Positions 1 to 52,266 of a stretch of DNA of 52,266 nt are shown here, piece by piece (within the stretch, counting starts at the first letter, position 1; the number at the start of each line of letters is the position of its first letter). Both the position numbers and the translations under genes were made by a program. Below the pieces are notes generated by a model that was not told the DNA's origin, searched no databases, and saw only the letters and a list, made by a program, of their open reading frames with translations. Origin of the DNA: a virus. The stretch lies in the IMG/VR virus record IMGVR_UViG_3300044993_000544, positions 1-52,266 of that record, one strand, 5' to 3'.

Positions 1-30
1 TATAATTAAGTATAAAAATAAACATACCAC

Positions 31-1371
31 ATGACAGTTTCACTTGAAAAGATTTTTTTTAATTACATCATTGAAAATAAAAGATATTTTGAAATCGTAG
101 AATCTTATTTTTTCAAAAATAAAGAAATCGAATTGGTTTATAATATCATTCGCAAATATATGTTAAAAAATTCAGATGTGGATGTACCCTCGCCAAAACA
201 AATTTTAGAAATGGTTTCTTTGGAAGATAAGGATGGAATCATCACTCCAAGTATTTTAAAAGCAATGTTGAGTGTTAATTTATCCAAATACCACGAAGAA
301 AATTTTATTGTTCCGAAACTTAATGCTTGGATTTTAGCCAATAGACTTAAAAGCGGTACAGTTAATATCATTGATGAAATAAGAAATTTAGATCAAATCA
401 CTGACTTCGAATCAATTGTTGTATCAGCTAATAAAATTAAAGAAATTGTTGATAATATGGCTAATATAAACTTCATTAAAGAAGATGACTTAGGAGCCGA
501 TTTTGATGATCCAGAATCACATGTTCAAGATAGTGCTAAATATAAGGTTAGGTCTGGCTTCGAAACTCTAGACCATATATTAGGCGGGGGTTGGGATATA
601 ATGACACTAAATGTAATCATGGCTGAAACTAATAATGGTAAATCACTTTGGATGCAAAACTTTGCCACCAGATCTGCTGATTTAGGCTATAATGTTCTCT
701 ACATAACACTTGAGATGAGTGAGCGTAAAGTAATGAAAAGAATTGGTTCCATGAGACTTAAAATTCCAATTAATGAATATGACAAGGTTTCTAAAGACAC
801 AGAACTTATTAAAAAGAAAATTGAAGCTCTCAAAAATCAATCTTCTGGTTTTGGTGGTGACCTTTTTGAGAAAAAAGTTGGGAAAATTATCACTAAGTTT
901 TGGGCAGCTGGTACCGCAACCATAAATGATTTTGATAACTACTTAACAAAGCTAAAGGATAAAAAAGGAATTAAAATCGATTTGGTTATTGTAGATTATA
1001 TTACATTAATCGCATCATCAAAGGGTATTGCTAGTGATAATCTTTATTCTAAAGGCAAATCATTAGCCGAAGGGCTTCGCGCAATTGGTGCTAAATATAA
1101 GTGTCCGGTAATTACTGGAGTACAAGTTTCGAAAGATGCTTGGAACTCTAATAATATCACACTTGAACAAGTACCGGAATCTAAAGCGATTGCCGAAACA
1201 GCAGATACATTTTTTGCTATAATAAGAACTGAAGAGATGAAAAGACAAAATCTCTATCGTTTTAAATTACTAAAACAAAGAGATGGTGATTTTTTAAAAT
1301 CACAAGTTAGATTGAATTTAAATCCTACTTATCTCACACTTGAAAACGATGTCTTTTTAGATATCGTTTAA
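31..1371 (+). CDS. 41: Replicative DNA helicase, DnaB/T4 gp41-like
   Basis: Hexameric 5'-3' helicase that would unwind DNA at the phage replication fork. A RecA-type ATPase core follows an N-terminal helical region of about 170 residues. Walker A is seen as AETNNGKS (about residues 198-205) after the typical GFETLDHILGGGW lead-in, Walker B as IDLVIVDYI, and the conserved GVQVSKDAW segment follows. At 446 residues it is close to T4 gp41 (475). The ATG at 31 has no obvious Shine-Dalgarno site. An unknown acidic gene follows 23 bases downstream in the same direction, so the two probably share a transcript. The family is clear; the T4-type assignment rests on the other T4-like genes here. Confidence 0.9.
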   Translation: MTVSLEKIFFNYIIENKRYFEIVESYFFKNKEIELVYNIIRKYMLKNSDVDVPSPKQILEMVSLEDKDGIITPSILKAMLSVNLSKYHEENFIVPKLNAWILANRLKSGTVNIIDEIRNLDQITDFESIVVSANKIKEIVDNMANINFIKEDDLGADFDDPESHVQDSAKYKVRSGFETLDHILGGGWDIMTLNVIMAETNNGKSLWMQNFATRSADLGYNVLYITLEMSERKVMKRIGSMRLKIPINEYDKVSKDTELIKKKIEALKNQSSGFGGDLFEKKVGKIITKFWAAGTATINDFDNYLTKLKDKKGIKIDLVIVDYITLIASSKGIASDNLYSKGKSLAEGLRAIGAKYKCPVITGVQVSKDAWNSNNITLEQVPESKAIAETADTFFAIIRTEEMKRQNLYRFKLLKQRDGDFLKSQVRLNLNPTYLTLENDVFLDIV

Positions 1372-1394
1372 TAAAAAAAAATAATAAATCGTTT

Positions 1395-2324
1395 ATGACT
1401 AAAAAGAAAAATAACATTGAAAAGGAGTTAGACTTTACTCCGGATGAAAATGATAATCAAGAATCATATGAAGACCAAATTGATAATGTTATTCATGATT
1501 TTATAGATTCGGATGATGAATCAAGTGATTTGGTTATTGAAATTGATGAGGATGATTTAGAATTTGATCTGAGCAAAGAAGATGAACTTGAAACCGAAAG
1601 TAATGACATTATTTTATCAAAACACTCTCTTGAGGGTAAACACTCGTTAAAGTATGATTCAATATTTAAAGGAAGAAAAGAAGAACCAATACAAGAAGGT
1701 GAGGGTGAAGGATCCTCAATGTACTTCAATGAGACATTTGAAGTAGATAAATCTTCTAATTATTGGTTTGAATCTGTAGATAACGAAAACTACATTAAAC
1801 AAAAAAGAGTTAAAGAAAAAGTCTATGAAGTTTTATCTACACATACTGATTTGAATTTTACAAATAATAGGAGAAAGCCTTCTAAAACAGACTTTAACAA
1901 TTATTACTACCTTCTAAAGACACATCTAAAATCTGAAAATTTTAGTAATGTAGAATTATTTAATGAATTGGCGGTTTATTTTTCTGACAATTTATTTAAT
2001 ATGTTTAAACTTTTAGATAATAAATGGCGTATGATGATCATAGCAGAATTACAAGATCACATCGGTAAACAATCATATTCGAAAGAAGTTATGAACCGTA
2101 ATATTTTTGAAGGTACTGAAATTGAGTTCTTATCTAAAGATATTGAAGGTAATCCTATTCATGTTACTGGCGTTGTGTTAGAAACTAATTATGAAGAATC
2201 AATGTATAAAGTAGATTCTTTTGAAAATATTTATTATGTAAAATTGTCAGATATCACTAAAATCCTTAATAACACTAAGTTTAAACATAATTTAAATAAG
2301 CTAAATAACATCGATTTTTTATAA
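1395..2324 (+). CDS. Acidic protein of unknown function next to the helicase
   Basis: Not recognised. 309 residues; the first ~100 are very rich in Asp, Glu and Ser and look disordered, followed by a more ordered, mixed-charge region with a Tyr/Asn-rich segment and a C-terminal part that may be a small beta domain (FEGTEIEFLSKDIEGNPIHV region). It lies 23 bases after the helicase gene and before nrdA on the same strand. The position suggests a replication accessory role such as helicase loading or single-strand DNA handling, but that is inference only. It ends in TAA with an A-rich spacer behind it. Confidence 0.7.
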   Translation: MTKKKNNIEKELDFTPDENDNQESYEDQIDNVIHDFIDSDDESSDLVIEIDEDDLEFDLSKEDELETESNDIILSKHSLEGKHSLKYDSIFKGRKEEPIQEGEGEGSSMYFNETFEVDKSSNYWFESVDNENYIKQKRVKEKVYEVLSTHTDLNFTNNRRKPSKTDFNNYYYLLKTHLKSENFSNVELFNELAVYFSDNLFNMFKLLDNKWRMMIIAELQDHIGKQSYSKEVMNRNIFEGTEIEFLSKDIEGNPIHVTGVVLETNYEESMYKVDSFENIYYVKLSDITKILNNTKFKHNLNKLNNIDFL

Positions 2325-2334
2325 AAAAAATGAC

Positions 2335-2347
2335 ACTATAAAAAATC
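2335..2347 (+). repeat. 13-base direct repeat, copy 1 (ACTATAAAAAATC)
   Basis: The same 13 bases recur exactly at 4998-5010. Each copy lies 10-20 bases after a stop codon and is followed within a few bases by a TTAAAAAAAAT run. It may be a shared 3'-end or promoter element of this gene block; its function is unknown. Confidence 0.5.
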
Positions 2348-2419
2348 TTAAAAAAAATCAAAATCGAGTAAAAAATTAACAAATATAGGCGATATATAAA
2401 AACACAAAAATAGAAAATT

Positions 2420-4978
2420 ATGAGTATGATAAAAGTAACAAAACGAAATGGTAAAAAAGAACCCTTGATGTTAGATAAAATCTTAGAACGCATTAATCAA
2501 CAGACATATGGTTTGGACACAAAATGGATCGTTCCTTTTGAAGTTGCACAAAAAGTAATCGAAGGAATTACTCCTGATGTTGAAACAAGGGTTCTAGACA
2601 AACTTGCAATGGAGACTGCGGCATCACTAACAACAAAACATCCAGATTATGCAATTTTAGCATCTAGATTAGCAATAACTAGTCTACACAAAGAAACTAA
2701 AAAAAGTTTCTCCGAAACAATGGGAGATTTATATAATTATGTGAATCCGAAAACTGGTAAACACTCACCCATAATTTCAGAAAGTTTTTACAAAATAGTA
2801 CAAAAACATGCTGATGAGTTAGATTCAGCAATAGTCCACTCGAGAGATCATAACTTTGAGTATTTTGGATATAAAGTTTTGGAAAAATCTTACTTATTGA
2901 AAATCAATGGTAAAGTCGCAGAGAGACCTCAATATATGTACATGAGAACCGCAATTCAGATATGGGGCGAAAATATTCCTAAGGTAATTGAAACTTATAA
3001 TTTACTATCGGAAGGATATTATACTCACGCGACACCTACTTTATTCAACTCAGGCACTATCAGGCCACAATTATCATCTTGTTTCTTATTAGATGTTGAA
3101 CAAGATTCAATTGAAGGAATCTTTAACACCTTAAAAGAGTCAGCACAGATTTCAAAAAATGCTGGTGGTATTGGTATTTCATTCTCTAAAGTTAGAGCCA
3201 AAGGATCTTACATTGCTGGTACAAATGGGACTTCCAATGGTATTATTCCATTTTTGAAAATCTACAACGAGACGGCTCGTGCGGTAGACCAAGGTGGTGG
3301 AAAACGTAAAGGATCAATTGCTATTTATATTGAACCTTGGCACTCCGACATCTTCGAATTTTTAGATTTAAGAAAAAATCAAGGTAAAGAGGAATTACGT
3401 GCTCGTGACCTTTTCTTAGCTATTTGGATGAATGATCTTTTCATGGAAAGAGTTGACTTAGACGAAGATTGGACTTTGATGTGTCCACACGAATGTACAG
3501 GTTTGACCGAGACTTATGGTCAAGAGTTTAGAAAACTTTACTTAAAATATGAGTCTGAAGGTCGTGGCAAAAAGACTATTAAAGCTCGTGAATTATGGAA
3601 CAAAATTCTTGAATCACAAGTTGAGACCGGTACACCATATATCTTATATAAAGATGCTATCAATGAAAAATCAAATCAATCAAATATTGGTATTATACGT
3701 AGTTCAAATCTTTGTGCTGAAATTGTAGAAGCAACTGGTGTTACTAAATTTCAAAGTAAAGTTCTTCAGAATAAATCTTTACTTGAATCTTTAGGCTTAG
3801 GTGAATTTTATGGTAAAGAATATGTAAATGAAACTGCTGTATGTAACTTAGCATCAATTTCTTTGTCTAAATTTGTTAATAAAAACAAAACTTATAACTT
3901 CAAGAAATTATATGAAGTGGCTTACTCGGCAACAATTAACTTGAATAATGTAATCGATGTTAATTATTATCCATCGCCTTCTGCTAAATTCTCAAACTTC
4001 TTACACAGACCAATTGGTTTAGGTGTTCAAGGATTAGCCGATGTTTTCTTCTTATTAAATTTACCTTATGATTCTGATGAAGCTAAAAAGTTGAATAAAG
4101 AGATATTTGAAACTATCTATTATTCAGCGATGAGGGCTTCTTGTGACTTAGCTAAAGAAAAGGGTCCTTATGCTTCATATGAGGGATCCCCTATTTCTAA
4201 AGGTAAATTCCAATTTGATTTATGGGGTGTCACACCAACAGATAGATGGGATTGGAAAAAATTAAGAGAAGATATTAAAAAATTTGGCGTTAGAAACTCT
4301 TTAACAACATGTATTATGCCAACTGCATCAACCGCTTCTATTTTAGGAAATGAAGCATCCTGTGAAGCACAAACTTCAAACCTTTATGTAAGACGTGTAC
4401 TTTCAGGTGAGTTTATAAATGTAAACAAATATCTTGTGAAAGAATTAGTTAAACTTGGAATCTGGTCAGATTCGGTTAGGAATAAAATCATTGCTTCTAA
4501 CGGTTCTGTTCAAAATGTACCTGAAATTCCAGTTAATCTTAAAGAAATATTCAAGACAGTTTGGGAAATTAAACAAAAAGATGTTATTGATATGGCGGCT
4601 GATAGAGGTGCTTTTATTGACCAAACACAATCAATGAATATATTTATGGATAATGCTAACTTCGGAAAGCTAACATCAATGCATTTTTATGGTTGGGGAC
4701 GTAGAAATCTAATCACTGATGAAAAAGGCCAAGTTGTCATTCCTAAAGATCCGACCATTGAAGTAGTTTATGATAAATCCGGTAATCCAAAATTTTATCG
4801 CGACAAAAGAACCAATCTAAAAACCGGTATGTATTATTTCAGAACTAAGAGTGCTGCTGATGCTGTTAAGTTTACTGTACAAAAAGAAGAAAAGCCTAAG
4901 TCAGTAGAAGATCAAATGTCGGAAATTGCTTGTAGCTTAGATTCGGAACCTGGAGAATGTTTAGCATGTGGATCTTAA
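2420..4978 (+). CDS. nrdA: Ribonucleoside-diphosphate reductase alpha subunit (class I NrdA)
   Basis: Makes deoxyribonucleotides from ribonucleoside diphosphates for phage DNA synthesis. An N-terminal ATP cone (about residues 4-95) is followed by the 10-stranded barrel. Visible active-site landmarks are LSSCFLL (first redox Cys), SSNLCAEI (thiyl Cys with Asn and Glu), AVCNLASIS (second redox Cys), and the phosphate-binding MPTASTASILGN. The C-terminal tail ends ECLACGS, the CxxC pair that is re-reduced by thioredoxin or glutaredoxin. The length of 852 fits full class I enzymes of the eukaryotic/Bacteroidota type. No nrdB (beta subunit) is present in the window; it must lie elsewhere or come from the host. 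Confidence 0.95.
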   Translation: MSMIKVTKRNGKKEPLMLDKILERINQQTYGLDTKWIVPFEVAQKVIEGITPDVETRVLDKLAMETAASLTTKHPDYAILASRLAITSLHKETKKSFSETMGDLYNYVNPKTGKHSPIISESFYKIVQKHADELDSAIVHSRDHNFEYFGYKVLEKSYLLKINGKVAERPQYMYMRTAIQIWGENIPKVIETYNLLSEGYYTHATPTLFNSGTIRPQLSSCFLLDVEQDSIEGIFNTLKESAQISKNAGGIGISFSKVRAKGSYIAGTNGTSNGIIPFLKIYNETARAVDQGGGKRKGSIAIYIEPWHSDIFEFLDLRKNQGKEELRARDLFLAIWMNDLFMERVDLDEDWTLMCPHECTGLTETYGQEFRKLYLKYESEGRGKKTIKARELWNKILESQVETGTPYILYKDAINEKSNQSNIGIIRSSNLCAEIVEATGVTKFQSKVLQNKSLLESLGLGEFYGKEYVNETAVCNLASISLSKFVNKNKTYNFKKLYEVAYSATINLNNVIDVNYYPSPSAKFSNFLHRPIGLGVQGLADVFFLLNLPYDSDEAKKLNKEIFETIYYSAMRASCDLAKEKGPYASYEGSPISKGKFQFDLWGVTPTDRWDWKKLREDIKKFGVRNSLTTCIMPTASTASILGNEASCEAQTSNLYVRRVLSGEFINVNKYLVKELVKLGIWSDSVRNKIIASNGSVQNVPEIPVNLKEIFKTVWEIKQKDVIDMAADRGAFIDQTQSMNIFMDNANFGKLTSMHFYGWGRRNLITDEKGQVVIPKDPTIEVVYDKSGNPKFYRDKRTNLKTGMYYFRTKSAADAVKFTVQKEEKPKSVEDQMSEIACSLDSEPGECLACGS

Positions 4979-4997
4979 TAAAGTATATAGAAAATGG

Positions 4998-5010
4998 ACT
5001 ATAAAAAATC
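4998..5010 (+). repeat. 13-base direct repeat, copy 2 (ACTATAAAAAATC)
   Basis: Exact copy of the element at 2335-2347, placed just after the nrdA stop codon. Here TGGA and TCCA flank the core and could form a weak hairpin before the A-rich tract. Confidence 0.5.
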
Positions 5011-5116
5011 CACTTTAAAAAAAATTAAATTTTATATGTTCATATATATATGTACAAATTATTAAAAAAAATTATTATTTTTGTAAACTTTTTAAAAACC
5101 TTATGTATAACAATAA

Positions 5117-5184
5117 AATCAGTAGTGATTAGAAAAGTTACTTCGCGTGCATAGAAAAATACTTTTCTAAAACTTACTCTGATT
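5117..5184 (+). ncRNA. Candidate structured RNA hairpin beside the Ro60 gene
   Basis: The arms at 5129-5138 and 5161-5170 pair perfectly over 10 bases. An outer helix of 9 bp with a one-base bulge joins 5117-5126 to 5176-5184. The loop region contains TTACTTCGCG. Such a compact helix in an otherwise A/T-rich spacer, just upstream of a Y-RNA-binding protein gene, suggests a small RNA or leader structure. I could not match it to known Y RNA consensus sequences. Confidence 0.35.
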
Positions 5185-5513
5185 ACATGTTAAAATTATT
5201 AGACAAATATGGTGATAGGATGAGTTACTTCGATAAGAAAAATTCAAAACTATCATGAAAGTTCTAAAAACTATCTATGGTTTTAGATGCTTCTATATCC
5301 AAAAAAAAACTTAATACTTTGGAGAGGAAGATTAAAAAAAAATAGACGTTTGCTACGAATAGCAGTTCTGACCAAAATGAACCAAAGATTGGGGTTTTGA
5401 TGATAGACCTAAAAATCAATCAACTATTTTTTAACTTTTATTTAGATAAAGTTAAATATAAAAAAAAGCTCAACTAGCTTTTCCTATTTGTCTAATTTTA
5501 TATATATATTTGT

Positions 5514-5554
5514 AATCAGAGTTATTTAGTTTAAGTAACTCTGATTTTTTTTTT
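5514..5554 (+). terminator. Rho-independent terminator before the Ro60 gene
   Basis: Perfect 11-bp stem AATCAGAGTTA / TAACTCTGATT with an 11-base loop, followed by an uninterrupted run of about ten T. It would end transcripts from the upstream leader about 95 bases before the likely Ro60 start codon. Confidence 0.75.
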
Positions 5555-5648
5555 GTATAGATTGAGTTTTATACACTCGCATGATTCAAAAGCCAATAAT
5601 GATTTCTACGAGTCCTTGTCTATAGAAAACAAAATAAATTTATATAGT

Positions 5649-7097
5649 ATGTCAAAGTTTAACAAAACAGAATCAAAACCAAAAACAAAAACAATTAATC
5701 TTGCTGGTGGTGAAGCCTATCGCAAAACTGATGAACTGTCTCTTGTTTCTTTGTTGTTGACATCATTTGTTAACAACCAGTTTTACCGATCGGCTGACCA
5801 ATCAATTGACGATTTAAAGGCTCTCTTATCTAAAGTTGATCCTAAATTTGCGGCTAAAGCTGCTATTTTTGCTCGTGATGAATTCGGAATGAGAAGTATT
5901 ACTCATGTACTTGCCGCTGAATTAGCATTATATATCTCTGGTCAAGAATGGTCTAAAAATTTTTATAATAAGGTTGTTAGTCGTGTTGATGATATGACTG
6001 AAATTATGTCTTACTATGTTAACTACAAAACCGATAAGAATAAACCTAAATTTCCAAATTCTTTAAAAAAAGGATTTGCTAAAGCTTTCGATAAGTTTGA
6101 TACTTATCAATTGGCTAAGTACAAAGGTGAATCTAAAAAATTCAAATTAGTTGACGTGGTAAACTTGGTTCATCCGGTTCCTACCGAGAAAAATTCCGAA
6201 GCTTTGAAAGCCTTGATCAGCGGTAAATTAAAAAACACTGATACTTGGGAGGCTATGCTTTCTCAGGCTGGTCAAAATGCTTCTAACGAAGAAGAATTAA
6301 GTCAACTTAAAGCCGATGCATGGTCTGAGTTAATTCAAACTCGTAAGATTGGTTACTTTGCTCTTTTGAAAAACTTGAGAAATATTATTTCTCAGGCACC
6401 ATCAGTGGTAGATGCAGCTTGTACTCTTTTAATTGACGAATCAATGATTCGAAAATCTAAAGTTCTACCTTTCCGTTTTTCGACTGCTTATGAAGAAGTC
6501 TCAAAACTTGGCTCTTCATCTGAAGTTCGTAAAGTATTGGTTGCCATCAATAAAGCTTTAGATTTTTCGGTAGTAAATGTTCCAAGATTTAATGGCGAAA
6601 CTTTGGTTGTCATTGACGTATCTGGTTCTATGAGTGGTCGTCCTTCTGAAATTGCATCTCTATTTGGTGCTATGATTGCTAAAGCTAATAGCTGTGATGT
6701 TATGACTTTTGCGAATTATGCTAGCTACATTGAATATAATCCAATGGATTCTATTTTTACTATCCGTAGTAAGTTCAATTTTTCAGGTGGTGGAACTAAC
6801 TTCAAAGATATATTCATTAAGGCTAATAAATCTTATGATAGAGTAATTATCTTATCAGATATGCAGGGCTGGATTGGCTACAATACACCCACTGCTCAGT
6901 TTGCCGACTACAAGAAGAAGTTCAACTGTAATCCTTATGTTTACTCTTGGGACTTACAAGGATATGGAACTCTTCAATTCCCAGAGCCTAAAGTATTTGC
7001 TTTAGCTGGTTTCTCTGATAGAGTCTTTGACATCATGAAAATGATGGAGGAAGACAAACGAGCCTTATACAACCGAATCAACTCAATTGAGTTATAA
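5649..7097 (+). CDS. rsr: Ro60/TROVE-domain RNA-binding protein with C-terminal vWA domain
   Basis: Ro60-family ring protein that binds noncoding Y RNAs and misfolded RNAs; bacterial Rsr works with exonucleases in RNA decay. The N-terminal ~330 residues show the HEAT-like TROVE domain (AAIFARDEFGMRSITHVLAAELA). The C-terminal ~150 form a von Willebrand A fold with a MIDAS motif DVSGSMSG, then GGGTNF and VIILSDMQGW. The frame is open from a TTG at 5553, but that codon sits in the T run of a terminator, so I chose the ATG at 5649 (482 residues). Ro genes occur sporadically in phages. The gene ends just before a strong bidirectional terminator. Confidence 0.9.
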   Translation: MSKFNKTESKPKTKTINLAGGEAYRKTDELSLVSLLLTSFVNNQFYRSADQSIDDLKALLSKVDPKFAAKAAIFARDEFGMRSITHVLAAELALYISGQEWSKNFYNKVVSRVDDMTEIMSYYVNYKTDKNKPKFPNSLKKGFAKAFDKFDTYQLAKYKGESKKFKLVDVVNLVHPVPTEKNSEALKALISGKLKNTDTWEAMLSQAGQNASNEEELSQLKADAWSELIQTRKIGYFALLKNLRNIISQAPSVVDAACTLLIDESMIRKSKVLPFRFSTAYEEVSKLGSSSEVRKVLVAINKALDFSVVNVPRFNGETLVVIDVSGSMSGRPSEIASLFGAMIAKANSCDVMTFANYASYIEYNPMDSIFTIRSKFNFSGGGTNFKDIFIKANKSYDRVIILSDMQGWIGYNTPTAQFADYKKKFNCNPYVYSWDLQGYGTLQFPEPKVFALAGFSDRVFDIMKMMEEDKRALYNRINSIEL

Positions 7098-7127
7098 AAA
7101 AACCCACTAATTTTAGTGGGTTTTTTA
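7096..7127. terminator. Bidirectional terminator between convergent genes
   Basis: CCCACTA-ATTT-TAGTGGG hairpin flanked by an A run on the left and a T run on the right, so it works on both strands. It separates the Ro60 gene (+) from the ankyrin gene (-). Confidence 0.85.
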
Positions 7128-7129
7128 TT

Positions 7130-8881
7130 TTAATTAGTTCCATATTGATCTAAGAAGTCTAGAACTTTTTTAATTTTATCTTCAGATACTTTATCAGAAG
7201 TTTGTACCCAATGTTTGAATTGTGATTTTTCTAAGAATTCTTTATCAACACTATTACCTGATTTTTCAAGTTCTTGAAATAATAGTTTAATCGCATCAAT
7301 CTGTGCCCATTCAAGTGCCCATTTAACAACCATATATCTTCTTTCAGAAATTCTAGCACCATATTTGATAAGAAGCTTCATAATATCAGTTCTACCTAAT
7401 TTAGCAGCATTTCTTAATGGAAGACCTTTTTCAAAGTTTGGATCAATTCCTGCTTTTAATACATACTCAACTGCGTCATAATCATTGATAATATTGAGGA
7501 AAACATCATTATTGATTTCAGAACCATAGTCAACTAGTAACTTAATCATATCAAGGTTTTTGGCATATTTAATTGAATTACCAATATTTGGTGAGGCACC
7601 TTTTTCCAATAAAAGTTTAGCCTTATCATAATCATCTTCTTTAACCGCATTATTTAAAGGCTTACCTTGTTGAGCATTTGGATCAGCACCTTCTTCAAGA
7701 TAATGTTTAATTTTATCAATAGAAAGACCAGGTTTAACAATTTCTTTATTTGCAGCAATTCTTTTCTTTTTGGCTTCAATTTCGTCTGGTGTCATTGCAG
7801 CTAATAATTCTAATATATTAACATTTATATTATAATTATTCTGCCATTGTTTTAGGATAGTTTTAATTGAACCGGATATATTTCTATCATCTTTAGCATG
7901 ACATGCAGTGATTTTATTTCCAGGTCCAATTGTAATACCAATAACTGAATAGTTATCAGATGGTGGTAAATTAAAATTGTAAATATAATATTGCTTGTTA
8001 TATATATTATCAGCACCGACGTAATTATCCCACTGACTATGAGAAGAAGCAATACAATGTGCTGTATTAGAGTTTAATTCTCTGTTAGCAAAAAAAGATT
8101 TAACCTCAATAATCAAAATTCTATTCTCATCAAAAATGATTTCAACACCATTCATCTGGCCATATTTAACATTAACTTTTTGAATAGCTTGTAAGAATTT
8201 AGAAATTTGAGCATTATTTGCGGCCTTAATATAATTATTTGCAGCTATAATTAAGTCGGATATATTTTTATATCTTTTAACTTTTAAGAAAAATAAATCC
8301 TGTAATTCTTTATTTTTTTCCCAATTTTTAGTACCGTCTAGTTCTTTACCAAATTCATCAAATGCTATTGCAATACCTTTAATTTTTTCTTTTTGAACAA
8401 CTGAAGCATTTTGGTATTCGCGTTTTAAATCACTTGGTAATTGATTTACCCATTTCTTAACAGTACGAGAAATCTCAATTTTAGCAATATCATCAAGTAA
8501 TCTTTCAAAACCTTTACGTGGATCTTCATTCGATGGTTTTACATCAGCAAACTTATCAATGGGCATTGATAATAAATTAAGAGATTGTCTTAATTCTTTA
8601 AGCTTGTTATAGACTCTTTGCAACTCATTAATATCAATTCCCTCATCAAAGAAAAACCTTGTGAAAGCATAGGTGTATCCTGGGTTATCTTTCAGCATTT
8701 CTTTTATTTTTAAGAAATCTGGATTGTTTTCTACTCTACGTACTTCTTCAGGAGTTAGCTCTGCATTTTTATCTATATTTTTCTTTTTGGCCAAAGCTAA
8801 ATCTCTCAAGTAAGCCTTTGCTGCTTGAACATTCTCATTTAATCTTATATCTAAGAAATCATTATATTTTATGATTAACAT
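7130..8881 (-). CDS. Ankyrin-repeat protein with N-terminal phage domain, possible virion cargo
   Basis: 583 residues. The N-terminal ~380 residues are an unrecognised, mostly helical region with a segment NTAHCIASSHSQWDNYV that resembles small Cys/Trp-containing domains seen in other phage proteins. The C-terminal ~190 residues contain about five ankyrin-like repeats (YLEEGADPNAQQGKPLNNAV, LLLEKGASPNIGN, LLIKYGARISERR), normally used for protein binding. The first residues, MLIIKYNDFLDIRLNENV, weakly match the shared N-terminal tag of this phage and contain an LxE site. It follows the 494-residue gene with an 8-base gap, so they probably form one transcript. Ankyrin repeats suggest a host-directed binding role; that is inference. 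Confidence 0.75.
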   Translation of the reverse strand: MLIIKYNDFLDIRLNENVQAAKAYLRDLALAKKKNIDKNAELTPEEVRRVENNPDFLKIKEMLKDNPGYTYAFTRFFFDEGIDINELQRVYNKLKELRQSLNLLSMPIDKFADVKPSNEDPRKGFERLLDDIAKIEISRTVKKWVNQLPSDLKREYQNASVVQKEKIKGIAIAFDEFGKELDGTKNWEKNKELQDLFFLKVKRYKNISDLIIAANNYIKAANNAQISKFLQAIQKVNVKYGQMNGVEIIFDENRILIIEVKSFFANRELNSNTAHCIASSHSQWDNYVGADNIYNKQYYIYNFNLPPSDNYSVIGITIGPGNKITACHAKDDRNISGSIKTILKQWQNNYNINVNILELLAAMTPDEIEAKKKRIAANKEIVKPGLSIDKIKHYLEEGADPNAQQGKPLNNAVKEDDYDKAKLLLEKGASPNIGNSIKYAKNLDMIKLLVDYGSEINNDVFLNIINDYDAVEYVLKAGIDPNFEKGLPLRNAAKLGRTDIMKLLIKYGARISERRYMVVKWALEWAQIDAIKLLFQELEKSGNSVDKEFLEKSQFKHWVQTSDKVSEDKIKKVLDFLDQYGTN

Positions 8882-8889
8882 ATACCTAT

Positions 8890-10374
8890 TTATTTTTTTT
8901 TTAATTTATTATGAGGTATATAACCTTCATTTAATTTTTTTAATTCTGATAGGTAAATTTTAGCACCTTCTTTTAAATATTGAGAAAGTATTTTTACTTT
9001 ATCCATATCACCTGCATCTAAAGCGTCATCAATTAACTCTTGAATTTGTTTTTGTGACATTTCTGAATAATCTTTTTTCTGATTCGAATTTTGAGGAATT
9101 TCGATCTCTGGTTCTTCAATATCAATAACTTGACTCAGTTCATATTGGTTTAATTTTTTATTTACCTCATCTATCATTTCATCGATTTTTTTACGAGCCT
9201 CTTGTGTGCCATTCAATATACCTCTAAATAGTTTTAAAAATTCTTCATCTGAGATATAATTTGAATCCATTAACATCCCAAATATAAATGCTCTCATATT
9301 TGGATGAGTTGCTTTTGGATTAGCATTAATGAAATCTCTAAAATCAGCAGCAATTTCTGGACCTGTTCTAAAATCTTCTGCTTCATCCATAAAAGAACTT
9401 ACGTTTAATTCAACAGTTTGTGCTTTTTTAATTTCATCCTCTGAAGCATTTTTACTTGGAAATTGAACTGAAGCGATTAATTCGTAAATACCTTTAACAG
9501 TTTCATGAATCAACATAGGGAAATCTATGCCTCTTGCTCTAATTCGAGGCTGCATCAATTCAAACTCGTCTTGTAATTTTTCTATATCTTTTTCTTCAGG
9601 CTCTATTTCATTTGCTAAATCATTCAATATTTTTGTAGCGAAATCTTTATTTTCATCCTCCTTAGATTGGTCTTCTTTAGGTTTCCAATCTATCGAAACA
9701 GCTCCTGCCATTCCATCAGGGACACGTTCCATCATTTCGGCTTTATTATCAATTGGAATAATCCAATCCATTTTATCAGCCAAATTACTTATTTCTTTCC
9801 ATATATTTAATAATTGTTCAGCTTTATCTCCAAAAATTTTAATCAAGCCATTTTTAACTTCTTCGGTTGCGATAATATGTTTTGTGTTTTTAGCTTCACC
9901 TTGAATAATATTATTTCCTATTTTTGCTTTGTGAATTTTATTGATGGTATCCGGATCTTTAATCTGTCTCATAACCGGATAATTTTTGTTATTTTCAACT
10001 TCTTGTTGTTCTTTTTGTTCTTTACTAACATTTTTCATAAATTTAGCAATTTGTTGACCAGAACCAAAAAGTTTTATATCTAATTCAACACCATCTAAGA
10101 TTTCTCCATAGTTTTTAAGTATGATTTCTTTTGCTAATTTCTCTAACTCTTTTTCATGACCACGAGTCATTCTTTGTGATAGAGATAATAATTGCATAAT
10201 TCTTCCACCAAACTGCATAGGATTTTCTCTTCCTGAAATGCCCAATCTAGCTTTTGCTCTAGACTCAATGTCTCTTAAATAGTCTTTATCACCAGGTTTT
10301 TTTCCATTTTCACCTGGTATAGCAGGATTACCTTTTATTGTTACTTCTTCTAAAAATTTTTGGAAGCTTTTCAT
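8890..10374 (-). CDS. Tagged putative virion protein of unknown function
   Basis: 494 residues. It begins MKSFQKFLEEVTIKG, very close in form to T4 capsid-targeting sequences (MKTYQEFIAE), including an LEE site like those cut by T4-type prohead protease. Then comes a Pro/Gly segment (NPAIPGENGKKPGDKDYL), a helical region with SRAKARLGIS and LSQRMTRGHEKELEKLAKEI, acidic linkers and a Lys-rich C-terminus. Similar proteins occur in other large T4-like phages as far as I recall, without known function. The gene lies between a small Pro-rich tagged gene upstream (10-base gap) and the ankyrin gene downstream: an operon of probable head-packaged proteins. Confidence 0.75.
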   Translation of the reverse strand: MKSFQKFLEEVTIKGNPAIPGENGKKPGDKDYLRDIESRAKARLGISGRENPMQFGGRIMQLLSLSQRMTRGHEKELEKLAKEIILKNYGEILDGVELDIKLFGSGQQIAKFMKNVSKEQKEQQEVENNKNYPVMRQIKDPDTINKIHKAKIGNNIIQGEAKNTKHIIATEEVKNGLIKIFGDKAEQLLNIWKEISNLADKMDWIIPIDNKAEMMERVPDGMAGAVSIDWKPKEDQSKEDENKDFATKILNDLANEIEPEEKDIEKLQDEFELMQPRIRARGIDFPMLIHETVKGIYELIASVQFPSKNASEDEIKKAQTVELNVSSFMDEAEDFRTGPEIAADFRDFINANPKATHPNMRAFIFGMLMDSNYISDEEFLKLFRGILNGTQEARKKIDEMIDEVNKKLNQYELSQVIDIEEPEIEIPQNSNQKKDYSEMSQKQIQELIDDALDAGDMDKVKILSQYLKEGAKIYLSELKKLNEGYIPHNKLKKK

Positions 10375-10384
10375 TACATAATGA

Positions 10385-10642
10385 TTATTTTTTTTGATTT
10401 GTCAATTTTGCAAATTTTTGAATTACATCATCAACCGTAGCGGTTGGTAACTCATTTTCTTTTTTAGCTTTTGGGGCTGGTACTACGGCTGGTTTATCTC
10501 TTCTAATAGGCGAAGGCTTGTTTGGTTTTTGTGAAGGTTTAGTACTTGGTCTTGTTGGTGTCTCGATAGGTTTTGTACCTGGTGATGGTTGAGTATCACC
10601 ACCGCTATAAATAAACTCTTCAAACTTTTTAATTGGTTTCAT
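10385..10642 (-). CDS. Small tagged Pro-rich protein
   Basis: 85 residues. N-terminus MKPIKKFEEFIYS matches the phage-wide tag. Residues 16-65 are a low-complexity Pro/Thr/Lys/Ser segment (TKPIETPTRPSTKPSQKPNK) likely to be extended, and the C-terminal 20 residues form a short amphipathic helix (ATVDDVIQKFAKLTNQ). It is the first gene of a minus-strand run with the 494-residue and ankyrin genes. A TTAATATATA box lies about 25 bases upstream. Not recognised; possibly a small internal head protein. Confidence 0.65.
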   Translation of the reverse strand: MKPIKKFEEFIYSGGDTQPSPGTKPIETPTRPSTKPSQKPNKPSPIRRDKPAVVPAPKAKKENELPTATVDDVIQKFAKLTNQKK

Positions 10643-10699
10643 ATAGAAATATTATATTTGTAATATATATTAATTTTTTTAACTCAAAAATTATATTTT

Positions 10700-10912
10700 A
10701 TGAAAATAAAACCAATACATAACAAAAAAGATTACCAAGAGTATATATTTCATGATAAATTTTACAACCTTACTGGCACTGGTAAAATTTGTATTAGCCA
10801 AAAAATTAGTAACTGAATAGGTCGATCAGATAACAATATCAAAATCATTAGTCTTTGATTTATAAATGATCAAATAGTCGTTATGCCAGAGAAACAAATA
10901 AATAATGGTTAA
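10700..10912 (+). pseudogene. Small ORF interrupted by two in-frame TGA codons
   Basis: From ATG 10700 the frame reads 38 residues (MKIKPIHNKKDYQEYIFHDK...) to TGA at 10814-10816, continues 13 codons to a second TGA at 10856-10858, then 17 codons to TAA. Reading both TGA as Trp gives a plausible 70-residue protein (ISN-W-IGRS and SL-W-FIND). Other genes here end in TGA, so general recoding is unlikely. Most likely it is a decayed gene with two TGG-to-TGA changes, or only the first 38 residues are made. It fills most of the 290-base gap before clpP. Confidence 0.4.
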
Positions 10913-10933
10913 ACTATATTAAAATAAAAAAAA

Positions 10934-11656
10934 ATGGATTACGCAAAGGATTTCAGAAAATTCTCACAAAGCAGAGGTATCTCATCATTAAAGATGGACT
11001 ATTTTGAAAACGCTTTAACTCCCTACATTCTTGAAGAAAGACAAATGAATGTAACTCAAATGGATGTTTTTTCTCGTTTAATGAGAGAAAGATTAATCTG
11101 GGCAACTGGTGTTGTGGATGATAATATGTCTACTATCATTCAAGCACAATTAATTTATCTTGATTCAGTTGAGAAAAAAGATATCACAATGCACATTGAC
11201 TCGCCCGGTGGTTCTGTTAAATCAGGATTAGGTATTATAGACGTGATGAATTATATCAATTCTGATGTAGCCACTATAAACACAGGTATTTGTGCCTCTA
11301 TGGGGTCTGTACTTCTTTCATCAGGAACAAAAGGTAAACGATCATCTTTGATATTCTCAAAAGTAATGACACACCAGGTTTCACATGGTACACAAGGTAA
11401 CATTCAAGATACCCGTATCAATCAAATGGAAGCCGAAAAATATAATTACATTCTATTAAAAATTTTAGCTCAAAATTGTGGTAAAACTTTTGATCAAATA
11501 CTTGAATTTTCTAAACGTGATAAGTGGTATAATTCTGACGAAGCTCTTGAATTTGGAATCATTGATGAAATTATTGGCACTGAAAAATCACCTACAATGT
11601 CTAAACTTCTTGAAGGATTCGATGAATACTACAAAAAGCAAAATCAATTAATATGA
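10934..11656 (+). CDS. clpP: ATP-dependent Clp protease proteolytic subunit ClpP
   Basis: Serine peptidase forming the tetradecameric proteolytic barrel that works with ClpX, ClpA or ClpC. Catalytic triad visible: Ser122 in CASMGS, His147 in MTHQ, Asp196 in RDKWYNSDEALEFGIIDE. The substrate-groove motif DSPGGSV is intact. Length 240. The N-terminal part (TPYILEERQMNVTQMDVFSR) is characteristic of Bacteroidota ClpP, pointing to acquisition from the host lineage. It may redirect host Clp ATPases or act in phage protein maturation. A phage ClpS adaptor is encoded at 30209-30490. It ends with TGA and is followed by a hairpin terminator. Confidence 0.92.
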   Translation: MDYAKDFRKFSQSRGISSLKMDYFENALTPYILEERQMNVTQMDVFSRLMRERLIWATGVVDDNMSTIIQAQLIYLDSVEKKDITMHIDSPGGSVKSGLGIIDVMNYINSDVATINTGICASMGSVLLSSGTKGKRSSLIFSKVMTHQVSHGTQGNIQDTRINQMEAEKYNYILLKILAQNCGKTFDQILEFSKRDKWYNSDEALEFGIIDEIIGTEKSPTMSKLLEGFDEYYKKQNQLI

Positions 11657-11731
11657 ACTACACATTAGTGTTTTGAGTCACTAAAGTTCAAATTCATCAA
11701 ATTCTGTTTTTTTTTTCTTGATGGTCAGTGT

Positions 11732-11759
11732 AAAAAAGAGGACTTTTAGTCCTCTTTTT
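11732..11759. terminator. Bidirectional terminator after clpP
   Basis: AAAAAGAGGAC-TTTTA-GTCCTCTTTTT hairpin flanked by A and T runs; it overlaps the last codons of the convergent minus-strand metallopeptidase gene. Confidence 0.85.
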
Positions 11760-12789
11760 GTTTATTTGAATATTGTTTAATAATTTTTCTTACTATTTTA
11801 CCACCAGCCTCTCTGATTTTTTTACCCCAGTAATTCATAAATTGACTATCTGACATTTTTTCGAAGAATTCTGGTCTTGGACTATTTTTATCTTTTTGTA
11901 ATTTATATAATTTTTTATATTCTTTTTTCCAAATATTTATATATTGTGAAAGCACTTCTGATTCAATTAAAGTAGGATCATGAATTAATACTTCCTCATG
12001 AAATTTCTGTAAAAACTTTTGTTCATCGTAATTCTGCATAGCCTTAATATTTTTCCAAAAGTTTGTTTTTTTAAGTTCTTTAAAACTTAATTTATCAACA
12101 TATGGCTTAGCTTCTTGAATTTGAGCATTTACTTCATGAGGTTCAGATTGATAAATATAATAAGTAAAATTATCTTGCCAGAAAATATATACTTTTTCAT
12201 TCACATTTTTTGGTATATCACCAATAGACGCCCAAGTTACACTTGTTTCAATTTCTCTACCATATGGATCCCAACTTCTATTATAATGTTCATAGAAGTG
12301 ATTTAATTCATGTAAAATTACAGCTTCGAGTTTTATCTGAAAACTATTATCAGTATCCAACTCTAAGTCAAGATTACCAACATATACTTCTATACCCATA
12401 GAAATAGATATTGAATGATCTTTATTTTTTTTTACACCTTTTTTAAAATAAGAATAACCTTTTTTCTTTTTTCCAAATCTTACGGCCCAACCACCTATTT
12501 TGAAAGGATATGTATCCGATTTAACTTCCTTCTTTAATAAAAGTGTGAGATTGATCCTTGAAACTGGGAAGTAAGCATAGATTGATTTTTTTGGAAGATA
12601 TGGTTTTAAATCGTTGTAATTGAAAATATATTCTTCAGTTGATTCTGCTGATTCTTTATCTTCATTTTCTTTTTGAAACTCAATTGATTCTTTTGTGATA
12701 AATTGACATAGAAAATCAGATAGGTAAAGCGTAGCTTCAGCAACACCCCTAACTTCCTCAAACATATAGAAATTTTTTAAATAATTCAT
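11746..12789 (-). CDS. Tagged putative zinc metallopeptidase (HELNH)
   Basis: 347 residues. Residues 160-164 read HELNH within LEAVILHELNHFYEHYN, the HExxH zinc-binding helix of gluzincin/metzincin-like peptidases. A further glutamate ligand may come from the following helix region (GREIETSVTW). The N-terminus MNYLKNFYMFEEV matches the phage tag, so the enzyme may be packaged in the head. The C-terminal 80 residues are Lys-rich and helical. Its own AT box lies 2-5 bases upstream of the ATG, divergent to the next gene's box. The peptidase family could not be assigned; the substrate is unknown. The motif is clear, catalytic activity is inferred. Confidence 0.7.
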   Translation of the reverse strand: MNYLKNFYMFEEVRGVAEATLYLSDFLCQFITKESIEFQKENEDKESAESTEEYIFNYNDLKPYLPKKSIYAYFPVSRINLTLLLKKEVKSDTYPFKIGGWAVRFGKKKKGYSYFKKGVKKNKDHSISISMGIEVYVGNLDLELDTDNSFQIKLEAVILHELNHFYEHYNRSWDPYGREIETSVTWASIGDIPKNVNEKVYIFWQDNFTYYIYQSEPHEVNAQIQEAKPYVDKLSFKELKKTNFWKNIKAMQNYDEQKFLQKFHEEVLIHDPTLIESEVLSQYINIWKKEYKKLYKLQKDKNSPRPEFFEKMSDSQFMNYWGKKIREAGGKIVRKIIKQYSNKQKED

Positions 12790-12791
12790 TG

Positions 12792-12806
12792 ATTTATATA
12801 TTAAAA
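12792..12806 (-). promoter_or_regulatory. AT promoter box for the metallopeptidase gene
   Basis: On the minus strand reads TTTTAATATATAAAT, ending only two bases from the start codon at 12789. Candidate late promoter; it would give a leaderless mRNA. Confidence 0.5.
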
Positions 12807-12818
12807 TTTAAATTTAAA

Positions 12819-12830
12819 TTTTAATATATA
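12819..12830 (+). promoter_or_regulatory. AT promoter box for the 129-residue gene
   Basis: TTTTAATATATA, seven bases before the ATG at 12838. It faces away from the minus-strand box at 12792-12806, making a compact divergent promoter pair. Confidence 0.5.
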
Positions 12831-12837
12831 TATTTAT

Positions 12838-13227
12838 ATGAAACTATTCTCAAAATTAGTTGAATCTAATAAATTTGATTCTCTTTATAAAATTCGAGCT
12901 GATATTGAATTGAATTTAAAGGCTAAGAATCAAGGCGAGGCTTCTTATTTAGCTGACTCGATATTAGCAGCTGTTAAGAATCAATCCGGATATACTATAA
13001 ATTCGGTTGAGAAAATGTCTGAAATGAAAATTCAAGAATCTTTAGACTTAGATCTAGATAATCTACCAAATGATTTAACACCCGAGGATAAAATTAAAAC
13101 TGCATGGAATAATACTTTTGCAGATAAAACACCAAATAAAACTGAAAAAATGGAATTTTATCATCAACTTAGAAATGCTGGATTTGATGGTATGGTTATT
13201 TTCAATGCATTAAAAGGAAAAATATAA
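12838..13227 (+). CDS. Small tagged protein of unknown function
   Basis: 129 residues, not recognised. N-terminus MKLFSKLVESNKF follows the tag pattern with an LVE site. The rest is helical: an N-terminal half with YKIRADIELNLKAKNQGEASYLADSI and a C-terminal half with TPEDKIKTAWNNTFADKTPNKTEKMEFYHQL. The gene is nine bases upstream of a ferritin-like gene on the same strand, sharing its promoter box. Confidence 0.7.
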   Translation: MKLFSKLVESNKFDSLYKIRADIELNLKAKNQGEASYLADSILAAVKNQSGYTINSVEKMSEMKIQESLDLDLDNLPNDLTPEDKIKTAWNNTFADKTPNKTEKMEFYHQLRNAGFDGMVIFNALKGKI

Positions 13228-13236
13228 TATATTGAT

Positions 13237-13749
13237 ATGGAAATTAAAAAATTTAAATTATTTAAACAAAAGAATAATCTACAAACTACTGAACAACCTG
13301 AACAATCAGAACAAAAAACTGATAATCAAGATAAAAATCAATACATTGAACAACAAAAACCTAAAAACAATACTAATATAAGTGCTTTCTTTTCTAAATT
13401 ATTTGAAGCTCGTCAGATGGCACATGTATATCACCTACAAGTTAAAGGTGATATGGGATCATATGCAGCACACATCGCATTAAGTGACTTCTATGATGAT
13501 TTATTAGACTTTATCGATAAATTAATTGAAGTTTATCAAGGTCAGTATGGTTTGATTGAGCAATATACGCCAATAGATACCAAAGAAGCCACTTCAAAAG
13601 ATAAAGTGCAATACTTTGAAGAATTAGCAAACTTTGTTAAAACTGAAAGGAAGTGTATTGATGTTGAAGACTCACATCTATTAAATATTGTAGATGAAAT
13701 TTTATCTTTGATTTATATCTTACTTTATAAATTGAAATTTAATAAATAA
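13237..13749 (+). CDS. DUF5856-like helical (Dps/ferritin-like) protein
   Basis: 170 residues. Residues 1-50 are a Gln/Lys/Asn-rich disordered leader that starts MEIKKFKLFKQ (weak tag match). The folded part from ISAFFSKLFEARQMAHVYHLQVKG through DMGSYAAHIALSDFYDDLLDFID and EVYQGQYGLIE matches a small phage family I know as DUF5856, a four-helix bundle reminiscent of Dps. The His, Asp and Glu positions typical of that bundle are present. Role unknown; DNA or metal binding is possible. It is second in a two-gene run; 13750-13853 behind it holds nothing recognisable. Confidence 0.7.
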   Translation: MEIKKFKLFKQKNNLQTTEQPEQSEQKTDNQDKNQYIEQQKPKNNTNISAFFSKLFEARQMAHVYHLQVKGDMGSYAAHIALSDFYDDLLDFIDKLIEVYQGQYGLIEQYTPIDTKEATSKDKVQYFEELANFVKTERKCIDVEDSHLLNIVDEILSLIYILLYKLKFNK

Positions 13750-13853
13750 TATAAGGCAAAAGCTTTGAAACGTTTGAAAAGAAAACACTTTTAATTACAA
13801 AAATAAATCAGTCTTTGGATTTAAATAATGTATATCAAAGAATTATATTGACA

Positions 13854-14171
13854 TTAGTATAAGAAGTTACGACCTTTATCTTTATAGTCTTTAAGATTAG
13901 TAACAACCGTATCAATCGAAGAAATTATTTGATCAAAATTTGATTTCACTATATCTAAATTAATTACAGAATCATCGATCTGGTCATTGTAATTTTTTGA
14001 TTTAGATTGGTAGTTTGATAATTCATTAGAAAATGATTCAATTCTTTCTCTTGATGCGTCTAAATTAGTTGAAATATTAGTCAATTCTGATATTATCTCT
14101 TCAATTCTTTCCAGAGAAATTTCAATTTTTTCATCGAGTGCTTCTTGGAATCTTTTAATTTTCATTATCAT
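13854..14171 (-). CDS. Small coiled-coil protein, tagged
   Basis: 105 residues, almost entirely heptad-like helix (ERIEEIISELTNISTNLDAS, RIESFSNELSNYQSKSKN). The better start is probably the second Met (14165), giving MKIKRFQEALDEKIE, which fits the tag and contains an LDE site. It is divergent from the next plus-strand gene and shares the AT-rich spacer with it. The function is not recognised; a structural or scaffold-like head component is possible. Confidence 0.6.
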   Translation of the reverse strand: MIMKIKRFQEALDEKIEISLERIEEIISELTNISTNLDASRERIESFSNELSNYQSKSKNYNDQIDDSVINLDIVKSNFDQIISSIDTVVTNLKDYKDKGRNFLY

Positions 14172-14181
14172 GTTTTTTTGT

Positions 14182-14193
14182 TTTTAATATATA
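14182..14193 (+). promoter_or_regulatory. AT promoter box upstream of the 227-residue gene
   Basis: TTTTAATATATA, 14 bases before the ATG at 14208. The following GTATATATTTAAT could be a second copy. Confidence 0.45.
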
Positions 14194-14207
14194 GTATATA
14201 TTTAATT

Positions 14208-14891
14208 ATGAAAAAGAGAAATAGATTAATTTTAGAGTTTACCGAATTTAACTTAAATAGAATGAATCCAGATTCGGTTAATTATCCGATGCCAAACGTA
14301 GACAACCCACAACTTTCAATAAATGCGTTTGATAAGCACCAAGATGCCATTAGAATGGGAATAGCTCGAATCAATAGTATTTTACAAACCTTATCTAATT
14401 CGACCTCTTTTAAACAATTAAAATCAAATTTGACTCTAGAAGATCAAAACATTCAATCGATGAGAGTCTTACGAATTGTCAAATCAAATAATATTAATTA
14501 TGATGTTTATATTAGTTTTAATGTTGCTGATAAAGAGTATTGGGGTCAAATAAAAAATATCTTAGATAAAAATCCATCTTTTACTTCAGAAATATTCAAA
14601 GATTATGATTTAGTTCAATCTAAAGAGTGGGTAATAAAAATCAAAGGATTGATTATCAAAGCAGTTAAAGAGTGGTTAAATCCAGAAAAAGGTAATTACA
14701 AACTTTTAAATGATGAAGCATTCTGTTTTTCTGTTGAAACTGGTAGATTATTAAAACTCGAAAAAAATACAGAAGTTGAAGTTATTAGATCATTTGAGAA
14801 TAAAATCTTAATCAAATACTCAAACGATTATTATCATATGGTGGGTGACAATTATATTTATTTTAATTGGTGGTTTAAGAGATTAGAATAA
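14208..14891 (+). CDS. Phage protein of unknown function with tag-like N-terminus
   Basis: 227 residues from the ATG at 14208, chosen over an upstream ATG at 14145 because that one lies inside the divergent gene and upstream of the promoter box. N-terminus MKKRNRLILEFTEFNLNRM has an LILE site and is followed by NPDSVNYPMPNVDNPQLSIN and FDKHQDAIRMGIARIN, a segment I have seen at the start of various proteins of large T4-like phages. The C-terminus is mixed alpha/beta and may include a small SH3-like part (KLEKNTEVEVIRSFENKILI). Probably virion-associated. It overlaps the convergent gene by nine bases. Confidence 0.65.
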   Translation: MKKRNRLILEFTEFNLNRMNPDSVNYPMPNVDNPQLSINAFDKHQDAIRMGIARINSILQTLSNSTSFKQLKSNLTLEDQNIQSMRVLRIVKSNNINYDVYISFNVADKEYWGQIKNILDKNPSFTSEIFKDYDLVQSKEWVIKIKGLIIKAVKEWLNPEKGNYKLLNDEAFCFSVETGRLLKLEKNTEVEVIRSFENKILIKYSNDYYHMVGDNYIYFNWWFKRLE

Positions 14892-15521
14892 ATTTCTATT
14901 TGTGTGACTATTAAAATATTCTTCGTCTTTCTCAATAAATATTTTTGCATCAAATGTTGTGACCATATTTGGACCATATTTTAATAGTCTATTTAATAAC
15001 TTAGTAGCCTGAGATTCTTTTTGTGATCTCCAACCAGACTTAATTAAATTTTTTGTAACCTTAATTGTATCTTCTCGATCCAAGTATAACTCATGCCATC
15101 TATCACCGCATTGTTTTCTATAGTAGAAATACTTCAAATGTGGTTTCCCTTCTTCGTAATAATTTTTACCTTCAGTGAATTTATGATAATTATATTTGAC
15201 ATCAACTAATGTTGAATATTTATTGAGTGATATATCTGTTATATAATTCATCAAACTTTCAATTAATTCATAGTCTTGTAACCCGTTTCTGATTGATATA
15301 TCGACATCCCAAGTTTCATTCCAACTAAATAAGACACCACCATAGATATCAACATCATACTCACCAAGCATAGTATTTTGATAAGCATCTATTAAAATCG
15401 ATTTCAATTTATCATAAGATGGTCTACCCCATGGATTTTTAGTTATTATTGGACCAACTTGATATTCAAAAAATTCCGATGATGAGGTGGTTGATTGCCA
15501 CACTGAACTATCAAAAATCAT
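14883..15521 (-). CDS. Protein of unknown function downstream of the fibre genes
   Basis: 212 residues. Not recognised. A central segment GGVLFSWNETWDVDISIRNG has the G-(x)n-DxDxx look of nucleotidyltransferase folds, but no other family motif is convincing. The C-terminal part is helical and Lys-rich. It starts two bases after the stop of the 511-residue fibre-like gene, so it is co-transcribed with the fibre genes and could serve fibre assembly or attachment. Confidence 0.65.
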   Translation of the reverse strand: MIFDSSVWQSTTSSSEFFEYQVGPIITKNPWGRPSYDKLKSILIDAYQNTMLGEYDVDIYGGVLFSWNETWDVDISIRNGLQDYELIESLMNYITDISLNKYSTLVDVKYNYHKFTEGKNYYEEGKPHLKYFYYRKQCGDRWHELYLDREDTIKVTKNLIKSGWRSQKESQATKLLNRLLKYGPNMVTTFDAKIFIEKDEEYFNSHTNRNLF

Positions 15522-15523
15522 TA

Positions 15524-17059
15524 TTATGATGATCCACCACCGCCTCCACCTCCGGTTGTTGTAGTTGTAGTATTTATTGTTATATCATTAGTGTTGTTTA
15601 ATCTTATTCTAACTCCAAAAAGTGATAGGTCTTTTTGGAAACAAGATACCGGATCAGCATACATATTTCTATTAGTATCTACGTATATCCAAGTATTTTG
15701 TGCTTGTGTTAGATATTTCGACGAATTAAATGCATTTATATCTGCGTTAGTAGAAGCAAAACAAACGGTACTAAACATATGTGGTGTTGGGAATGAACCA
15801 AACTGAGAAGGAAATTGATAAAATGGTATATTATTCAGCGGTATTGAACCATTATATGACACAGAACCTCTCATTTCTATATAAGCATTCGATTGTTCAT
15901 AAATCACTCTATAACCAGGATTTGGTAATGGGAAATTAGTGACAGTCCAACCATCTGCTAATGCATTGTTGATGTTGATGTCAATAAATGGTTGATTATT
16001 TTGCCTAACATTTGTTATCTTCCAATAAGTTGTATCTTCAGTCAATTCTACTATTGATCCCGGAAATAAATTCCAAACATTAATACCCCAGGGTGTCCAA
16101 ACTTTTTTGTATCCAGAAGCTGGATCACCAGGAGCCGTAGCTGTTAAATGTATAAAACTAGCGGTTCCATTGATTATGTTAAATTTAATACTTGTGCCCG
16201 GTGATATTGCCCTTATATATCTGACTTGACTAGAAGAACAATTTAAATCTATCAAATTACCACCAGATGTGAAATTATTTGCCCAATAATTAATATTAAC
16301 AACCCCTATATTATTCGGTGATGTGTTTGTTCCTTTTGATTGAATAAATATATCATTGGTGGTCAGTCCCTTTTGAAATATACCAAATGGTGCGCTAATT
16401 CTACCATCACTATCACTCAGCACAAGGTTACCAGAGAATACATTAATGCCTCCTAAGAAAACACTATTCGTTAAACCTATTCTGGCTCGTAGAGCAAAAG
16501 AGTTAGAAAGAGCACCAGGTTGTCTTACAAAAAAATCTAAGTGTCCGTTATTAAAGACGATTTTATTTGAAGCAAGTGCCGAATTAAAAACCTGATCTCC
16601 ATTATTATTATACCAATTTTCAGATATTGTTGTAGTTGTACCTTTTGTAATTACGGTAGGTGCAGCACCGCCAATAAATGGTGCATTAATTTGAAAAATA
16701 CCTTTTGGTGAAAGTGACCCTATTGGCGGTGTGTTTATACCAACAGTCCCAACAGGTGATCCATTTAGAGATCCAGTGACATTTGTATAGATAGGTGAAT
16801 TACCAAGTGATGATTGTGCAGTCCACCTTGAAATAAAACCAGCACTACCGGTTCCAGATATAGAACCGACTGGATCGACATCCCATGATGATGCACTGGC
16901 GTTCCAAGTATATGTGATACGATTATCAGTTTGAAAAACTTTCAAACCATCATACTTAAATGTAATTGCGTCTCTTGCGGCTGAATTGGTCGCAATCATT
17001 CTTACATCAATTGGTCCCAATTTATTTACTTGAAAATTATCTATTATTGATATTGGCAT
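15524..17059 (-). CDS. Tail fibre or other surface structural protein
   Basis: 511 residues, rich in Gly, Ser, Thr and Asn with few charged residues, typical of beta-structured fibres. It contains GSISGTGSAGFISRWTAQSS and GTVGINTPP-like segments found in phage fibre proteins with repeated beta domains. The C-terminus ends in a Thr run followed by seven Gly and two Ser, probably a flexible end. The N-terminal ~60 residues (ISIIDNFQVNKLGPIDVRMI) probably attach to the virion. It lies 19 bases downstream of another fibre-like gene. Receptor binding is likely but not shown. Confidence 0.7.
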   Translation of the reverse strand: MPISIIDNFQVNKLGPIDVRMIATNSAARDAITFKYDGLKVFQTDNRITYTWNASASSWDVDPVGSISGTGSAGFISRWTAQSSLGNSPIYTNVTGSLNGSPVGTVGINTPPIGSLSPKGIFQINAPFIGGAAPTVITKGTTTTISENWYNNNGDQVFNSALASNKIVFNNGHLDFFVRQPGALSNSFALRARIGLTNSVFLGGINVFSGNLVLSDSDGRISAPFGIFQKGLTTNDIFIQSKGTNTSPNNIGVVNINYWANNFTSGGNLIDLNCSSSQVRYIRAISPGTSIKFNIINGTASFIHLTATAPGDPASGYKKVWTPWGINVWNLFPGSIVELTEDTTYWKITNVRQNNQPFIDININNALADGWTVTNFPLPNPGYRVIYEQSNAYIEMRGSVSYNGSIPLNNIPFYQFPSQFGSFPTPHMFSTVCFASTNADINAFNSSKYLTQAQNTWIYVDTNRNMYADPVSCFQKDLSLFGVRIRLNNTNDITINTTTTTTGGGGGGGSS

Positions 17060-17078
17060 ATTATTTTTTTTTTAATTT

Positions 17079-18653
17079 TTAAAAAAACTTAAATTGATAG
17101 TTTACCGGATTTAAATATGTTGGTGGTAAACCAACAGATGTTGTAGCGGGTGATGTCCCACCACTTGTGTATATATAAACTCTATAATTTTGCAATGACC
17201 AATAGCCCTCAGGTGAATTAATCGAAATTAGACTAGTCGAAAACGATGATGTGATATCAAACCCATTATTATCTATTATGGCACTTAATGTTCCATGTAA
17301 AGAAGGATAAGCAAAATAAATACAAACATTGTTACCTGATAATGGTACAGTTGTGTCACTTTTATCCTTAACGTTTTTTGTCAAACTTGAAACAATACTT
17401 TGAAAAGAATTAAAATTAACTACCGTAGTACTGGTGCCATAAAAGAAAGGTAATATTTTTCTAATAGTAGCACTTGAAGAATCACTTGATGTACCGTCAC
17501 TTACAGTTAAAGTGAAGGTTTTGGTTCCAAATATAGAAACTTCTGCTGCTGATGGGTTATTTGTTCGAGTTGAGGTGACTGTTGATGTAATTGGAACACC
17601 GGGTAAGTTCCAAAGATTTACTGATGTTACAGATGTTATATTATTACTCCTCTTTGTTATGGTATATGTATAAGTAAACGTAGCAACGTTACCCATTTCA
17701 ACTATCAAATTATTTGTTCCTGATGTCGTGTATGATGGCGGATTTGTTCCAATTGGTGTTGCATTTAAAACCATTGAAACTTGAGGAGATAAATAAGGAT
17801 AAATTATTTTTCTAACAACCTCAACGATATTTTCATTGCTAAACGTGTAGCCTACTGGAATAGAGCCAATCGCTTGAACAACAGGGGTTGCGTCTGTTAA
17901 AAAATTAGTCTCTTGGTTGTTAATTAAAACAGGACTTCCAATAATTGAAACGGTACCAGATGATGTGATATTATCAATAGTACCCGCTGAACTTTCCCAA
18001 GTCAAATACCCATTACTGTTATACTTTAAAACATAACCATCTATGGCATTTGCTTCAGGTGAATTTGGAGCAATATATTTTGGAAATATCATTCCATTAA
18101 TAGAGACGTTTCCACCCGCTGTGTAGCCTCTTACTCCATCAGTACCTATATTGATATTTCCACCATACAAGCCATTACTATCAGTCGAGTTATTTATAAT
18201 ATTTAAGTCTATATAGGAATAAGAGAGTCCGTTTACAATTTTAGATTCCAGATAGGGAGCCAAACTATATAATGATGAATTAGTACCTGATAAAATAGAA
18301 ATTTTAGTGTTTTGTGTAGCTGTATCACTTTTGTTATTGAAAAAGAAAAAATCAGTATTACTACCCAAAAGTGTAGGATTCATAACATCTTTACCAGAAG
18401 CTCGTCTTTTACCAAAATAAACTTTACTCTGTGTTAAGCCATTGATACCTGAATCTAATCCGATATAGCCGTGTCCAGATGTCAATCCAGTCGGTTTGAA
18501 AATAATATTTTCCCAAGTAGAAAAAATGGCATCTCTTACATCCTTTGGTGTGATTTGCTTAGATGTATTATCTGGTAACTGATTCAGTATCGCAGTAATG
18601 TCGTTTAGATTAGTTGCATCAGTTGGTGGTGTACTATAGCTATAAGTTGACAT
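17079..18653 (-). CDS. Tail fibre or baseplate-attached structural protein
   Basis: 524 residues. The N-terminal region contains LPDNTSKQITPKDVRDAIFS, a motif common at the start of phage fibre and tail structural proteins. The middle has repeated Gly/Asn/Thr-rich beta segments, and residues ~285-400 look like an Ig-like or PKD-like domain (VSMVLNATPIGTNPPSYTTS to TFTLTVSDGTSSDSSSATI). The aromatic C-terminus ends YQFKFF. First gene of a three-gene minus-strand fibre unit with an AT promoter box about 20 bases upstream. Confidence 0.72.
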   Translation of the reverse strand: MSTYSYSTPPTDATNLNDITAILNQLPDNTSKQITPKDVRDAIFSTWENIIFKPTGLTSGHGYIGLDSGINGLTQSKVYFGKRRASGKDVMNPTLLGSNTDFFFFNNKSDTATQNTKISILSGTNSSLYSLAPYLESKIVNGLSYSYIDLNIINNSTDSNGLYGGNINIGTDGVRGYTAGGNVSINGMIFPKYIAPNSPEANAIDGYVLKYNSNGYLTWESSAGTIDNITSSGTVSIIGSPVLINNQETNFLTDATPVVQAIGSIPVGYTFSNENIVEVVRKIIYPYLSPQVSMVLNATPIGTNPPSYTTSGTNNLIVEMGNVATFTYTYTITKRSNNITSVTSVNLWNLPGVPITSTVTSTRTNNPSAAEVSIFGTKTFTLTVSDGTSSDSSSATIRKILPFFYGTSTTVVNFNSFQSIVSSLTKNVKDKSDTTVPLSGNNVCIYFAYPSLHGTLSAIIDNNGFDITSSFSTSLISINSPEGYWSLQNYRVYIYTSGGTSPATTSVGLPPTYLNPVNYQFKFF

Positions 18654-18673
18654 TAAATATTAATCAATTTTGA

Positions 18674-18686
18674 TTTATATATTAAA
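18674..18686 (-). promoter_or_regulatory. AT promoter box for the fibre operon
   Basis: Minus strand TTTAATATATAAA, 20 bases before the start codon at 18653; matches the consensus of the window. Confidence 0.5.
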
Positions 18687-18706
18687 TCTCAAAACCCCTA
18701 AATGAA

Positions 18707-19384
18707 TTATTCAATGATTAAAGTCAAAATATAATCGTTTACATCAGTTTCCGGATCATATAATCTACTGTTATGTCTGTTATTATCTGACATGACATCG
18801 ACTATTTTATACAACTGAGAAAGGCGATTAACAATTTTATCACTTAAATCTTCTAAAAACAACAAGTTGTAAGACTCTCGACTTTGATAGGCTCTATTGA
18901 AATGGATGCTTATGGCTGGTCTTTTATTTTCTAAATAATAATCTATTGTGAATTCTGGTTTAGAATATTTTCTAGTCTTTGTGTGGAATAGTAAATCTGA
19001 AAAAACATATGATAGTTCGGTTAGTAAATATTTTGGGTCATTTAATTTTTCTGGATATATACTAAGCCAGCTTTCACCGCCTGAGTATTTCATATATAAT
19101 GAAAACATCAAATATGGATCCCAATGAATAATTTGATCAAAGAATTCTACCAATCTATCTTCGATTTCTTCGATATTATATTTTGAAAAAGTATCAAATT
19201 TATTTTGAAGCCATTTAGATGTGATGTCATAAAGATCCGGATATTCGAAATACCTATTAATAAAATCTTTTTGATTTTGATTTAATTCTTTACCATCCTT
19301 TAAAATATCTAAATATTTATTTATTATGTAACGTTCTTCTGGTTCTTGTTTCCAAATTTCATTAAATTTATTTAGATGCTTCAT
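18707..19384 (-). CDS. Tagged protein of unknown function
   Basis: 225 residues, N-terminus MKHLNKFNEIWKQE with the full tag pattern. The rest is helical and acidic with many Tyr and Trp, no motif recognised. The gene has its own AT-rich promoter region (repeated ATATATAT upstream) and is divergent from the gp4-like gene. By analogy with the other tagged genes it may be a packaged head protein. Confidence 0.65.
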   Translation of the reverse strand: MKHLNKFNEIWKQEPEERYIINKYLDILKDGKELNQNQKDFINRYFEYPDLYDITSKWLQNKFDTFSKYNIEEIEDRLVEFFDQIIHWDPYLMFSLYMKYSGGESWLSIYPEKLNDPKYLLTELSYVFSDLLFHTKTRKYSKPEFTIDYYLENKRPAISIHFNRAYQSRESYNLLFLEDLSDKIVNRLSQLYKIVDVMSDNNRHNSRLYDPETDVNDYILTLIIE

Positions 19385-19433
19385 AAATAAATATATATAT
19401 TATACATATATATAATAATTAAATCTATAAGTT

Positions 19434-19937
19434 ATGTTGAATATTGCTCCTCGTTCTGGCGGTCTATATAAACAAGGATTATTTATTCCTAAAAACAAAG
19501 AAAAGCTAATAAAAGCGAATAGTAAAGGTGGTGTCTACTATCGTTCAAGTCTTGAACATAAAATGATGATTTATTTAGATAATAATGAAAATATTAAATT
19601 TTGGTCTTCAGAATATATTAAAATTCCATATGAAAAAACAGAATATGTGAATGAAAAAGAGACGTGGGAAACTACAAAACACACCTATTATCCCGATTTT
19701 TACTATGAACTTGTAAGAAGCGATGGATCAATCGCTAAAGTAGTAGCCGAAGTTAAACATAGCTCGGAAACAAAAGAACCTAAGATACCACATAATCCAA
19801 CAGCCAAACAGTTAAAAAATTTCGAGTATGCACTCAAAATGTGGAATAAGAACTTGAGTAAATGGAAATATATGATTGAATGGTGTGAAAGAAAAGGATT
19901 TGAGTTTATTATTATAACTGAGGAAAGGTTAAAATAA
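19434..19937 (+). CDS. 4: Head completion protein, T4 gp4-like
   Basis: Needed in T4 to complete DNA-filled heads before tail joining; the family has a PD-(D/E)xK nuclease fold. Seen here: YKQGLFIPKN, then YRSSLEHKMMIYLDNN and IKFWSSEYIKIPYEK, which match the gp4 pattern closely, and nuclease-like residues Asp88 in YYPDF and Glu106/Lys108 in AEVK. 167 residues, against about 150 in T4. The stop codon overlaps the end of the convergent membrane protein gene. Confidence 0.85.
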   Translation: MLNIAPRSGGLYKQGLFIPKNKEKLIKANSKGGVYYRSSLEHKMMIYLDNNENIKFWSSEYIKIPYEKTEYVNEKETWETTKHTYYPDFYYELVRSDGSIAKVVAEVKHSSETKEPKIPHNPTAKQLKNFEYALKMWNKNLSKWKYMIEWCERKGFEFIIITEERLK

Positions 19938-20267
19938 TCCAAATCCAAAAATCACCATCAAAAATAATACTGATGTTGGTGTATTTACTAATTCATAAAG
20001 AAATAACATTTTAGAGTTACTAAACCATAGTATAGGATATCTCAAAATAGAAATCATCAATATGCAAAGAAAATAAATCCATAAGTTAGAAAATAAACCC
20101 ACGATTATCCAAATAGCATAAATAAATTTTGAAAAAAAGAATAGCCTATCTAATAAAGACTTTTGGTGATTATTATCATAAATTAGGTGTTTGTTTATCA
20201 TATGATAAAACTCAACCCATACAAATAAAAAACTAAGTGAATAAAATAATATTTTAAGCCAGATCAT
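19929..20267 (-). CDS. Small integral membrane protein
   Basis: 112 residues with three to four hydrophobic segments (about 3-20, 45-65, 64-80 and 95-112), otherwise Tyr/Phe/Lys-rich. Not recognised. Its start overlaps the end of the upstream 100-residue gene by 14 bases, suggesting translational coupling. Possible roles include lysis or superinfection exclusion, but nothing in the sequence decides this. Confidence 0.6.
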   Translation of the reverse strand: MIWLKILFYSLSFLFVWVEFYHMINKHLIYDNNHQKSLLDRLFFFSKFIYAIWIIVGLFSNLWIYFLCILMISILRYPILWFSNSKMLFLYELVNTPTSVLFLMVIFGFGLF

Positions 20268-20556
20268 TTAAAATTATTTCATTAAATTTTATTAAGTTGT
20301 TTGTCTCAACTTCAGATAACCTGAGGCTCTTCTTTTTTAATAAATCCTCGTATAATTTTTCAGACACCCTAACTTTAATTGGATCACCAACGATTCTATC
20401 ATACTCATTAGGAACATGTTGATGAAATGTTCTATCCCTATAAACTTCATCAATGTAATTTGCATGAGATTCTAAATCTAAATGAATAGAACAGCCATCA
20501 GGTCTAACACCCCAATCTCTTTCAGATTCTTCCCAATATTGTAAGTATACTTTCAT
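20254..20556 (-). CDS. Conserved small phage protein of unknown function
   Basis: 100 residues, soluble, beginning KVYLQYWEESERDWGVRPDG followed by CSIHLDLESHANYIDEVYRD. The pattern of a beta strand with many Trp, Asp and Cys residues followed by helices looks like a small conserved domain, but I cannot name it. Overlaps the downstream membrane protein gene by 14 bases. 85 bases separate it from the divergent glutamine synthetase gene. Confidence 0.6.
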   Translation of the reverse strand: MKVYLQYWEESERDWGVRPDGCSIHLDLESHANYIDEVYRDRTFHQHVPNEYDRIVGDPIKVRVSEKLYEDLLKKKSLRLSEVETNNLIKFNEIILNDLA

Positions 20557-20641
20557 GTCTTATAAATTTTTTTAGTTTATATCTTAAAAATCAAAACTAG
20601 TTTTTTAGGTCATTGTATAAATAATAAAAATAAAAAAATAT

Positions 20642-21748
20642 ATGAAAGTTAAACTAGAATACATTTGGTTAGATGGATCAAATCCACAACAATTAAGAAG
20701 TAAAACTAAAATTTCCGAATCGATTGATTCCACAAATCCTGAAGATTATCCAATTTGGTCGTTTGATGGTAGTTCAACCAAACAAGCCAAATCTGGAAAA
20801 AATAAAAACACAGACTGTCTATTAAAACCAGTTTTTATAACAAATGATCCTTTTAGAGGAAAAATGGATAAATTAGTGTTATGTGAAGTATTAGATCCAG
20901 AAGGCAATCCACATAAAACCAATCACCGTAGAAAATTACAAGAAATTATAGAAAAACTTGGATTAAAAGAGAATACAAATGGTTATAATAATAAATCAGA
21001 TCTACCCTGGTTTGGCTGGGAACAGGAATATACTTTAACACATAAGCCAGAAATGCCTTTTGGTGAAGGAATTGGTCTACCTTTAGGATTTAAGTCAGGA
21101 AAATCTGGTCAACCTCGACCACAAGGTGATTATTATTGTGGCATTGGCGCGGATACAGTTGTTGGTAGAGAAATCGCTGAAGAGCACATGAACATGTGTA
21201 TACAAATTGGTTTAGATATTTCGGGTATTAATGCCGAGGTTTTGCTTGGTCAATGGGAATTTCAAATTGGTCCAGTAACCGCACTAAATGGTTCTGATCA
21301 ACTTTGGGTCGCAAGATATATTCTACAAAGGGTAGCTGAAAAACACAACGTTAATGTTTCATTACATCCAAAGCCAATAGAGGGGGATTGGAATGGAACC
21401 GGTTGTCACGTTAATTTTTCAAGTAAAGAAATGAGACAAGAAGGTGGATTTGAAATAATTAAACAAACAATGCGTAAATTAGAAAAAAATCACATGGCCC
21501 ATATTGAAGTATATGGTCTACACAATGAAAAGAGATTGACTGGGGCTCATGAGACATCTGGTATACATGAGTTTAGTTTTGGTTATAGTACACGTGATAC
21601 TTCGATTAGAATACCAGCTCAAGCATTAGTTGAAGGTAGAGGTTATTTTGAAGATAGAAGACCAGCATCAAATTGTGATCCTTATTTAGTATCTGAAAGA
21701 ATGATCAAAACTGTTTATAGTGAAGTCGAAATAGAAACCGAAGCTTAA
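20642..21748 (+). CDS. glnII: Type II glutamine synthetase (GSII)
   Basis: Makes glutamine from glutamate, ammonia and ATP. The sequence is of the GSII type found in eukaryotes and some bacteria: YIWLDGSNPQQLRSKTK, WSFDGSSTKQA, DPFRGKMDKLVLCEVLDPEG, PWFGWEQEYTL (metal-binding Glu), YYCGIGAD, NAEVLLGQWEFQIGP, WNGTGCHVNFS (ammonium/ATP site), and the C-terminal RRPASNCDPYLVSERM. Length 368 is that of a full enzyme, and all these core motifs are intact, so it is probably active. It is alone between divergent and convergent genes with a terminator behind it. Glutamine synthetase is rarely found in phages; it probably came from a bacterial host. Confidence 0.93.
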   Translation: MKVKLEYIWLDGSNPQQLRSKTKISESIDSTNPEDYPIWSFDGSSTKQAKSGKNKNTDCLLKPVFITNDPFRGKMDKLVLCEVLDPEGNPHKTNHRRKLQEIIEKLGLKENTNGYNNKSDLPWFGWEQEYTLTHKPEMPFGEGIGLPLGFKSGKSGQPRPQGDYYCGIGADTVVGREIAEEHMNMCIQIGLDISGINAEVLLGQWEFQIGPVTALNGSDQLWVARYILQRVAEKHNVNVSLHPKPIEGDWNGTGCHVNFSSKEMRQEGGFEIIKQTMRKLEKNHMAHIEVYGLHNEKRLTGAHETSGIHEFSFGYSTRDTSIRIPAQALVEGRGYFEDRRPASNCDPYLVSERMIKTVYSEVEIETEA

Positions 21749-21773
21749 TAAAATATATGCTTAAATTTTAGTA

Positions 21774-21812
21774 AACAAAAAAACCACTCATATGGTGGTT
21801 TTTTTTTGTTTA
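21774..21812. terminator. Bidirectional terminator after glutamine synthetase
   Basis: AAACAAAAAAACCAC / GTGGTTTTTTTTTGTTT inverted repeat with a 7-base loop. Shared by the converging glutamine synthetase and sigma factor genes. Confidence 0.8.
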
Positions 21813-22226
21813 AATTGAGTGAAGTCCCATTCCATCGTTTGAAGAATCTAAACTTATCAATTTAATTTGATGATCATTATCACCTTTCTTTTTGTAGAGT
21901 TCGTTGTAACCTTTGGCGATTCCCCGTTTAAAGATTTCAGTGAAGTATGCAAAAGCATTGTCACTTTTTTCCTCATTGAAGTTATACCAATTAGAAAACA
22001 TATCTAATAAACCACTTTGATAGCAATCCATCTTATCATCATTATTCCAATATCTCATTTTTTTAATAGTCCGCTTTGCTAAGATTTCCAACATTAATTT
22101 CGATTTGTTCGTCAATTTTCCTTGTGCCTTCGATACAATAATTTCTACATAGAGATCTTTGTTGTGTAGGTACATAATTAAGCATTTATTTTTTTTTGTA
22201 GAGCAATTAGCCCTTAAAAATTTCAT
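21810..22226 (-). CDS. 55: Late-transcription sigma factor, T4 gp55-like
   Basis: In T4, gp55 directs host RNA polymerase to late promoters with a TATAAATA box. Seen here: YLHNKDLYVEIIVSKAQGKL (gp55-like N-terminus), a sigma region 2-like core YNFNEEKSDNAFAYFTEIFK, RGIAKGYNELYKKKG, and a C-terminal tail IKLISLDSSNDGMGLHSI. 138 residues from the first ATG; an internal Met at residue 18 (MYLHNKDL, 22175) is an equally good start and gives the usual N-terminus. No clear sigma region 4, as in gp55. It fits with the repeated AT box found upstream of many genes here. Confidence 0.8.
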   Translation of the reverse strand: MKFLRANCSTKKNKCLIMYLHNKDLYVEIIVSKAQGKLTNKSKLMLEILAKRTIKKMRYWNNDDKMDCYQSGLLDMFSNWYNFNEEKSDNAFAYFTEIFKRGIAKGYNELYKKKGDNDHQIKLISLDSSNDGMGLHSI

Positions 22227-22273
22227 GCTTTCATGTTATATTATATATAATCGTATTGTTTATTTTAAAAAAC

Positions 22274-22306
22274 AAAAAAAAAAGCTTCAATGAAGCTTTT
22301 TTTTTA
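22274..22306. terminator. Terminator between gp55-like and 427-residue genes
   Basis: AAAAAAAAAGCTTC-AAT-GAAGCTTTTTTTTT hairpin; usable on either strand, most likely ending the minus-strand 427-residue gene. Confidence 0.8.
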
Positions 22307-22315
22307 ATTTTATGA

Positions 22316-23599
22316 TTAAATTTTTACTCTTTCTTTATATTGACTTTCTTTTATTGATTGTAATTCAACCTCAAGAGCCGATTTTCTTTTTTCTAAGTTA
22401 CTTAAAGCTTTTTTTAATACTTCTGATTCGCCTAAAAATTGAACTGATGATTTAATTTTTGAAATATTGAAATTAACATCTTCGAGTTTCAAAGTAATTT
22501 CTCTTTCTTTATCTTCAAGTTTTCTTTTAACAATCAATTCTTCACTTAATTTATTTTCATAAAAATAAGTCAAATCATAATTTAATTCGCTTTTAACTTC
22601 ATTTACTAACTCAAGAGCCGAATCATATTTGAAAAATGAATTGCCATATCTCTCATCACATCTATAAAGATAAATAGAATTTTTATAATTAAAAGCGTAT
22701 ACCTCTAAGTAAGGATTGACTAAGTTAGAAACTCTTTTAACAACATCTAACTCTACAAATTTATCTAAGTTATTTGATGTTTCAAGTAACAACGGATAAA
22801 AGTTTTTGTTTACAATTGGGATAATAGGAGATGAGAATAAAGATTCTAATGTAGTTTCTTTGTTCATCTCATCATCGTTAATGTAAATAATACCTTTTTT
22901 AGAAACTGATAAACCGATAGTTAAGTTCTCAGAAATTCTAAAGTTTATTCTATCTTCATCAATTGAAGCAAACTTCATTGCTGTTGATAAGTTATTAAGA
23001 ACTTTTAATTGATTTTCATCTTTAATATGAGTATCTAAAAGAGTCTTTTCGATATTATTTTCGGAAAGTAAGAACCAAGAGTCGCTAACCATACATAAGT
23101 ATCCATTTTCAACTTGTTCAACAATTGTATAAACTGATTCACCTTTACCACCAGAAAGTAAGTTAGCTTTTTGTTCTGGAGATTTAGTTAAATTATGAAC
23201 AAATAATTTAATTTCAGGAACCCAATCATAAACAGCAAGTTCATTAAGAACCTTATCCATTCTATCTTGGTCACTTTCTAAATTAATTGTTTGTAAAAGT
23301 ACGTTTATAGGTTGTCTATAAAGTTCACCTTGATTTTTACTATTCAACACATTATATAAATGTTTCAATTCATATACCAATTTATAGTTTTCCATGTCAC
23401 TATTCAATGACTCAAGTAAAGACTTAACCTTTTTGTCAAAAGTATACATCTTTAATTTTTCATTCAACGACATGATAATCTGTTTCTCAGAGAAATCATT
23501 ACAAGCATTCATATGAGACTCAATGATTCTAGATACTTCCTCTTGATCAACGGTTAATTTTTTTCTGAAGTTGAATAGCTCCAATTTAATATTCTTCAT
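22316..23599 (-). CDS. Protein of unknown function, possibly structural
   Basis: 427 residues, no family recognised. N-terminus MKNIKLELFNFRKKL. The middle is mixed alpha/beta (NVLLQTINLESDQDRMDKVL, GKGESVYTIVEQVENGYLCM). The last ~70 residues (KRKLEDKEREITLKLEDVNF to QSIKESQYKERVKI) are a Lys/Glu coiled coil. An AAATATATAGG box lies about 45 bases upstream, and a terminator follows, so it is a one-gene transcript. It stands between the sigma factor and the gp15-like tail gene. Confidence 0.65.
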   Translation of the reverse strand: MKNIKLELFNFRKKLTVDQEEVSRIIESHMNACNDFSEKQIIMSLNEKLKMYTFDKKVKSLLESLNSDMENYKLVYELKHLYNVLNSKNQGELYRQPINVLLQTINLESDQDRMDKVLNELAVYDWVPEIKLFVHNLTKSPEQKANLLSGGKGESVYTIVEQVENGYLCMVSDSWFLLSENNIEKTLLDTHIKDENQLKVLNNLSTAMKFASIDEDRINFRISENLTIGLSVSKKGIIYINDDEMNKETTLESLFSSPIIPIVNKNFYPLLLETSNNLDKFVELDVVKRVSNLVNPYLEVYAFNYKNSIYLYRCDERYGNSFFKYDSALELVNEVKSELNYDLTYFYENKLSEELIVKRKLEDKEREITLKLEDVNFNISKIKSSVQFLGESEVLKKALSNLEKRKSALEVELQSIKESQYKERVKI

Positions 23600-23690
23600 A
23601 ATTGTGAATTGTTATTTTTTATGTTTATTATACCTATATATTTAGTTCCAAAACTCATTTTTTCTCATTTTGGTAACTTATTAGATTATC

Positions 23691-24482
23691 TCAATTTGTG
23701 TTAGATTGTCCCCCTTTGAATCGTTTTCTGGCCTCTAAAATATTAGTATACCACTTTGTTTTTTTAGGATATACCATGATATCAAATAAATCATTTTTAG
23801 GACTGCCGTTTCCTTGACTTGTTAGGTCAAAACTACCGTCAGGATTTACTGTAGGTTTTCTAAATGCTGGATAATAAGTTTGAACTTCAAGGGATAATGA
23901 TAACTTGATTTGATTATCAGAAGTCAGGCTTTTTTCTCTTGAAATTTCGATTTGATTTGAATCTGGTAAAAGCATCACGGCATCAATATTCATAAAGTTA
24001 TGTTCAAAGTACATAAATTTATAGAGCCACAAGGTATCCATAATTGATTGGCTACATTTAAAAACATCAATTTCAGATTCTAAAAGTATAGTAAGATCAT
24101 ATTTACATGAAATAGGAATAGCTCTAATTTTAGTTAACACTTTTCTAATTTCAGCATCATTTTCAATTACCATCTTGAGCCAGACATTCGGATTCGCAAA
24201 CTCATCAGAACGAATATCAAATCCCGTTAACGTCAAATGACCGCGCGGTATGATATCAGTGTTTAAATCTACAAATCTATTTTCCGAAACCACGTCATCA
24301 GAAAAAGAATCCATTAAGAATCTTTCATCACCAGTAATTGAATAATAAAAAGGTACATTAACTACTCGGTTACCCGAACTAAATCGATTCGTCCATTTAA
24401 TTTGGCCTTCTAATGTATCTAAAACACATACAGTTAAATCTCTAAAAAATACGTCGTCAAAATTAAATCTTTCTCCAATCAT
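23691..24482 (-). CDS. 15: Tail terminator / sheath stabiliser, T4 gp15-like
   Basis: gp15 caps the finished tail in T4 and joins it to the head. The order of features matches gp15: IKWTNRFSSGNRVVNVPFYY near the N-terminus, ERFLMDSF, then DIIPRGHLTLTGFDIRS (the ILPRINLHLVDF position), KYDLTILLESEIDVFKCSQS (the MIYELSIFTRYEDDMFQIVE position), and SLSLEVQTYYPAF (the WSLTFEVNGWMYPP position). Length 263, against 272 in T4. It ends in TGA. Identity is moderate, so the call rests on pattern rather than strong similarity. Confidence 0.72.
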   Translation of the reverse strand: MIGERFNFDDVFFRDLTVCVLDTLEGQIKWTNRFSSGNRVVNVPFYYSITGDERFLMDSFSDDVVSENRFVDLNTDIIPRGHLTLTGFDIRSDEFANPNVWLKMVIENDAEIRKVLTKIRAIPISCKYDLTILLESEIDVFKCSQSIMDTLWLYKFMYFEHNFMNIDAVMLLPDSNQIEISREKSLTSDNQIKLSLSLEVQTYYPAFRKPTVNPDGSFDLTSQGNGSPKNDLFDIMVYPKKTKWYTNILEARKRFKGGQSNTN

Positions 24483-24612
24483 AGAGTTATATATAAAATT
24501 ATCATAATTCCATTACTCGAAATAATATATAAAAAAAAATACAACAACGAATATGTCAGACTTAAAAGTCGTGATATTCCGGTGATATTATTAAAACTAA
24601 TATAATCTAATA

Positions 24613-25323
24613 ATGAAGTATTTAAAATATTTTGAATCACAGAACGGAGTGAGCTTAAGGCAAAAACTAGAAATAATAGTTGATATGTCTGATTATCTTT
24701 GGTCAATTGGTGCTACAGAATCATTTGGTGGATTTTATGGTAAGTGTAGTTCTTTATTTACCGGTTGTTTAGACATGAATAAAGGATGGTCAAGATCTGG
24801 TAAAAAGCCATACAATTTCAACATAGATTGTCTTATCAATGAACTCGAAAAATCTGATTACAGAAAAAAAGAAAAATTACAGATAGTTGAAGATCTTTAT
24901 TATTTATCTATAACAACTAAGAAAGCAAAACACACTAAATCAGAAATTAAAGAATTATTAAAACCAGTTTTAGAATATGAGATTTTAGGTGGTAAAATTA
25001 TTGATAGTTTAGAAATTGATCAATTTTATAATTGGCAAAAACAACCCATTTTTTCAATAGAATTTCACATTAATGAAGAAGAGTTATCTTGTGATAAGAA
25101 TGAGATTGATCAATTATATAAAGAATTTGATCATTATGATTCGATAGATGCTAAAAAGAAATTGAAAGAGATTAAAAAAGAATTTTTTAGAATCAAAAAT
25201 TTGATTAAAATACAATTAAAAAAAATCGATTTCAAATCTCATAATTTAGAAATTGAATGTTTTTCCGATTCATCAAATTTAGGAAACCTAAATACCTTTA
25301 TTTTACAATTAAAAGAAATATAA
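24613..25323 (+). CDS. Tagged protein of unknown function
   Basis: 236 residues. N-terminus MKYLKYFESQNGVS matches the tag pattern. The rest is helical with a Lys-rich C-terminal half (KKKLKEIKKEFFRIKNLIKI). No family recognised. Just upstream is AAAACTAATATAA, a variant of the window's AT box that is repeated before the adenine methylase gene. It lies 46 bases before the clamp loader gene on the same strand. Confidence 0.62.
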   Translation: MKYLKYFESQNGVSLRQKLEIIVDMSDYLWSIGATESFGGFYGKCSSLFTGCLDMNKGWSRSGKKPYNFNIDCLINELEKSDYRKKEKLQIVEDLYYLSITTKKAKHTKSEIKELLKPVLEYEILGGKIIDSLEIDQFYNWQKQPIFSIEFHINEEELSCDKNEIDQLYKEFDHYDSIDAKKKLKEIKKEFFRIKNLIKIQLKKIDFKSHNLEIECFSDSSNLGNLNTFILQLKEI

Positions 25324-25369
25324 ACTTCAGATGTGCTTCAACTTATAATCATGACAAATTATAAATGAT

Positions 25370-26347
25370 ATGAAGCAATTATTACTTTCTGAAAAATATA
25401 GACCTAAGACCTTAGATGAAATTATCTTACTTCCAAGAATCCGTAAAATTTTTGAAAAAGGTTTAACACAAAATGTTATTTTATATGGTCATTTTGGCAC
25501 AGGTAAAACCACACTAGCTCGAATATTAATAGGTAAGTATACTAAAGATAAACCTTTTTTGGAAATTAATTCTTCGTTTTATACCTCGATTGATACTTTA
25601 CGCGAAAAGATTGATTCTTTTTGCTCTAGGGTTTATATGGGCTTTGATATTGAATCTACAATTACATCTGATTCAATGAAGTATGTTTTTTTGGATGAGT
25701 TTGAAAGAACATCTGCACAATATCAAGATGCACTCAAAGCCTATATTGAAGAGTACTCAGCTAAGAATGTAAGATTCATTTTAAACACAAATCACATCAA
25801 TAAAGTTTCAGCTGGAATTCGTTCAAGGTTTGTTGAGGTTAATTTTGATGCCCAGAATCAGGAAGAAGAAAAGGCTCTTAAAATAGGAATTTACAAGCGT
25901 GTACAAGATGTGATCGCTAAGAATGAAGGATTTGAGATTTCAAAGGATGAGTTGATCAGGATTATTAACAAAAAATTTCCTGATATACGTGCTATTTTAA
26001 TTGAAGTGGATAATTTTAAACAAACTGGTGAAAGTAGTGCCTCAACTCCAAACATGAATATTAAATTAAAATTAGATCTTTATAATTTGATTTATGATAA
26101 ATCAAAATCTTATGAATATTGTTATCATTGGTTAATGAATAATTTTGGTGCTGAAAAGATTGATGAAATGTTATTTTTTTTAGGTCGACCTTTTATTGAG
26201 TGGTCAATTAATGAGAAAAGAGAAAATATAGACAAATTGTTTCAAGCTAATTATATCATCACCGAACATACTAGATTATTAGAAACTAGTACAGACCCTA
26301 TTGTACTTGGAATGACAGTAATTGGTAAATTCAAAGAATTATTTTAG
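25370..26347 (+). CDS. 44: Sliding-clamp loader large subunit, T4 gp44-like AAA+ ATPase
   Basis: Loads the replication clamp onto primed DNA; in T4 the loaded clamp also activates late transcription. AAA+ motifs: SEKYRPKTLDEII at the start, Walker A GHFGTGKTT (residues 40-48), Walker B YVFLDEFE, sensor ILNTNH, and an arginine finger in IRSRFVEV. 325 residues, as in gp44 (319). The small subunit gp62 and clamp gp45 are not in the window. It ends with TAG; 26348-26523 behind it is AT-rich with no gene, holding only the next gene's promoter box. Confidence 0.92.
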   Translation: MKQLLLSEKYRPKTLDEIILLPRIRKIFEKGLTQNVILYGHFGTGKTTLARILIGKYTKDKPFLEINSSFYTSIDTLREKIDSFCSRVYMGFDIESTITSDSMKYVFLDEFERTSAQYQDALKAYIEEYSAKNVRFILNTNHINKVSAGIRSRFVEVNFDAQNQEEEKALKIGIYKRVQDVIAKNEGFEISKDELIRIINKKFPDIRAILIEVDNFKQTGESSASTPNMNIKLKLDLYNLIYDKSKSYEYCYHWLMNNFGAEKIDEMLFFLGRPFIEWSINEKRENIDKLFQANYIITEHTRLLETSTDPIVLGMTVIGKFKELF

Positions 26348-26509
26348 ATATCTTTAACTCTTTGTAGCCAATTAATTAATTCTTAACCTTAACGTTTTTA
26401 CTGCTTGACCTCTTATATTTTTTTTTAAAACTATTACTATTATTAATTAAGACTATTTGTCGTTAAAAAAATAATTTTTTAATACTTCATATAATGTATA
26501 TATATAAAG

Positions 26510-26520
26510 TTAATATATAA
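26510..26520 (+). promoter_or_regulatory. AT promoter box for the gp25-like gene
   Basis: TTAATATATAA followed by TTT and the ATG at 26524. The order TTAATATATAATTTATG is repeated, in reverse orientation, at 35000-35016. Confidence 0.5.
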
Positions 26521-26523
26521 TTT

Positions 26524-26913
26524 ATGATTGATTTTATAGATTTATACATCGAATACCCAAATCATCCAAATTATAATCCTAACCGATTAGATGAAGATGA
26601 TATTATTCGTGTTATTATACAAAAATATGAAATGATATTGTTTACAAACCAAGGTGAAGTTTTAGGTGAACCAAATTTTGGCGGAAATCTCGAAGAGCTA
26701 TTATATGAAACTAGTGTTTCTGCCGATTTTGTTAAAAGACAGTTGAATGCTCAGATACAAAGATACATTCCAGAAATTATTAACCTTAATTATGACTTAG
26801 ATGTGGTTTTTGCTCAAGATCCTGGTAATTATCAAGATATCATGTTTATTAACTTTCAAATACAAGATTACAAAGTATTTGCACAAATTGGTTCAATTTA
26901 CGGGATTAATTAA
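26524..26913 (+). CDS. 25: Baseplate wedge protein, T4 gp25 / GpW-like
   Basis: Small sheath-initiator subunit of the contractile-tail baseplate. The typical order is present: DEDDIIRVIIQKYEMILFTN, then GEVLGEPNFGGNLEELLYET (the conserved gp25 signature), followed by a helix and C-terminal beta strands. 129 residues is the usual size. It stands alone between the clamp loader and a minus-strand tagged gene. Confidence 0.88.
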   Translation: MIDFIDLYIEYPNHPNYNPNRLDEDDIIRVIIQKYEMILFTNQGEVLGEPNFGGNLEELLYETSVSADFVKRQLNAQIQRYIPEIINLNYDLDVVFAQDPGNYQDIMFINFQIQDYKVFAQIGSIYGIN

Positions 26914-26958
26914 ATTATAGGGTAAGTAAACTTTTAAAGGACAATCTATTTAATAGAT

Positions 26959-27681
26959 TTATTTTATAGGACAGCTTGTGGATGTATATATAAACTTCCA
27001 ATCTCTTTTTATTTTAACACCTAACGATAAAGCAGCAGTGTAAATGTCTTCTAGACACTCACTGTCCGATCCACCAACTATAGTGACCGTTTTATTTTTT
27101 AAACTAACTAATAGATCATATAATTTCTTACTAAGATGGTGCCACTTATGATTATTTCCAACATATACAATATATGTTCCTTCTTTAGTCGGAAAAATAT
27201 CACCTTTTTTTAATTCTTTTCTATTTTCTCTATTAATAATTTCTTGGTAAACTTCTTTATCAAGAATTTTTCTATAAAAATCAGCATTTACATTATAGTT
27301 GTATCTTTTTTCAATGAGATCTTTTTGATTCGGAAAAGTATATAAATCATTGTGTACCGGTACTTTTGGATTTCGATCATAAAGATAATCTTTATCTACA
27401 TTTTTACCATCGACATGGTTATCCCAGATTTGATAAACATTAGTAAATTGAGAAGCATATTTCTTTAATTCATTTACATACTTTTCAGTGAACCATTTCT
27501 TGAATGATTTCTGGACATCAACAATTAAGAGTGTTGAATCATTCTGGTTTGATTCTGATATTCTCGTGATCTTAGGTGAAATGAAAACAGACCAACGGTA
27601 AATTGGATTCTCGACTTCCATCTCATCTATACTATCAAAATAAAATTTCTTAAATGATTCAAAAAGCTTTAAGTGTTTCAC
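26959..27681 (-). CDS. Tagged isochorismatase-like cysteine hydrolase
   Basis: 240 residues, GTG start. N-terminus VKHLKLFESFKKF carries the tag. Then an isochorismatase/nicotinamidase-like fold: STLLIVDVQKSF with the catalytic-type Asp55, a Lys region near NHKWHHLSKKLYD, and TVTIVGGSDSECLEDIYTAA with the nucleophile-type Cys209. The usual GTxG metal region is not obvious, and Asp90-His pairs differ (IWDNHVDG), so substrate and activity are open. Nicotinamidase would tie to NAD metabolism; isochorismate to siderophore or menaquinone pathways. The tag suggests the enzyme rides in the virion. An AT box sits four bases before the start. Confidence 0.7.
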   Translation of the reverse strand: MKHLKLFESFKKFYFDSIDEMEVENPIYRWSVFISPKITRISESNQNDSTLLIVDVQKSFKKWFTEKYVNELKKYASQFTNVYQIWDNHVDGKNVDKDYLYDRNPKVPVHNDLYTFPNQKDLIEKRYNYNVNADFYRKILDKEVYQEIINRENRKELKKGDIFPTKEGTYIVYVGNNHKWHHLSKKLYDLLVSLKNKTVTIVGGSDSECLEDIYTAALSLGVKIKRDWKFIYTSTSCPIK

Positions 27682-27685
27682 AAGA

Positions 27686-27698
27686 TTATATATTAAAA
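27686..27698 (-). promoter_or_regulatory. AT promoter box for the isochorismatase-like gene
   Basis: Minus strand TTTTAATATATAA, then four bases and the GTG start. The identical 13-mer occurs at 28576-28588 and 35006-35018. Confidence 0.55.
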
Positions 27699-27782
27699 TA
27701 ACCTTAGTAATTTTATGATTTTTCTATTAATTCTGTGTCATTATCAATATCGCAATTTTGTTTCAAATATCCTACATAAAAT

Positions 27783-27813
27783 AAAAAAAGTACCAATTTA
27801 TTGATACTTTTTT
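27783..27813. terminator. Terminator after the Gln-rich protein gene
   Basis: AAAAAAGTA-C-CAAT-TT-ATTG-A-TACTTTTTT hairpin in the spacer between two minus-strand genes; T run on the minus strand. Likely ends the upstream 221-residue gene transcript. Confidence 0.7.
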
Positions 27814-27876
27814 ATAAGATCTATGTTAAAAATGTATTACTTAATAGAAAAAAAAAAACGAAATAATCATCCCGTA

Positions 27877-28542
27877 TTATAGAGGAAGTTCTTCTTCATC
27901 TTCTTCTGTCTCTTCCTGAGATTGATCTACTTCTTCATCTTCTTCTGTTTCTTCTTGTGCCTGGCCTTGAGTCTGTGGTTTAGATTGAGGAACTTCTTCA
28001 AATTCATCTTGATCTTGAGCTTGTGGTTGTGTTTGAGTTTCGGCTTCAACTTGAACTTGAACCTGAGCTTGTGTTTGTGCCTGACTTTGTGCCTGACTTT
28101 TTGCTTGAGTTTGTGCTTGAGTTTGAGCTTGACTTTGTGCTTGAGTTTGTGCCTGACTTTGTGCTTGAGTTTGTGCTTGACTTTGTGCTTGAGTTTGAGC
28201 TTGCGACTGTGTCTCTGATTGAGACTGTATTTGACCTTGACCTTGGGACTGTCCTTGTGAACCGCCCATAAGAGCATTTGCTGAAATTTTATCAACATCT
28301 AAACCATTTAAGGTGATGTATTTTACAATTTCCTCTGCGATGTCAACATCACCAAAGAATTGTCTAAGATTTTTACCTGTGTTGTCTTTTACTTTCTTTA
28401 CATAAGCATTTATTAGTGATTGAGGAATATCAACCATAGTTCTTACTTTGTAAGTGTCATTTACTTGAATTACAGATTCTCTTATGATTTCTTCTCTTTT
28501 TTTATAGATTCTGTAACTTTCAAACTTTCTGATGTGTTTCAT
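27877..28542 (-). CDS. Tagged protein with long Gln-Ala/Ser/Thr repeat and acidic tail
   Basis: 221 residues. N-terminus MKHIRKFESYRIYKK has the tag. Residues 30-92 are a small helical domain (SLINAYVKKVKDNTGKNLRQ and FFGDVDIAEEIVKYITLNGL). Residues 95-176 are an almost pure repeat with Gln at every second position and Ala, Ser or Thr between, built from tandem DNA repeats. The tail is Glu/Gln-rich and strongly acidic, ending ELPL. Such a region is disordered or forms a Gln-rich fibre-like assembly. An exact AT box and an own terminator mark it as a single late gene. Function unknown. Confidence 0.72.
   Translation of the reverse strand: MKHIRKFESYRIYKKREEIIRESVIQVNDTYKVRTMVDIPQSLINAYVKKVKDNTGKNLRQFFGDVDIAEEIVKYITLNGLDVDKISANALMGGSQGQSQGQGQIQSQSETQSQAQTQAQSQAQTQAQSQAQTQAQSQAQTQAQTQAKSQAQSQAQTQAQVQVQVEAETQTQPQAQDQDEFEEVPQSKPQTQGQAQEETEEDEEVDQSQEETEEDEEELPL
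28015..28260 (-). repeat. Tandem DNA repeat encoding the (QAQT/QAQS)n segment
   Basis: The DNA is made of short units coding Gln-Ala-Gln-Ser and Gln-Ala-Gln-Thr (on the plus strand TTGTGCTTGAGT and TTGTGCCTGACT types). Synonymous changes are few, suggesting recent expansion by slippage or recombination. Unit number is likely to vary between relatives. Confidence 0.85.
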
Positions 28543-28575
28543 CTTAAAATTTAATAATTTTTTGTATAATATATA

Positions 28576-28588
28576 TTATATATTAAAA
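28576..28588 (-). promoter_or_regulatory. AT promoter box for the Gln-rich protein gene
   Basis: Minus strand TTTTAATATATAA, 33 bases before the ATG. Exact copy of the box before the isochorismatase-like gene. Confidence 0.5.
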
Positions 28589-28603
28589 CTCATTTTTTTC
28601 ACT

Positions 28604-29098
28604 TTATAAAATAATTGCAACAATTATAGCGAATAGACCTAAATTCAAGACAACATTACCTATTAAAAGCCTATTAATTGTCATTTGTTGATTAGATATA
28701 ATAGAGTCCTTTTTTTTATTTTGATCATCACACAGATTCAAATCTTTTTCATAGTTGACCAATTTTAAATTTAATTGATTAATAATTTGATCTTGTTGAT
28801 CAGTCACCTTTAATAATTCTGAATTTTTTAACTCTAAGATTGATACTCTATTTTCAAGTTTTGATACAACAATAATATATTGTGAAGATAATAAATCACA
28901 ATCTATTAAAGAACTTTCTAATAGATTTTTAATCTCTAAATCATTATCTATTTTTTGCAATTGATCTACAGTTAAAATTACACCAAGTGTATCACTGTTT
29001 AATACATAATACTTTGGATAGGATGTTGAATCATTTGATTGACCAAAAACGGAAATAGTTAATAAACAACTTAAAATGATTGTTATTATAATTTTCAT
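28604..29098 (-). CDS. Exported coiled-coil membrane protein, spanin-like candidate
   Basis: 164 residues. Residues 1-19 are a signal peptide or anchor (MKIIITIILSCLLTISVFG), followed by a periplasmic-type region, a long heptad coiled coil (about 75-140, QDQIINQLNLKLVNYEKDLN), and a C-terminal hydrophobic helix (about 144-164). Two membrane ends joined by a coiled coil suit an envelope-spanning or lysis accessory role. It starts five bases after the stop of the 136-residue membrane coiled-coil gene, so the two are a pair. No endolysin or holin was identified beside them. Confidence 0.6.
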   Translation of the reverse strand: MKIIITIILSCLLTISVFGQSNDSTSYPKYYVLNSDTLGVILTVDQLQKIDNDLEIKNLLESSLIDCDLLSSQYIIVVSKLENRVSILELKNSELLKVTDQQDQIINQLNLKLVNYEKDLNLCDDQNKKKDSIISNQQMTINRLLIGNVVLNLGLFAIIVAIIL

Positions 29099-29103
29099 AA
29101 AAA

Positions 29104-29514
29104 TTATTTAGTTTTTTCTTTTATAGAATTTAACAAATCATCACCTTTTCTTTTTATTGGATTTGCCTTCAATTCTTGAATTTTATTTTTAGTAACATTC
29201 AGGCGATGTTGTAGAGAACTGAGCTTATCCTTAGCAATTTGTAATTCAATTTTATTGGTTAATAGTTGATTATCCAATTTATCAATTCTTTTTTTAGTTT
29301 CAAACAATTCTCTATTTAGACTATCAACTTTAAGATCTATTTTTCTTCTTTCTGAACTGAGCGAATCTCTGATATGTTTTATTTGTTCTATTTCTTCTTT
29401 AAGCTTTTTATTTTCTTTACGATTATTGTCTCCTTCTATGTAACATTTAGTAAAAAATATTACAAAAGATATAAAAAATGCTATTATTATTAATGTTTTT
29501 AGATTTAGTTTCAT
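29104..29514 (-). CDS. N-terminally anchored coiled-coil protein, Rz/i-spanin-like candidate
   Basis: 136 residues: one transmembrane segment near the N-terminus (LKTLIIIAFFISFVIFF, about 5-21), then a continuous charged coiled coil to the C-terminus (KKLKEEIEQIKHIRDSLSSE, LDNQLLTNKIELQIAKDKLS). This is the layout of inner-membrane spanins. A Cys follows the membrane segment, but the lipobox is poor. Paired with the downstream 164-residue protein. ATATATATTTATG precedes the start. Confidence 0.6.
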   Translation of the reverse strand: MKLNLKTLIIIAFFISFVIFFTKCYIEGDNNRKENKKLKEEIEQIKHIRDSLSSERRKIDLKVDSLNRELFETKKRIDKLDNQLLTNKIELQIAKDKLSSLQHRLNVTKNKIQELKANPIKRKGDDLLNSIKEKTK

Positions 29515-29650
29515 AAATATATATATTTATTTTTATAATTAAAATTTATTAATTATATTAGAATATATTTTCATTTGAAAGATTTTCTATTTTATACATT
29601 TTTAACTATATTTGCTATATATATAAATAAAAATAATAAAAATAATAAAA

Positions 29651-30205
29651 ATGATTAAAAAAATTGTTTGCTTTGATTTCGATAAAACATTAATTAATAC
29701 ACCCACACCTGAATTAGGTAAAAGCGAGTGGGAAAAAACCACTGGTATGCAATGGTCTGGTAAAGGATGGTGGGGAAATGCTGAATCGCTTAATACTAAA
29801 GTTTTTAATCTAACAATAAATAGCTGGGTTTATAAATTCTACGAAAAATACATCAACGATTTAGAAACATATTGCTTCTTAGCAACTGGTCGCCTACATA
29901 AACTTGAAAAGCAAGTTCTAGATGTATTGAATTTACATAGTATCACTTTCACACCAAGTGAAGATAATTCAAAGGGTGTTTATTGCAATACCGGTGGTGA
30001 AACTTACAAATTCAAAACTCGCCTTTTTGAACAAAAAATTAAACAGTTTCCAATGGCTGAAGAGTTTATTATTTTCGATGATAGATACGAACATTTAATT
30101 ATGTTTGAAGATTGGGCAAATGACCAATCAATAACTGTAAGGATTATTGATGTAATTAATAAGAAAGAATTTAAAACAAATAAAAACTTAAATAATATTA
30201 TATAA
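29651..30205 (+). CDS. HAD-family phosphatase, Swiss-army-knife RNA-repair type
   Basis: 184 residues. HAD motif I is CFDFDKTLINTP with Asp9 and Asp11; motif II is FLATGR; the acidic motif is FIIFDDRYEHL. The segment SEWEKTTGMQWSGKGWWGNA followed by ESLN is typical of the HAD_SAK_1 group linked with RNA end repair. It may remove phosphates from RNA or nucleotides. The next gene, clpS, starts three bases after the stop, so both are one transcript. The AT-rich upstream region contains CTATATATATAAATAA. Confidence 0.78.
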   Translation: MIKKIVCFDFDKTLINTPTPELGKSEWEKTTGMQWSGKGWWGNAESLNTKVFNLTINSWVYKFYEKYINDLETYCFLATGRLHKLEKQVLDVLNLHSITFTPSEDNSKGVYCNTGGETYKFKTRLFEQKIKQFPMAEEFIIFDDRYEHLIMFEDWANDQSITVRIIDVINKKEFKTNKNLNNII

Positions 30206-30208
30206 AAA

Positions 30209-30490
30209 ATGGCAACTATTTATAAAGAAAAATTAGAAACCGAACTAGATGAAATACTAAGTCAGCCTTATGTACTGATTCTACATAATGACGACTATAA
30301 TACCTTTGATTGGGTTATAGAATGTCTTATGAAGATTTGCAAACATGAATTTGAACAGGCTAGCCAATGTGCACACATAGTTCATTTCAGGGGTAAATGT
30401 GAAGTAAAGCGCGGTGATAAAGAAACATTGAATAAGATGTGTGAGAAATTGAAAGCAGCAGGCTTATCAGCAACAATGGAAGTTGCTTAA
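30209..30490 (+). CDS. clpS: ClpS adaptor protein
   Basis: Adaptor that hands N-degron substrates to the ClpAP or ClpCP protease. 93 residues. The conserved YVLILHNDDYNTFDWVIECL carries the substrate-binding Asn27 and Asp28; CAHIVHFRGKCEV carries His59, the third contact residue, and the GK turn. The form with KICKH and QCAHIVHFRGKC resembles Bacteroidota ClpS. With the phage ClpP at 10934-11656 this suggests an altered N-end-rule route in the infected cell. Its stop codon overlaps the end of a convergent tagged gene by four bases. Confidence 0.9.
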   Translation: MATIYKEKLETELDEILSQPYVLILHNDDYNTFDWVIECLMKICKHEFEQASQCAHIVHFRGKCEVKRGDKETLNKMCEKLKAAGLSATMEVA

Positions 30491-30900
30491 AATTTCTTAA
30501 TCTTGTAGCTTTTATTTTTCTTTCTACCCTCATCAGTTTGAGACTCCCAATAGTTTAAGAACTGATGTGTTGCTAACTCTTGACTTAGAAAAAATTTAGT
30601 TGATTTGACTTTATCACCTTCGAATATTGTTAATTTAAAAATAGGTTTACCATATTCATTCATTTTATCAAGTGATATCTTAGCAACCTTATTATTTTGT
30701 TTACCATCTTCACCTTTCCAAATTAAAAAACAAGTAGTGTCATTTTGTTTTTTAGTTTCAGGATCTGTTTCAAATATCTGAACAATATCATTTTCTTTAA
30801 GTCTTTTTGATACATTCATTTCTTCTCTATTTTTTTCACTACTTGAGAATATATCAAAAAGTCTTTCTTTGAATTTTTCAAAATCTTTTAGATGTTTCAT
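30487..30900 (-). CDS. Tagged small protein of unknown function
   Basis: 137 residues. N-terminus MKHLKDFEKFKERLF is a textbook match to the tag. The rest is a small alpha/beta protein (NDIVQIFETDPETKKQNDTT, CFLIWKGEDGKQNNKVAKIS) with a Lys-rich C-terminus. Not recognised. Lies 12 bases upstream of the start of nothing on its own strand; the terminase gene stop (30913) precedes it and ATATATATTTATG is its likely promoter end. Confidence 0.65.
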   Translation of the reverse strand: MKHLKDFEKFKERLFDIFSSSEKNREEMNVSKRLKENDIVQIFETDPETKKQNDTTCFLIWKGEDGKQNNKVAKISLDKMNEYGKPIFKLTIFEGDKVKSTKFFLSQELATHQFLNYWESQTDEGRKKNKSYKIKKF

Positions 30901-30912
30901 AAATATATATAT

Positions 30913-33057
30913 TTAAATTCCTAACCAATTATTTCCTGGTCTGAAATTTTTCCTATATTGATTTATTAATTTACGTTTGCGATTTACATTTATAAGCGAA
31001 GAATAATCAGTACCTTCTATATATTCAATATTTTTCAAGAATTGATTCCATTCATTTAAAGTTGTGGCATCTACAATCTGTGGAGCATAATCTTCTACCA
31101 TTTCTTTGAATGCGTGTTTGCTGAATACTGATGATAAGTTTACCAAAGTCATTACCGTATCATCATTCCCAATATCTGCGGCATATCTCACATTTCCAGA
31201 CGGAGTTATGTGTTTTACGAATGTAGTTATTTCTCGAATGTTATCTTCTTGTGTAATTATAAAATTACGCTTCTCCATAGCTTCTTGGTATTCTTTTACT
31301 AACATATTTTTATTATCACCGACTTTGAGTCCTATTTTTTCTTCAACCGCATCTAATCTATGCTTATACCTAAAAAATATTGAAGAACCATAATTATTAT
31401 TGCCATCAAAAACGTGTGGCAAATGTGCTAAAAACTCATTACCATAGTTATTAACCTCAAGTACTACTTTCCAATTTTCATAATTAAAATATTCAAACAC
31501 TAGTAGGTAAAAAATTTCTGCCAATTGTTTTACTGAAACAAAATTAGATCGGTACATACCAATCTGTTGCAGACAAAAGAAATCTGAAAGTGAAGTATAT
31601 GTATGTTTAAAAACATCGATTACTTCTTTTGGTTTTGGTGCAATTTTGAATATATTAATTACCGAATAGTCCTGACCTAAACCTTCAGAAATATCTACTG
31701 ACATCACTCCCCTGATCGAATTTCTCATCACTGGTGTGAATACTTCATCATCTTTTATCCATTTCAAGTCAGAATAACTAAATTTTAATTTTTTATCGAA
31801 TTCATAAATCTTTTCATATTCATAATGTTTTTTATTCTCAATTAATGACTCAATAATACTTTCATTCAATAATGAACGAGTGGTATTTATAAATCTAAGA
31901 CCATATTCTTGGTTAAATGCTTCTTCACCACCGATATCTTTAATCGCTTCTTGTTTCCAAGTTGTTACTTCTGCGATATTTTGTATCGGCAATGATTCGC
32001 CTTTTGAATTTATAAATTCAAATTTCTTAGCCATTTCTTCCGAACAGGTATCATTATTATAAACATAAATTACATATTTAACAAGTTCTGAGTTGAATTT
32101 CATTTCTACCTTTGTAAAATCACTAAAGTGCTCTTTAACTTGTTCAAATATTTGTTCTTTTGTAACCCCATGTTCATACATTCGATGATTATTTAATCTA
32201 TAATAAGTTACAAATCGACCCGGCACTTGATACCAGTAAACTCTCATTGCTCGATAGTTATTCTTTTGGGGATCACCTTCTGGTCTTTCAGCATCCATAA
32301 GTAATCGATAGAAAAGATTCATACCTTTTGGGGTTGAAGTAATAATAATTTTAGAGTTTTCAATCGCCGAAACTACTGGGAAAGCCGCAGTGTAATAAGG
32401 TTCGATAATATTTGATGGAATATGTGCAAACTCATCTAGGTAAAGAAAATCAATTGTAAAACCAATCGCAGGTGATTTACTTCGAGCAGCAGTCTTAATA
32501 CGACAACCATTTTCGCAGATAATGGATTGTTGGTTCCAATTTTTAATACCTACTTTCAAAAAAAATGGTAAATTAACATAAATCGATTTTATTTTATCCA
32601 CAATTTCAATTGTAGTCCCTCGGATATTTGCTACAATCATAATGTTTTTATCATTATTAAAAGTAATAAAGTGTAACATTGTAATTGCCGCATTAATTGT
32701 TTTACCAATCTGTCGCGAACCCATTAAAATTGAAAATCTGTTCTTAGTATAAAGATCTAAAATATCTTTTTGATAATCTCTTAACTTAATATTTTGAATT
32801 GATCCATCTTCTGTTTTTACTTTACAATATTTTTCAGCAAAGTAATGAATATCTAATTTACAACGAATATACTCTTGAATCTCATTTTCACTTAGCTTAA
32901 ATGCGATACCGGCTCTCCTTACACCAATTTCACCTACAAACCACGGATTTTCAAATTTTTGCACTTTTTCACCATCATGAATTCTTTTGGTTGTTTTTTC
33001 AACTAAATCTGTGGTAAAAACAATTTTTTTAATTACAGGTGGTTTTTTATTTATCAT
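30913..33057 (-). CDS. 17: Terminase large subunit, T4 gp17-like
   Basis: ATP-driven DNA packaging motor and headful nuclease. From the chosen ATG (33057, 714 residues): Walker A GSRQIGKT at about 113-120, Walker B IDFLYLDEFAHI, coupling motif ITSTPKGM; then a RNase H-like nuclease with SVDISEGLGQDYSVI, EVNNYGNEF and DIGNDDTVM carrying the acidic residues. The frame stays open 19 codons further (33114), but the ATG at 33057 is preferred because it follows an AT box (AGATATATATT) and leaves room for the divergent gene. Longer than T4 gp17 (610). Confidence 0.95.
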   Translation of the reverse strand: MINKKPPVIKKIVFTTDLVEKTTKRIHDGEKVQKFENPWFVGEIGVRRAGIAFKLSENEIQEYIRCKLDIHYFAEKYCKVKTEDGSIQNIKLRDYQKDILDLYTKNRFSILMGSRQIGKTINAAITMLHFITFNNDKNIMIVANIRGTTIEIVDKIKSIYVNLPFFLKVGIKNWNQQSIICENGCRIKTAARSKSPAIGFTIDFLYLDEFAHIPSNIIEPYYTAAFPVVSAIENSKIIITSTPKGMNLFYRLLMDAERPEGDPQKNNYRAMRVYWYQVPGRFVTYYRLNNHRMYEHGVTKEQIFEQVKEHFSDFTKVEMKFNSELVKYVIYVYNNDTCSEEMAKKFEFINSKGESLPIQNIAEVTTWKQEAIKDIGGEEAFNQEYGLRFINTTRSLLNESIIESLIENKKHYEYEKIYEFDKKLKFSYSDLKWIKDDEVFTPVMRNSIRGVMSVDISEGLGQDYSVINIFKIAPKPKEVIDVFKHTYTSLSDFFCLQQIGMYRSNFVSVKQLAEIFYLLVFEYFNYENWKVVLEVNNYGNEFLAHLPHVFDGNNNYGSSIFFRYKHRLDAVEEKIGLKVGDNKNMLVKEYQEAMEKRNFIITQEDNIREITTFVKHITPSGNVRYAADIGNDDTVMTLVNLSSVFSKHAFKEMVEDYAPQIVDATTLNEWNQFLKNIEYIEGTDYSSLINVNRKRKLINQYRKNFRPGNNWLGI

Positions 33058-33106
33058 AAAGGAATTATTATTTTTCAATATATATCTAAAATTCTCGTTT
33101 ATAATC

Positions 33107-33712
33107 ATGAACAAGAAAGAACAAAAGATTAACGAACTACAAGATGAATTTGATAGAATTCAAAACCAAAACAAAGATTTAGACGTTTCTAAATACTTAG
33201 CAACCAAAGATGATTTACCAGATTTAGGTGAGATTCAAATCTATGACTATGATAACGATATTCAAGATGCTAAGTCACAAGCCAATGAAATTCTCGAGTC
33301 TTTAGTTGATTTATATCTTGGTGATTCTCCAGTATCACAACATCAATATATTAGAAATAAGATGAAAGAAGATGCAATGGTTTATGCTGAAACTATTTTT
33401 TTACAGAAAATGACACGTAAAAATTTTTTAACTCAATTAAGGCAAGTAGATAATGGTGATAATTCAGCTCGTATGCATGAAGTTGTGAATCAAACGATTT
33501 CTCAAATACGCGAAAACACAAAGTTTGCTACAACACAAAGAACCGAATTGGAAAAGTTTTATAAAGAAATACGTAAAGATTTAGGTCTAAATGAGATGCC
33601 AAAAAGAACTGAAACAATTGAAGAAGAAGAAAATAAAATTGAAACTGGTCAAATTACTGACTCTCGTAGTTTGAATGAAATGATTGATAAGTACTTGAAG
33701 AATAAAGAATAA
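33107..33712 (+). CDS. Helical protein divergent from large terminase, possible small terminase
   Basis: 201 residues from the ATG at 33107 (an upstream Met in frame lies within the terminase gene). Charged and largely helical: NKKEQKINELQDEFDRIQNQ, a central DDLPDLGEIQIYDYDNDIQD, and a helical C-terminus ending EMIDKYLKNKE. Position beside gp17 and a coiled-coil character fit a gp16-type small terminase or packaging cofactor, but no sequence signature confirms it. 33713-33860 behind it contains an AATTAACT/AGTTAATT inverted repeat and nothing else visible. Confidence 0.6.
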   Translation: MNKKEQKINELQDEFDRIQNQNKDLDVSKYLATKDDLPDLGEIQIYDYDNDIQDAKSQANEILESLVDLYLGDSPVSQHQYIRNKMKEDAMVYAETIFLQKMTRKNFLTQLRQVDNGDNSARMHEVVNQTISQIRENTKFATTQRTELEKFYKEIRKDLGLNEMPKRTETIEEEENKIETGQITDSRSLNEMIDKYLKNKE

Positions 33713-33860
33713 TCAGATTCATTGAAAATTAACTAATTTAAATTTAGAATCAATACTCTTCCAGTTAATTATATCTATAACACCCTACTACATTTGAGTT
33801 AATTGTAATATTATATTGAATTGATTGATTTTTCTATAAGTATTTAGAGTCGATCCTAGT

Positions 33861-34724
33861 TCACCTAAAACGGTAATTTACTAAATTAAAACTCTCAAAT
33901 GTCTTTATTAAATTTGAAAGTGATAGAAGTATCTTCTCAGATGAAATCTGATTTAATTTATTATCATTGACTTGATTAACAATTAACTGAGGTTTATATT
34001 GAATAATATCTTCTTTGATTACAGATTTTAAACCATCATCAGAATTTTGCCAAATAACTTTCAAAATATCGTTAATTTGTTTAGTAACTTCTATAGTGTC
34101 TAAATTATTATCATAGTATTCGATTTGGTCATATCTAGTTATTTCTTCGTCAATAAATTTATTTCCGGAAGTTTTATAACCAATCAAATGTTGAATTAAC
34201 AATCTTATTTTTTTAAATTCAACATCATCTTTATTTTGATTGTAGAATGTTTCGGATATAAAATAGAAGTTTTTAATTTGTAATCCTTGTTCTTTTAATT
34301 TCTCTTTAAACTTATCAATAATAGACTGATGTGAAAGCTTAGTTTGTTTTGAACAGATAATATAAATATCATCTGTGGTATTTTTTAATTTAGATAATAA
34401 TTGAATATTCAATTCAAATTTTAAATTATCAATAATATCTTTGTTTAAAAATTCTTGTAATGAAATGGCCAAATCTGTAAATTTAGAATTATGGTTTTTT
34501 ACTTTAATTTTTAATTTATTGACTATGTCTGTTGGTAACCAGAACGTTTTACCATTGAATTCAATTTTGTTACCTTGCTTTCTGAAGATGCCGTTTTGAT
34601 ATAAATTAAAATCAGACTTAGAAATTTTCATAATAGGAATCGAAGGATTATTTTTATCAACAATCCAAGCCTTAGCATCTGTACTAACAATTACGTCTAA
34701 ATCAAAAAAATTTGCTTTTACCAT
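33861..34724 (-). CDS. Protein of unknown function with FDLDVIV N-terminus
   Basis: 287 residues. The start KANFFDLDVIVSTDAKAWIV followed by KNNPSIPIMKISKSDF looks like a conserved phage family that resembles a HAD-type FDxD strand, but the later HAD motifs are not evident. The middle has an alpha/beta part (DDIYIICSKQTKLSHQSIID). Its start overlaps the stop of the upstream zinc-finger gene by seven bases, so the two are translationally coupled. It ends in TGA. Confidence 0.62.
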   Translation of the reverse strand: MVKANFFDLDVIVSTDAKAWIVDKNNPSIPIMKISKSDFNLYQNGIFRKQGNKIEFNGKTFWLPTDIVNKLKIKVKNHNSKFTDLAISLQEFLNKDIIDNLKFELNIQLLSKLKNTTDDIYIICSKQTKLSHQSIIDKFKEKLKEQGLQIKNFYFISETFYNQNKDDVEFKKIRLLIQHLIGYKTSGNKFIDEEITRYDQIEYYDNNLDTIEVTKQINDILKVIWQNSDDGLKSVIKEDIIQYKPQLIVNQVNDNKLNQISSEKILLSLSNLIKTFESFNLVNYRFR

Positions 34725-35002
34725 TTTCTCCCATATATATATTTTGAAATGTTGATTGAAATAGTATGTGGTAAACCATCATCGCGAGAGCCTTCATATT
34801 TCTTTTCAATCCAAGAAACACCTCCGGACAACTCTTGATTAAAGCTTCGACATTTAGGACATTCAGTTGGTGGTACTTTTTCAATTTGATCATCGATTTT
34901 ACCATTTAGTTTATCTGTACCTACTATAATCATATCATTCTCAGTATAGTAAAAATGTGACTTACACCAAGGATTTCTACAAATTGATTTCATTTGTTCC
35001 AT
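34718..35002 (-). CDS. Small zinc-binding protein
   Basis: 94 residues with two Cys pairs, CRNPWC near the N-terminus and CPKC after PPTE, about 42 residues apart, as in a zinc ribbon. The rest, SFNQELSGGVSWIEKKYEGS and PHTISINISKYIYGRKW, is conserved-looking but not assignable. Coupled to the 287-residue gene downstream. The exact AT box lies three bases before its start codon. Confidence 0.65.
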   Translation of the reverse strand: MEQMKSICRNPWCKSHFYYTENDMIIVGTDKLNGKIDDQIEKVPPTECPKCRSFNQELSGGVSWIEKKYEGSRDDGLPHTISINISKYIYGRKW

Positions 35003-35005
35003 AAA

Positions 35006-35018
35006 TTATATATTAAAA
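35006..35018 (-). promoter_or_regulatory. AT promoter box for the zinc-binding protein gene
   Basis: Minus strand TTTTAATATATAA then TTT and ATG. It follows directly after the terminator at 35020-35045, so one transcript ends where the next begins. Confidence 0.6.
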
Positions 35019-35019
35019 T

Positions 35020-35045
35020 AAAAAACCCACCAAATTGGTGGGTTT
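35020..35045 (-). terminator. Terminator of the 151-residue gene
   Basis: CCCACCA-AAT-TGGTGGG hairpin; on the minus strand it is followed by TTTTTTATTTT, which merges into the next promoter box. Confidence 0.75.
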
Positions 35046-35058
35046 CAAATAAATATAT

Positions 35059-35514
35059 TCACTTTATTAAATCTTGACTTATCGCAAAATCATATAAAAT
35101 AGGTAAATTTAAATATTTTCTAAATCCATCTCTAATATCTTTTAATCTCTTAGATTTCTTGAGAACTCTCATAACCATAAAACCAAACTCTTCTTGAAAA
35201 ATTAAATTACACTCTGACCAAGGTTTTTTATAATTATCTAATACGTTCCATTCTTTTGGACCACCGGTTAACCAATATAAACATTTAGCAGGACAAACAT
35301 TTTCAATTAATTCAAAACTGAATTCTTGATTCCATAATTTTTCGTCATAAATGTTTGATCTCATTAGAATTGCTATTGCTTCAGCTATGTCTGTTGTTAC
35401 TTGATCACCAATTTCAAAAAATGTTTCACCGGTCACTTCAGTAGTAATAACAACTTGATTTTGATGATTTTTGTAATTTTCATTGTAATCGGTATTTAAT
35501 TTTTTTCTTTTCAT
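35059..35514 (-). CDS. Protein of unknown function
   Basis: 151 residues, not recognised. Lys/Asn-rich N-terminus, then VVITTEVTGETFFEIGDQVT, a helical part with two Cys (ENVCPAKCLYWLTGGPKEWN), and a basic C-terminal half (MVMRVLKKSKRLKDIRDGFR). Ends before a clear terminator. Lies 26 bases downstream of the Trp/Gly-repeat gene. Confidence 0.6.
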   Translation of the reverse strand: MKRKKLNTDYNENYKNHQNQVVITTEVTGETFFEIGDQVTTDIAEAIAILMRSNIYDEKLWNQEFSFELIENVCPAKCLYWLTGGPKEWNVLDNYKKPWSECNLIFQEEFGFMVMRVLKKSKRLKDIRDGFRKYLNLPILYDFAISQDLIK

Positions 35515-35540
35515 AGAGAAAAATTTGATTTTTTTATATC

Positions 35541-35828
35541 TTAAACAGATTTAATTCCACTAATGAATTTGCCTTTGAAAATACCTCCTTCAAAAATTCC
35601 ATTCATCCATGTGCCATAAAAAGTTCCTGATTTCCAAATTCCATAATACCAGATTCCAGAGTAATAATTACCTGAGTTCCAAATTAGTGTCCGATTCTTG
35701 ATTTCAATATCAGCATCTTCAAACTCTGAATCGATAAGCCAACTGAGGTTATTCTCCTCTAAGATTTGCTCAATTTTATTTTGGTTATAAATCCTTTTAC
35801 CCGAATATTCAAGACATCTATATCTCAT
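35541..35828 (-). CDS. Small protein with W/F-x-x-G repeats
   Basis: 95 residues. Residues ~50-92 contain about eight short units of the form (I/T)W-x-x-G or (I/T)F-x-x-G (LIWNSGNYYSGIWYYGIW and then KSGTFYGTWMNGIFEGGIF), similar in style to MORN or pentapeptide-type beta-ladder repeats. The N-terminal 48 residues are an unrecognised helical domain. A GCGAATATATAAA box lies nine bases upstream of the start. Probably a small binding or structural protein. Confidence 0.6.
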   Translation of the reverse strand: MRYRCLEYSGKRIYNQNKIEQILEENNLSWLIDSEFEDADIEIKNRTLIWNSGNYYSGIWYYGIWKSGTFYGTWMNGIFEGGIFKGKFISGIKSV

Positions 35829-35837
35829 AATTCATGA

Positions 35838-35850
35838 TTTATATATTCGC
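35838..35850 (-). promoter_or_regulatory. AT promoter box for the W/F-x-x-G repeat gene
   Basis: Minus strand GCGAATATATAAA; variant of the common box with a GCG lead. Confidence 0.4.
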
Positions 35851-35912
35851 TATTCTGGCTAAAAAATAACTTGATTTTAAAAATTTTAAGATTTTTTACG
35901 GATCAGAAATAA

Positions 35913-35946
35913 AAAAAACACCGAATCTAAAATGATCTGGTGTTTA
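35913..35946 (-). terminator. Probable terminator of the 134-residue gene
   Basis: On the minus strand AAACACC ... GGTGTTT with a 20-base interior that partly pairs (AGATC/GATTC region), followed by a T run. Confidence 0.55.
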
Positions 35947-36001
35947 AGTTAAGTTTATACGGAGCCGATTTCTTTAATTTAGTAACACAAAGTCAGCCAA
36001 T

Positions 36002-36406
36002 TTAGTTATTATTTTTCAAATATCTTTTTTCTTCTTCAGTTAAAGAATCGATGCCATTTTCATTAATCTTATCTAAGATAGCATCAATATCAAGTTTATT
36101 AAAGCCGGCATTATTAGGCTTTAATTTTTGACTTTTAAATTTGATGGGCTTCATATCGAGAACTTCAACCAAAAAAGTTATTTCCCACATGACTCTAAGA
36201 GGATTATCACTATATACAGCAGCTACAGTTTCAAAAGTTTTTGAGTCTAAGTACAACTTATCGACACCTTTATCTTTCATTTTAGCTAATTTCTCATGAC
36301 ACAACTCATCATTAAGACCGTTATCAATCAAAAGTTTTTCGATATTCTCTGGTTTAATGTTAGATAAATCGATTAAAATTAGATTCTTTAATATGTCGTA
36401 CATCAT
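36002..36406 (-). CDS. Small acidic/basic helical protein of unknown function
   Basis: 134 residues. N-terminal helical part MMYDILKNLILIDLSNIKPE, middle YLDSKTFETVAAVYSDNPLR, and a C-terminal motif DIDAILDKINENGIDSLTEE followed by EKRYLKN, which resembles the short C-terminal tail of some Bacteroidota rhomboid and other membrane proteins (ID.ILDKI...G.DSLT.EEK..L). Whether this tail was borrowed from a host protein is not clear. CTTATATTTGTTATATG lies just upstream of the start. Confidence 0.6.
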   Translation of the reverse strand: MMYDILKNLILIDLSNIKPENIEKLLIDNGLNDELCHEKLAKMKDKGVDKLYLDSKTFETVAAVYSDNPLRVMWEITFLVEVLDMKPIKFKSQKLKPNNAGFNKLDIDAILDKINENGIDSLTEEEKRYLKNNN

Positions 36407-36475
36407 ATAACAAATATAAGGAGTTTTTTGAATTTACCAAACTAAATTAAATGATTTTTTTTTTGAAGTATAAAA

Positions 36476-36487
36476 ATTAATATATAA
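36476..36487 (+). promoter_or_regulatory. AT promoter box for the 893-residue gene
   Basis: ATTAATATATAA, 22 bases before the ATG at 36510. Confidence 0.45.
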
Positions 36488-36509
36488 CTAAAATAAATAT
36501 TGCGAATAT

Positions 36510-39191
36510 ATGAAGTATTTAAAAAATAGAAAAGAATTTTTAACAGATTTTATAAAATACAAAGAATTCTACAACTATAAATCACAAGACTTAGAGTCTT
36601 CCGCATTAGTTAAAGAAGTCTTAGAAAATGATATAACTTGGGGTGGTTCTTTGTTAGGTAGATTAATAAATTCAACTATTCGCAAAGTCATTATTGGTAC
36701 TAAAATACTTAGAATAAATCCATTATTAAAAAAGCTAAAATATCAACTCGAGTCTTTAGAAGTAGATTATTTAAATAAAGAAAAAGAAATATTTCGAAAA
36801 GCGATTATTTATGCTTTATTTGAGAATATTAAAAAGGCCGCTATGAAGCCTGAGCCACTTGATTTGTTTCTGAAAAATGGTGGCTTAATTGATCAATTAG
36901 TTAATGAATTAGATGAAATAAATGAGTTCCCAGAAAAAGAAGCATTAAAAAACCAAATTGAACAATTTAGAAAAGACTTAGAAGAACTTAGAGAAAGTGG
37001 AAATGTTGAAATTGAAAGAGAAGATGATGATGAAGATATAGAAAATGAAGACTTAGAAGTTGATGAACCAAAAGAAAAATTCAAGACTTCAGTGGTTCAA
37101 ATTTTTAAGTCCGTTATTTCATTACATAATTTATTAAACAAAAATCTTAATAAACCAACCGAACAAAAAGAGACCACACCAGAAAAGAATAAATTTAAGA
37201 TTGGTGGTATTTACACATACACAAATAAAAATGGAGAAAAGAAAAAAGCAAAATTAATTTCATTTACCAATCAAGTCGGTATTGGTAATGATAAACAATT
37301 TATTACAAAAGATGATGTTAAGAAAGGAAAGCTTGGTAATCCAAATAGTGTATTTGTGGAATTGTTAGACGATTCTGGTAAATCGTTGCCAAATAATCCG
37401 ACTATGGAAGTTGACATCAAAAATCTTTCAATTGATAGCTCTTCAAGCGGTACAGGTGATGTTAAAAAAACAAAAATATTTAATAAAAACGAAAAATTTA
37501 TATTTGAGTCAATTGAAGATACAAAAGCGAAGATCGCTTATAATAATTTAGTAAAATATTATAAATCATCTAATATTTCTAATTATGTAAAAATGATTCA
37601 AGATATGATTGACGGTTCAAAAACAGAACAAAAAACCGGCATTGAATGGGCGGGCATAATTTGGCCAACAGAAGGTACTGTAAATTCAAAAATAATCTAT
37701 ATTGGTAAACAATTAATAAATAATCTTAAAACTAATGGTAAACCACTTGAATCAAGTGAATTGGTTGTTGAAGCCGTTAAATTTAGTGATGTGGCCAAAT
37801 CCATTTCTTTGTTTTGTAAACCCATTTTAGGTTTCAAAAATTCACCGGAATTAATAAAAATGATGGAAGGTCTAAGCGAAGACATCCAATCTATCATAGA
37901 TTCTTTCGACTCAATGCAAGAAACATTACCAAGAATTTCTGAAGAAAAACCAAAGAAAGAAAAATTCTTATCATCATATAAAGAATTCATGAGAATAAAT
38001 GAATCAGATAGTGATAAAAAAGGAGATAAAAATCCTGTTTTTGAAGTATATAGAAAAAATTTTTCCAAAGAAGATGAGTCAATCTGGATTGCTTCAAAAG
38101 AAGAAAAATATAGCATGAATTCTAAATTCAAGAATATAAAGATAAACATCGATACTACTCAAAATGTAGATCCGATAATAAAGATAGTCGATATTTTTGG
38201 AGACGCTTATAATATTTTTGTCACACCACAAATACCGTCCGGTCGTCCAAATGGTCGAGTTTCACAGAAAACTTGGAGAGAATATAAATACTTAGGTAAA
38301 GGCACCGGAGATTGGCAACCAGATAGAGCCCCGAATGGCCCATTTGCAATAAAGGTTGTTCTTGATAAATGGAAGAAGGGAGTTATGACAATTTTACAAA
38401 ATCCCTCTCTTCGTAAAATATTCGCCAATCCTAACTTATCTATAAATGGTAATCCAGGTGCAGGTCAAGTACTATTTAATTTTATTAATGATATGTTAGA
38501 TGATGACGCTTTGAAGGATTATGATGCCGCTAGAAGAAAATTATTAACAAAATATTTTAACATTGCTGAAGATAAAGCTAACATAAAACCAGCTCAGGCT
38601 ACAATGGAAGGTAAAGAAGTTCCTAAAGATGAAGTAGTAGTGAATCAAACTGTATTATCAGAGCTTAGACCATTTAGTATATCTAAATCGGAATTTGATA
38701 AACACTCATATTTGATACTGAATTATGATGAAGATGGTAAAAAGCATACAATGGTAATGTATATCATGGGTACCTTTGTTGATAATAATAATAAAAAAAT
38801 AGTAGCTTTCAAATATCAGATTGGTTATAAAGATCTTTTTAAATATTTATTATCTAAGAAATTTAAATCTCCAGAACAAGATCTTATAGATAAACTTGGT
38901 GAAAATGGTAAAATTAATATAGGATTCTTTGAAGGTGAATCTTTAAGAGGAACCTTTAATATGAAGACTCAAGAGCTAAATGAATTTATTAATAAAGTAG
39001 AGCTCAAAGATAAAGAGATTAAGATAGTTAAAGGATTCATATTAAATATTCCAAAGGATAAAAATAATAAGTATGTTATGGAGATTGTTAAAATAGAACC
39101 AGGTAAAGATATTATCACCGACAAAATGAGACCTAAGTATGATAAGTCTATTGGACTTAGTGATATAAAAGAAAAGTATAACAAAAAATAA
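36510..39191 (+). CDS. Large tagged putative internal virion protein
   Basis: 893 residues. N-terminus MKYLKNRKEFLTDFIKYKEF has a tag-like start. Features in order: helical region, acidic segment around 165-190 (EREDDDEDIENEDLEVDEPK), a KGGIYTYTNKNGEKKKAKLI-type beta module near 230, a second tag-like stretch FLSSYKEFMRINESDSD near 487-503, and a mixed alpha/beta C-terminal half. The internal tag-like stretch raises the idea of proteolytic processing into parts. No enzyme family recognised. The stop codon overlaps the ATG of the next tagged gene by one base (TAATG), so translation is coupled. Confidence 0.72.
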   Translation: MKYLKNRKEFLTDFIKYKEFYNYKSQDLESSALVKEVLENDITWGGSLLGRLINSTIRKVIIGTKILRINPLLKKLKYQLESLEVDYLNKEKEIFRKAIIYALFENIKKAAMKPEPLDLFLKNGGLIDQLVNELDEINEFPEKEALKNQIEQFRKDLEELRESGNVEIEREDDDEDIENEDLEVDEPKEKFKTSVVQIFKSVISLHNLLNKNLNKPTEQKETTPEKNKFKIGGIYTYTNKNGEKKKAKLISFTNQVGIGNDKQFITKDDVKKGKLGNPNSVFVELLDDSGKSLPNNPTMEVDIKNLSIDSSSSGTGDVKKTKIFNKNEKFIFESIEDTKAKIAYNNLVKYYKSSNISNYVKMIQDMIDGSKTEQKTGIEWAGIIWPTEGTVNSKIIYIGKQLINNLKTNGKPLESSELVVEAVKFSDVAKSISLFCKPILGFKNSPELIKMMEGLSEDIQSIIDSFDSMQETLPRISEEKPKKEKFLSSYKEFMRINESDSDKKGDKNPVFEVYRKNFSKEDESIWIASKEEKYSMNSKFKNIKINIDTTQNVDPIIKIVDIFGDAYNIFVTPQIPSGRPNGRVSQKTWREYKYLGKGTGDWQPDRAPNGPFAIKVVLDKWKKGVMTILQNPSLRKIFANPNLSINGNPGAGQVLFNFINDMLDDDALKDYDAARRKLLTKYFNIAEDKANIKPAQATMEGKEVPKDEVVVNQTVLSELRPFSISKSEFDKHSYLILNYDEDGKKHTMVMYIMGTFVDNNNKKIVAFKYQIGYKDLFKYLLSKKFKSPEQDLIDKLGENGKINIGFFEGESLRGTFNMKTQELNEFINKVELKDKEIKIVKGFILNIPKDKNNKYVMEIVKIEPGKDIITDKMRPKYDKSIGLSDIKEKYNKK

Positions 39192-39760
39192 TGAAACATT
39201 TATCTAATTATAATAAATTTATTTCTGAGAAATATCAGTTAGACGCAAATGATGATCCTGAGATTGCCTCTCAAAAGAAATCTTTTAATGATTTAGAAGA
39301 AAACATCACTGAGTATAATCTTAAAAAAGTAAATTTAGATAATATCTATAAGACTTATACTGATGATAAAGATTTAATTAATAAGTTAAAAGATCAGAAA
39401 CTAATTGAGGTAGATAATAGTAATACAAAAACTATTAAATTTACAAATCCTCTACTAGCCATACATGCTCAGATATCACGAAAAATGAGAAAAATAATGG
39501 ATATTGAGAAGTTAATTAAAACAGATCAACAAACAATAACGAATAAAAAAGATGCTTCAAAAGGGAACAAGGATCTGATGGATAATTTGAAACAAGAAAT
39601 TAAAGAAATTGAAGAAAAAATAGCATCTAAGAAAACCGAAATCCAAAAACTTAATTCTGAAATCATTATCTTGAAAAAACAGATCGACTCGGAAATAGCT
39701 AAAATAAAGAAACAACTTATTGACTCTCAACGAAGAATCAATAAAGAACAATCAACATAA
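39191..39760 (+). CDS. Tagged coiled-coil protein
   Basis: 189 residues. N-terminus MKHLSNYNKFISEKYQLD has the tag with an ISE site. The C-terminal ~90 residues are a long Lys/Glu coiled coil (LKQEIKEIEEKIASKKTEIQ). Starts one base inside the stop codon of the 893-residue gene, so the two products are probably made together and may interact. Followed by a hairpin terminator and then the sheath gene. Confidence 0.7.
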   Translation: MKHLSNYNKFISEKYQLDANDDPEIASQKKSFNDLEENITEYNLKKVNLDNIYKTYTDDKDLINKLKDQKLIEVDNSNTKTIKFTNPLLAIHAQISRKMRKIMDIEKLIKTDQQTITNKKDASKGNKDLMDNLKQEIKEIEEKIASKKTEIQKLNSEIIILKKQIDSEIAKIKKQLIDSQRRINKEQST

Positions 39761-39765
39761 TTGTT

Positions 39766-39797
39766 AAAAAAAGAAAAAATATGATTTTTCTTTTTTT
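39766..39797 (+). terminator. A/T-rich hairpin terminator before the sheath gene
   Basis: AAAAAAAGAAAAA / TTTTTCTTTTTTT perfect 13-bp arms with a 5-6 base loop; the second arm doubles as the T run. Confidence 0.6.
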
Positions 39798-39829
39798 ATA
39801 TATATGTTAAACAAAAATAATTATACATT

Positions 39830-42800
39830 ATGGCAATTCAAATTGGAAAATACAAGAGACCAGGTATCTTTATAGAGGAGTTTGATAATTCAGTAATTAC
39901 CAGTCCTACTGTACAAGGTGTCACATCAATGATATTGGGTTTTTCAAAAAAAGGTCCAGTAAACACACCGGTACTTTTACAAAACATAAATGATTTAGAA
40001 TCCATCTTCGGTTCTATTGATAGAAACCTTGAGAGAAAAGGCAGCTTCTTCCATAGAACTATAAGTAAAATGCTTGAATCAACTCCAGTCTATGCGATCA
40101 ACTTGTTGTTAACTGATGATACTTTAGATAAAATTGAATATCGATCTCTTTCATCGGCTACTGATAAATCTAACGATGTTGAACAACTGGGCGCTTATAG
40201 AAGATTTTTTGATACTACCGGTTTTTGGAAAAGAGATACTGAGTCATTTATTGATATTACTAAATCAAATGTAGGCTATAATAACAGAGTTTTAAATTTT
40301 ACAAATTTATCAGATCGATATATTACCATATTCATATTCAAAACTAGAATGAAAGGTTTCGATAGAAGTTTAATTGAATGGTACGGTTCTGTTGAAAAAA
40401 TGCCAAATTATGTAAATCAAACTGATTGGGCTTCTGATTATATGGTAGATGTTATAGTTGTTGGTGGTGATTGGTCAAATTATCAAGAATTGTCAATTGA
40501 TCCAAGATGGTCTCAATATTTCTCACCTAAGGGTTTGAAAAAAGATCAAATTTATAACTTTACTAATGATAGAAATGTAACATTATTATCTTTCTACGAA
40601 GGCTTATCTTTAATTCCTTATTTCAGAGATACTAACGGTAGAAATATTTTTATTGAAACAGTAATTAACCAAGACACCGACAGAACAGGTCTATTCTGTG
40701 CTTTCAATACTGATTTGTTTGAAACAGAATATACTAACGGACTAGTTGATTTAATTGGTAATAATTTAGTAGGCAGTACTGCTTCATCGATCAACTTCTT
40801 ATCTTATAACGATGTTATTATGGAGACCGTATCATTCACAAATACATACCTTGATAGACCAGGTAATGTTGCGGCTATTGACAGCACCTCCATTGGTGTA
40901 AGAGGTGGGTTTGTAAACAATGGTTCTAGAACTGGCTGGTTTGCTGAAGGATTTGTAGCCGGTGTTAAATTCGATTCTTTATCTTTTACTGCCTCTGCAA
41001 TTAACTTCACATATAGTGTTAGTAATGTTGTTGGTGGCCCGATTGTAGGCTCTACTTCTTCTTATGCTATTATAGGTGGTAATAGAGTTAACGTTACTGG
41101 TACAGCTTCATTTGAATTGGTTCCATCTAATTACCCAAACAACGGAACATTTAGTTCAGTTATTGTGTTAGACTCAACAGGTAATATTACTAAAATTGAT
41201 AATACTATCAATTCAACGAATCCTTCAGTCACACCGACTGATATTGTGTTGGGCTACTTAACAGTTGGTGTGAGTAGTGGATCATTTGTGACTTACTCAT
41301 TTAACCATGTAACTGTTAATAGTTCTGGTTATAAAGAGTTAACTTTTGGTACAGGAAGTAATGACTACTTTATTTCAAATGTTGGTACATCTGGTAATGT
41401 TTCATTGAAGTTCGAATTTAATGACACCGCTTCTACTCCAAGTACTTCAAATTATCATAGATACAGAAGAATTAAATTATTCAACTATTTGATTACACTA
41501 TTAAATTCAAGTAATAAAGATAAAATGGCTATGGTTTATAACTTCTCGACTTTTGAGAAGGTTTCACTTGAAGGTATGCCAATAACAAATATCGTAACTT
41601 CAACAAATGCTAATAAATCGTTTATCATTCAAAACACCGGATTGAGTGTTACGCAATTACAAGATGTTTTAAATGGTAACTTTGTTTTATACAGAATCGA
41701 TGATGAGTTCATTTTGGGTGAAGAAACCATTACTACTAGAAACTCTGCTTTCAATCCTAGTTCCCCAGCAGATGGTGTTGTTGCAAAATACTCACAGTTC
41801 TATATAAGATACAACGACGGTATTATCAACACGGGTGATTACTTCTATTCAAACTATCTTTCAGAAAAAATTAACGAAGTTGAATTTATCAATTCAAATG
41901 GCATGAATTATGTTAGATTCTATGCACCAATTGTTACTTCAAGTTGGCCAATAAATCCAATAGCAATGTTCGGTGATTCATTTATTGTTCCAAATTCAGT
42001 TTTAAACAACGGCATGATCGTAATTTCAAATTCCACACCTGCTACCGCAAGTGGTGGTGAATATTGGTTTGAAGTTGCTCAGAACTTAAATAACGAAGTT
42101 TTACAAAATGTTTCAGTAATATGGAATTGTTCAAAGAAGCACTATTTACAAATGTACTTTGATAGCTCAAATATTTTAAATGTTGCCTTCATGAACTCTA
42201 CACTAAGTGCACCCGAAACAATTGATAATTTGAGCTCAAATACTACAATAGATATACACTCAAATAGAGCCAATTACAAACAAACTATCGAAATTGAAGT
42301 TCCATTGGGATATACTCAAGCACCTAATAAGATTTTAGTTAATGCTGCAAGATATAGTGAGATTAAAGTAGGTGACTTCTTAGAAGCCTACGTAGATACT
42401 ACAACATTAGTACCTGGTCAGGTTCCTAAGAAACTTACTAGAATTTTAAGTAAAAAAATATATGCTGCTGATACATCATTGGTAGAAATTATCTGTGATG
42501 CTAGAATTAATAAGTTATCATACGGTCCAAGTGGTGATCTACAAACTACAAGATATACTTCAATTGAAGATTATATTACTGCATATAAAGCTATTTCTCT
42601 TAAAGGATTTAGAATCAGAGAAGCCTCAATGCCTGATGGTACAGAAGAAAGACAAAACGCTATATTAAATCTTGTTGGTAAAGGTACTCCTTTATTCAGA
42701 GCTATCACAAACAAAGAAGCTTTAGACTTCAGATACTTAGTAGACTCATTTGGTTTAGGCTTAACTGAAAGATCAAAACAACAACTTGTTGATATATGCG

Positions 42801-43624
42801 GTGAAAGGCTTGATGTTTTTGGATTCATAAATATGCCTTCTATGAAGTCATTCAAGAATTCGTCTTCTCCAAGTTTCTTAAAAAATGGCGTATTGAGTAT
42901 TGAGTTTGTTTCAAAAGGTGGTGATCCTGAAAGCAACCCCGCTTTCTTGTACTCATTCGGTGAAGGTAGGGGTACAACAACTGTAGGTTACTTTACTCCT
43001 TACTTAACTGTAAATGATGGTGGTAGACCAACAGATGTCCCACCAGCAATGTTTGTAGCAACTACTTACATGAGAAAACAAATTACCAATGTAACAAATA
43101 TTGTTCCCTGGACAATTGCAGCGGGTACTACAAATGGTAGAATCACTGGTATATCTGGAATTGAAATGGATTTCACACCCCAAGATATTGAGTGGTTAAA
43201 CCAAGCTCAGATGAATCCTATAGTATTCAAGAAAAATCGTGGATATATAATTGAAACTGAGAACACTGCCCAAAGACTCTATAAATCAGCATTATCTTAT
43301 ATTCACGTAAGAGAAGTATTAATTGAACTTGAAAGAGAACTTTCAAGAATGTTGTTAGACTTCCAATGGAAATTTAACACCCCTGAGATTAGATCTGAGA
43401 TTAAATTGAGAGCTGATATTATTTGCGAACAGTATGTAAACAGACAAGGTTTATACAATTACTTCAACAAGTGTGATGAAGAAAATAACACACCTGAAAT
43501 AATTGATAACCAAATTGGTGTTCTTGATACTTATGTAGAACCAATCAAGGGTATGGGAGTTATAGTAAATAACGTTAAAATCCTTAGAACAGGTGCTATT
43601 CAATCAGGTGGATTTATTTCTTAA
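39830..43624 (+). CDS. 18: Tail sheath protein, T4 gp18-like, very long
   Basis: Contractile sheath subunit of 1264 residues, about twice T4 gp18 (659). N-terminal hallmark: GKYKRPGIFIEEFDNSVITS, VQGVTSMILGFSKKGPVNTP and FGSIDRNLERKGSFFHRTIS. The C-terminal sheath domain, starting near residue 990, shows NKEALDFRYLVDSFGLGL, TGISGIEMDFTPQDIEWLNQ and the terminal YIHVREVLIELERELSRMLL. The extra ~600 residues (about 300-900) are Asn/Ser/Thr/Gly-rich beta domains, likely decorating the outside of the sheath. It is alone between two terminators. The fold ends are clear; the role of the insertion is unknown. Confidence 0.92.
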   Translation: MAIQIGKYKRPGIFIEEFDNSVITSPTVQGVTSMILGFSKKGPVNTPVLLQNINDLESIFGSIDRNLERKGSFFHRTISKMLESTPVYAINLLLTDDTLDKIEYRSLSSATDKSNDVEQLGAYRRFFDTTGFWKRDTESFIDITKSNVGYNNRVLNFTNLSDRYITIFIFKTRMKGFDRSLIEWYGSVEKMPNYVNQTDWASDYMVDVIVVGGDWSNYQELSIDPRWSQYFSPKGLKKDQIYNFTNDRNVTLLSFYEGLSLIPYFRDTNGRNIFIETVINQDTDRTGLFCAFNTDLFETEYTNGLVDLIGNNLVGSTASSINFLSYNDVIMETVSFTNTYLDRPGNVAAIDSTSIGVRGGFVNNGSRTGWFAEGFVAGVKFDSLSFTASAINFTYSVSNVVGGPIVGSTSSYAIIGGNRVNVTGTASFELVPSNYPNNGTFSSVIVLDSTGNITKIDNTINSTNPSVTPTDIVLGYLTVGVSSGSFVTYSFNHVTVNSSGYKELTFGTGSNDYFISNVGTSGNVSLKFEFNDTASTPSTSNYHRYRRIKLFNYLITLLNSSNKDKMAMVYNFSTFEKVSLEGMPITNIVTSTNANKSFIIQNTGLSVTQLQDVLNGNFVLYRIDDEFILGEETITTRNSAFNPSSPADGVVAKYSQFYIRYNDGIINTGDYFYSNYLSEKINEVEFINSNGMNYVRFYAPIVTSSWPINPIAMFGDSFIVPNSVLNNGMIVISNSTPATASGGEYWFEVAQNLNNEVLQNVSVIWNCSKKHYLQMYFDSSNILNVAFMNSTLSAPETIDNLSSNTTIDIHSNRANYKQTIEIEVPLGYTQAPNKILVNAARYSEIKVGDFLEAYVDTTTLVPGQVPKKLTRILSKKIYAADTSLVEIICDARINKLSYGPSGDLQTTRYTSIEDYITAYKAISLKGFRIREASMPDGTEERQNAILNLVGKGTPLFRAITNKEALDFRYLVDSFGLGLTERSKQQLVDICGERLDVFGFINMPSMKSFKNSSSPSFLKNGVLSIEFVSKGGDPESNPAFLYSFGEGRGTTTVGYFTPYLTVNDGGRPTDVPPAMFVATTYMRKQITNVTNIVPWTIAAGTTNGRITGISGIEMDFTPQDIEWLNQAQMNPIVFKKNRGYIIETENTAQRLYKSALSYIHVREVLIELERELSRMLLDFQWKFNTPEIRSEIKLRADIICEQYVNRQGLYNYFNKCDEENNTPEIIDNQIGVLDTYVEPIKGMGVIVNNVKILRTGAIQSGGFIS

Positions 43625-43647
43625 ATCATAAAATAAAATAAAATAAT

Positions 43648-43677
43648 AAAAAGACCCAGTCATGGGTCTTTTTTTTT
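43648..43677 (+). terminator. Terminator after the sheath gene
   Basis: AAGACCCA-GTCA-TGGGTCTT hairpin followed by a nine-T run. Confidence 0.85.
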
Positions 43678-43776
43678 GTTTTAAACAATTGTTATTTTTT
43701 TTTATATAAATGAAAAAAAGAGAGAGAATTGATCTCTTTCAATATATAAAAGAAAAAATAAAAAAAAAACTGTTTT

Positions 43777-44706
43777 ATGTCACAAAATCTATCAGAAGAA
43801 GAATATTTAAAGAAACATCTAGAAGAACTCGAGGCTTCTAAACAAACTTATAAACAACAACCTTTAAACCCAAAGGTAACGTTTGATAATTCAAGATTGA
43901 CAGATTTACAATATTTTTCATTCGATATTAAAGATTTTCCTTGTTCGATTTTCTATCCCCCTGGTACTTTAGTAAAAGTAAGAGCAGCACAAGTTAAGGA
44001 AATTCAAGCTTATTCTATGGTTGATGATAATAATTTTTATGATATTGTTGAAAAGATGAATGATATGTTATCTTCCTGTGTACGTGTTCAATATACAGGT
44101 GGTGAAATGGGCTCATATTTAGATTTAAGAGATCCAGATAGATACTATTTAATTTTCTTAATTAGAGAATTAACTTTTCAACAAGGTACAAATTTAGTAA
44201 CTAAGTGTGAATGTAAGTGTGGACAAGAAGTTAGCATTGAACTCAAGAGAGAAAATTTCAGATACTATGAAACAAATGAGAGAATTAGTAAATTCTACAA
44301 CCCAACATTAAGATGCTTTACATTTGAAACTAAAAATGGTAAAGTTTATAACTTAGCACCACCAACTATAGGTATACAAAAAAGTTTCACTGAATATATT
44401 ATTAAAGAAAATTCAGAAAAAAGAAAGCCTAATCTTTCGTTTTTAAAGATTATTCCTTTCCTATTATACGACAGAACATCGATTACTATTGAAGGCATTA
44501 AAAGTAAATTAGATGAATTTCAAAAAATGGATGACATTTCTTTCCAATTTTTGAATTCAGCAGTTGAAAAAATGACCTTTGGAATAAAAGAATTAGTAAA
44601 AACTTGTAGCTGTGGTTTGGAGGTGCACAGCGATATGATATTTCCCGACGGACCGTCAGCTATTTTCGTTATTCATGATGCCTTTGACCAGTTTATTAAA
44701 GAATAA
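43777..44706 (+). CDS. 26: Baseplate protein, T4 gp26/gp51 family-like, with Cys clusters
   Basis: 309 residues. Pattern of the T4-type baseplate hub assembly family: LTDLQYFSFDIKDFPCSIFY, VRAAQVKEIQAYSMVDDNNF, and a central zinc-binding-like CECKCGQEV matched with CSCGLEV near the C-terminus. The family recruits or shapes the baseplate hub during assembly. A CAATATATAAAAG box lies about 25-30 bases upstream. It overlaps the following small gene by 32 bases. Confidence 0.72.
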   Translation: MSQNLSEEEYLKKHLEELEASKQTYKQQPLNPKVTFDNSRLTDLQYFSFDIKDFPCSIFYPPGTLVKVRAAQVKEIQAYSMVDDNNFYDIVEKMNDMLSSCVRVQYTGGEMGSYLDLRDPDRYYLIFLIRELTFQQGTNLVTKCECKCGQEVSIELKRENFRYYETNERISKFYNPTLRCFTFETKNGKVYNLAPPTIGIQKSFTEYIIKENSEKRKPNLSFLKIIPFLLYDRTSITIEGIKSKLDEFQKMDDISFQFLNSAVEKMTFGIKELVKTCSCGLEVHSDMIFPDGPSAIFVIHDAFDQFIKE

Positions 44707-44923
44707 GCTACTTTTACAAAAACATTACCATACTCAAGAATGGGCTATGGATGAGTGGCCTTTCTGGATGCTAGAAGAAAACATTAAAATAGTTAATCAA
44801 TTAGCTGAAGAAGAAGAAAAACAAAAGAAAAAAGAAGAAGAAAAACAAATGAGTTCAATGCCTAATTTTAATCCTTCAAGTTATATGAATCAGATGTCAG
44901 GAATGATAAATAAGTTCAAATAA
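44675..44923 (+). CDS. Small baseplate/tail assembly-type protein
   Basis: 82 residues; begins inside the end of the gp26-like gene (ATGATG at 44675). The centre HYHTQEWAMDEWPFWMLEEN is aromatic-rich and like tail assembly chaperone ends in other phages; then comes a Glu/Lys run (EEEEKQKKKEEEKQ) and a Met/Asn/Ser tail. The overlap suggests coupled translation with the gp26-like protein; gp51-like function is possible but unproven. Confidence 0.6.
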   Translation: MMPLTSLLKNKLLLQKHYHTQEWAMDEWPFWMLEENIKIVNQLAEEEEKQKKKEEEKQMSSMPNFNPSSYMNQMSGMINKFK

Positions 44924-44950
44924 AAAAACCCACTATATGGTGGGTTTTTT
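44922..44950. terminator. Bidirectional terminator between baseplate and tube genes
   Basis: CCCAC-TATATG-GTGGG hairpin with A run to the left and T run to the right. Confidence 0.85.
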
Positions 44951-44970
44951 AATTCTATATTTTTTAAATA

Positions 44971-45591
44971 TTAATAACCAGGTATAATAGGAGGTTGAAT
45001 TGTGAAGTTACCATCTATGTATTCATCAATCCAGTAATCAGCTATGAAATCAGCAGTAACATCTTTCCAGATATCATTTGATGTCCAATCTAAAGAAATA
45101 CCACCAAGTTTCTTGATTTGGCAGTTTTGGAAAGTAACCCTTCTTAAAACAATACCCTTTTTATCATGTTGGTTAACGATGATAGTGCCAATTATATCAC
45201 TCTTATAATGCAATGAACCATTTTGTGAGTTCCAAACTAAGTCATACCAAGCTTTTAATGTGTTCCAGATTTCCATTGAACCAGCATCATTAACATTAAC
45301 GTTAAATGGTATACTAAATTCAATTGTAGTCTTAGTTGGTGTAGTTAAGAAAGCTCGAGTTGAGTACTTAAATCTTTGCTCCTGTACTCCTATATCTGCT
45401 TCTGTTAGACTTATATCAATTTTTAACGCATTCTGTAGCATTAAAATTGGATCTCTACCCTGAGCTTGTAGAATCGTAGGTAATATGAAAGTAATCTCAA
45501 ATAAATTCAAATATACAGCCTCATGAGGCTTAGTTCCGGGACCACCTGGACTTCCGGTTGTTAATAATCTTGTAAAATGTGGTAATGGCAT
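44971..45591 (-). CDS. 19: Tail tube protein, T4 gp19-like
   Basis: 206 residues. Forms the rigid tube inside the sheath. The N-terminal FTRLLTTGSPGGPGTKPHEA is followed by NLFEITFILPTIL; the C-terminal signature GGISLDWTSNDIWKDVTADF then IADYW matches the gp19 ending (LDWDSNN...LALDYW). Slightly longer than T4 gp19 (163). It is on the strand opposite to the sheath, although in T4 the two genes are adjacent and co-directional. AATTAATATATA box about 21 bases upstream. Confidence 0.82.
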   Translation of the reverse strand: MPLPHFTRLLTTGSPGGPGTKPHEAVYLNLFEITFILPTILQAQGRDPILMLQNALKIDISLTEADIGVQEQRFKYSTRAFLTTPTKTTIEFSIPFNVNVNDAGSMEIWNTLKAWYDLVWNSQNGSLHYKSDIIGTIIVNQHDKKGIVLRRVTFQNCQIKKLGGISLDWTSNDIWKDVTADFIADYWIDEYIDGNFTIQPPIIPGY

Positions 45592-45612
45592 ATTCTTTTT
45601 ATTATTTTTATA

Positions 45613-45624
45613 TATATATTAATT
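45613..45624 (-). promoter_or_regulatory. AT promoter box for the tail tube gene
   Basis: Minus strand AATTAATATATA, 21 bases before the start codon at 45591. Confidence 0.5.
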
Positions 45625-45693
45625 AGTAAATCTGACTTTTTTCTAATTATTTATCAAAAACAGACTTAAATTTCACAGGGGCAGTATCTAAAT

Positions 45694-45912
45694 TTAAATT
45701 CGATCTTTTATTTTAACATTACGTAATGCTTTGACCAAACGATGTTGTACATCTAGTATAGATATTGGTTTACCTGCTTTTGAATCTATTACAATTGGAT
45801 AGTTTTTATAATCAGCAGCTTCAACTCTCACAGGATCTTTTTTTGTATCAATTAATAAATATTTAATTTGATTTGGATCAATTTCAATAAAATTATCTAC
45901 ATGTTTCATCAC
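45694..45912 (-). CDS. Small tagged protein of unknown function
   Basis: 72 residues (71 if the second ATG at 45909 is used). Starts MKHVDNFIEIDPNQIKYL, a weak tag match, followed by a compact alpha/beta part (YPIVIDSKAGKPISILDVQH). 45913-46111 between it and the divergent gp47-like gene is AT-rich and shows no gene. Confidence 0.55.
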   Translation of the reverse strand: MMKHVDNFIEIDPNQIKYLLIDTKKDPVRVEAADYKNYPIVIDSKAGKPISILDVQHRLVKALRNVKIKDRI

Positions 45913-46111
45913 ATCACTGAGTGTTACTTTAATTAGTTTTCAATCGATAATAATTTTTATGATTTTCTTTTAGAATAATCTAATTGTAATTTAACTTATT
46001 AAATTAACAAAAGGAAACGAAAAAAGGGCTTTATTAGAAAATGCTGAAATTAAATATGTAGTATAACTTTTGAGTATTTATTTAATATAAATAAAAAAAT
46101 TATATTTATGA

Positions 46112-47257
46112 ATGTCTAAAATTTTAGTTATTGGTGATACACATTTAGGATTAGGTTATCCAAACTCAGTTGATAAATGGTTTAAAGTTTCTCAAGAATA
46201 CTTCGAAGATTTCTTATTTCCACTTCTTAAAAAAGAACTCACTAAAAATGATATTATTGTTCATTGTGGTGACCTTTTTGATAATCGAAACGTAGTGCCT
46301 ATAAATATATTAACCTATGCGCAGTCTATTTTAGAAAGAATGTCTCAAATTTGTCAAGTACATGTTATTATCGGCAACCACGATTTATATAATAAAAGCT
46401 CTAATGATATCAATACCGTAAAACTTTATAAGTATATTCCTAACGTGAATGTTTATGAAGAGCCTACTAAGATTGATTTTATGGGTAAATCTATCTTAAT
46501 GCTTCCTTGGGTCGAAAAAAGAAAAGACCAAATTGAAATCTTAAAAAAATATTCAGGTTGTGATTATCTTTTTTGTCACTCTGATCTAAATGGTGCTAAA
46601 ATGCACTTAAATTCAATAGCTCATAAAAATCACGATAAAATTGATATAGAAGCCTTTTCAGGTTATAAACACGTTTATTCGGGACATATTCATATTCAAC
46701 AAGTTAATAAGAATTTTACATTTGTTGGTTCTATTCATGAAATGGATCGTAATGATATCAATAATCAAAAAGGTATTTTCATTTTAGATGTCATAGAAGA
46801 AACCGAGAAGTTTATACCTAACAATATTTCACCTAAATTTAGAAAACTTTATATCACTAAAGAAGAACATATTGAAGAATTAGACAAAGTTTCTACTAAA
46901 GACTATATAGATCTTTTTATTTCTAATTCTTTAATTATCGGTAATCGTAAATTGAGAAGAAAATTGGAGTTGATGTTGGAGACTGGTAACTTTGCTTCGG
47001 TTGACTATATAGATGATATTCGAGATGAAAAACTAAAAGATTTAAGTGATGAAGAAACTAATTCAACTTTAGAAATCATCAAAGAATCTTCTGATTTGTC
47101 TCAATCAATAAAGATTGAACTAGAATATAAAGATGTGATTCGTGAGTATATTTCTAATCAAAGTTATCCAGATGAAAAGATTAAAATGGGTGTCCTACAG
47201 GAATTTAATGAAATAGTAAGAATCTATGACGAAAACTACGACTCCAAAAAAGAATAG
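46112..47257 (+). CDS. 47: Recombination endonuclease subunit, T4 gp47 / SbcD-like
   Basis: Calcineurin-type nuclease that with gp46 (SbcC/Rad50-like) processes DNA ends for recombination-dependent replication. The five metal-binding motifs are in order: GDTHLG, GDLFDNR, GNHDLYN, FCHSDLNG and SGHIHIQ. 381 residues, against 339 in T4, with an acidic C-terminal extension. gp46 is not in the window. Ends with TAG. 47258-47373 behind it is AT-rich without features except the next gene's promoter region. Confidence 0.92.
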   Translation: MSKILVIGDTHLGLGYPNSVDKWFKVSQEYFEDFLFPLLKKELTKNDIIVHCGDLFDNRNVVPINILTYAQSILERMSQICQVHVIIGNHDLYNKSSNDINTVKLYKYIPNVNVYEEPTKIDFMGKSILMLPWVEKRKDQIEILKKYSGCDYLFCHSDLNGAKMHLNSIAHKNHDKIDIEAFSGYKHVYSGHIHIQQVNKNFTFVGSIHEMDRNDINNQKGIFILDVIEETEKFIPNNISPKFRKLYITKEEHIEELDKVSTKDYIDLFISNSLIIGNRKLRRKLELMLETGNFASVDYIDDIRDEKLKDLSDEETNSTLEIIKESSDLSQSIKIELEYKDVIREYISNQSYPDEKIKMGVLQEFNEIVRIYDENYDSKKE

Positions 47258-47373
47258 ATTTTATCATTCAAAGGGTAAATTCTTCCGACATAATTGATAT
47301 TTTTTATAATATAATTTTTTTTTGTAGATTATTTTTTTTAAAACCATTTAATTAAAACTAATATAAGATATTT

Positions 47374-48243
47374 ATGAAATTAGATCCGATTTATAAATGG
47401 ACAGGTGGTAAACGAAAAGAAATAAAAAATTTTTCAAAATATTATCCAGATTTTGTTAAAAATAATGAAGATTATAAATTTGTTGAACCGTTTTTTGGTG
47501 GTGGTGCGGTTTATTGGAGTTTAGAATCTAATAAAAATGTTATAAATGACATAGACACTGAACTTATAAATTTTTTAAAAGTTCTTAAAGAAAACCCCGA
47601 TGAAATATTAAAGATGTCTAAAATTTTTTCTGATAAAATATCAGAGATCTCAAAAAAAGAAAAAGAGAAAAAACTAACTATATCAGAAGCAAAAAAAGAA
47701 AGAGGACTTATATATTATGAGTGGAGAAATAAAGACAGAAAAGATGGATTGAAAAATCTATCCGATATAGATAGAGCATTTAGATTTCTAATAGTAAATC
47801 AGTTAGCATTTAATGGAATGAGAAGGTTTAATTCAAAAGGTGAATTCAATATACCATATGGTAATTATAAATCATTCAATCCAAATATAAAAAAGGAGCA
47901 TATAGAAAAATTAAGAAATACTGATATTTTTTGTGATTCATATAAAGAAGTAATGACTAAAAATGATGATGATAATACTTTCATTTTTATAGACCCACCT
48001 TATACAAGAGAATTTAAAGAATATTCACATGAAAATGTATTTGGTAAAGATCAACAAATAGATTTATTTAATACCTTCAAAAGTATTAAAAATGCAAAGG
48101 TTATGGTTATAATAAACAAAGATGATTTTACATCAGAATTATATAAAGATTTCATAAAAGATGAATATGATCTGAAGTATTCAACTAATATTAAAAATAG
48201 ATATGATAATTCAGTTAAGCACCTTATAATAACAAACTATTAA
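47374..48243 (+). CDS. dam: DNA adenine methylase (Dam, D12 class)
   Basis: Transfers a methyl group to N6 of adenine, probably protecting phage DNA. KWTGGKRK (residues 8-15) and FVEPFFGGGAVY (36-47) bind S-adenosylmethionine; IDPPYTRE with DPPY at 207-210 is the catalytic motif. The typical RFNSKGEFNIPYGNYKSF segment lies between. 289 residues, full length. Target sequence unknown; GATC is usual for this class. Codons are more A/T-rich than in neighbours, which may mean recent transfer. No matching restriction enzyme nearby. Confidence 0.92.
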   Translation: MKLDPIYKWTGGKRKEIKNFSKYYPDFVKNNEDYKFVEPFFGGGAVYWSLESNKNVINDIDTELINFLKVLKENPDEILKMSKIFSDKISEISKKEKEKKLTISEAKKERGLIYYEWRNKDRKDGLKNLSDIDRAFRFLIVNQLAFNGMRRFNSKGEFNIPYGNYKSFNPNIKKEHIEKLRNTDIFCDSYKEVMTKNDDDNTFIFIDPPYTREFKEYSHENVFGKDQQIDLFNTFKSIKNAKVMVIINKDDFTSELYKDFIKDEYDLKYSTNIKNRYDNSVKHLIITNY

Positions 48244-48338
48244 ATAAGGAACAAAATTAAAATTAAAATAATTGTTAAATCTAATTGTTTCATTTGTTGT
48301 AAAGGTTATTTGATTTTTTTTTTAGGATGGTTAATATA

Positions 48339-48899
48339 TTATTTCTTTTTCTTATACCTTGATTTAGCAGCTTTGGCTTTAGCCCATAAATCAGCATCGG
48401 CTTTTCTAGCACCACCAACACCAGTTATGAATGAGTTTACACGACCCATTCCCCACTGATGTTGAGCCACACCTGGTCTATGACCAGCATTCCAAGCTTG
48501 CATTCCTTTATTGAATACTTTTCTTAAAATTTTCATAGGTATTCCAGATGCTTTAGATTTCTTTTTAAGTGAAGTAGTTATATTAGATTTTTTAGATTCA
48601 TTCATTGAATTTTTATATTCATTATATAATTTATTAAATTCTTCATCTGACATATCCTTGTAAATTTTACGATTTTTTAAAATTGCTGCCCAACCAAAAT
48701 TAGTCATATCTTTTGGGTCTATTCCAAATTCTTGTATAAAATCATTTACTGTTAGTTTAGAATCATGAGGCATATTCCTTAATTTATACTCTAATTCAAT
48801 CGTTAAATCAATTTTTGAGTCTTCGTCAAATTCATTATATTCATCACCGGCAACAACGTCTTCGTGTTTAAAGTTTTCAAATAATTTTAAGTATTTCAT
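48339..48899 (-). CDS. Tagged protein with DUF5824-like C-terminus
   Basis: 186 residues. N-terminus MKYLKLFENFKHEDVV has the tag. Residues ~110-180 (KKKSKASGIPMKILRKVFNK, GMQAWNAGHRPGVAQHQWGM, GRVNSFITGVGGARKADADL) match a conserved phage and virus domain I know as DUF5824, function unknown, with a basic end ideal for DNA contact. Its start overlaps the stop of the upstream 250-residue gene (ATGA), so the two are coupled. Confidence 0.72.
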   Translation of the reverse strand: MKYLKLFENFKHEDVVAGDEYNEFDEDSKIDLTIELEYKLRNMPHDSKLTVNDFIQEFGIDPKDMTNFGWAAILKNRKIYKDMSDEEFNKLYNEYKNSMNESKKSNITTSLKKKSKASGIPMKILRKVFNKGMQAWNAGHRPGVAQHQWGMGRVNSFITGVGGARKADADLWAKAKAAKSRYKKKK

Positions 48900-49648
48900 A
48901 TTTTTAATTTTTTTTTTTCAAACATTCGATGATATGCTTTAGTGGCGGCTGATTTTTTAGTTTCAATTCTTTTACCAGATCTTTTATCTATATCAGCTTC
49001 CCAGTCTTTTTTGTATTTTTTCTTACCGCGAAACTCTTCAATTTCTTTTTTCATAGCATCTTTTTTACTAGTTAGATATTTAGCGGGTATGTGTTTACCT
49101 TTATATTTTTCACCTTTGGTTTTTGCTCTCTCAGAAACACCCAAAAAATTGTAAATACAATCTTCAATAATATCCATAGCTTCTTCAACATTATCACATT
49201 GGTCAGAATCAAGTTTTCCTTTGATGTTTCTAATTAATTTACCGGTTTCTATATCATATTTAATTATTATTTGTTCTTGGTTAATCTCCAGGGTTACATT
49301 TAAAAGATTATTATTCAGTGACCACTCAAAAGAAATAAATTCATCATCAATTGAATCAACTAGATCAGATAACTCTTCCATTTTTGTATTAATATAACCA
49401 ATATCTGAACCTAAAATAAACTCTTCAAATAGTCTAACATGTCTCAGTTTATTTAAAGACTCTTCAATAATATTGAATTCATCGATCTCAGGTGAGATAG
49501 CTAAAGTCGAGCCATTATCCCATTTAACATGAATTTGTCCAATATCATCAATAAATTGAATAGTACCCTTATCACCTTCTTTAAGGTTTGTATATGGGTC
49601 CTCCATTCTAATTAATTCGATTCTTTTTCCAGCTAATGTTCTATTCAT
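48896..49648 (-). CDS. DUF4314-like domain fused before a tag-like peptide, basic C-terminus
   Basis: 250 residues in three parts. Residues 1-62 look like a small SH3-like DUF4314 domain (GKRIELIRMEDPYTNLKEGD, KGTIQFIDDIGQIHVKWDNG). Residues ~65-75 read KLRHVRLFEEF, resembling the N-terminal tag but located inside the chain. The C-terminal part, KGKHIPAKYLTSKKDAMKKE to KSAATKAYHRMFEKK, is a Lys-rich conserved phage segment. The stop TGA overlaps the next ATG. The DUF4314 part may have been added upstream of an originally tagged protein. Confidence 0.65.
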   Translation of the reverse strand: MNRTLAGKRIELIRMEDPYTNLKEGDKGTIQFIDDIGQIHVKWDNGSTLAISPEIDEFNIIEESLNKLRHVRLFEEFILGSDIGYINTKMEELSDLVDSIDDEFISFEWSLNNNLLNVTLEINQEQIIIKYDIETGKLIRNIKGKLDSDQCDNVEEAMDIIEDCIYNFLGVSERAKTKGEKYKGKHIPAKYLTSKKDAMKKEIEEFRGKKKYKKDWEADIDKRSGKRIETKKSAATKAYHRMFEKKKLKI

Positions 49649-49685
49649 ATTTTATATGGAATTTTATTTGTTTAGATTTTTTTAT

Positions 49686-49698
49686 GTATATATTAAAA
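49686..49698 (-). promoter_or_regulatory. AT promoter box for the DUF4314-like operon
   Basis: Minus strand TTTTAATATATAC, 37 bases before the start at 49648; it overlaps the end of the upstream minus-strand ORF. Confidence 0.5.
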
Positions 49699-49950
49699 TA
49701 ATTTTTTAATTTTTATCTCAAGATTCATTTGATGTGTGGCTTCATCTTCACGGTCACGATGCCACATCAAGGATTCCTCATCCACATCACTTCTAAAAAT
49801 TCTTATAAACTCACTTATGTCTTTAATCTCCTCAATAAAAGGTAATTTAGGTAACCTACCTCGAATAGATCTAAATTCTGGTGAATCCTCTGTAAATAAT
49901 TTTTCTATATTTAATTTAGGATTATAAAAACAAAGTCTTTTTTTTTTCAA
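49693..49950 (-). CDS. Small protein, possibly the distal part of a broken repeat gene
   Basis: 85 residues from a TTG codon (no ATG nearby): KKKRLCFYNPKLNIEKLFTE, then DSPEFRSIRGRLPKLPFIEE and a C-terminal SLMWHRDREDEATH motif. The same frame continues upstream of the TTG through IKGK, then a TAG at 49963-49965, then a clearly related unit. This suggests that the ORF is the downstream piece of a larger protein interrupted by an amber codon. Whether it is expressed is uncertain. Confidence 0.45.
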   Translation of the reverse strand: MKKKRLCFYNPKLNIEKLFTEDSPEFRSIRGRLPKLPFIEEIKDISEFIRIFRSDVDEESLMWHRDREDEATHQMNLEIKIKKLF

Positions 49951-49962
49951 TTTACCCTTTAT

Positions 49963-50121
49963 CTACCCGTCAGGTATTATATCACTGTTTTCAAAATATT
50001 TTTCTTTATTTAACAACTTATTAAAATAACAAACCTTACCGGATAAATTATAACCGCCAAATTTTTTATTTTTAGTTCTACCTTTTATCCATTTTGACGA
50101 GACATAATCAATTAACTTCAT
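49963..50121 (-). pseudogene. Broken gene fragment with KGR/CYFN/IPDG repeat unit
   Basis: 52 codons from ATG 50121 to TAG 49963. WIKGRTKNKKFGGYNLSGKV followed by CYFNKLLNKEKYFENSDIIP and DG-stop-IKGK. Downstream in the same frame, RLCFYNPKLNIEKLF repeats the CYFN...EKYF pattern. The expected residue after IPDG in such modules, often found in phage homing-nuclease-associated sequences, is Trp (IPDGWIKGR), so TAG probably arose from TGG. The upstream end runs into antisense of the leucine-rich-like repeats, marking a recombination joint near 50100-50120. Confidence 0.45.
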
Positions 50122-50374
50122 TAAGGGGAGCTCCGAGAGAAGTCGGTGGTGATTTCTTATGTCATTTTAATAAATTAACTTAATTAAAGGAAACTCCAAA
50201 AGAGATTGTTGTGGTTTCCGTTGCTATGATAATCCCTTGCTTAAACTAATTTTAGATAATTTGTATATGATTAAACAAATTATCAAAAATCAGGAAGATT
50301 ATTCAATCTGGAGAAAGGATGGAACCCTAGATGAGTTTAGATTTAGATTTGTAGAATTGATGCGGGATATTTAA
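50103..50374 (+). pseudogene. Decayed copy of the Cys/leucine-rich repeat gene
   Basis: Encodes one and a half repeat units (HNQLTSLRGAPREVGGDFLC), then an in-frame TAA, then a frameshift around 50203-50208 (GAGATTGTTGTGG against GAAGTCGGTGG), after which the other frame restores the family C-terminus (NQEDYSIWRKDGTLDEFRFR and MRDI). Two defects plus a missing N-terminus show it is not functional. It is the first of three tandem members. Confidence 0.8.
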
Positions 50375-50381
50375 TATATAC
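50370..50381 (+). promoter_or_regulatory. AT promoter box for repeat gene 1
   Basis: TTTAATATATAC, overlapping the stop codon of the decayed copy. The same box and following ATAAATTTAATATG region recur before the second copy at 51359. Confidence 0.5.
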
Positions 50382-50403
50382 TATAAATTTAATATGTATC
50401 CTA

Positions 50404-51363
50404 ATGAAATACCTACTAGAATCCTCCATATTTAACCAAATTGACCAGATTTGTAAGGAATTTGGTATAAAAAACTATACTGTAAATGGGGATGGATCTA
50501 TCGATGTAGATGGTGATGTAAATTTAACCAATAAGGGATTATCAGAATTACCCCTTAAGTTCGGTATAGTAAGTGGTGATTTCCGCTGCTATGGTAACCA
50601 ATTAACTTCACTAGAATGTTCACCGAGAAAAGTCGGTGGTGATTTCAACTGTGGTAGCAATCAATTGATTTCACTGGAAGGAGCTCCGGAGGAAGTCGGT
50701 GATGGCTTTTTTTGTAGTAATAATCAATTAACTTCGCTGGAGGGGGCTCCGAAAGAAGTTGGTGGTAGTTTCTACTGTGATGATAATCAATTAACATCAT
50801 TAAGGGGAGCTCCAAGACAAGTAGGTGGTAATTTCTACTGTAATAATAATCAATTAACTACACTGGAGGGAGCTCCTAGAGAAGTAGGTGGTGTTTTCTA
50901 TTGTTGTTATAATCGATTAACTTCATTGAGGGGAGCTCCAGAGGTAGTCGGTAGTAGTTTCCACTGTGGTTATAATCAATTAACTTCACTGGAGGGAGGT
51001 CCGATAGAAGTGGGTGGTCATTTCTACTGTCATAATAATAAATTAACTTCATTGAGAGGGGCTCCGGAGGAAGTCAGTGGTGGCTTCTACTGCTATAATA
51101 ACCAATTAACTTCATTGAGGGGTGCTCCGAGAGAAGTGGGTGGTAATTTCCACTGTTATGATAATAAATTAACTTCACTAGAGGGAGCTCCGAGAGAAGT
51201 TGGTGGTAACTTCTACTGCTATGATAATCCACTTCCTCAACTAATTTTTGATAATTTGACTATGATTAAACACATCATTAAAAATCAAGAAGATTATTCA
51301 ATCTGGAGAAGCGACGGAACCCTAGATGAGTTTAGATTTAGGGAAATGATGCGGGATATTTAA
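50404..51363 (+). CDS. Cys-containing leucine-rich-like repeat protein, copy 1
   Basis: 319 residues. N-terminus MKYLLESSIFNQI (tag-like with LLE), then a short domain with VNGDGSIDVDGDVNLTNKGL. Residues 57-266 are ten tandem 21-residue repeats of the form GG(N/S)FYCxxNQLTSLxGAPxEV, each with one Cys at the same place, giving a Cys ladder and a likely beta-solenoid. A partial eleventh repeat leads to a C-terminal cap DNLTMIKHIIKNQEDYSIWR and a DEFRFREMMRDI end. Repeats like these are known in large phages and Bacteroidota, role unknown; binding of a host surface or of host proteins is a guess. Confidence 0.8.
   Translation: MKYLLESSIFNQIDQICKEFGIKNYTVNGDGSIDVDGDVNLTNKGLSELPLKFGIVSGDFRCYGNQLTSLECSPRKVGGDFNCGSNQLISLEGAPEEVGDGFFCSNNQLTSLEGAPKEVGGSFYCDDNQLTSLRGAPRQVGGNFYCNNNQLTTLEGAPREVGGVFYCCYNRLTSLRGAPEVVGSSFHCGYNQLTSLEGGPIEVGGHFYCHNNKLTSLRGAPEEVSGGFYCYNNQLTSLRGAPREVGGNFHCYDNKLTSLEGAPREVGGNFYCYDNPLPQLIFDNLTMIKHIIKNQEDYSIWRSDGTLDEFRFREMMRDI
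50572..51201 (+). repeat. Ten tandem 63-base coding repeats, copy 1
   Basis: Each 63-base unit codes one 21-residue repeat; conserved DNA words such as CAATTAACTTCA and GGAGCTCC recur in register. Differences are concentrated in the two codons after the Cys and in the LxGAP segment. Confidence 0.85.
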
Positions 51364-51370
51364 TATATAC
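51359..51370 (+). promoter_or_regulatory. AT promoter box for repeat gene 2
   Basis: TTTAATATATAC followed by TCTAAATTTAATATG, nearly identical to the region before copy 1. Confidence 0.5.
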
Positions 51371-51388
51371 TCTAAATTTAATATGTAA

Positions 51389-52266
51389 ATGAAATATTTA
51401 CTAGAATCCTCTAAATTTAACAAAATTCATCAGATTTGCCAGCAATATGGTATAGAAAAATATACTCTAAATGTGGATGGATCTATTGATGTAGATGGTG
51501 ATGTAAATTTAACTGATAGGGAATTATTAGAATTACCGTTGGAGTTCTGTATAGTAAGTGGTGGATTCTATTGTAGTCATAACAAATTGACCACACTAAA
51601 AGGAGCTCCTAAAAAAGTAGGTGGTAATTTCTATTGTTATTGTAACCAATTAATTTCATTAGAAGGATCTCCGGAAGAAGTGGGTGGTGATTTCTACTGT
51701 AGTAATAACAAATTAACTTCACTGCAGGGAGCTCCAAAAGAAGTGGGTGGTGGTTTCTCTTGTATTAGTAATCAATTATTTTCATTAAAGGGATCACCAA
51801 GAGAAGTCGGTACCGATTTCTACTGTTATGATAATCAATTAACTTCACTGGAAGGAGACCCAAGAGAAGTAGGTGGTAATTTCCACTGTAGTAGTAATCA
51901 ATTAACTTCACTAGAGGGAGCTCCGAGAGAAGTGGGTGACAATTTCCACTGCAGTAATAATCAACTAACTTCATTGCGGGGAGCTCCGAAAGAAATCGGT
52001 GTTAGTTTTTACTGTGATAATAATCAGCTAACTTCATTGGAGGGTGCTCCGAGAGAAATCGGTGGTAGTTTTTACTGTAATAATAATCAACTAACTTCAT
52101 TAGAGGGAGCTCCAATAGAAGTCACTTATGACTTCTATTGTAATGATAATCAATTAACTTCATTAAAGGGTGCTCCGAGAGAAGTTGGTGGTGACTTCTA
52201 CTGCTATGGTAATCCACTTCCTGAACTAATTTTTGATAATTTGACTATGATTAAACACATCATTAA
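51389..52266 (+). CDS. Cys-containing leucine-rich-like repeat protein, copy 2 (cut by window end)
   Basis: 292 codons open to the window end, no stop reached. N-terminus MKYLLESSKFNKIHQIC and VDGSIDVDGDVNLTDRELLE parallel copy 1, then again ten 21-residue repeats (residues 57-266) with one Cys each (NQLTSLEGAPREVGGNFHC type), and the start of the same C-terminal cap (LIFDNLTMIKHII). The N- and C-terminal parts are more alike between copies than individual repeats, as expected for tandem duplicates that recombine. About 27 residues are missing beyond the window, judging by copy 1. Confidence 0.82.
   Translation, partial: MKYLLESSKFNKIHQICQQYGIEKYTLNVDGSIDVDGDVNLTDRELLELPLEFCIVSGGFYCSHNKLTTLKGAPKKVGGNFYCYCNQLISLEGSPEEVGGDFYCSNNKLTSLQGAPKEVGGGFSCISNQLFSLKGSPREVGTDFYCYDNQLTSLEGDPREVGGNFHCSSNQLTSLEGAPREVGDNFHCSNNQLTSLRGAPKEIGVSFYCDNNQLTSLEGAPREIGGSFYCNNNQLTSLEGAPIEVTYDFYCNDNQLTSLKGAPREVGGDFYCYGNPLPELIFDNLTMIKHII
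51557..52186 (+). repeat. Ten tandem 63-base coding repeats, copy 2
   Basis: Same unit length and number as in copy 1, with different variable codons, so the arrays have kept length but diverged unit by unit. Confidence 0.85.

Follow-up and report, generated by a model that had tools for sequence, protein, structure and literature searches.

Many genes for otherwise unrelated proteins begin with a similar short peptide in the 52,266-nt stretch analysed here (positions 1 to 52,266 of the virus record IMGVR_UViG_3300044993_000544, hereafter the window), and this raises the question of what such a start is for. An earlier note had proposed that the peptide MK(H/Y)(L/I)xxFxxF was shared by at least 15 unrelated proteins, and that it acted as a T4-type capsid-targeting tag. 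The shared peptide proved to be real and wider than claimed, since all 19 starts named there open long reading frames, but the exact consensus was found at only three of them (27681, 30900 and 48899), and the count of at least 15 has to be corrected, as its first list held 14 starts. A core pattern, MK(H/Y)(L/I/V)xx(F/Y), fits eight of the 19, and a loose one, M-x(1-3)-hydrophobic-xx-(F/Y/W/L), fits 15. The features of the window are collected in Table 1; Pfam and PHROGs gave names for few of its tagged proteins.

Table 1. Tagged genes and reference genes of the window
Coordinates	Strand	Product	Start of protein	Remarks
7130..8881	-	583-aa ankyrin-repeat protein	loose, MLIIKYNDFLDI	
8890..10374	-	494-aa protein	T4-like tag MKSFQKFLEE	partners W01_251044 (MKNFKDFMNEE) and W02_280913 (MKNFSKFLEE) share this form; nothing in Pfam or PHROGs
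10385..10642	-	85-aa Pro/Lys-rich protein	loose tag MKPIKKFEEF	partner W02_280620 starts MKFIKKFEKFLES
11746..12789	-	347-aa protein	tag MNYLKNFYMFEE	relatives W01_252909 (MKYIKPYSNFSINEA) and W02_278433 (MGIINFKNFQLNE)
12838..13227	+	129-aa protein	loose tag MKLFSKLVES	
13854..14165	-	103-aa protein	loose tag MKIKRFQEALDE	
18707..19384	-	225-aa protein	tag MKHLNKFNE	
24613..25323	+	236-aa protein	tag MKYLKYFES	strict tag in 6/7 loci with a match
26959..27681	-	predicted isochorismatase/nicotinamidase-like fold	tag MKHLKLFES + spacer	start codon GTG
27877..28542	-	conserved protein near terminase	tag MKHIRKFES	Q-rich low-complexity tail; strict tag in 43/57 loci
30487..30900	-	137-aa protein	tag MKHLKDFEKF	
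30913..33114	-	terminase large subunit	untagged	query by which relatives were found
36510..39191	+	893-aa protein	variant MKYLKNRKEFL	matches in 58 loci; core pattern 0/58
39191..39760	+	189-aa protein preceding sheath gene	tag MKHLSNYNKFISE	orthologues have T4-type form; strict tag in 3/27 loci, (F/Y/W)xx(F/Y)(I/L/V/T)xE within first 24 residues in 26/27
39830..43624	+	tail sheath	untagged	counted among virion genes of promoter test
45694..45909	-	71-aa protein	tag MKHVDNFIE	
48339..48899	-	DUF5824 protein	tag MKYLKLFEN	
50404..52266	+	leucine-rich-repeat genes	MKYLLESS	fits neither core nor loose pattern; second copy from 51389, frame still open at window end

The source phage of the window is a huge T4-type phage, kin to two phages with genomes of 634 and 642 kb (LR745206 and LR756502, here W01 and W02); a 464-kb contig (G003) was also compared. 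Genes were called with our own simple hexamer caller, whose choice of start is blind to the tag. A broader tag pattern, M(K/N)(H/Y/F/S/N/K/T)..., picked out 93 genes in W01, 120 in W02, 44 in G003 and 10 in the window, and a narrower one, M(K/N)(H/Y/F/S)..., used in the later analyses, 85, 102, 35 and 10, both of them taking in some false positives and missing some variants. Since the phages are related, the counts from these four sources are mutually dependent. Alignments covered 84 of the 85 tagged W01 proteins (A1) and 97 of the 102 of W02 (A2), the remainder crossing tile borders, and loose tag matches had been removed beforehand from the control (A4). The search for best-match partners covered proteins of at least 60 aa, smaller ones being kept in the denominators.

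The comparison of gene starts with internal methionines, which the earlier note had called for, gave a very strong enrichment in all the genomes compared. The core pattern was found at 8 of 55 called gene starts and none of 265 internal Met in the window (Fisher P ~5e-7), at 79 of 943 gene starts against 4 of 3290 internal Met in W01, at 93 of 958 against 4 of 3464 in W02, and at 29 of 524 against 1 of 2280 in G003. The looser forms suggest 100-140 tagged proteins per genome in W01 and W02, the number in G003 being 35. A second, T4-type form, (F/Y/W)xx(F/Y)(I/L/V/T)xE, was present within residues 1-18 in 30/891, 28/909 and 16/500 proteins, and in 18/212 in 200 kb of a 735-kb phage, against 4, 4, 1 and 0 in the control residues 19-36 of the same sets. 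Elsewhere the core pattern was absent from the gene starts of PTm1 (0/306), whose terminase is 33% identical, MA9V-2 (0/263) and T4 (0/254), and was found at 2/291 in PAU. A chance product of AT-rich composition was rejected on the internal-Met controls and on the gene starts of these four phages. A literature search with the letters of the tag peptide listed unrelated texts.

Two of the tagged families allowed the conservation of single positions to be followed. That of the putative hydrolase at 26959..27681 (A5) consists of the window protein and 32 of 57 matched loci, after a length filter and removal of near-duplicates and of the window-identical L002; in two rows with longer called starts, positions were counted from an internal Met. 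Position 4 is L/I and position 7 F/Y in 33 of 33, E8 is kept in 31 of 33, with no fixed hydrophobic residue two positions before it, and position 2 takes seven different residues, the strict pattern, in which K or N is required there, being found in 34 of the 57 loci. In the predicted model, residues 1-46 have a pLDDT below 50, and VIA-align aligned it from residues 41-48 with isochorismatase/nicotinamidase folds (Z 9.4-11.4), so that the modelled protein is assigned an isochorismatase/nicotinamidase-like fold; Foldseek gave nothing under E 0.001, and the PDB sequence search gave two rows that were taken for chance. A candidate cut, RISE|S (E43|S44), lies directly ahead of the fold, and the two orthologues whose N-terminal extensions are long have an (I/L)-x-E-S site immediately ahead of the enzyme domain. 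The protein at 27877..28542, whose predicted model is poor (mean pLDDT 54.7), has a second candidate site, IIRE|S, and in its family (A6, the window protein and 28 of 57 matched loci, filtered as A5 with one further row omitted) 27 of the 29 sequences in the alignment show a second site (I/V/A/L)xE(S/A)V.

Candidate cleavage sites are also frequent just behind the tag. The earlier note had pointed to L/I-x-E close to many starts, and 10 of the 19 named starts indeed have this motif within residues 1-19, but it is not uniform across the tagged proteins; the wider hydrophobic-x-E was found in 17 of the 19. When the following residue was also considered, hydrophobic-x-E-(S/N/A/G) was located within residues 6-18 of 50/81 tagged proteins in W01, 63/99 in W02 and 17/35 in G003, against 4/81 (W01) and 7/99 (W02) in residues 19-31, and 82/762 and 86/764 of the untagged proteins of W01 and W02. 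It is missing from residues 6-18 in 31/81, 36/99 and 18/35 of the tagged proteins of these genomes and in 7/10 of those of the window, where residues 32-44 hold equally many such sites (3/10).

The gp21-like protease that the earlier note expected elsewhere in the phage was found, as a PF03420 type, in the relatives, but neither in the window (PF03420) nor in the 86-kb contig extending it. A fusion of an S77 (gp21-family) protease with a scaffold is present in 13 of 15 related records, and both W01 and W02 have it; the query gave no match on G009 and G010, both fragments. The PF03420 profile matched four of eight records (one over the cut-off) and five of five at E <= 1e-5 (three over the cut-off). 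A single protein of ~700 residues combines protease and scaffold in W01, W02 and G003, and it contains some ten to twelve repeats of 14 residues whose centre is YSEY(L/I)AEN. By eye, the core of this repeat resembles the core of the T4 tag, YQEFIAEA. Candidate I/L-x-E sites are present in the scaffold and in the capsid protein.

As for the genes that carry no tag, a helicase or a clamp loader with the same start would have spoken against a virion role, and neither of the two main patterns was found on any of the 71 homologues of T4 core genes (T4 queries chosen by hand), which include helicase, clamp loader, polymerase, terminase, sheath and capsid. The T4-type pattern had one match in the DnaB-like helicase (31-1371), taken for chance. 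The tagged genes are spread over the genome and show no clustering with head genes. Upstream sequences were compared for genes having 25 nt or more of upstream DNA of their own (104 of 232 tagged). The 27 virion genes were T4 homologues, the genes for protease and capsid, and, as putative members added by hand, two large genes from the structural region of W01. The motif AATATATA, selected for its enrichment ahead of tagged genes, was found ahead of 87/104 tagged, 17/27 virion, 3/44 replication and 337/1122 other genes, the share differing somewhat between tagged and virion genes (P 0.03), and ahead of 53/78 looser tags outside the strict set against 284/1044. With a wider pattern, made up mainly of TATATA forms, the counts for the same classes were 96/104, 23/27, 23/44 and 468/1122, and with TAnnTTTG, which we take to be the Bacteroidetes host promoter, 2/104, 0/27, 1/44 and 209/1122. 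Judged from their upstream sequences, tagged and virion genes thus have a promoter-like motif in common.

The closest parallel is found in the internal proteins of T4, of which IPII and IPIII start with MKTYQEFIAEA and IPI with MKTFKEF. The core pattern also misses these signals of T4, which have Thr at position 3. As in the T4 capsid-targeting sequences (CTS), an N-terminal peptide of 10-19 residues, MK-x-(hydrophobic/aromatic 4)-xx-(aromatic 7), is found on otherwise unrelated non-core proteins, often with candidate glutamate sites behind it and, in most related records, a gp21-family protease. The available text of PMC9026906 has the targeting of IPIII resting mainly on residues 4 and 7, which by sequence correspond to the positions fixed here. 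The differences are that position 4 is here mostly Leu/Ile and in T4 Tyr/Phe, that the glutamate is here mostly followed by Ser, at a site less uniform than L/I-x-E, and that protease and scaffold are joined, whereas T4 has gp21 and gp22, the PF03420 domain being alike. The number also differs, with three CTS proteins in T4 and at least ten reported over related phages in the part of PMC12373910 available, against 35 to about 100-140 tagged genes per genome here. The T4-type pattern is present at 2/239 N-termini of T4 itself, no commoner than in control stretches (3 and 1).

A second parallel is the isolated Sphingobacterium phage PAU, in which MK(T/S/G/N)(L/I)xxL(Y/F/L) was found on 21/291 genes and at 0/1351 internal Met, 14 of the 21 belonging to the 39 genes that surround portal, protease and capsid; the choice of this pattern, and of the region at 98-121 kb, followed inspection of the list, and two of the 21 resemble chance matches. 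The GenBank notes of PAU name the tagged gp142 and gp154 as 'internal capsid protein' and gp152 as 'scaffolding', and those for 90-139 kb make no mention of a tag. Compared with the tag described here, that of PAU has another consensus (MKTLxxLYEA), fewer genes and strong clustering. The ejection and inner-body proteins of phiKZ and SPN3US are likewise, in the sources as far as available, many proteins kept in a giant head. In SPN3US, the accessible part of PMC10052503 describes a prohead protease that cuts some head proteins after A-x-E, with N-terminal propeptides mostly of 111-254 residues, along with two of only 20 and 24, and mentions no common short tag. In the literature, as far as it was available, no virion proteomics was found for the tagged phages, for PAU (host papers) or for MA9V-1 (SDS-PAGE only).

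How the common start arose can be asked from the rest of the proteins. Descent from one duplicated family would fit the runs of adjacent tagged genes, which exceed expectation (25 pairs vs 7.5 in W01, 38 vs 10.8 in W02, 13 vs 2.3 in G003), and the few bodies in common. However, when 231 tagged proteins of the four genomes were compared by BLAST without their first 18 residues, they fell into 184 groups, of which 156 were singletons and the largest had seven members, in support of the earlier claim that they are unrelated. Behind the tag there are, among others, the isochorismatase-like fold, a NUDIX protein, an M15 peptidase and an HNH protein, and the similarity of the DNA is gone after ~30 nt, with flanks at background, so that a single paralogous family was rejected and we consider this origin very improbable. 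A translation or mRNA feature, such as an AT-rich start in late genes with strong expression, might draw on the A-rich first codons and on the AT-rich upstream motif common to tagged genes, but it is scarcely credible, and a translation-initiation or DNA-level motif was rejected, because the residues hold while synonymous codons differ across positions 2 to 12, T4-homologous virion genes with similar upstream regions lack the tag, and the hydrolase family keeps positions 4 and 7 constant while position 2 varies. The unrelated bodies, the varying codons and the background flanking DNA together therefore indicate selection on the peptide.

Such a peptide could be selected for docking to another phage-made structure or to a membrane, as an amphipathic start gathering late proteins without packaging. 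The spacing of positions 4, 7 and 9/10 would form one hydrophobic face, and the head location of the tagged proteins is itself a prediction from their sequences. We regard docking as unlikely, as it leaves unexplained the enrichment of sites just behind the tag, the (I/L)-x-E-S ahead of the enzyme domain of both orthologues with the long extension, and the PAU tags around portal, protease and capsid genes, on proteins annotated as internal capsid or scaffolding. The enrichment, the protease in relatives and the untagged core genes instead support the capsid-targeting reading of the earlier note, and the tag is in our judgement quite probably a diverged and greatly expanded propeptide system of the T4 internal protein type. 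We infer that the scaffold core of the forming head would recognise the N-terminal stretch through hydrophobic position 4 and aromatic position 7, in such a way that the attached protein, made late alongside the virion genes, would be loaded into the prohead. The head protease would in many cases cut after the hydrophobic-x-E just behind the tag and free the cargo inside the head, and this cargo, mostly lineage-specific small proteins and a few enzymes, would probably enter the next host with the DNA. More tentatively, and with slightly more doubt than confidence, the heads of the largest phages might have a general cargo bay, to which one in 7-10 genes would be addressed by a degenerate N-terminal code; at least 100 proteins would be injected, genes would join by acquiring ~10 residues and a late promoter, and the YSEY(L/I)AEN repeats could serve both for docking of the cargo and as serial cut sites for dissolving the core.

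For most huge-phage genes no function is known, and a tag readable from the sequence would sort about one tenth of them into one testable class, which, if this capsid-targeting reading is true, would be the proteins already inside the head when infection starts. In T4, members of this class block the restriction enzymes of the host, according to the available parts of PMC12373910 and PMC3012670, and the tag therefore points to ~100 candidate first-strike proteins for anti-defence or takeover, the isochorismatase-like enzyme among them. What giant heads contain besides DNA would become directly testable in the isolated phage PAU.

The window, 52 kb long, comes from a huge myophage of T4 type. 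Terminase identity was 64% with LR745206 (W01, 634,780 bp) and LR756502 (W02, 642,428 bp), 43% with LR756504 (636 kb) and 100% with an 86-kb contig (G009), which has the same tagged genes and extends the window. In extracts of PMC7162821, that paper's own genomes over 634 kb are assigned to the Mahaphage clade, with Bacteroidetes as predicted hosts. W01, W02 and a 464-kb IMG/VR contig (G003) were taken whole, and their genes were called with a purpose-made caller that was blind to the tag, the short N-terminal peptide studied here.

All 19 N-terminal starts named in the earlier note were present in the window, but its consensus MK(H/Y)(L/I)xxFxxF was exact in only three of them; the core pattern MK(H/Y)(L/I/V)xx(F/Y) covered 8/19 and a loose form 15/19. 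The proposed enrichment over internal methionines was highly significant and genome-wide, with the core pattern at 8/55 gene starts vs 0/265 internal methionines in the window, 79/943 vs 4/3290 in W01, 93/958 vs 4/3464 in W02 and 29/524 vs 1/2280 in G003. Two looser patterns, in which a glutamate was required soon after, exceeded the internal-methionine rate in W01 by 97 or 136 genes, in W02 by 121 or 144 and in G003 by 39 or 57; when D replaced E the excess was 22, 26 and 10, respectively. Tagged genes are spread over the genome, some in runs, and the stretches where they are dense (see table) look like cargo-turnover hotspots.

At the sequence level, the tag is a feature of the peptide and not of the DNA, and its carriers are not one family. 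Several synonymous codons are in use at tag positions 2 to 12, and DNA similarity between pairs of tagged genes was raised only over the first 30 nt (0.77 and 0.51 in the first two 15-nt bins in W01, vs 0.48 and 0.34 for random genes), the two sets lying within about 0.01 of each other in upstream bins and within a few hundredths in later ones. The description of the carriers as unrelated proteins held, as 231 tagged proteins deprived of their first 18 residues fell into 184 BLAST groups, 156 of them singletons. Pfam matches were found to two families (one protein each) among 84 tagged W01 proteins and to six among 97 of W02, compared with 39 families for 85 untagged W01 proteins of matched length; the PHROGs families in W01 were 10 (tagged) and 62 (untagged control). 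Tagged genes also turn over fast: a reciprocal best partner of W01 genes was found in W02 for 21/85 tagged vs 402/858 untagged genes, and in G003 for 5/85 vs 193/858. Among the 29 W01-W02 pairs tagged on at least one side, 17 had the strict tag on both, and several of the other 12 retain, by eye, a variant such as MRYLKPYKKFIEN.

The tag reads MK-(H/Y)-(L/I)-K-x-(F/Y), followed most often by (N/E)-E-S or K-(I/L)-F-E-S, and the T4 internal proteins start with MKTYQEFIAEA (IPII and IPIII) or MKTFKEFTS (IPI). IPIII mutants, as described in extracts of PMC9026906, assign residues 4 and 7 mainly to targeting and residues 8 and 10 to processing. In 33 orthologous hydrolases (gene 26959 and relatives) position 4 was L/I and position 7 F/Y in all 33, and position 8 was E and position 10 F/Y in 31 each; position 2 showed seven different residues, and because of this variability the strict pattern held at only 34 of 57 matching loci. 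The candidate cleavage site Hydrophobic-x-E-(S/N/A/G) lay within residues 6-18 in 50/81, 63/99 and 17/35 tagged proteins of W01, W02 and G003, and within residues 19-31 in 4/81, 7/99 and 2/35; untagged proteins had it within residues 6-18 in 82/762, 86/764 and 48/445. The window's ten tagged proteins, too few to tell, had it in three (residues 6-18), one (19-31) and three (32-44). The T4-like form (F/Y/W)xx(F/Y)(I/L/V/T)xE was concentrated in residues 1-18 relative to 19-36 in W01 (30/891 vs 4), W02 (28/909 vs 4), G003 (16/500 vs 1), 220 kb of LR756504 (12/347 vs 1) and 200 kb of the 735-kb LR756501 (18/212 vs 0), and showed no such N-terminal concentration in phages PAU (0/281 vs 2), PTm1 (2/281 vs 2) or T4 itself (2/239 vs 3). 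In the 39191 family, which adjoins the sheath gene, 26/27 matches had the T4-like form and only three the strict tag.

In the predicted structure of the 26959 protein, residues 1-46 are disordered (pLDDT < 50) and precede a mostly confident domain, weaker at about residues 91-110. VIA-align listed 50 structures (Z 9.4-11.4), isochorismatase/nicotinamidase-type hydrolases and kin, with alignments beginning at residues 41-48; Foldseek alone gave members of this superfamily at E only about 0.1. The enzyme follows the tag almost directly in 31/33 orthologues, and the two with long insertions have I-S-E-S (window) and I-L-E-S (locus L004) just ahead of the first enzyme strand. In the neighbouring 27877 family, (I/V/A/L)-x-E-(S/A)-V at about residue 22 is kept in 27/29. 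A head protease cutting at these x-E sites would release the folded part.

A gp21-like protease, which the earlier note proposed to look for in the rest of the genome, was found in relatives' records. The PF03420 profile detected gp21-type proteases in 4/8 of these (one over the cut-off) and in 5/5 other records at E <= 1e-5 (three over the cut-off), with a second separate match in LR756501. Protein queries located the gene in 13/15 records plus W01 and W02, without a match in two contigs (44 and 86 kb) nearly identical to the window; in a comparison of six records, about 11-20 kb separated it from the terminase. The S77 protease of W01, W02 and G003 forms part of a fusion protein about 700 residues long, in which the protease is followed by 14-residue repeats and by acidic and conserved tails. 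A lead from sequence likeness is the similarity between the core of these repeats, YSEYIAE, and that of the T4 tag, YQEFIAE. The capsid proteins of these three genomes keep I-N-E-N at about residues 42-45, a place that by eye matches LTE-A in T4 gp23.

Coordinates of the features described, with further genes observed in the window and its relatives
Feature	Record	Position	Remark
S77 prohead protease-scaffold fusion	W01	198546-200669	about 10-12 tandem repeats centred on YSEY(L/I)AEN
Same	W02	225272	
Same	G003	247865	
Tagged hydrolase	window	26959-27681	
Tagged neighbour	window	27877-28542	
Tagged gene	window	39191-39760	
Dense tagged genes	W02	10-63 kb	runs up to nine
Dense tagged genes	W01	440-460 kb	
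Leucine-rich-repeat tandem array	G009 (L142)	97-8714	nine full copies, starting MKYLLESS(K/I)F
Same array	window	50404-52266	two copies
Two tail sheath genes	G003	269815; 274183	close together
TROVE (Ro60-like) protein	window	5553-7097	pooled scan of 44 window proteins; gene assigned by eye
ClpP-type protease, phage-encoded	window	10934-11656	
Glutamine synthetase	window	20642-21748	pooled scan
Similar protein	W01	189663-190739	by eye
ClpS adaptor	window	30209-30490	pooled scan

Promoters were counted only for genes with their own upstream region. The motif AATATATA preceded 87/104 tagged, 17/27 virion, 3/44 replication and 337/1122 other genes, whereas TAnnTTTG, which we take to be the host-type promoter, preceded 2/104, 0/27, 1/44 and 209/1122. 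As AATATATA was picked for standing out before tagged genes (tagged vs replication, P 3e-19), only the contrast of virion with replication genes (P 5e-7) counts as independent. A further caveat is that a broader upstream pattern preceded 96/104 tagged, 23/27 virion, 23/44 replication and 468/1122 other genes. Looser-tag genes outside the strict set resembled the tagged ones, with AATATATA before 53/78 vs 284/1044. From these motifs the predicted timing of tagged genes looks late, like that of virion genes. By eye, some replication genes of W01, W02 and G003 are preceded by AAACTT lying at a distance ahead of TATATAA, a possible third (middle) promoter class. Under the earlier note's reading the tag should not be common in non-virion early proteins such as the helicase or clamp loader, and neither main pattern was found in any of 71 homologues, the matches in four genomes to hand-chosen T4 core genes, vs 232/2480 among all genes of these genomes (P 0.0014); the helicase gave one match to the T4-type pattern.

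At gene starts of other phages the consensus was absent from PTm1 (0/306), MA9V-2 (0/263) and T4 (0/254), and was found in PAU (2/291), two parts of LR756504 (13/372 and 6/109) and part of LR756501 (1/228). The isolate PAU (Sphingobacterium phage, JQ362498) has its own tag, MK(T/S/G/N)(L/I)xxL(Y/F/L), in 21/291 genes vs 0/1351 internal methionines, and 14 of the 21 fall in the 98-121 kb region, whose 39 genes include portal, protease and capsid (P 4e-9, region chosen afterwards). This PAU tag, on about 20 proteins, can also be written MK(T/S)(L/I)xxL(Y/F)E. Three of the tagged PAU proteins bear GenBank notes whose basis is unstated there: gp142 and gp154 are each labelled "internal capsid protein", and gp152 "scaffolding". 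Four genes of MA9V-2 begin MK(N/T)F(F/T)xF(I/V)NE, one of them directly before its protease.

Capsid-targeting signals as a kind are already known. Extracts of PMC3012670 describe T4-type internal proteins as highly diverse defence proteins with only the targeting sequence conserved across the set; T4 carries three of them, and extracts of PMC12373910 give at least ten for related phages taken together. In the portions of the open-access literature consulted (including PMC7824862, PMC13282480, PMC9391042, PMC9723584 and PMC12363816), we found no mention of the tag in huge Bacteroidetes phages, of its use on about a hundred proteins, of its consensus or of a protease fused to a repeat scaffold. 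As judged by its sequence characters, the tag is a probable T4-type capsid-targeting sequence, although the candidate cleavage motif is lacking from residues 6-18 in more than a third of the tagged proteins. Such a signal is proposed, in extracts of PMC9026906, as the means by which T4-like phages recruit various proteins into their heads. Enzymes made late would make most sense if they were carried in the particle.
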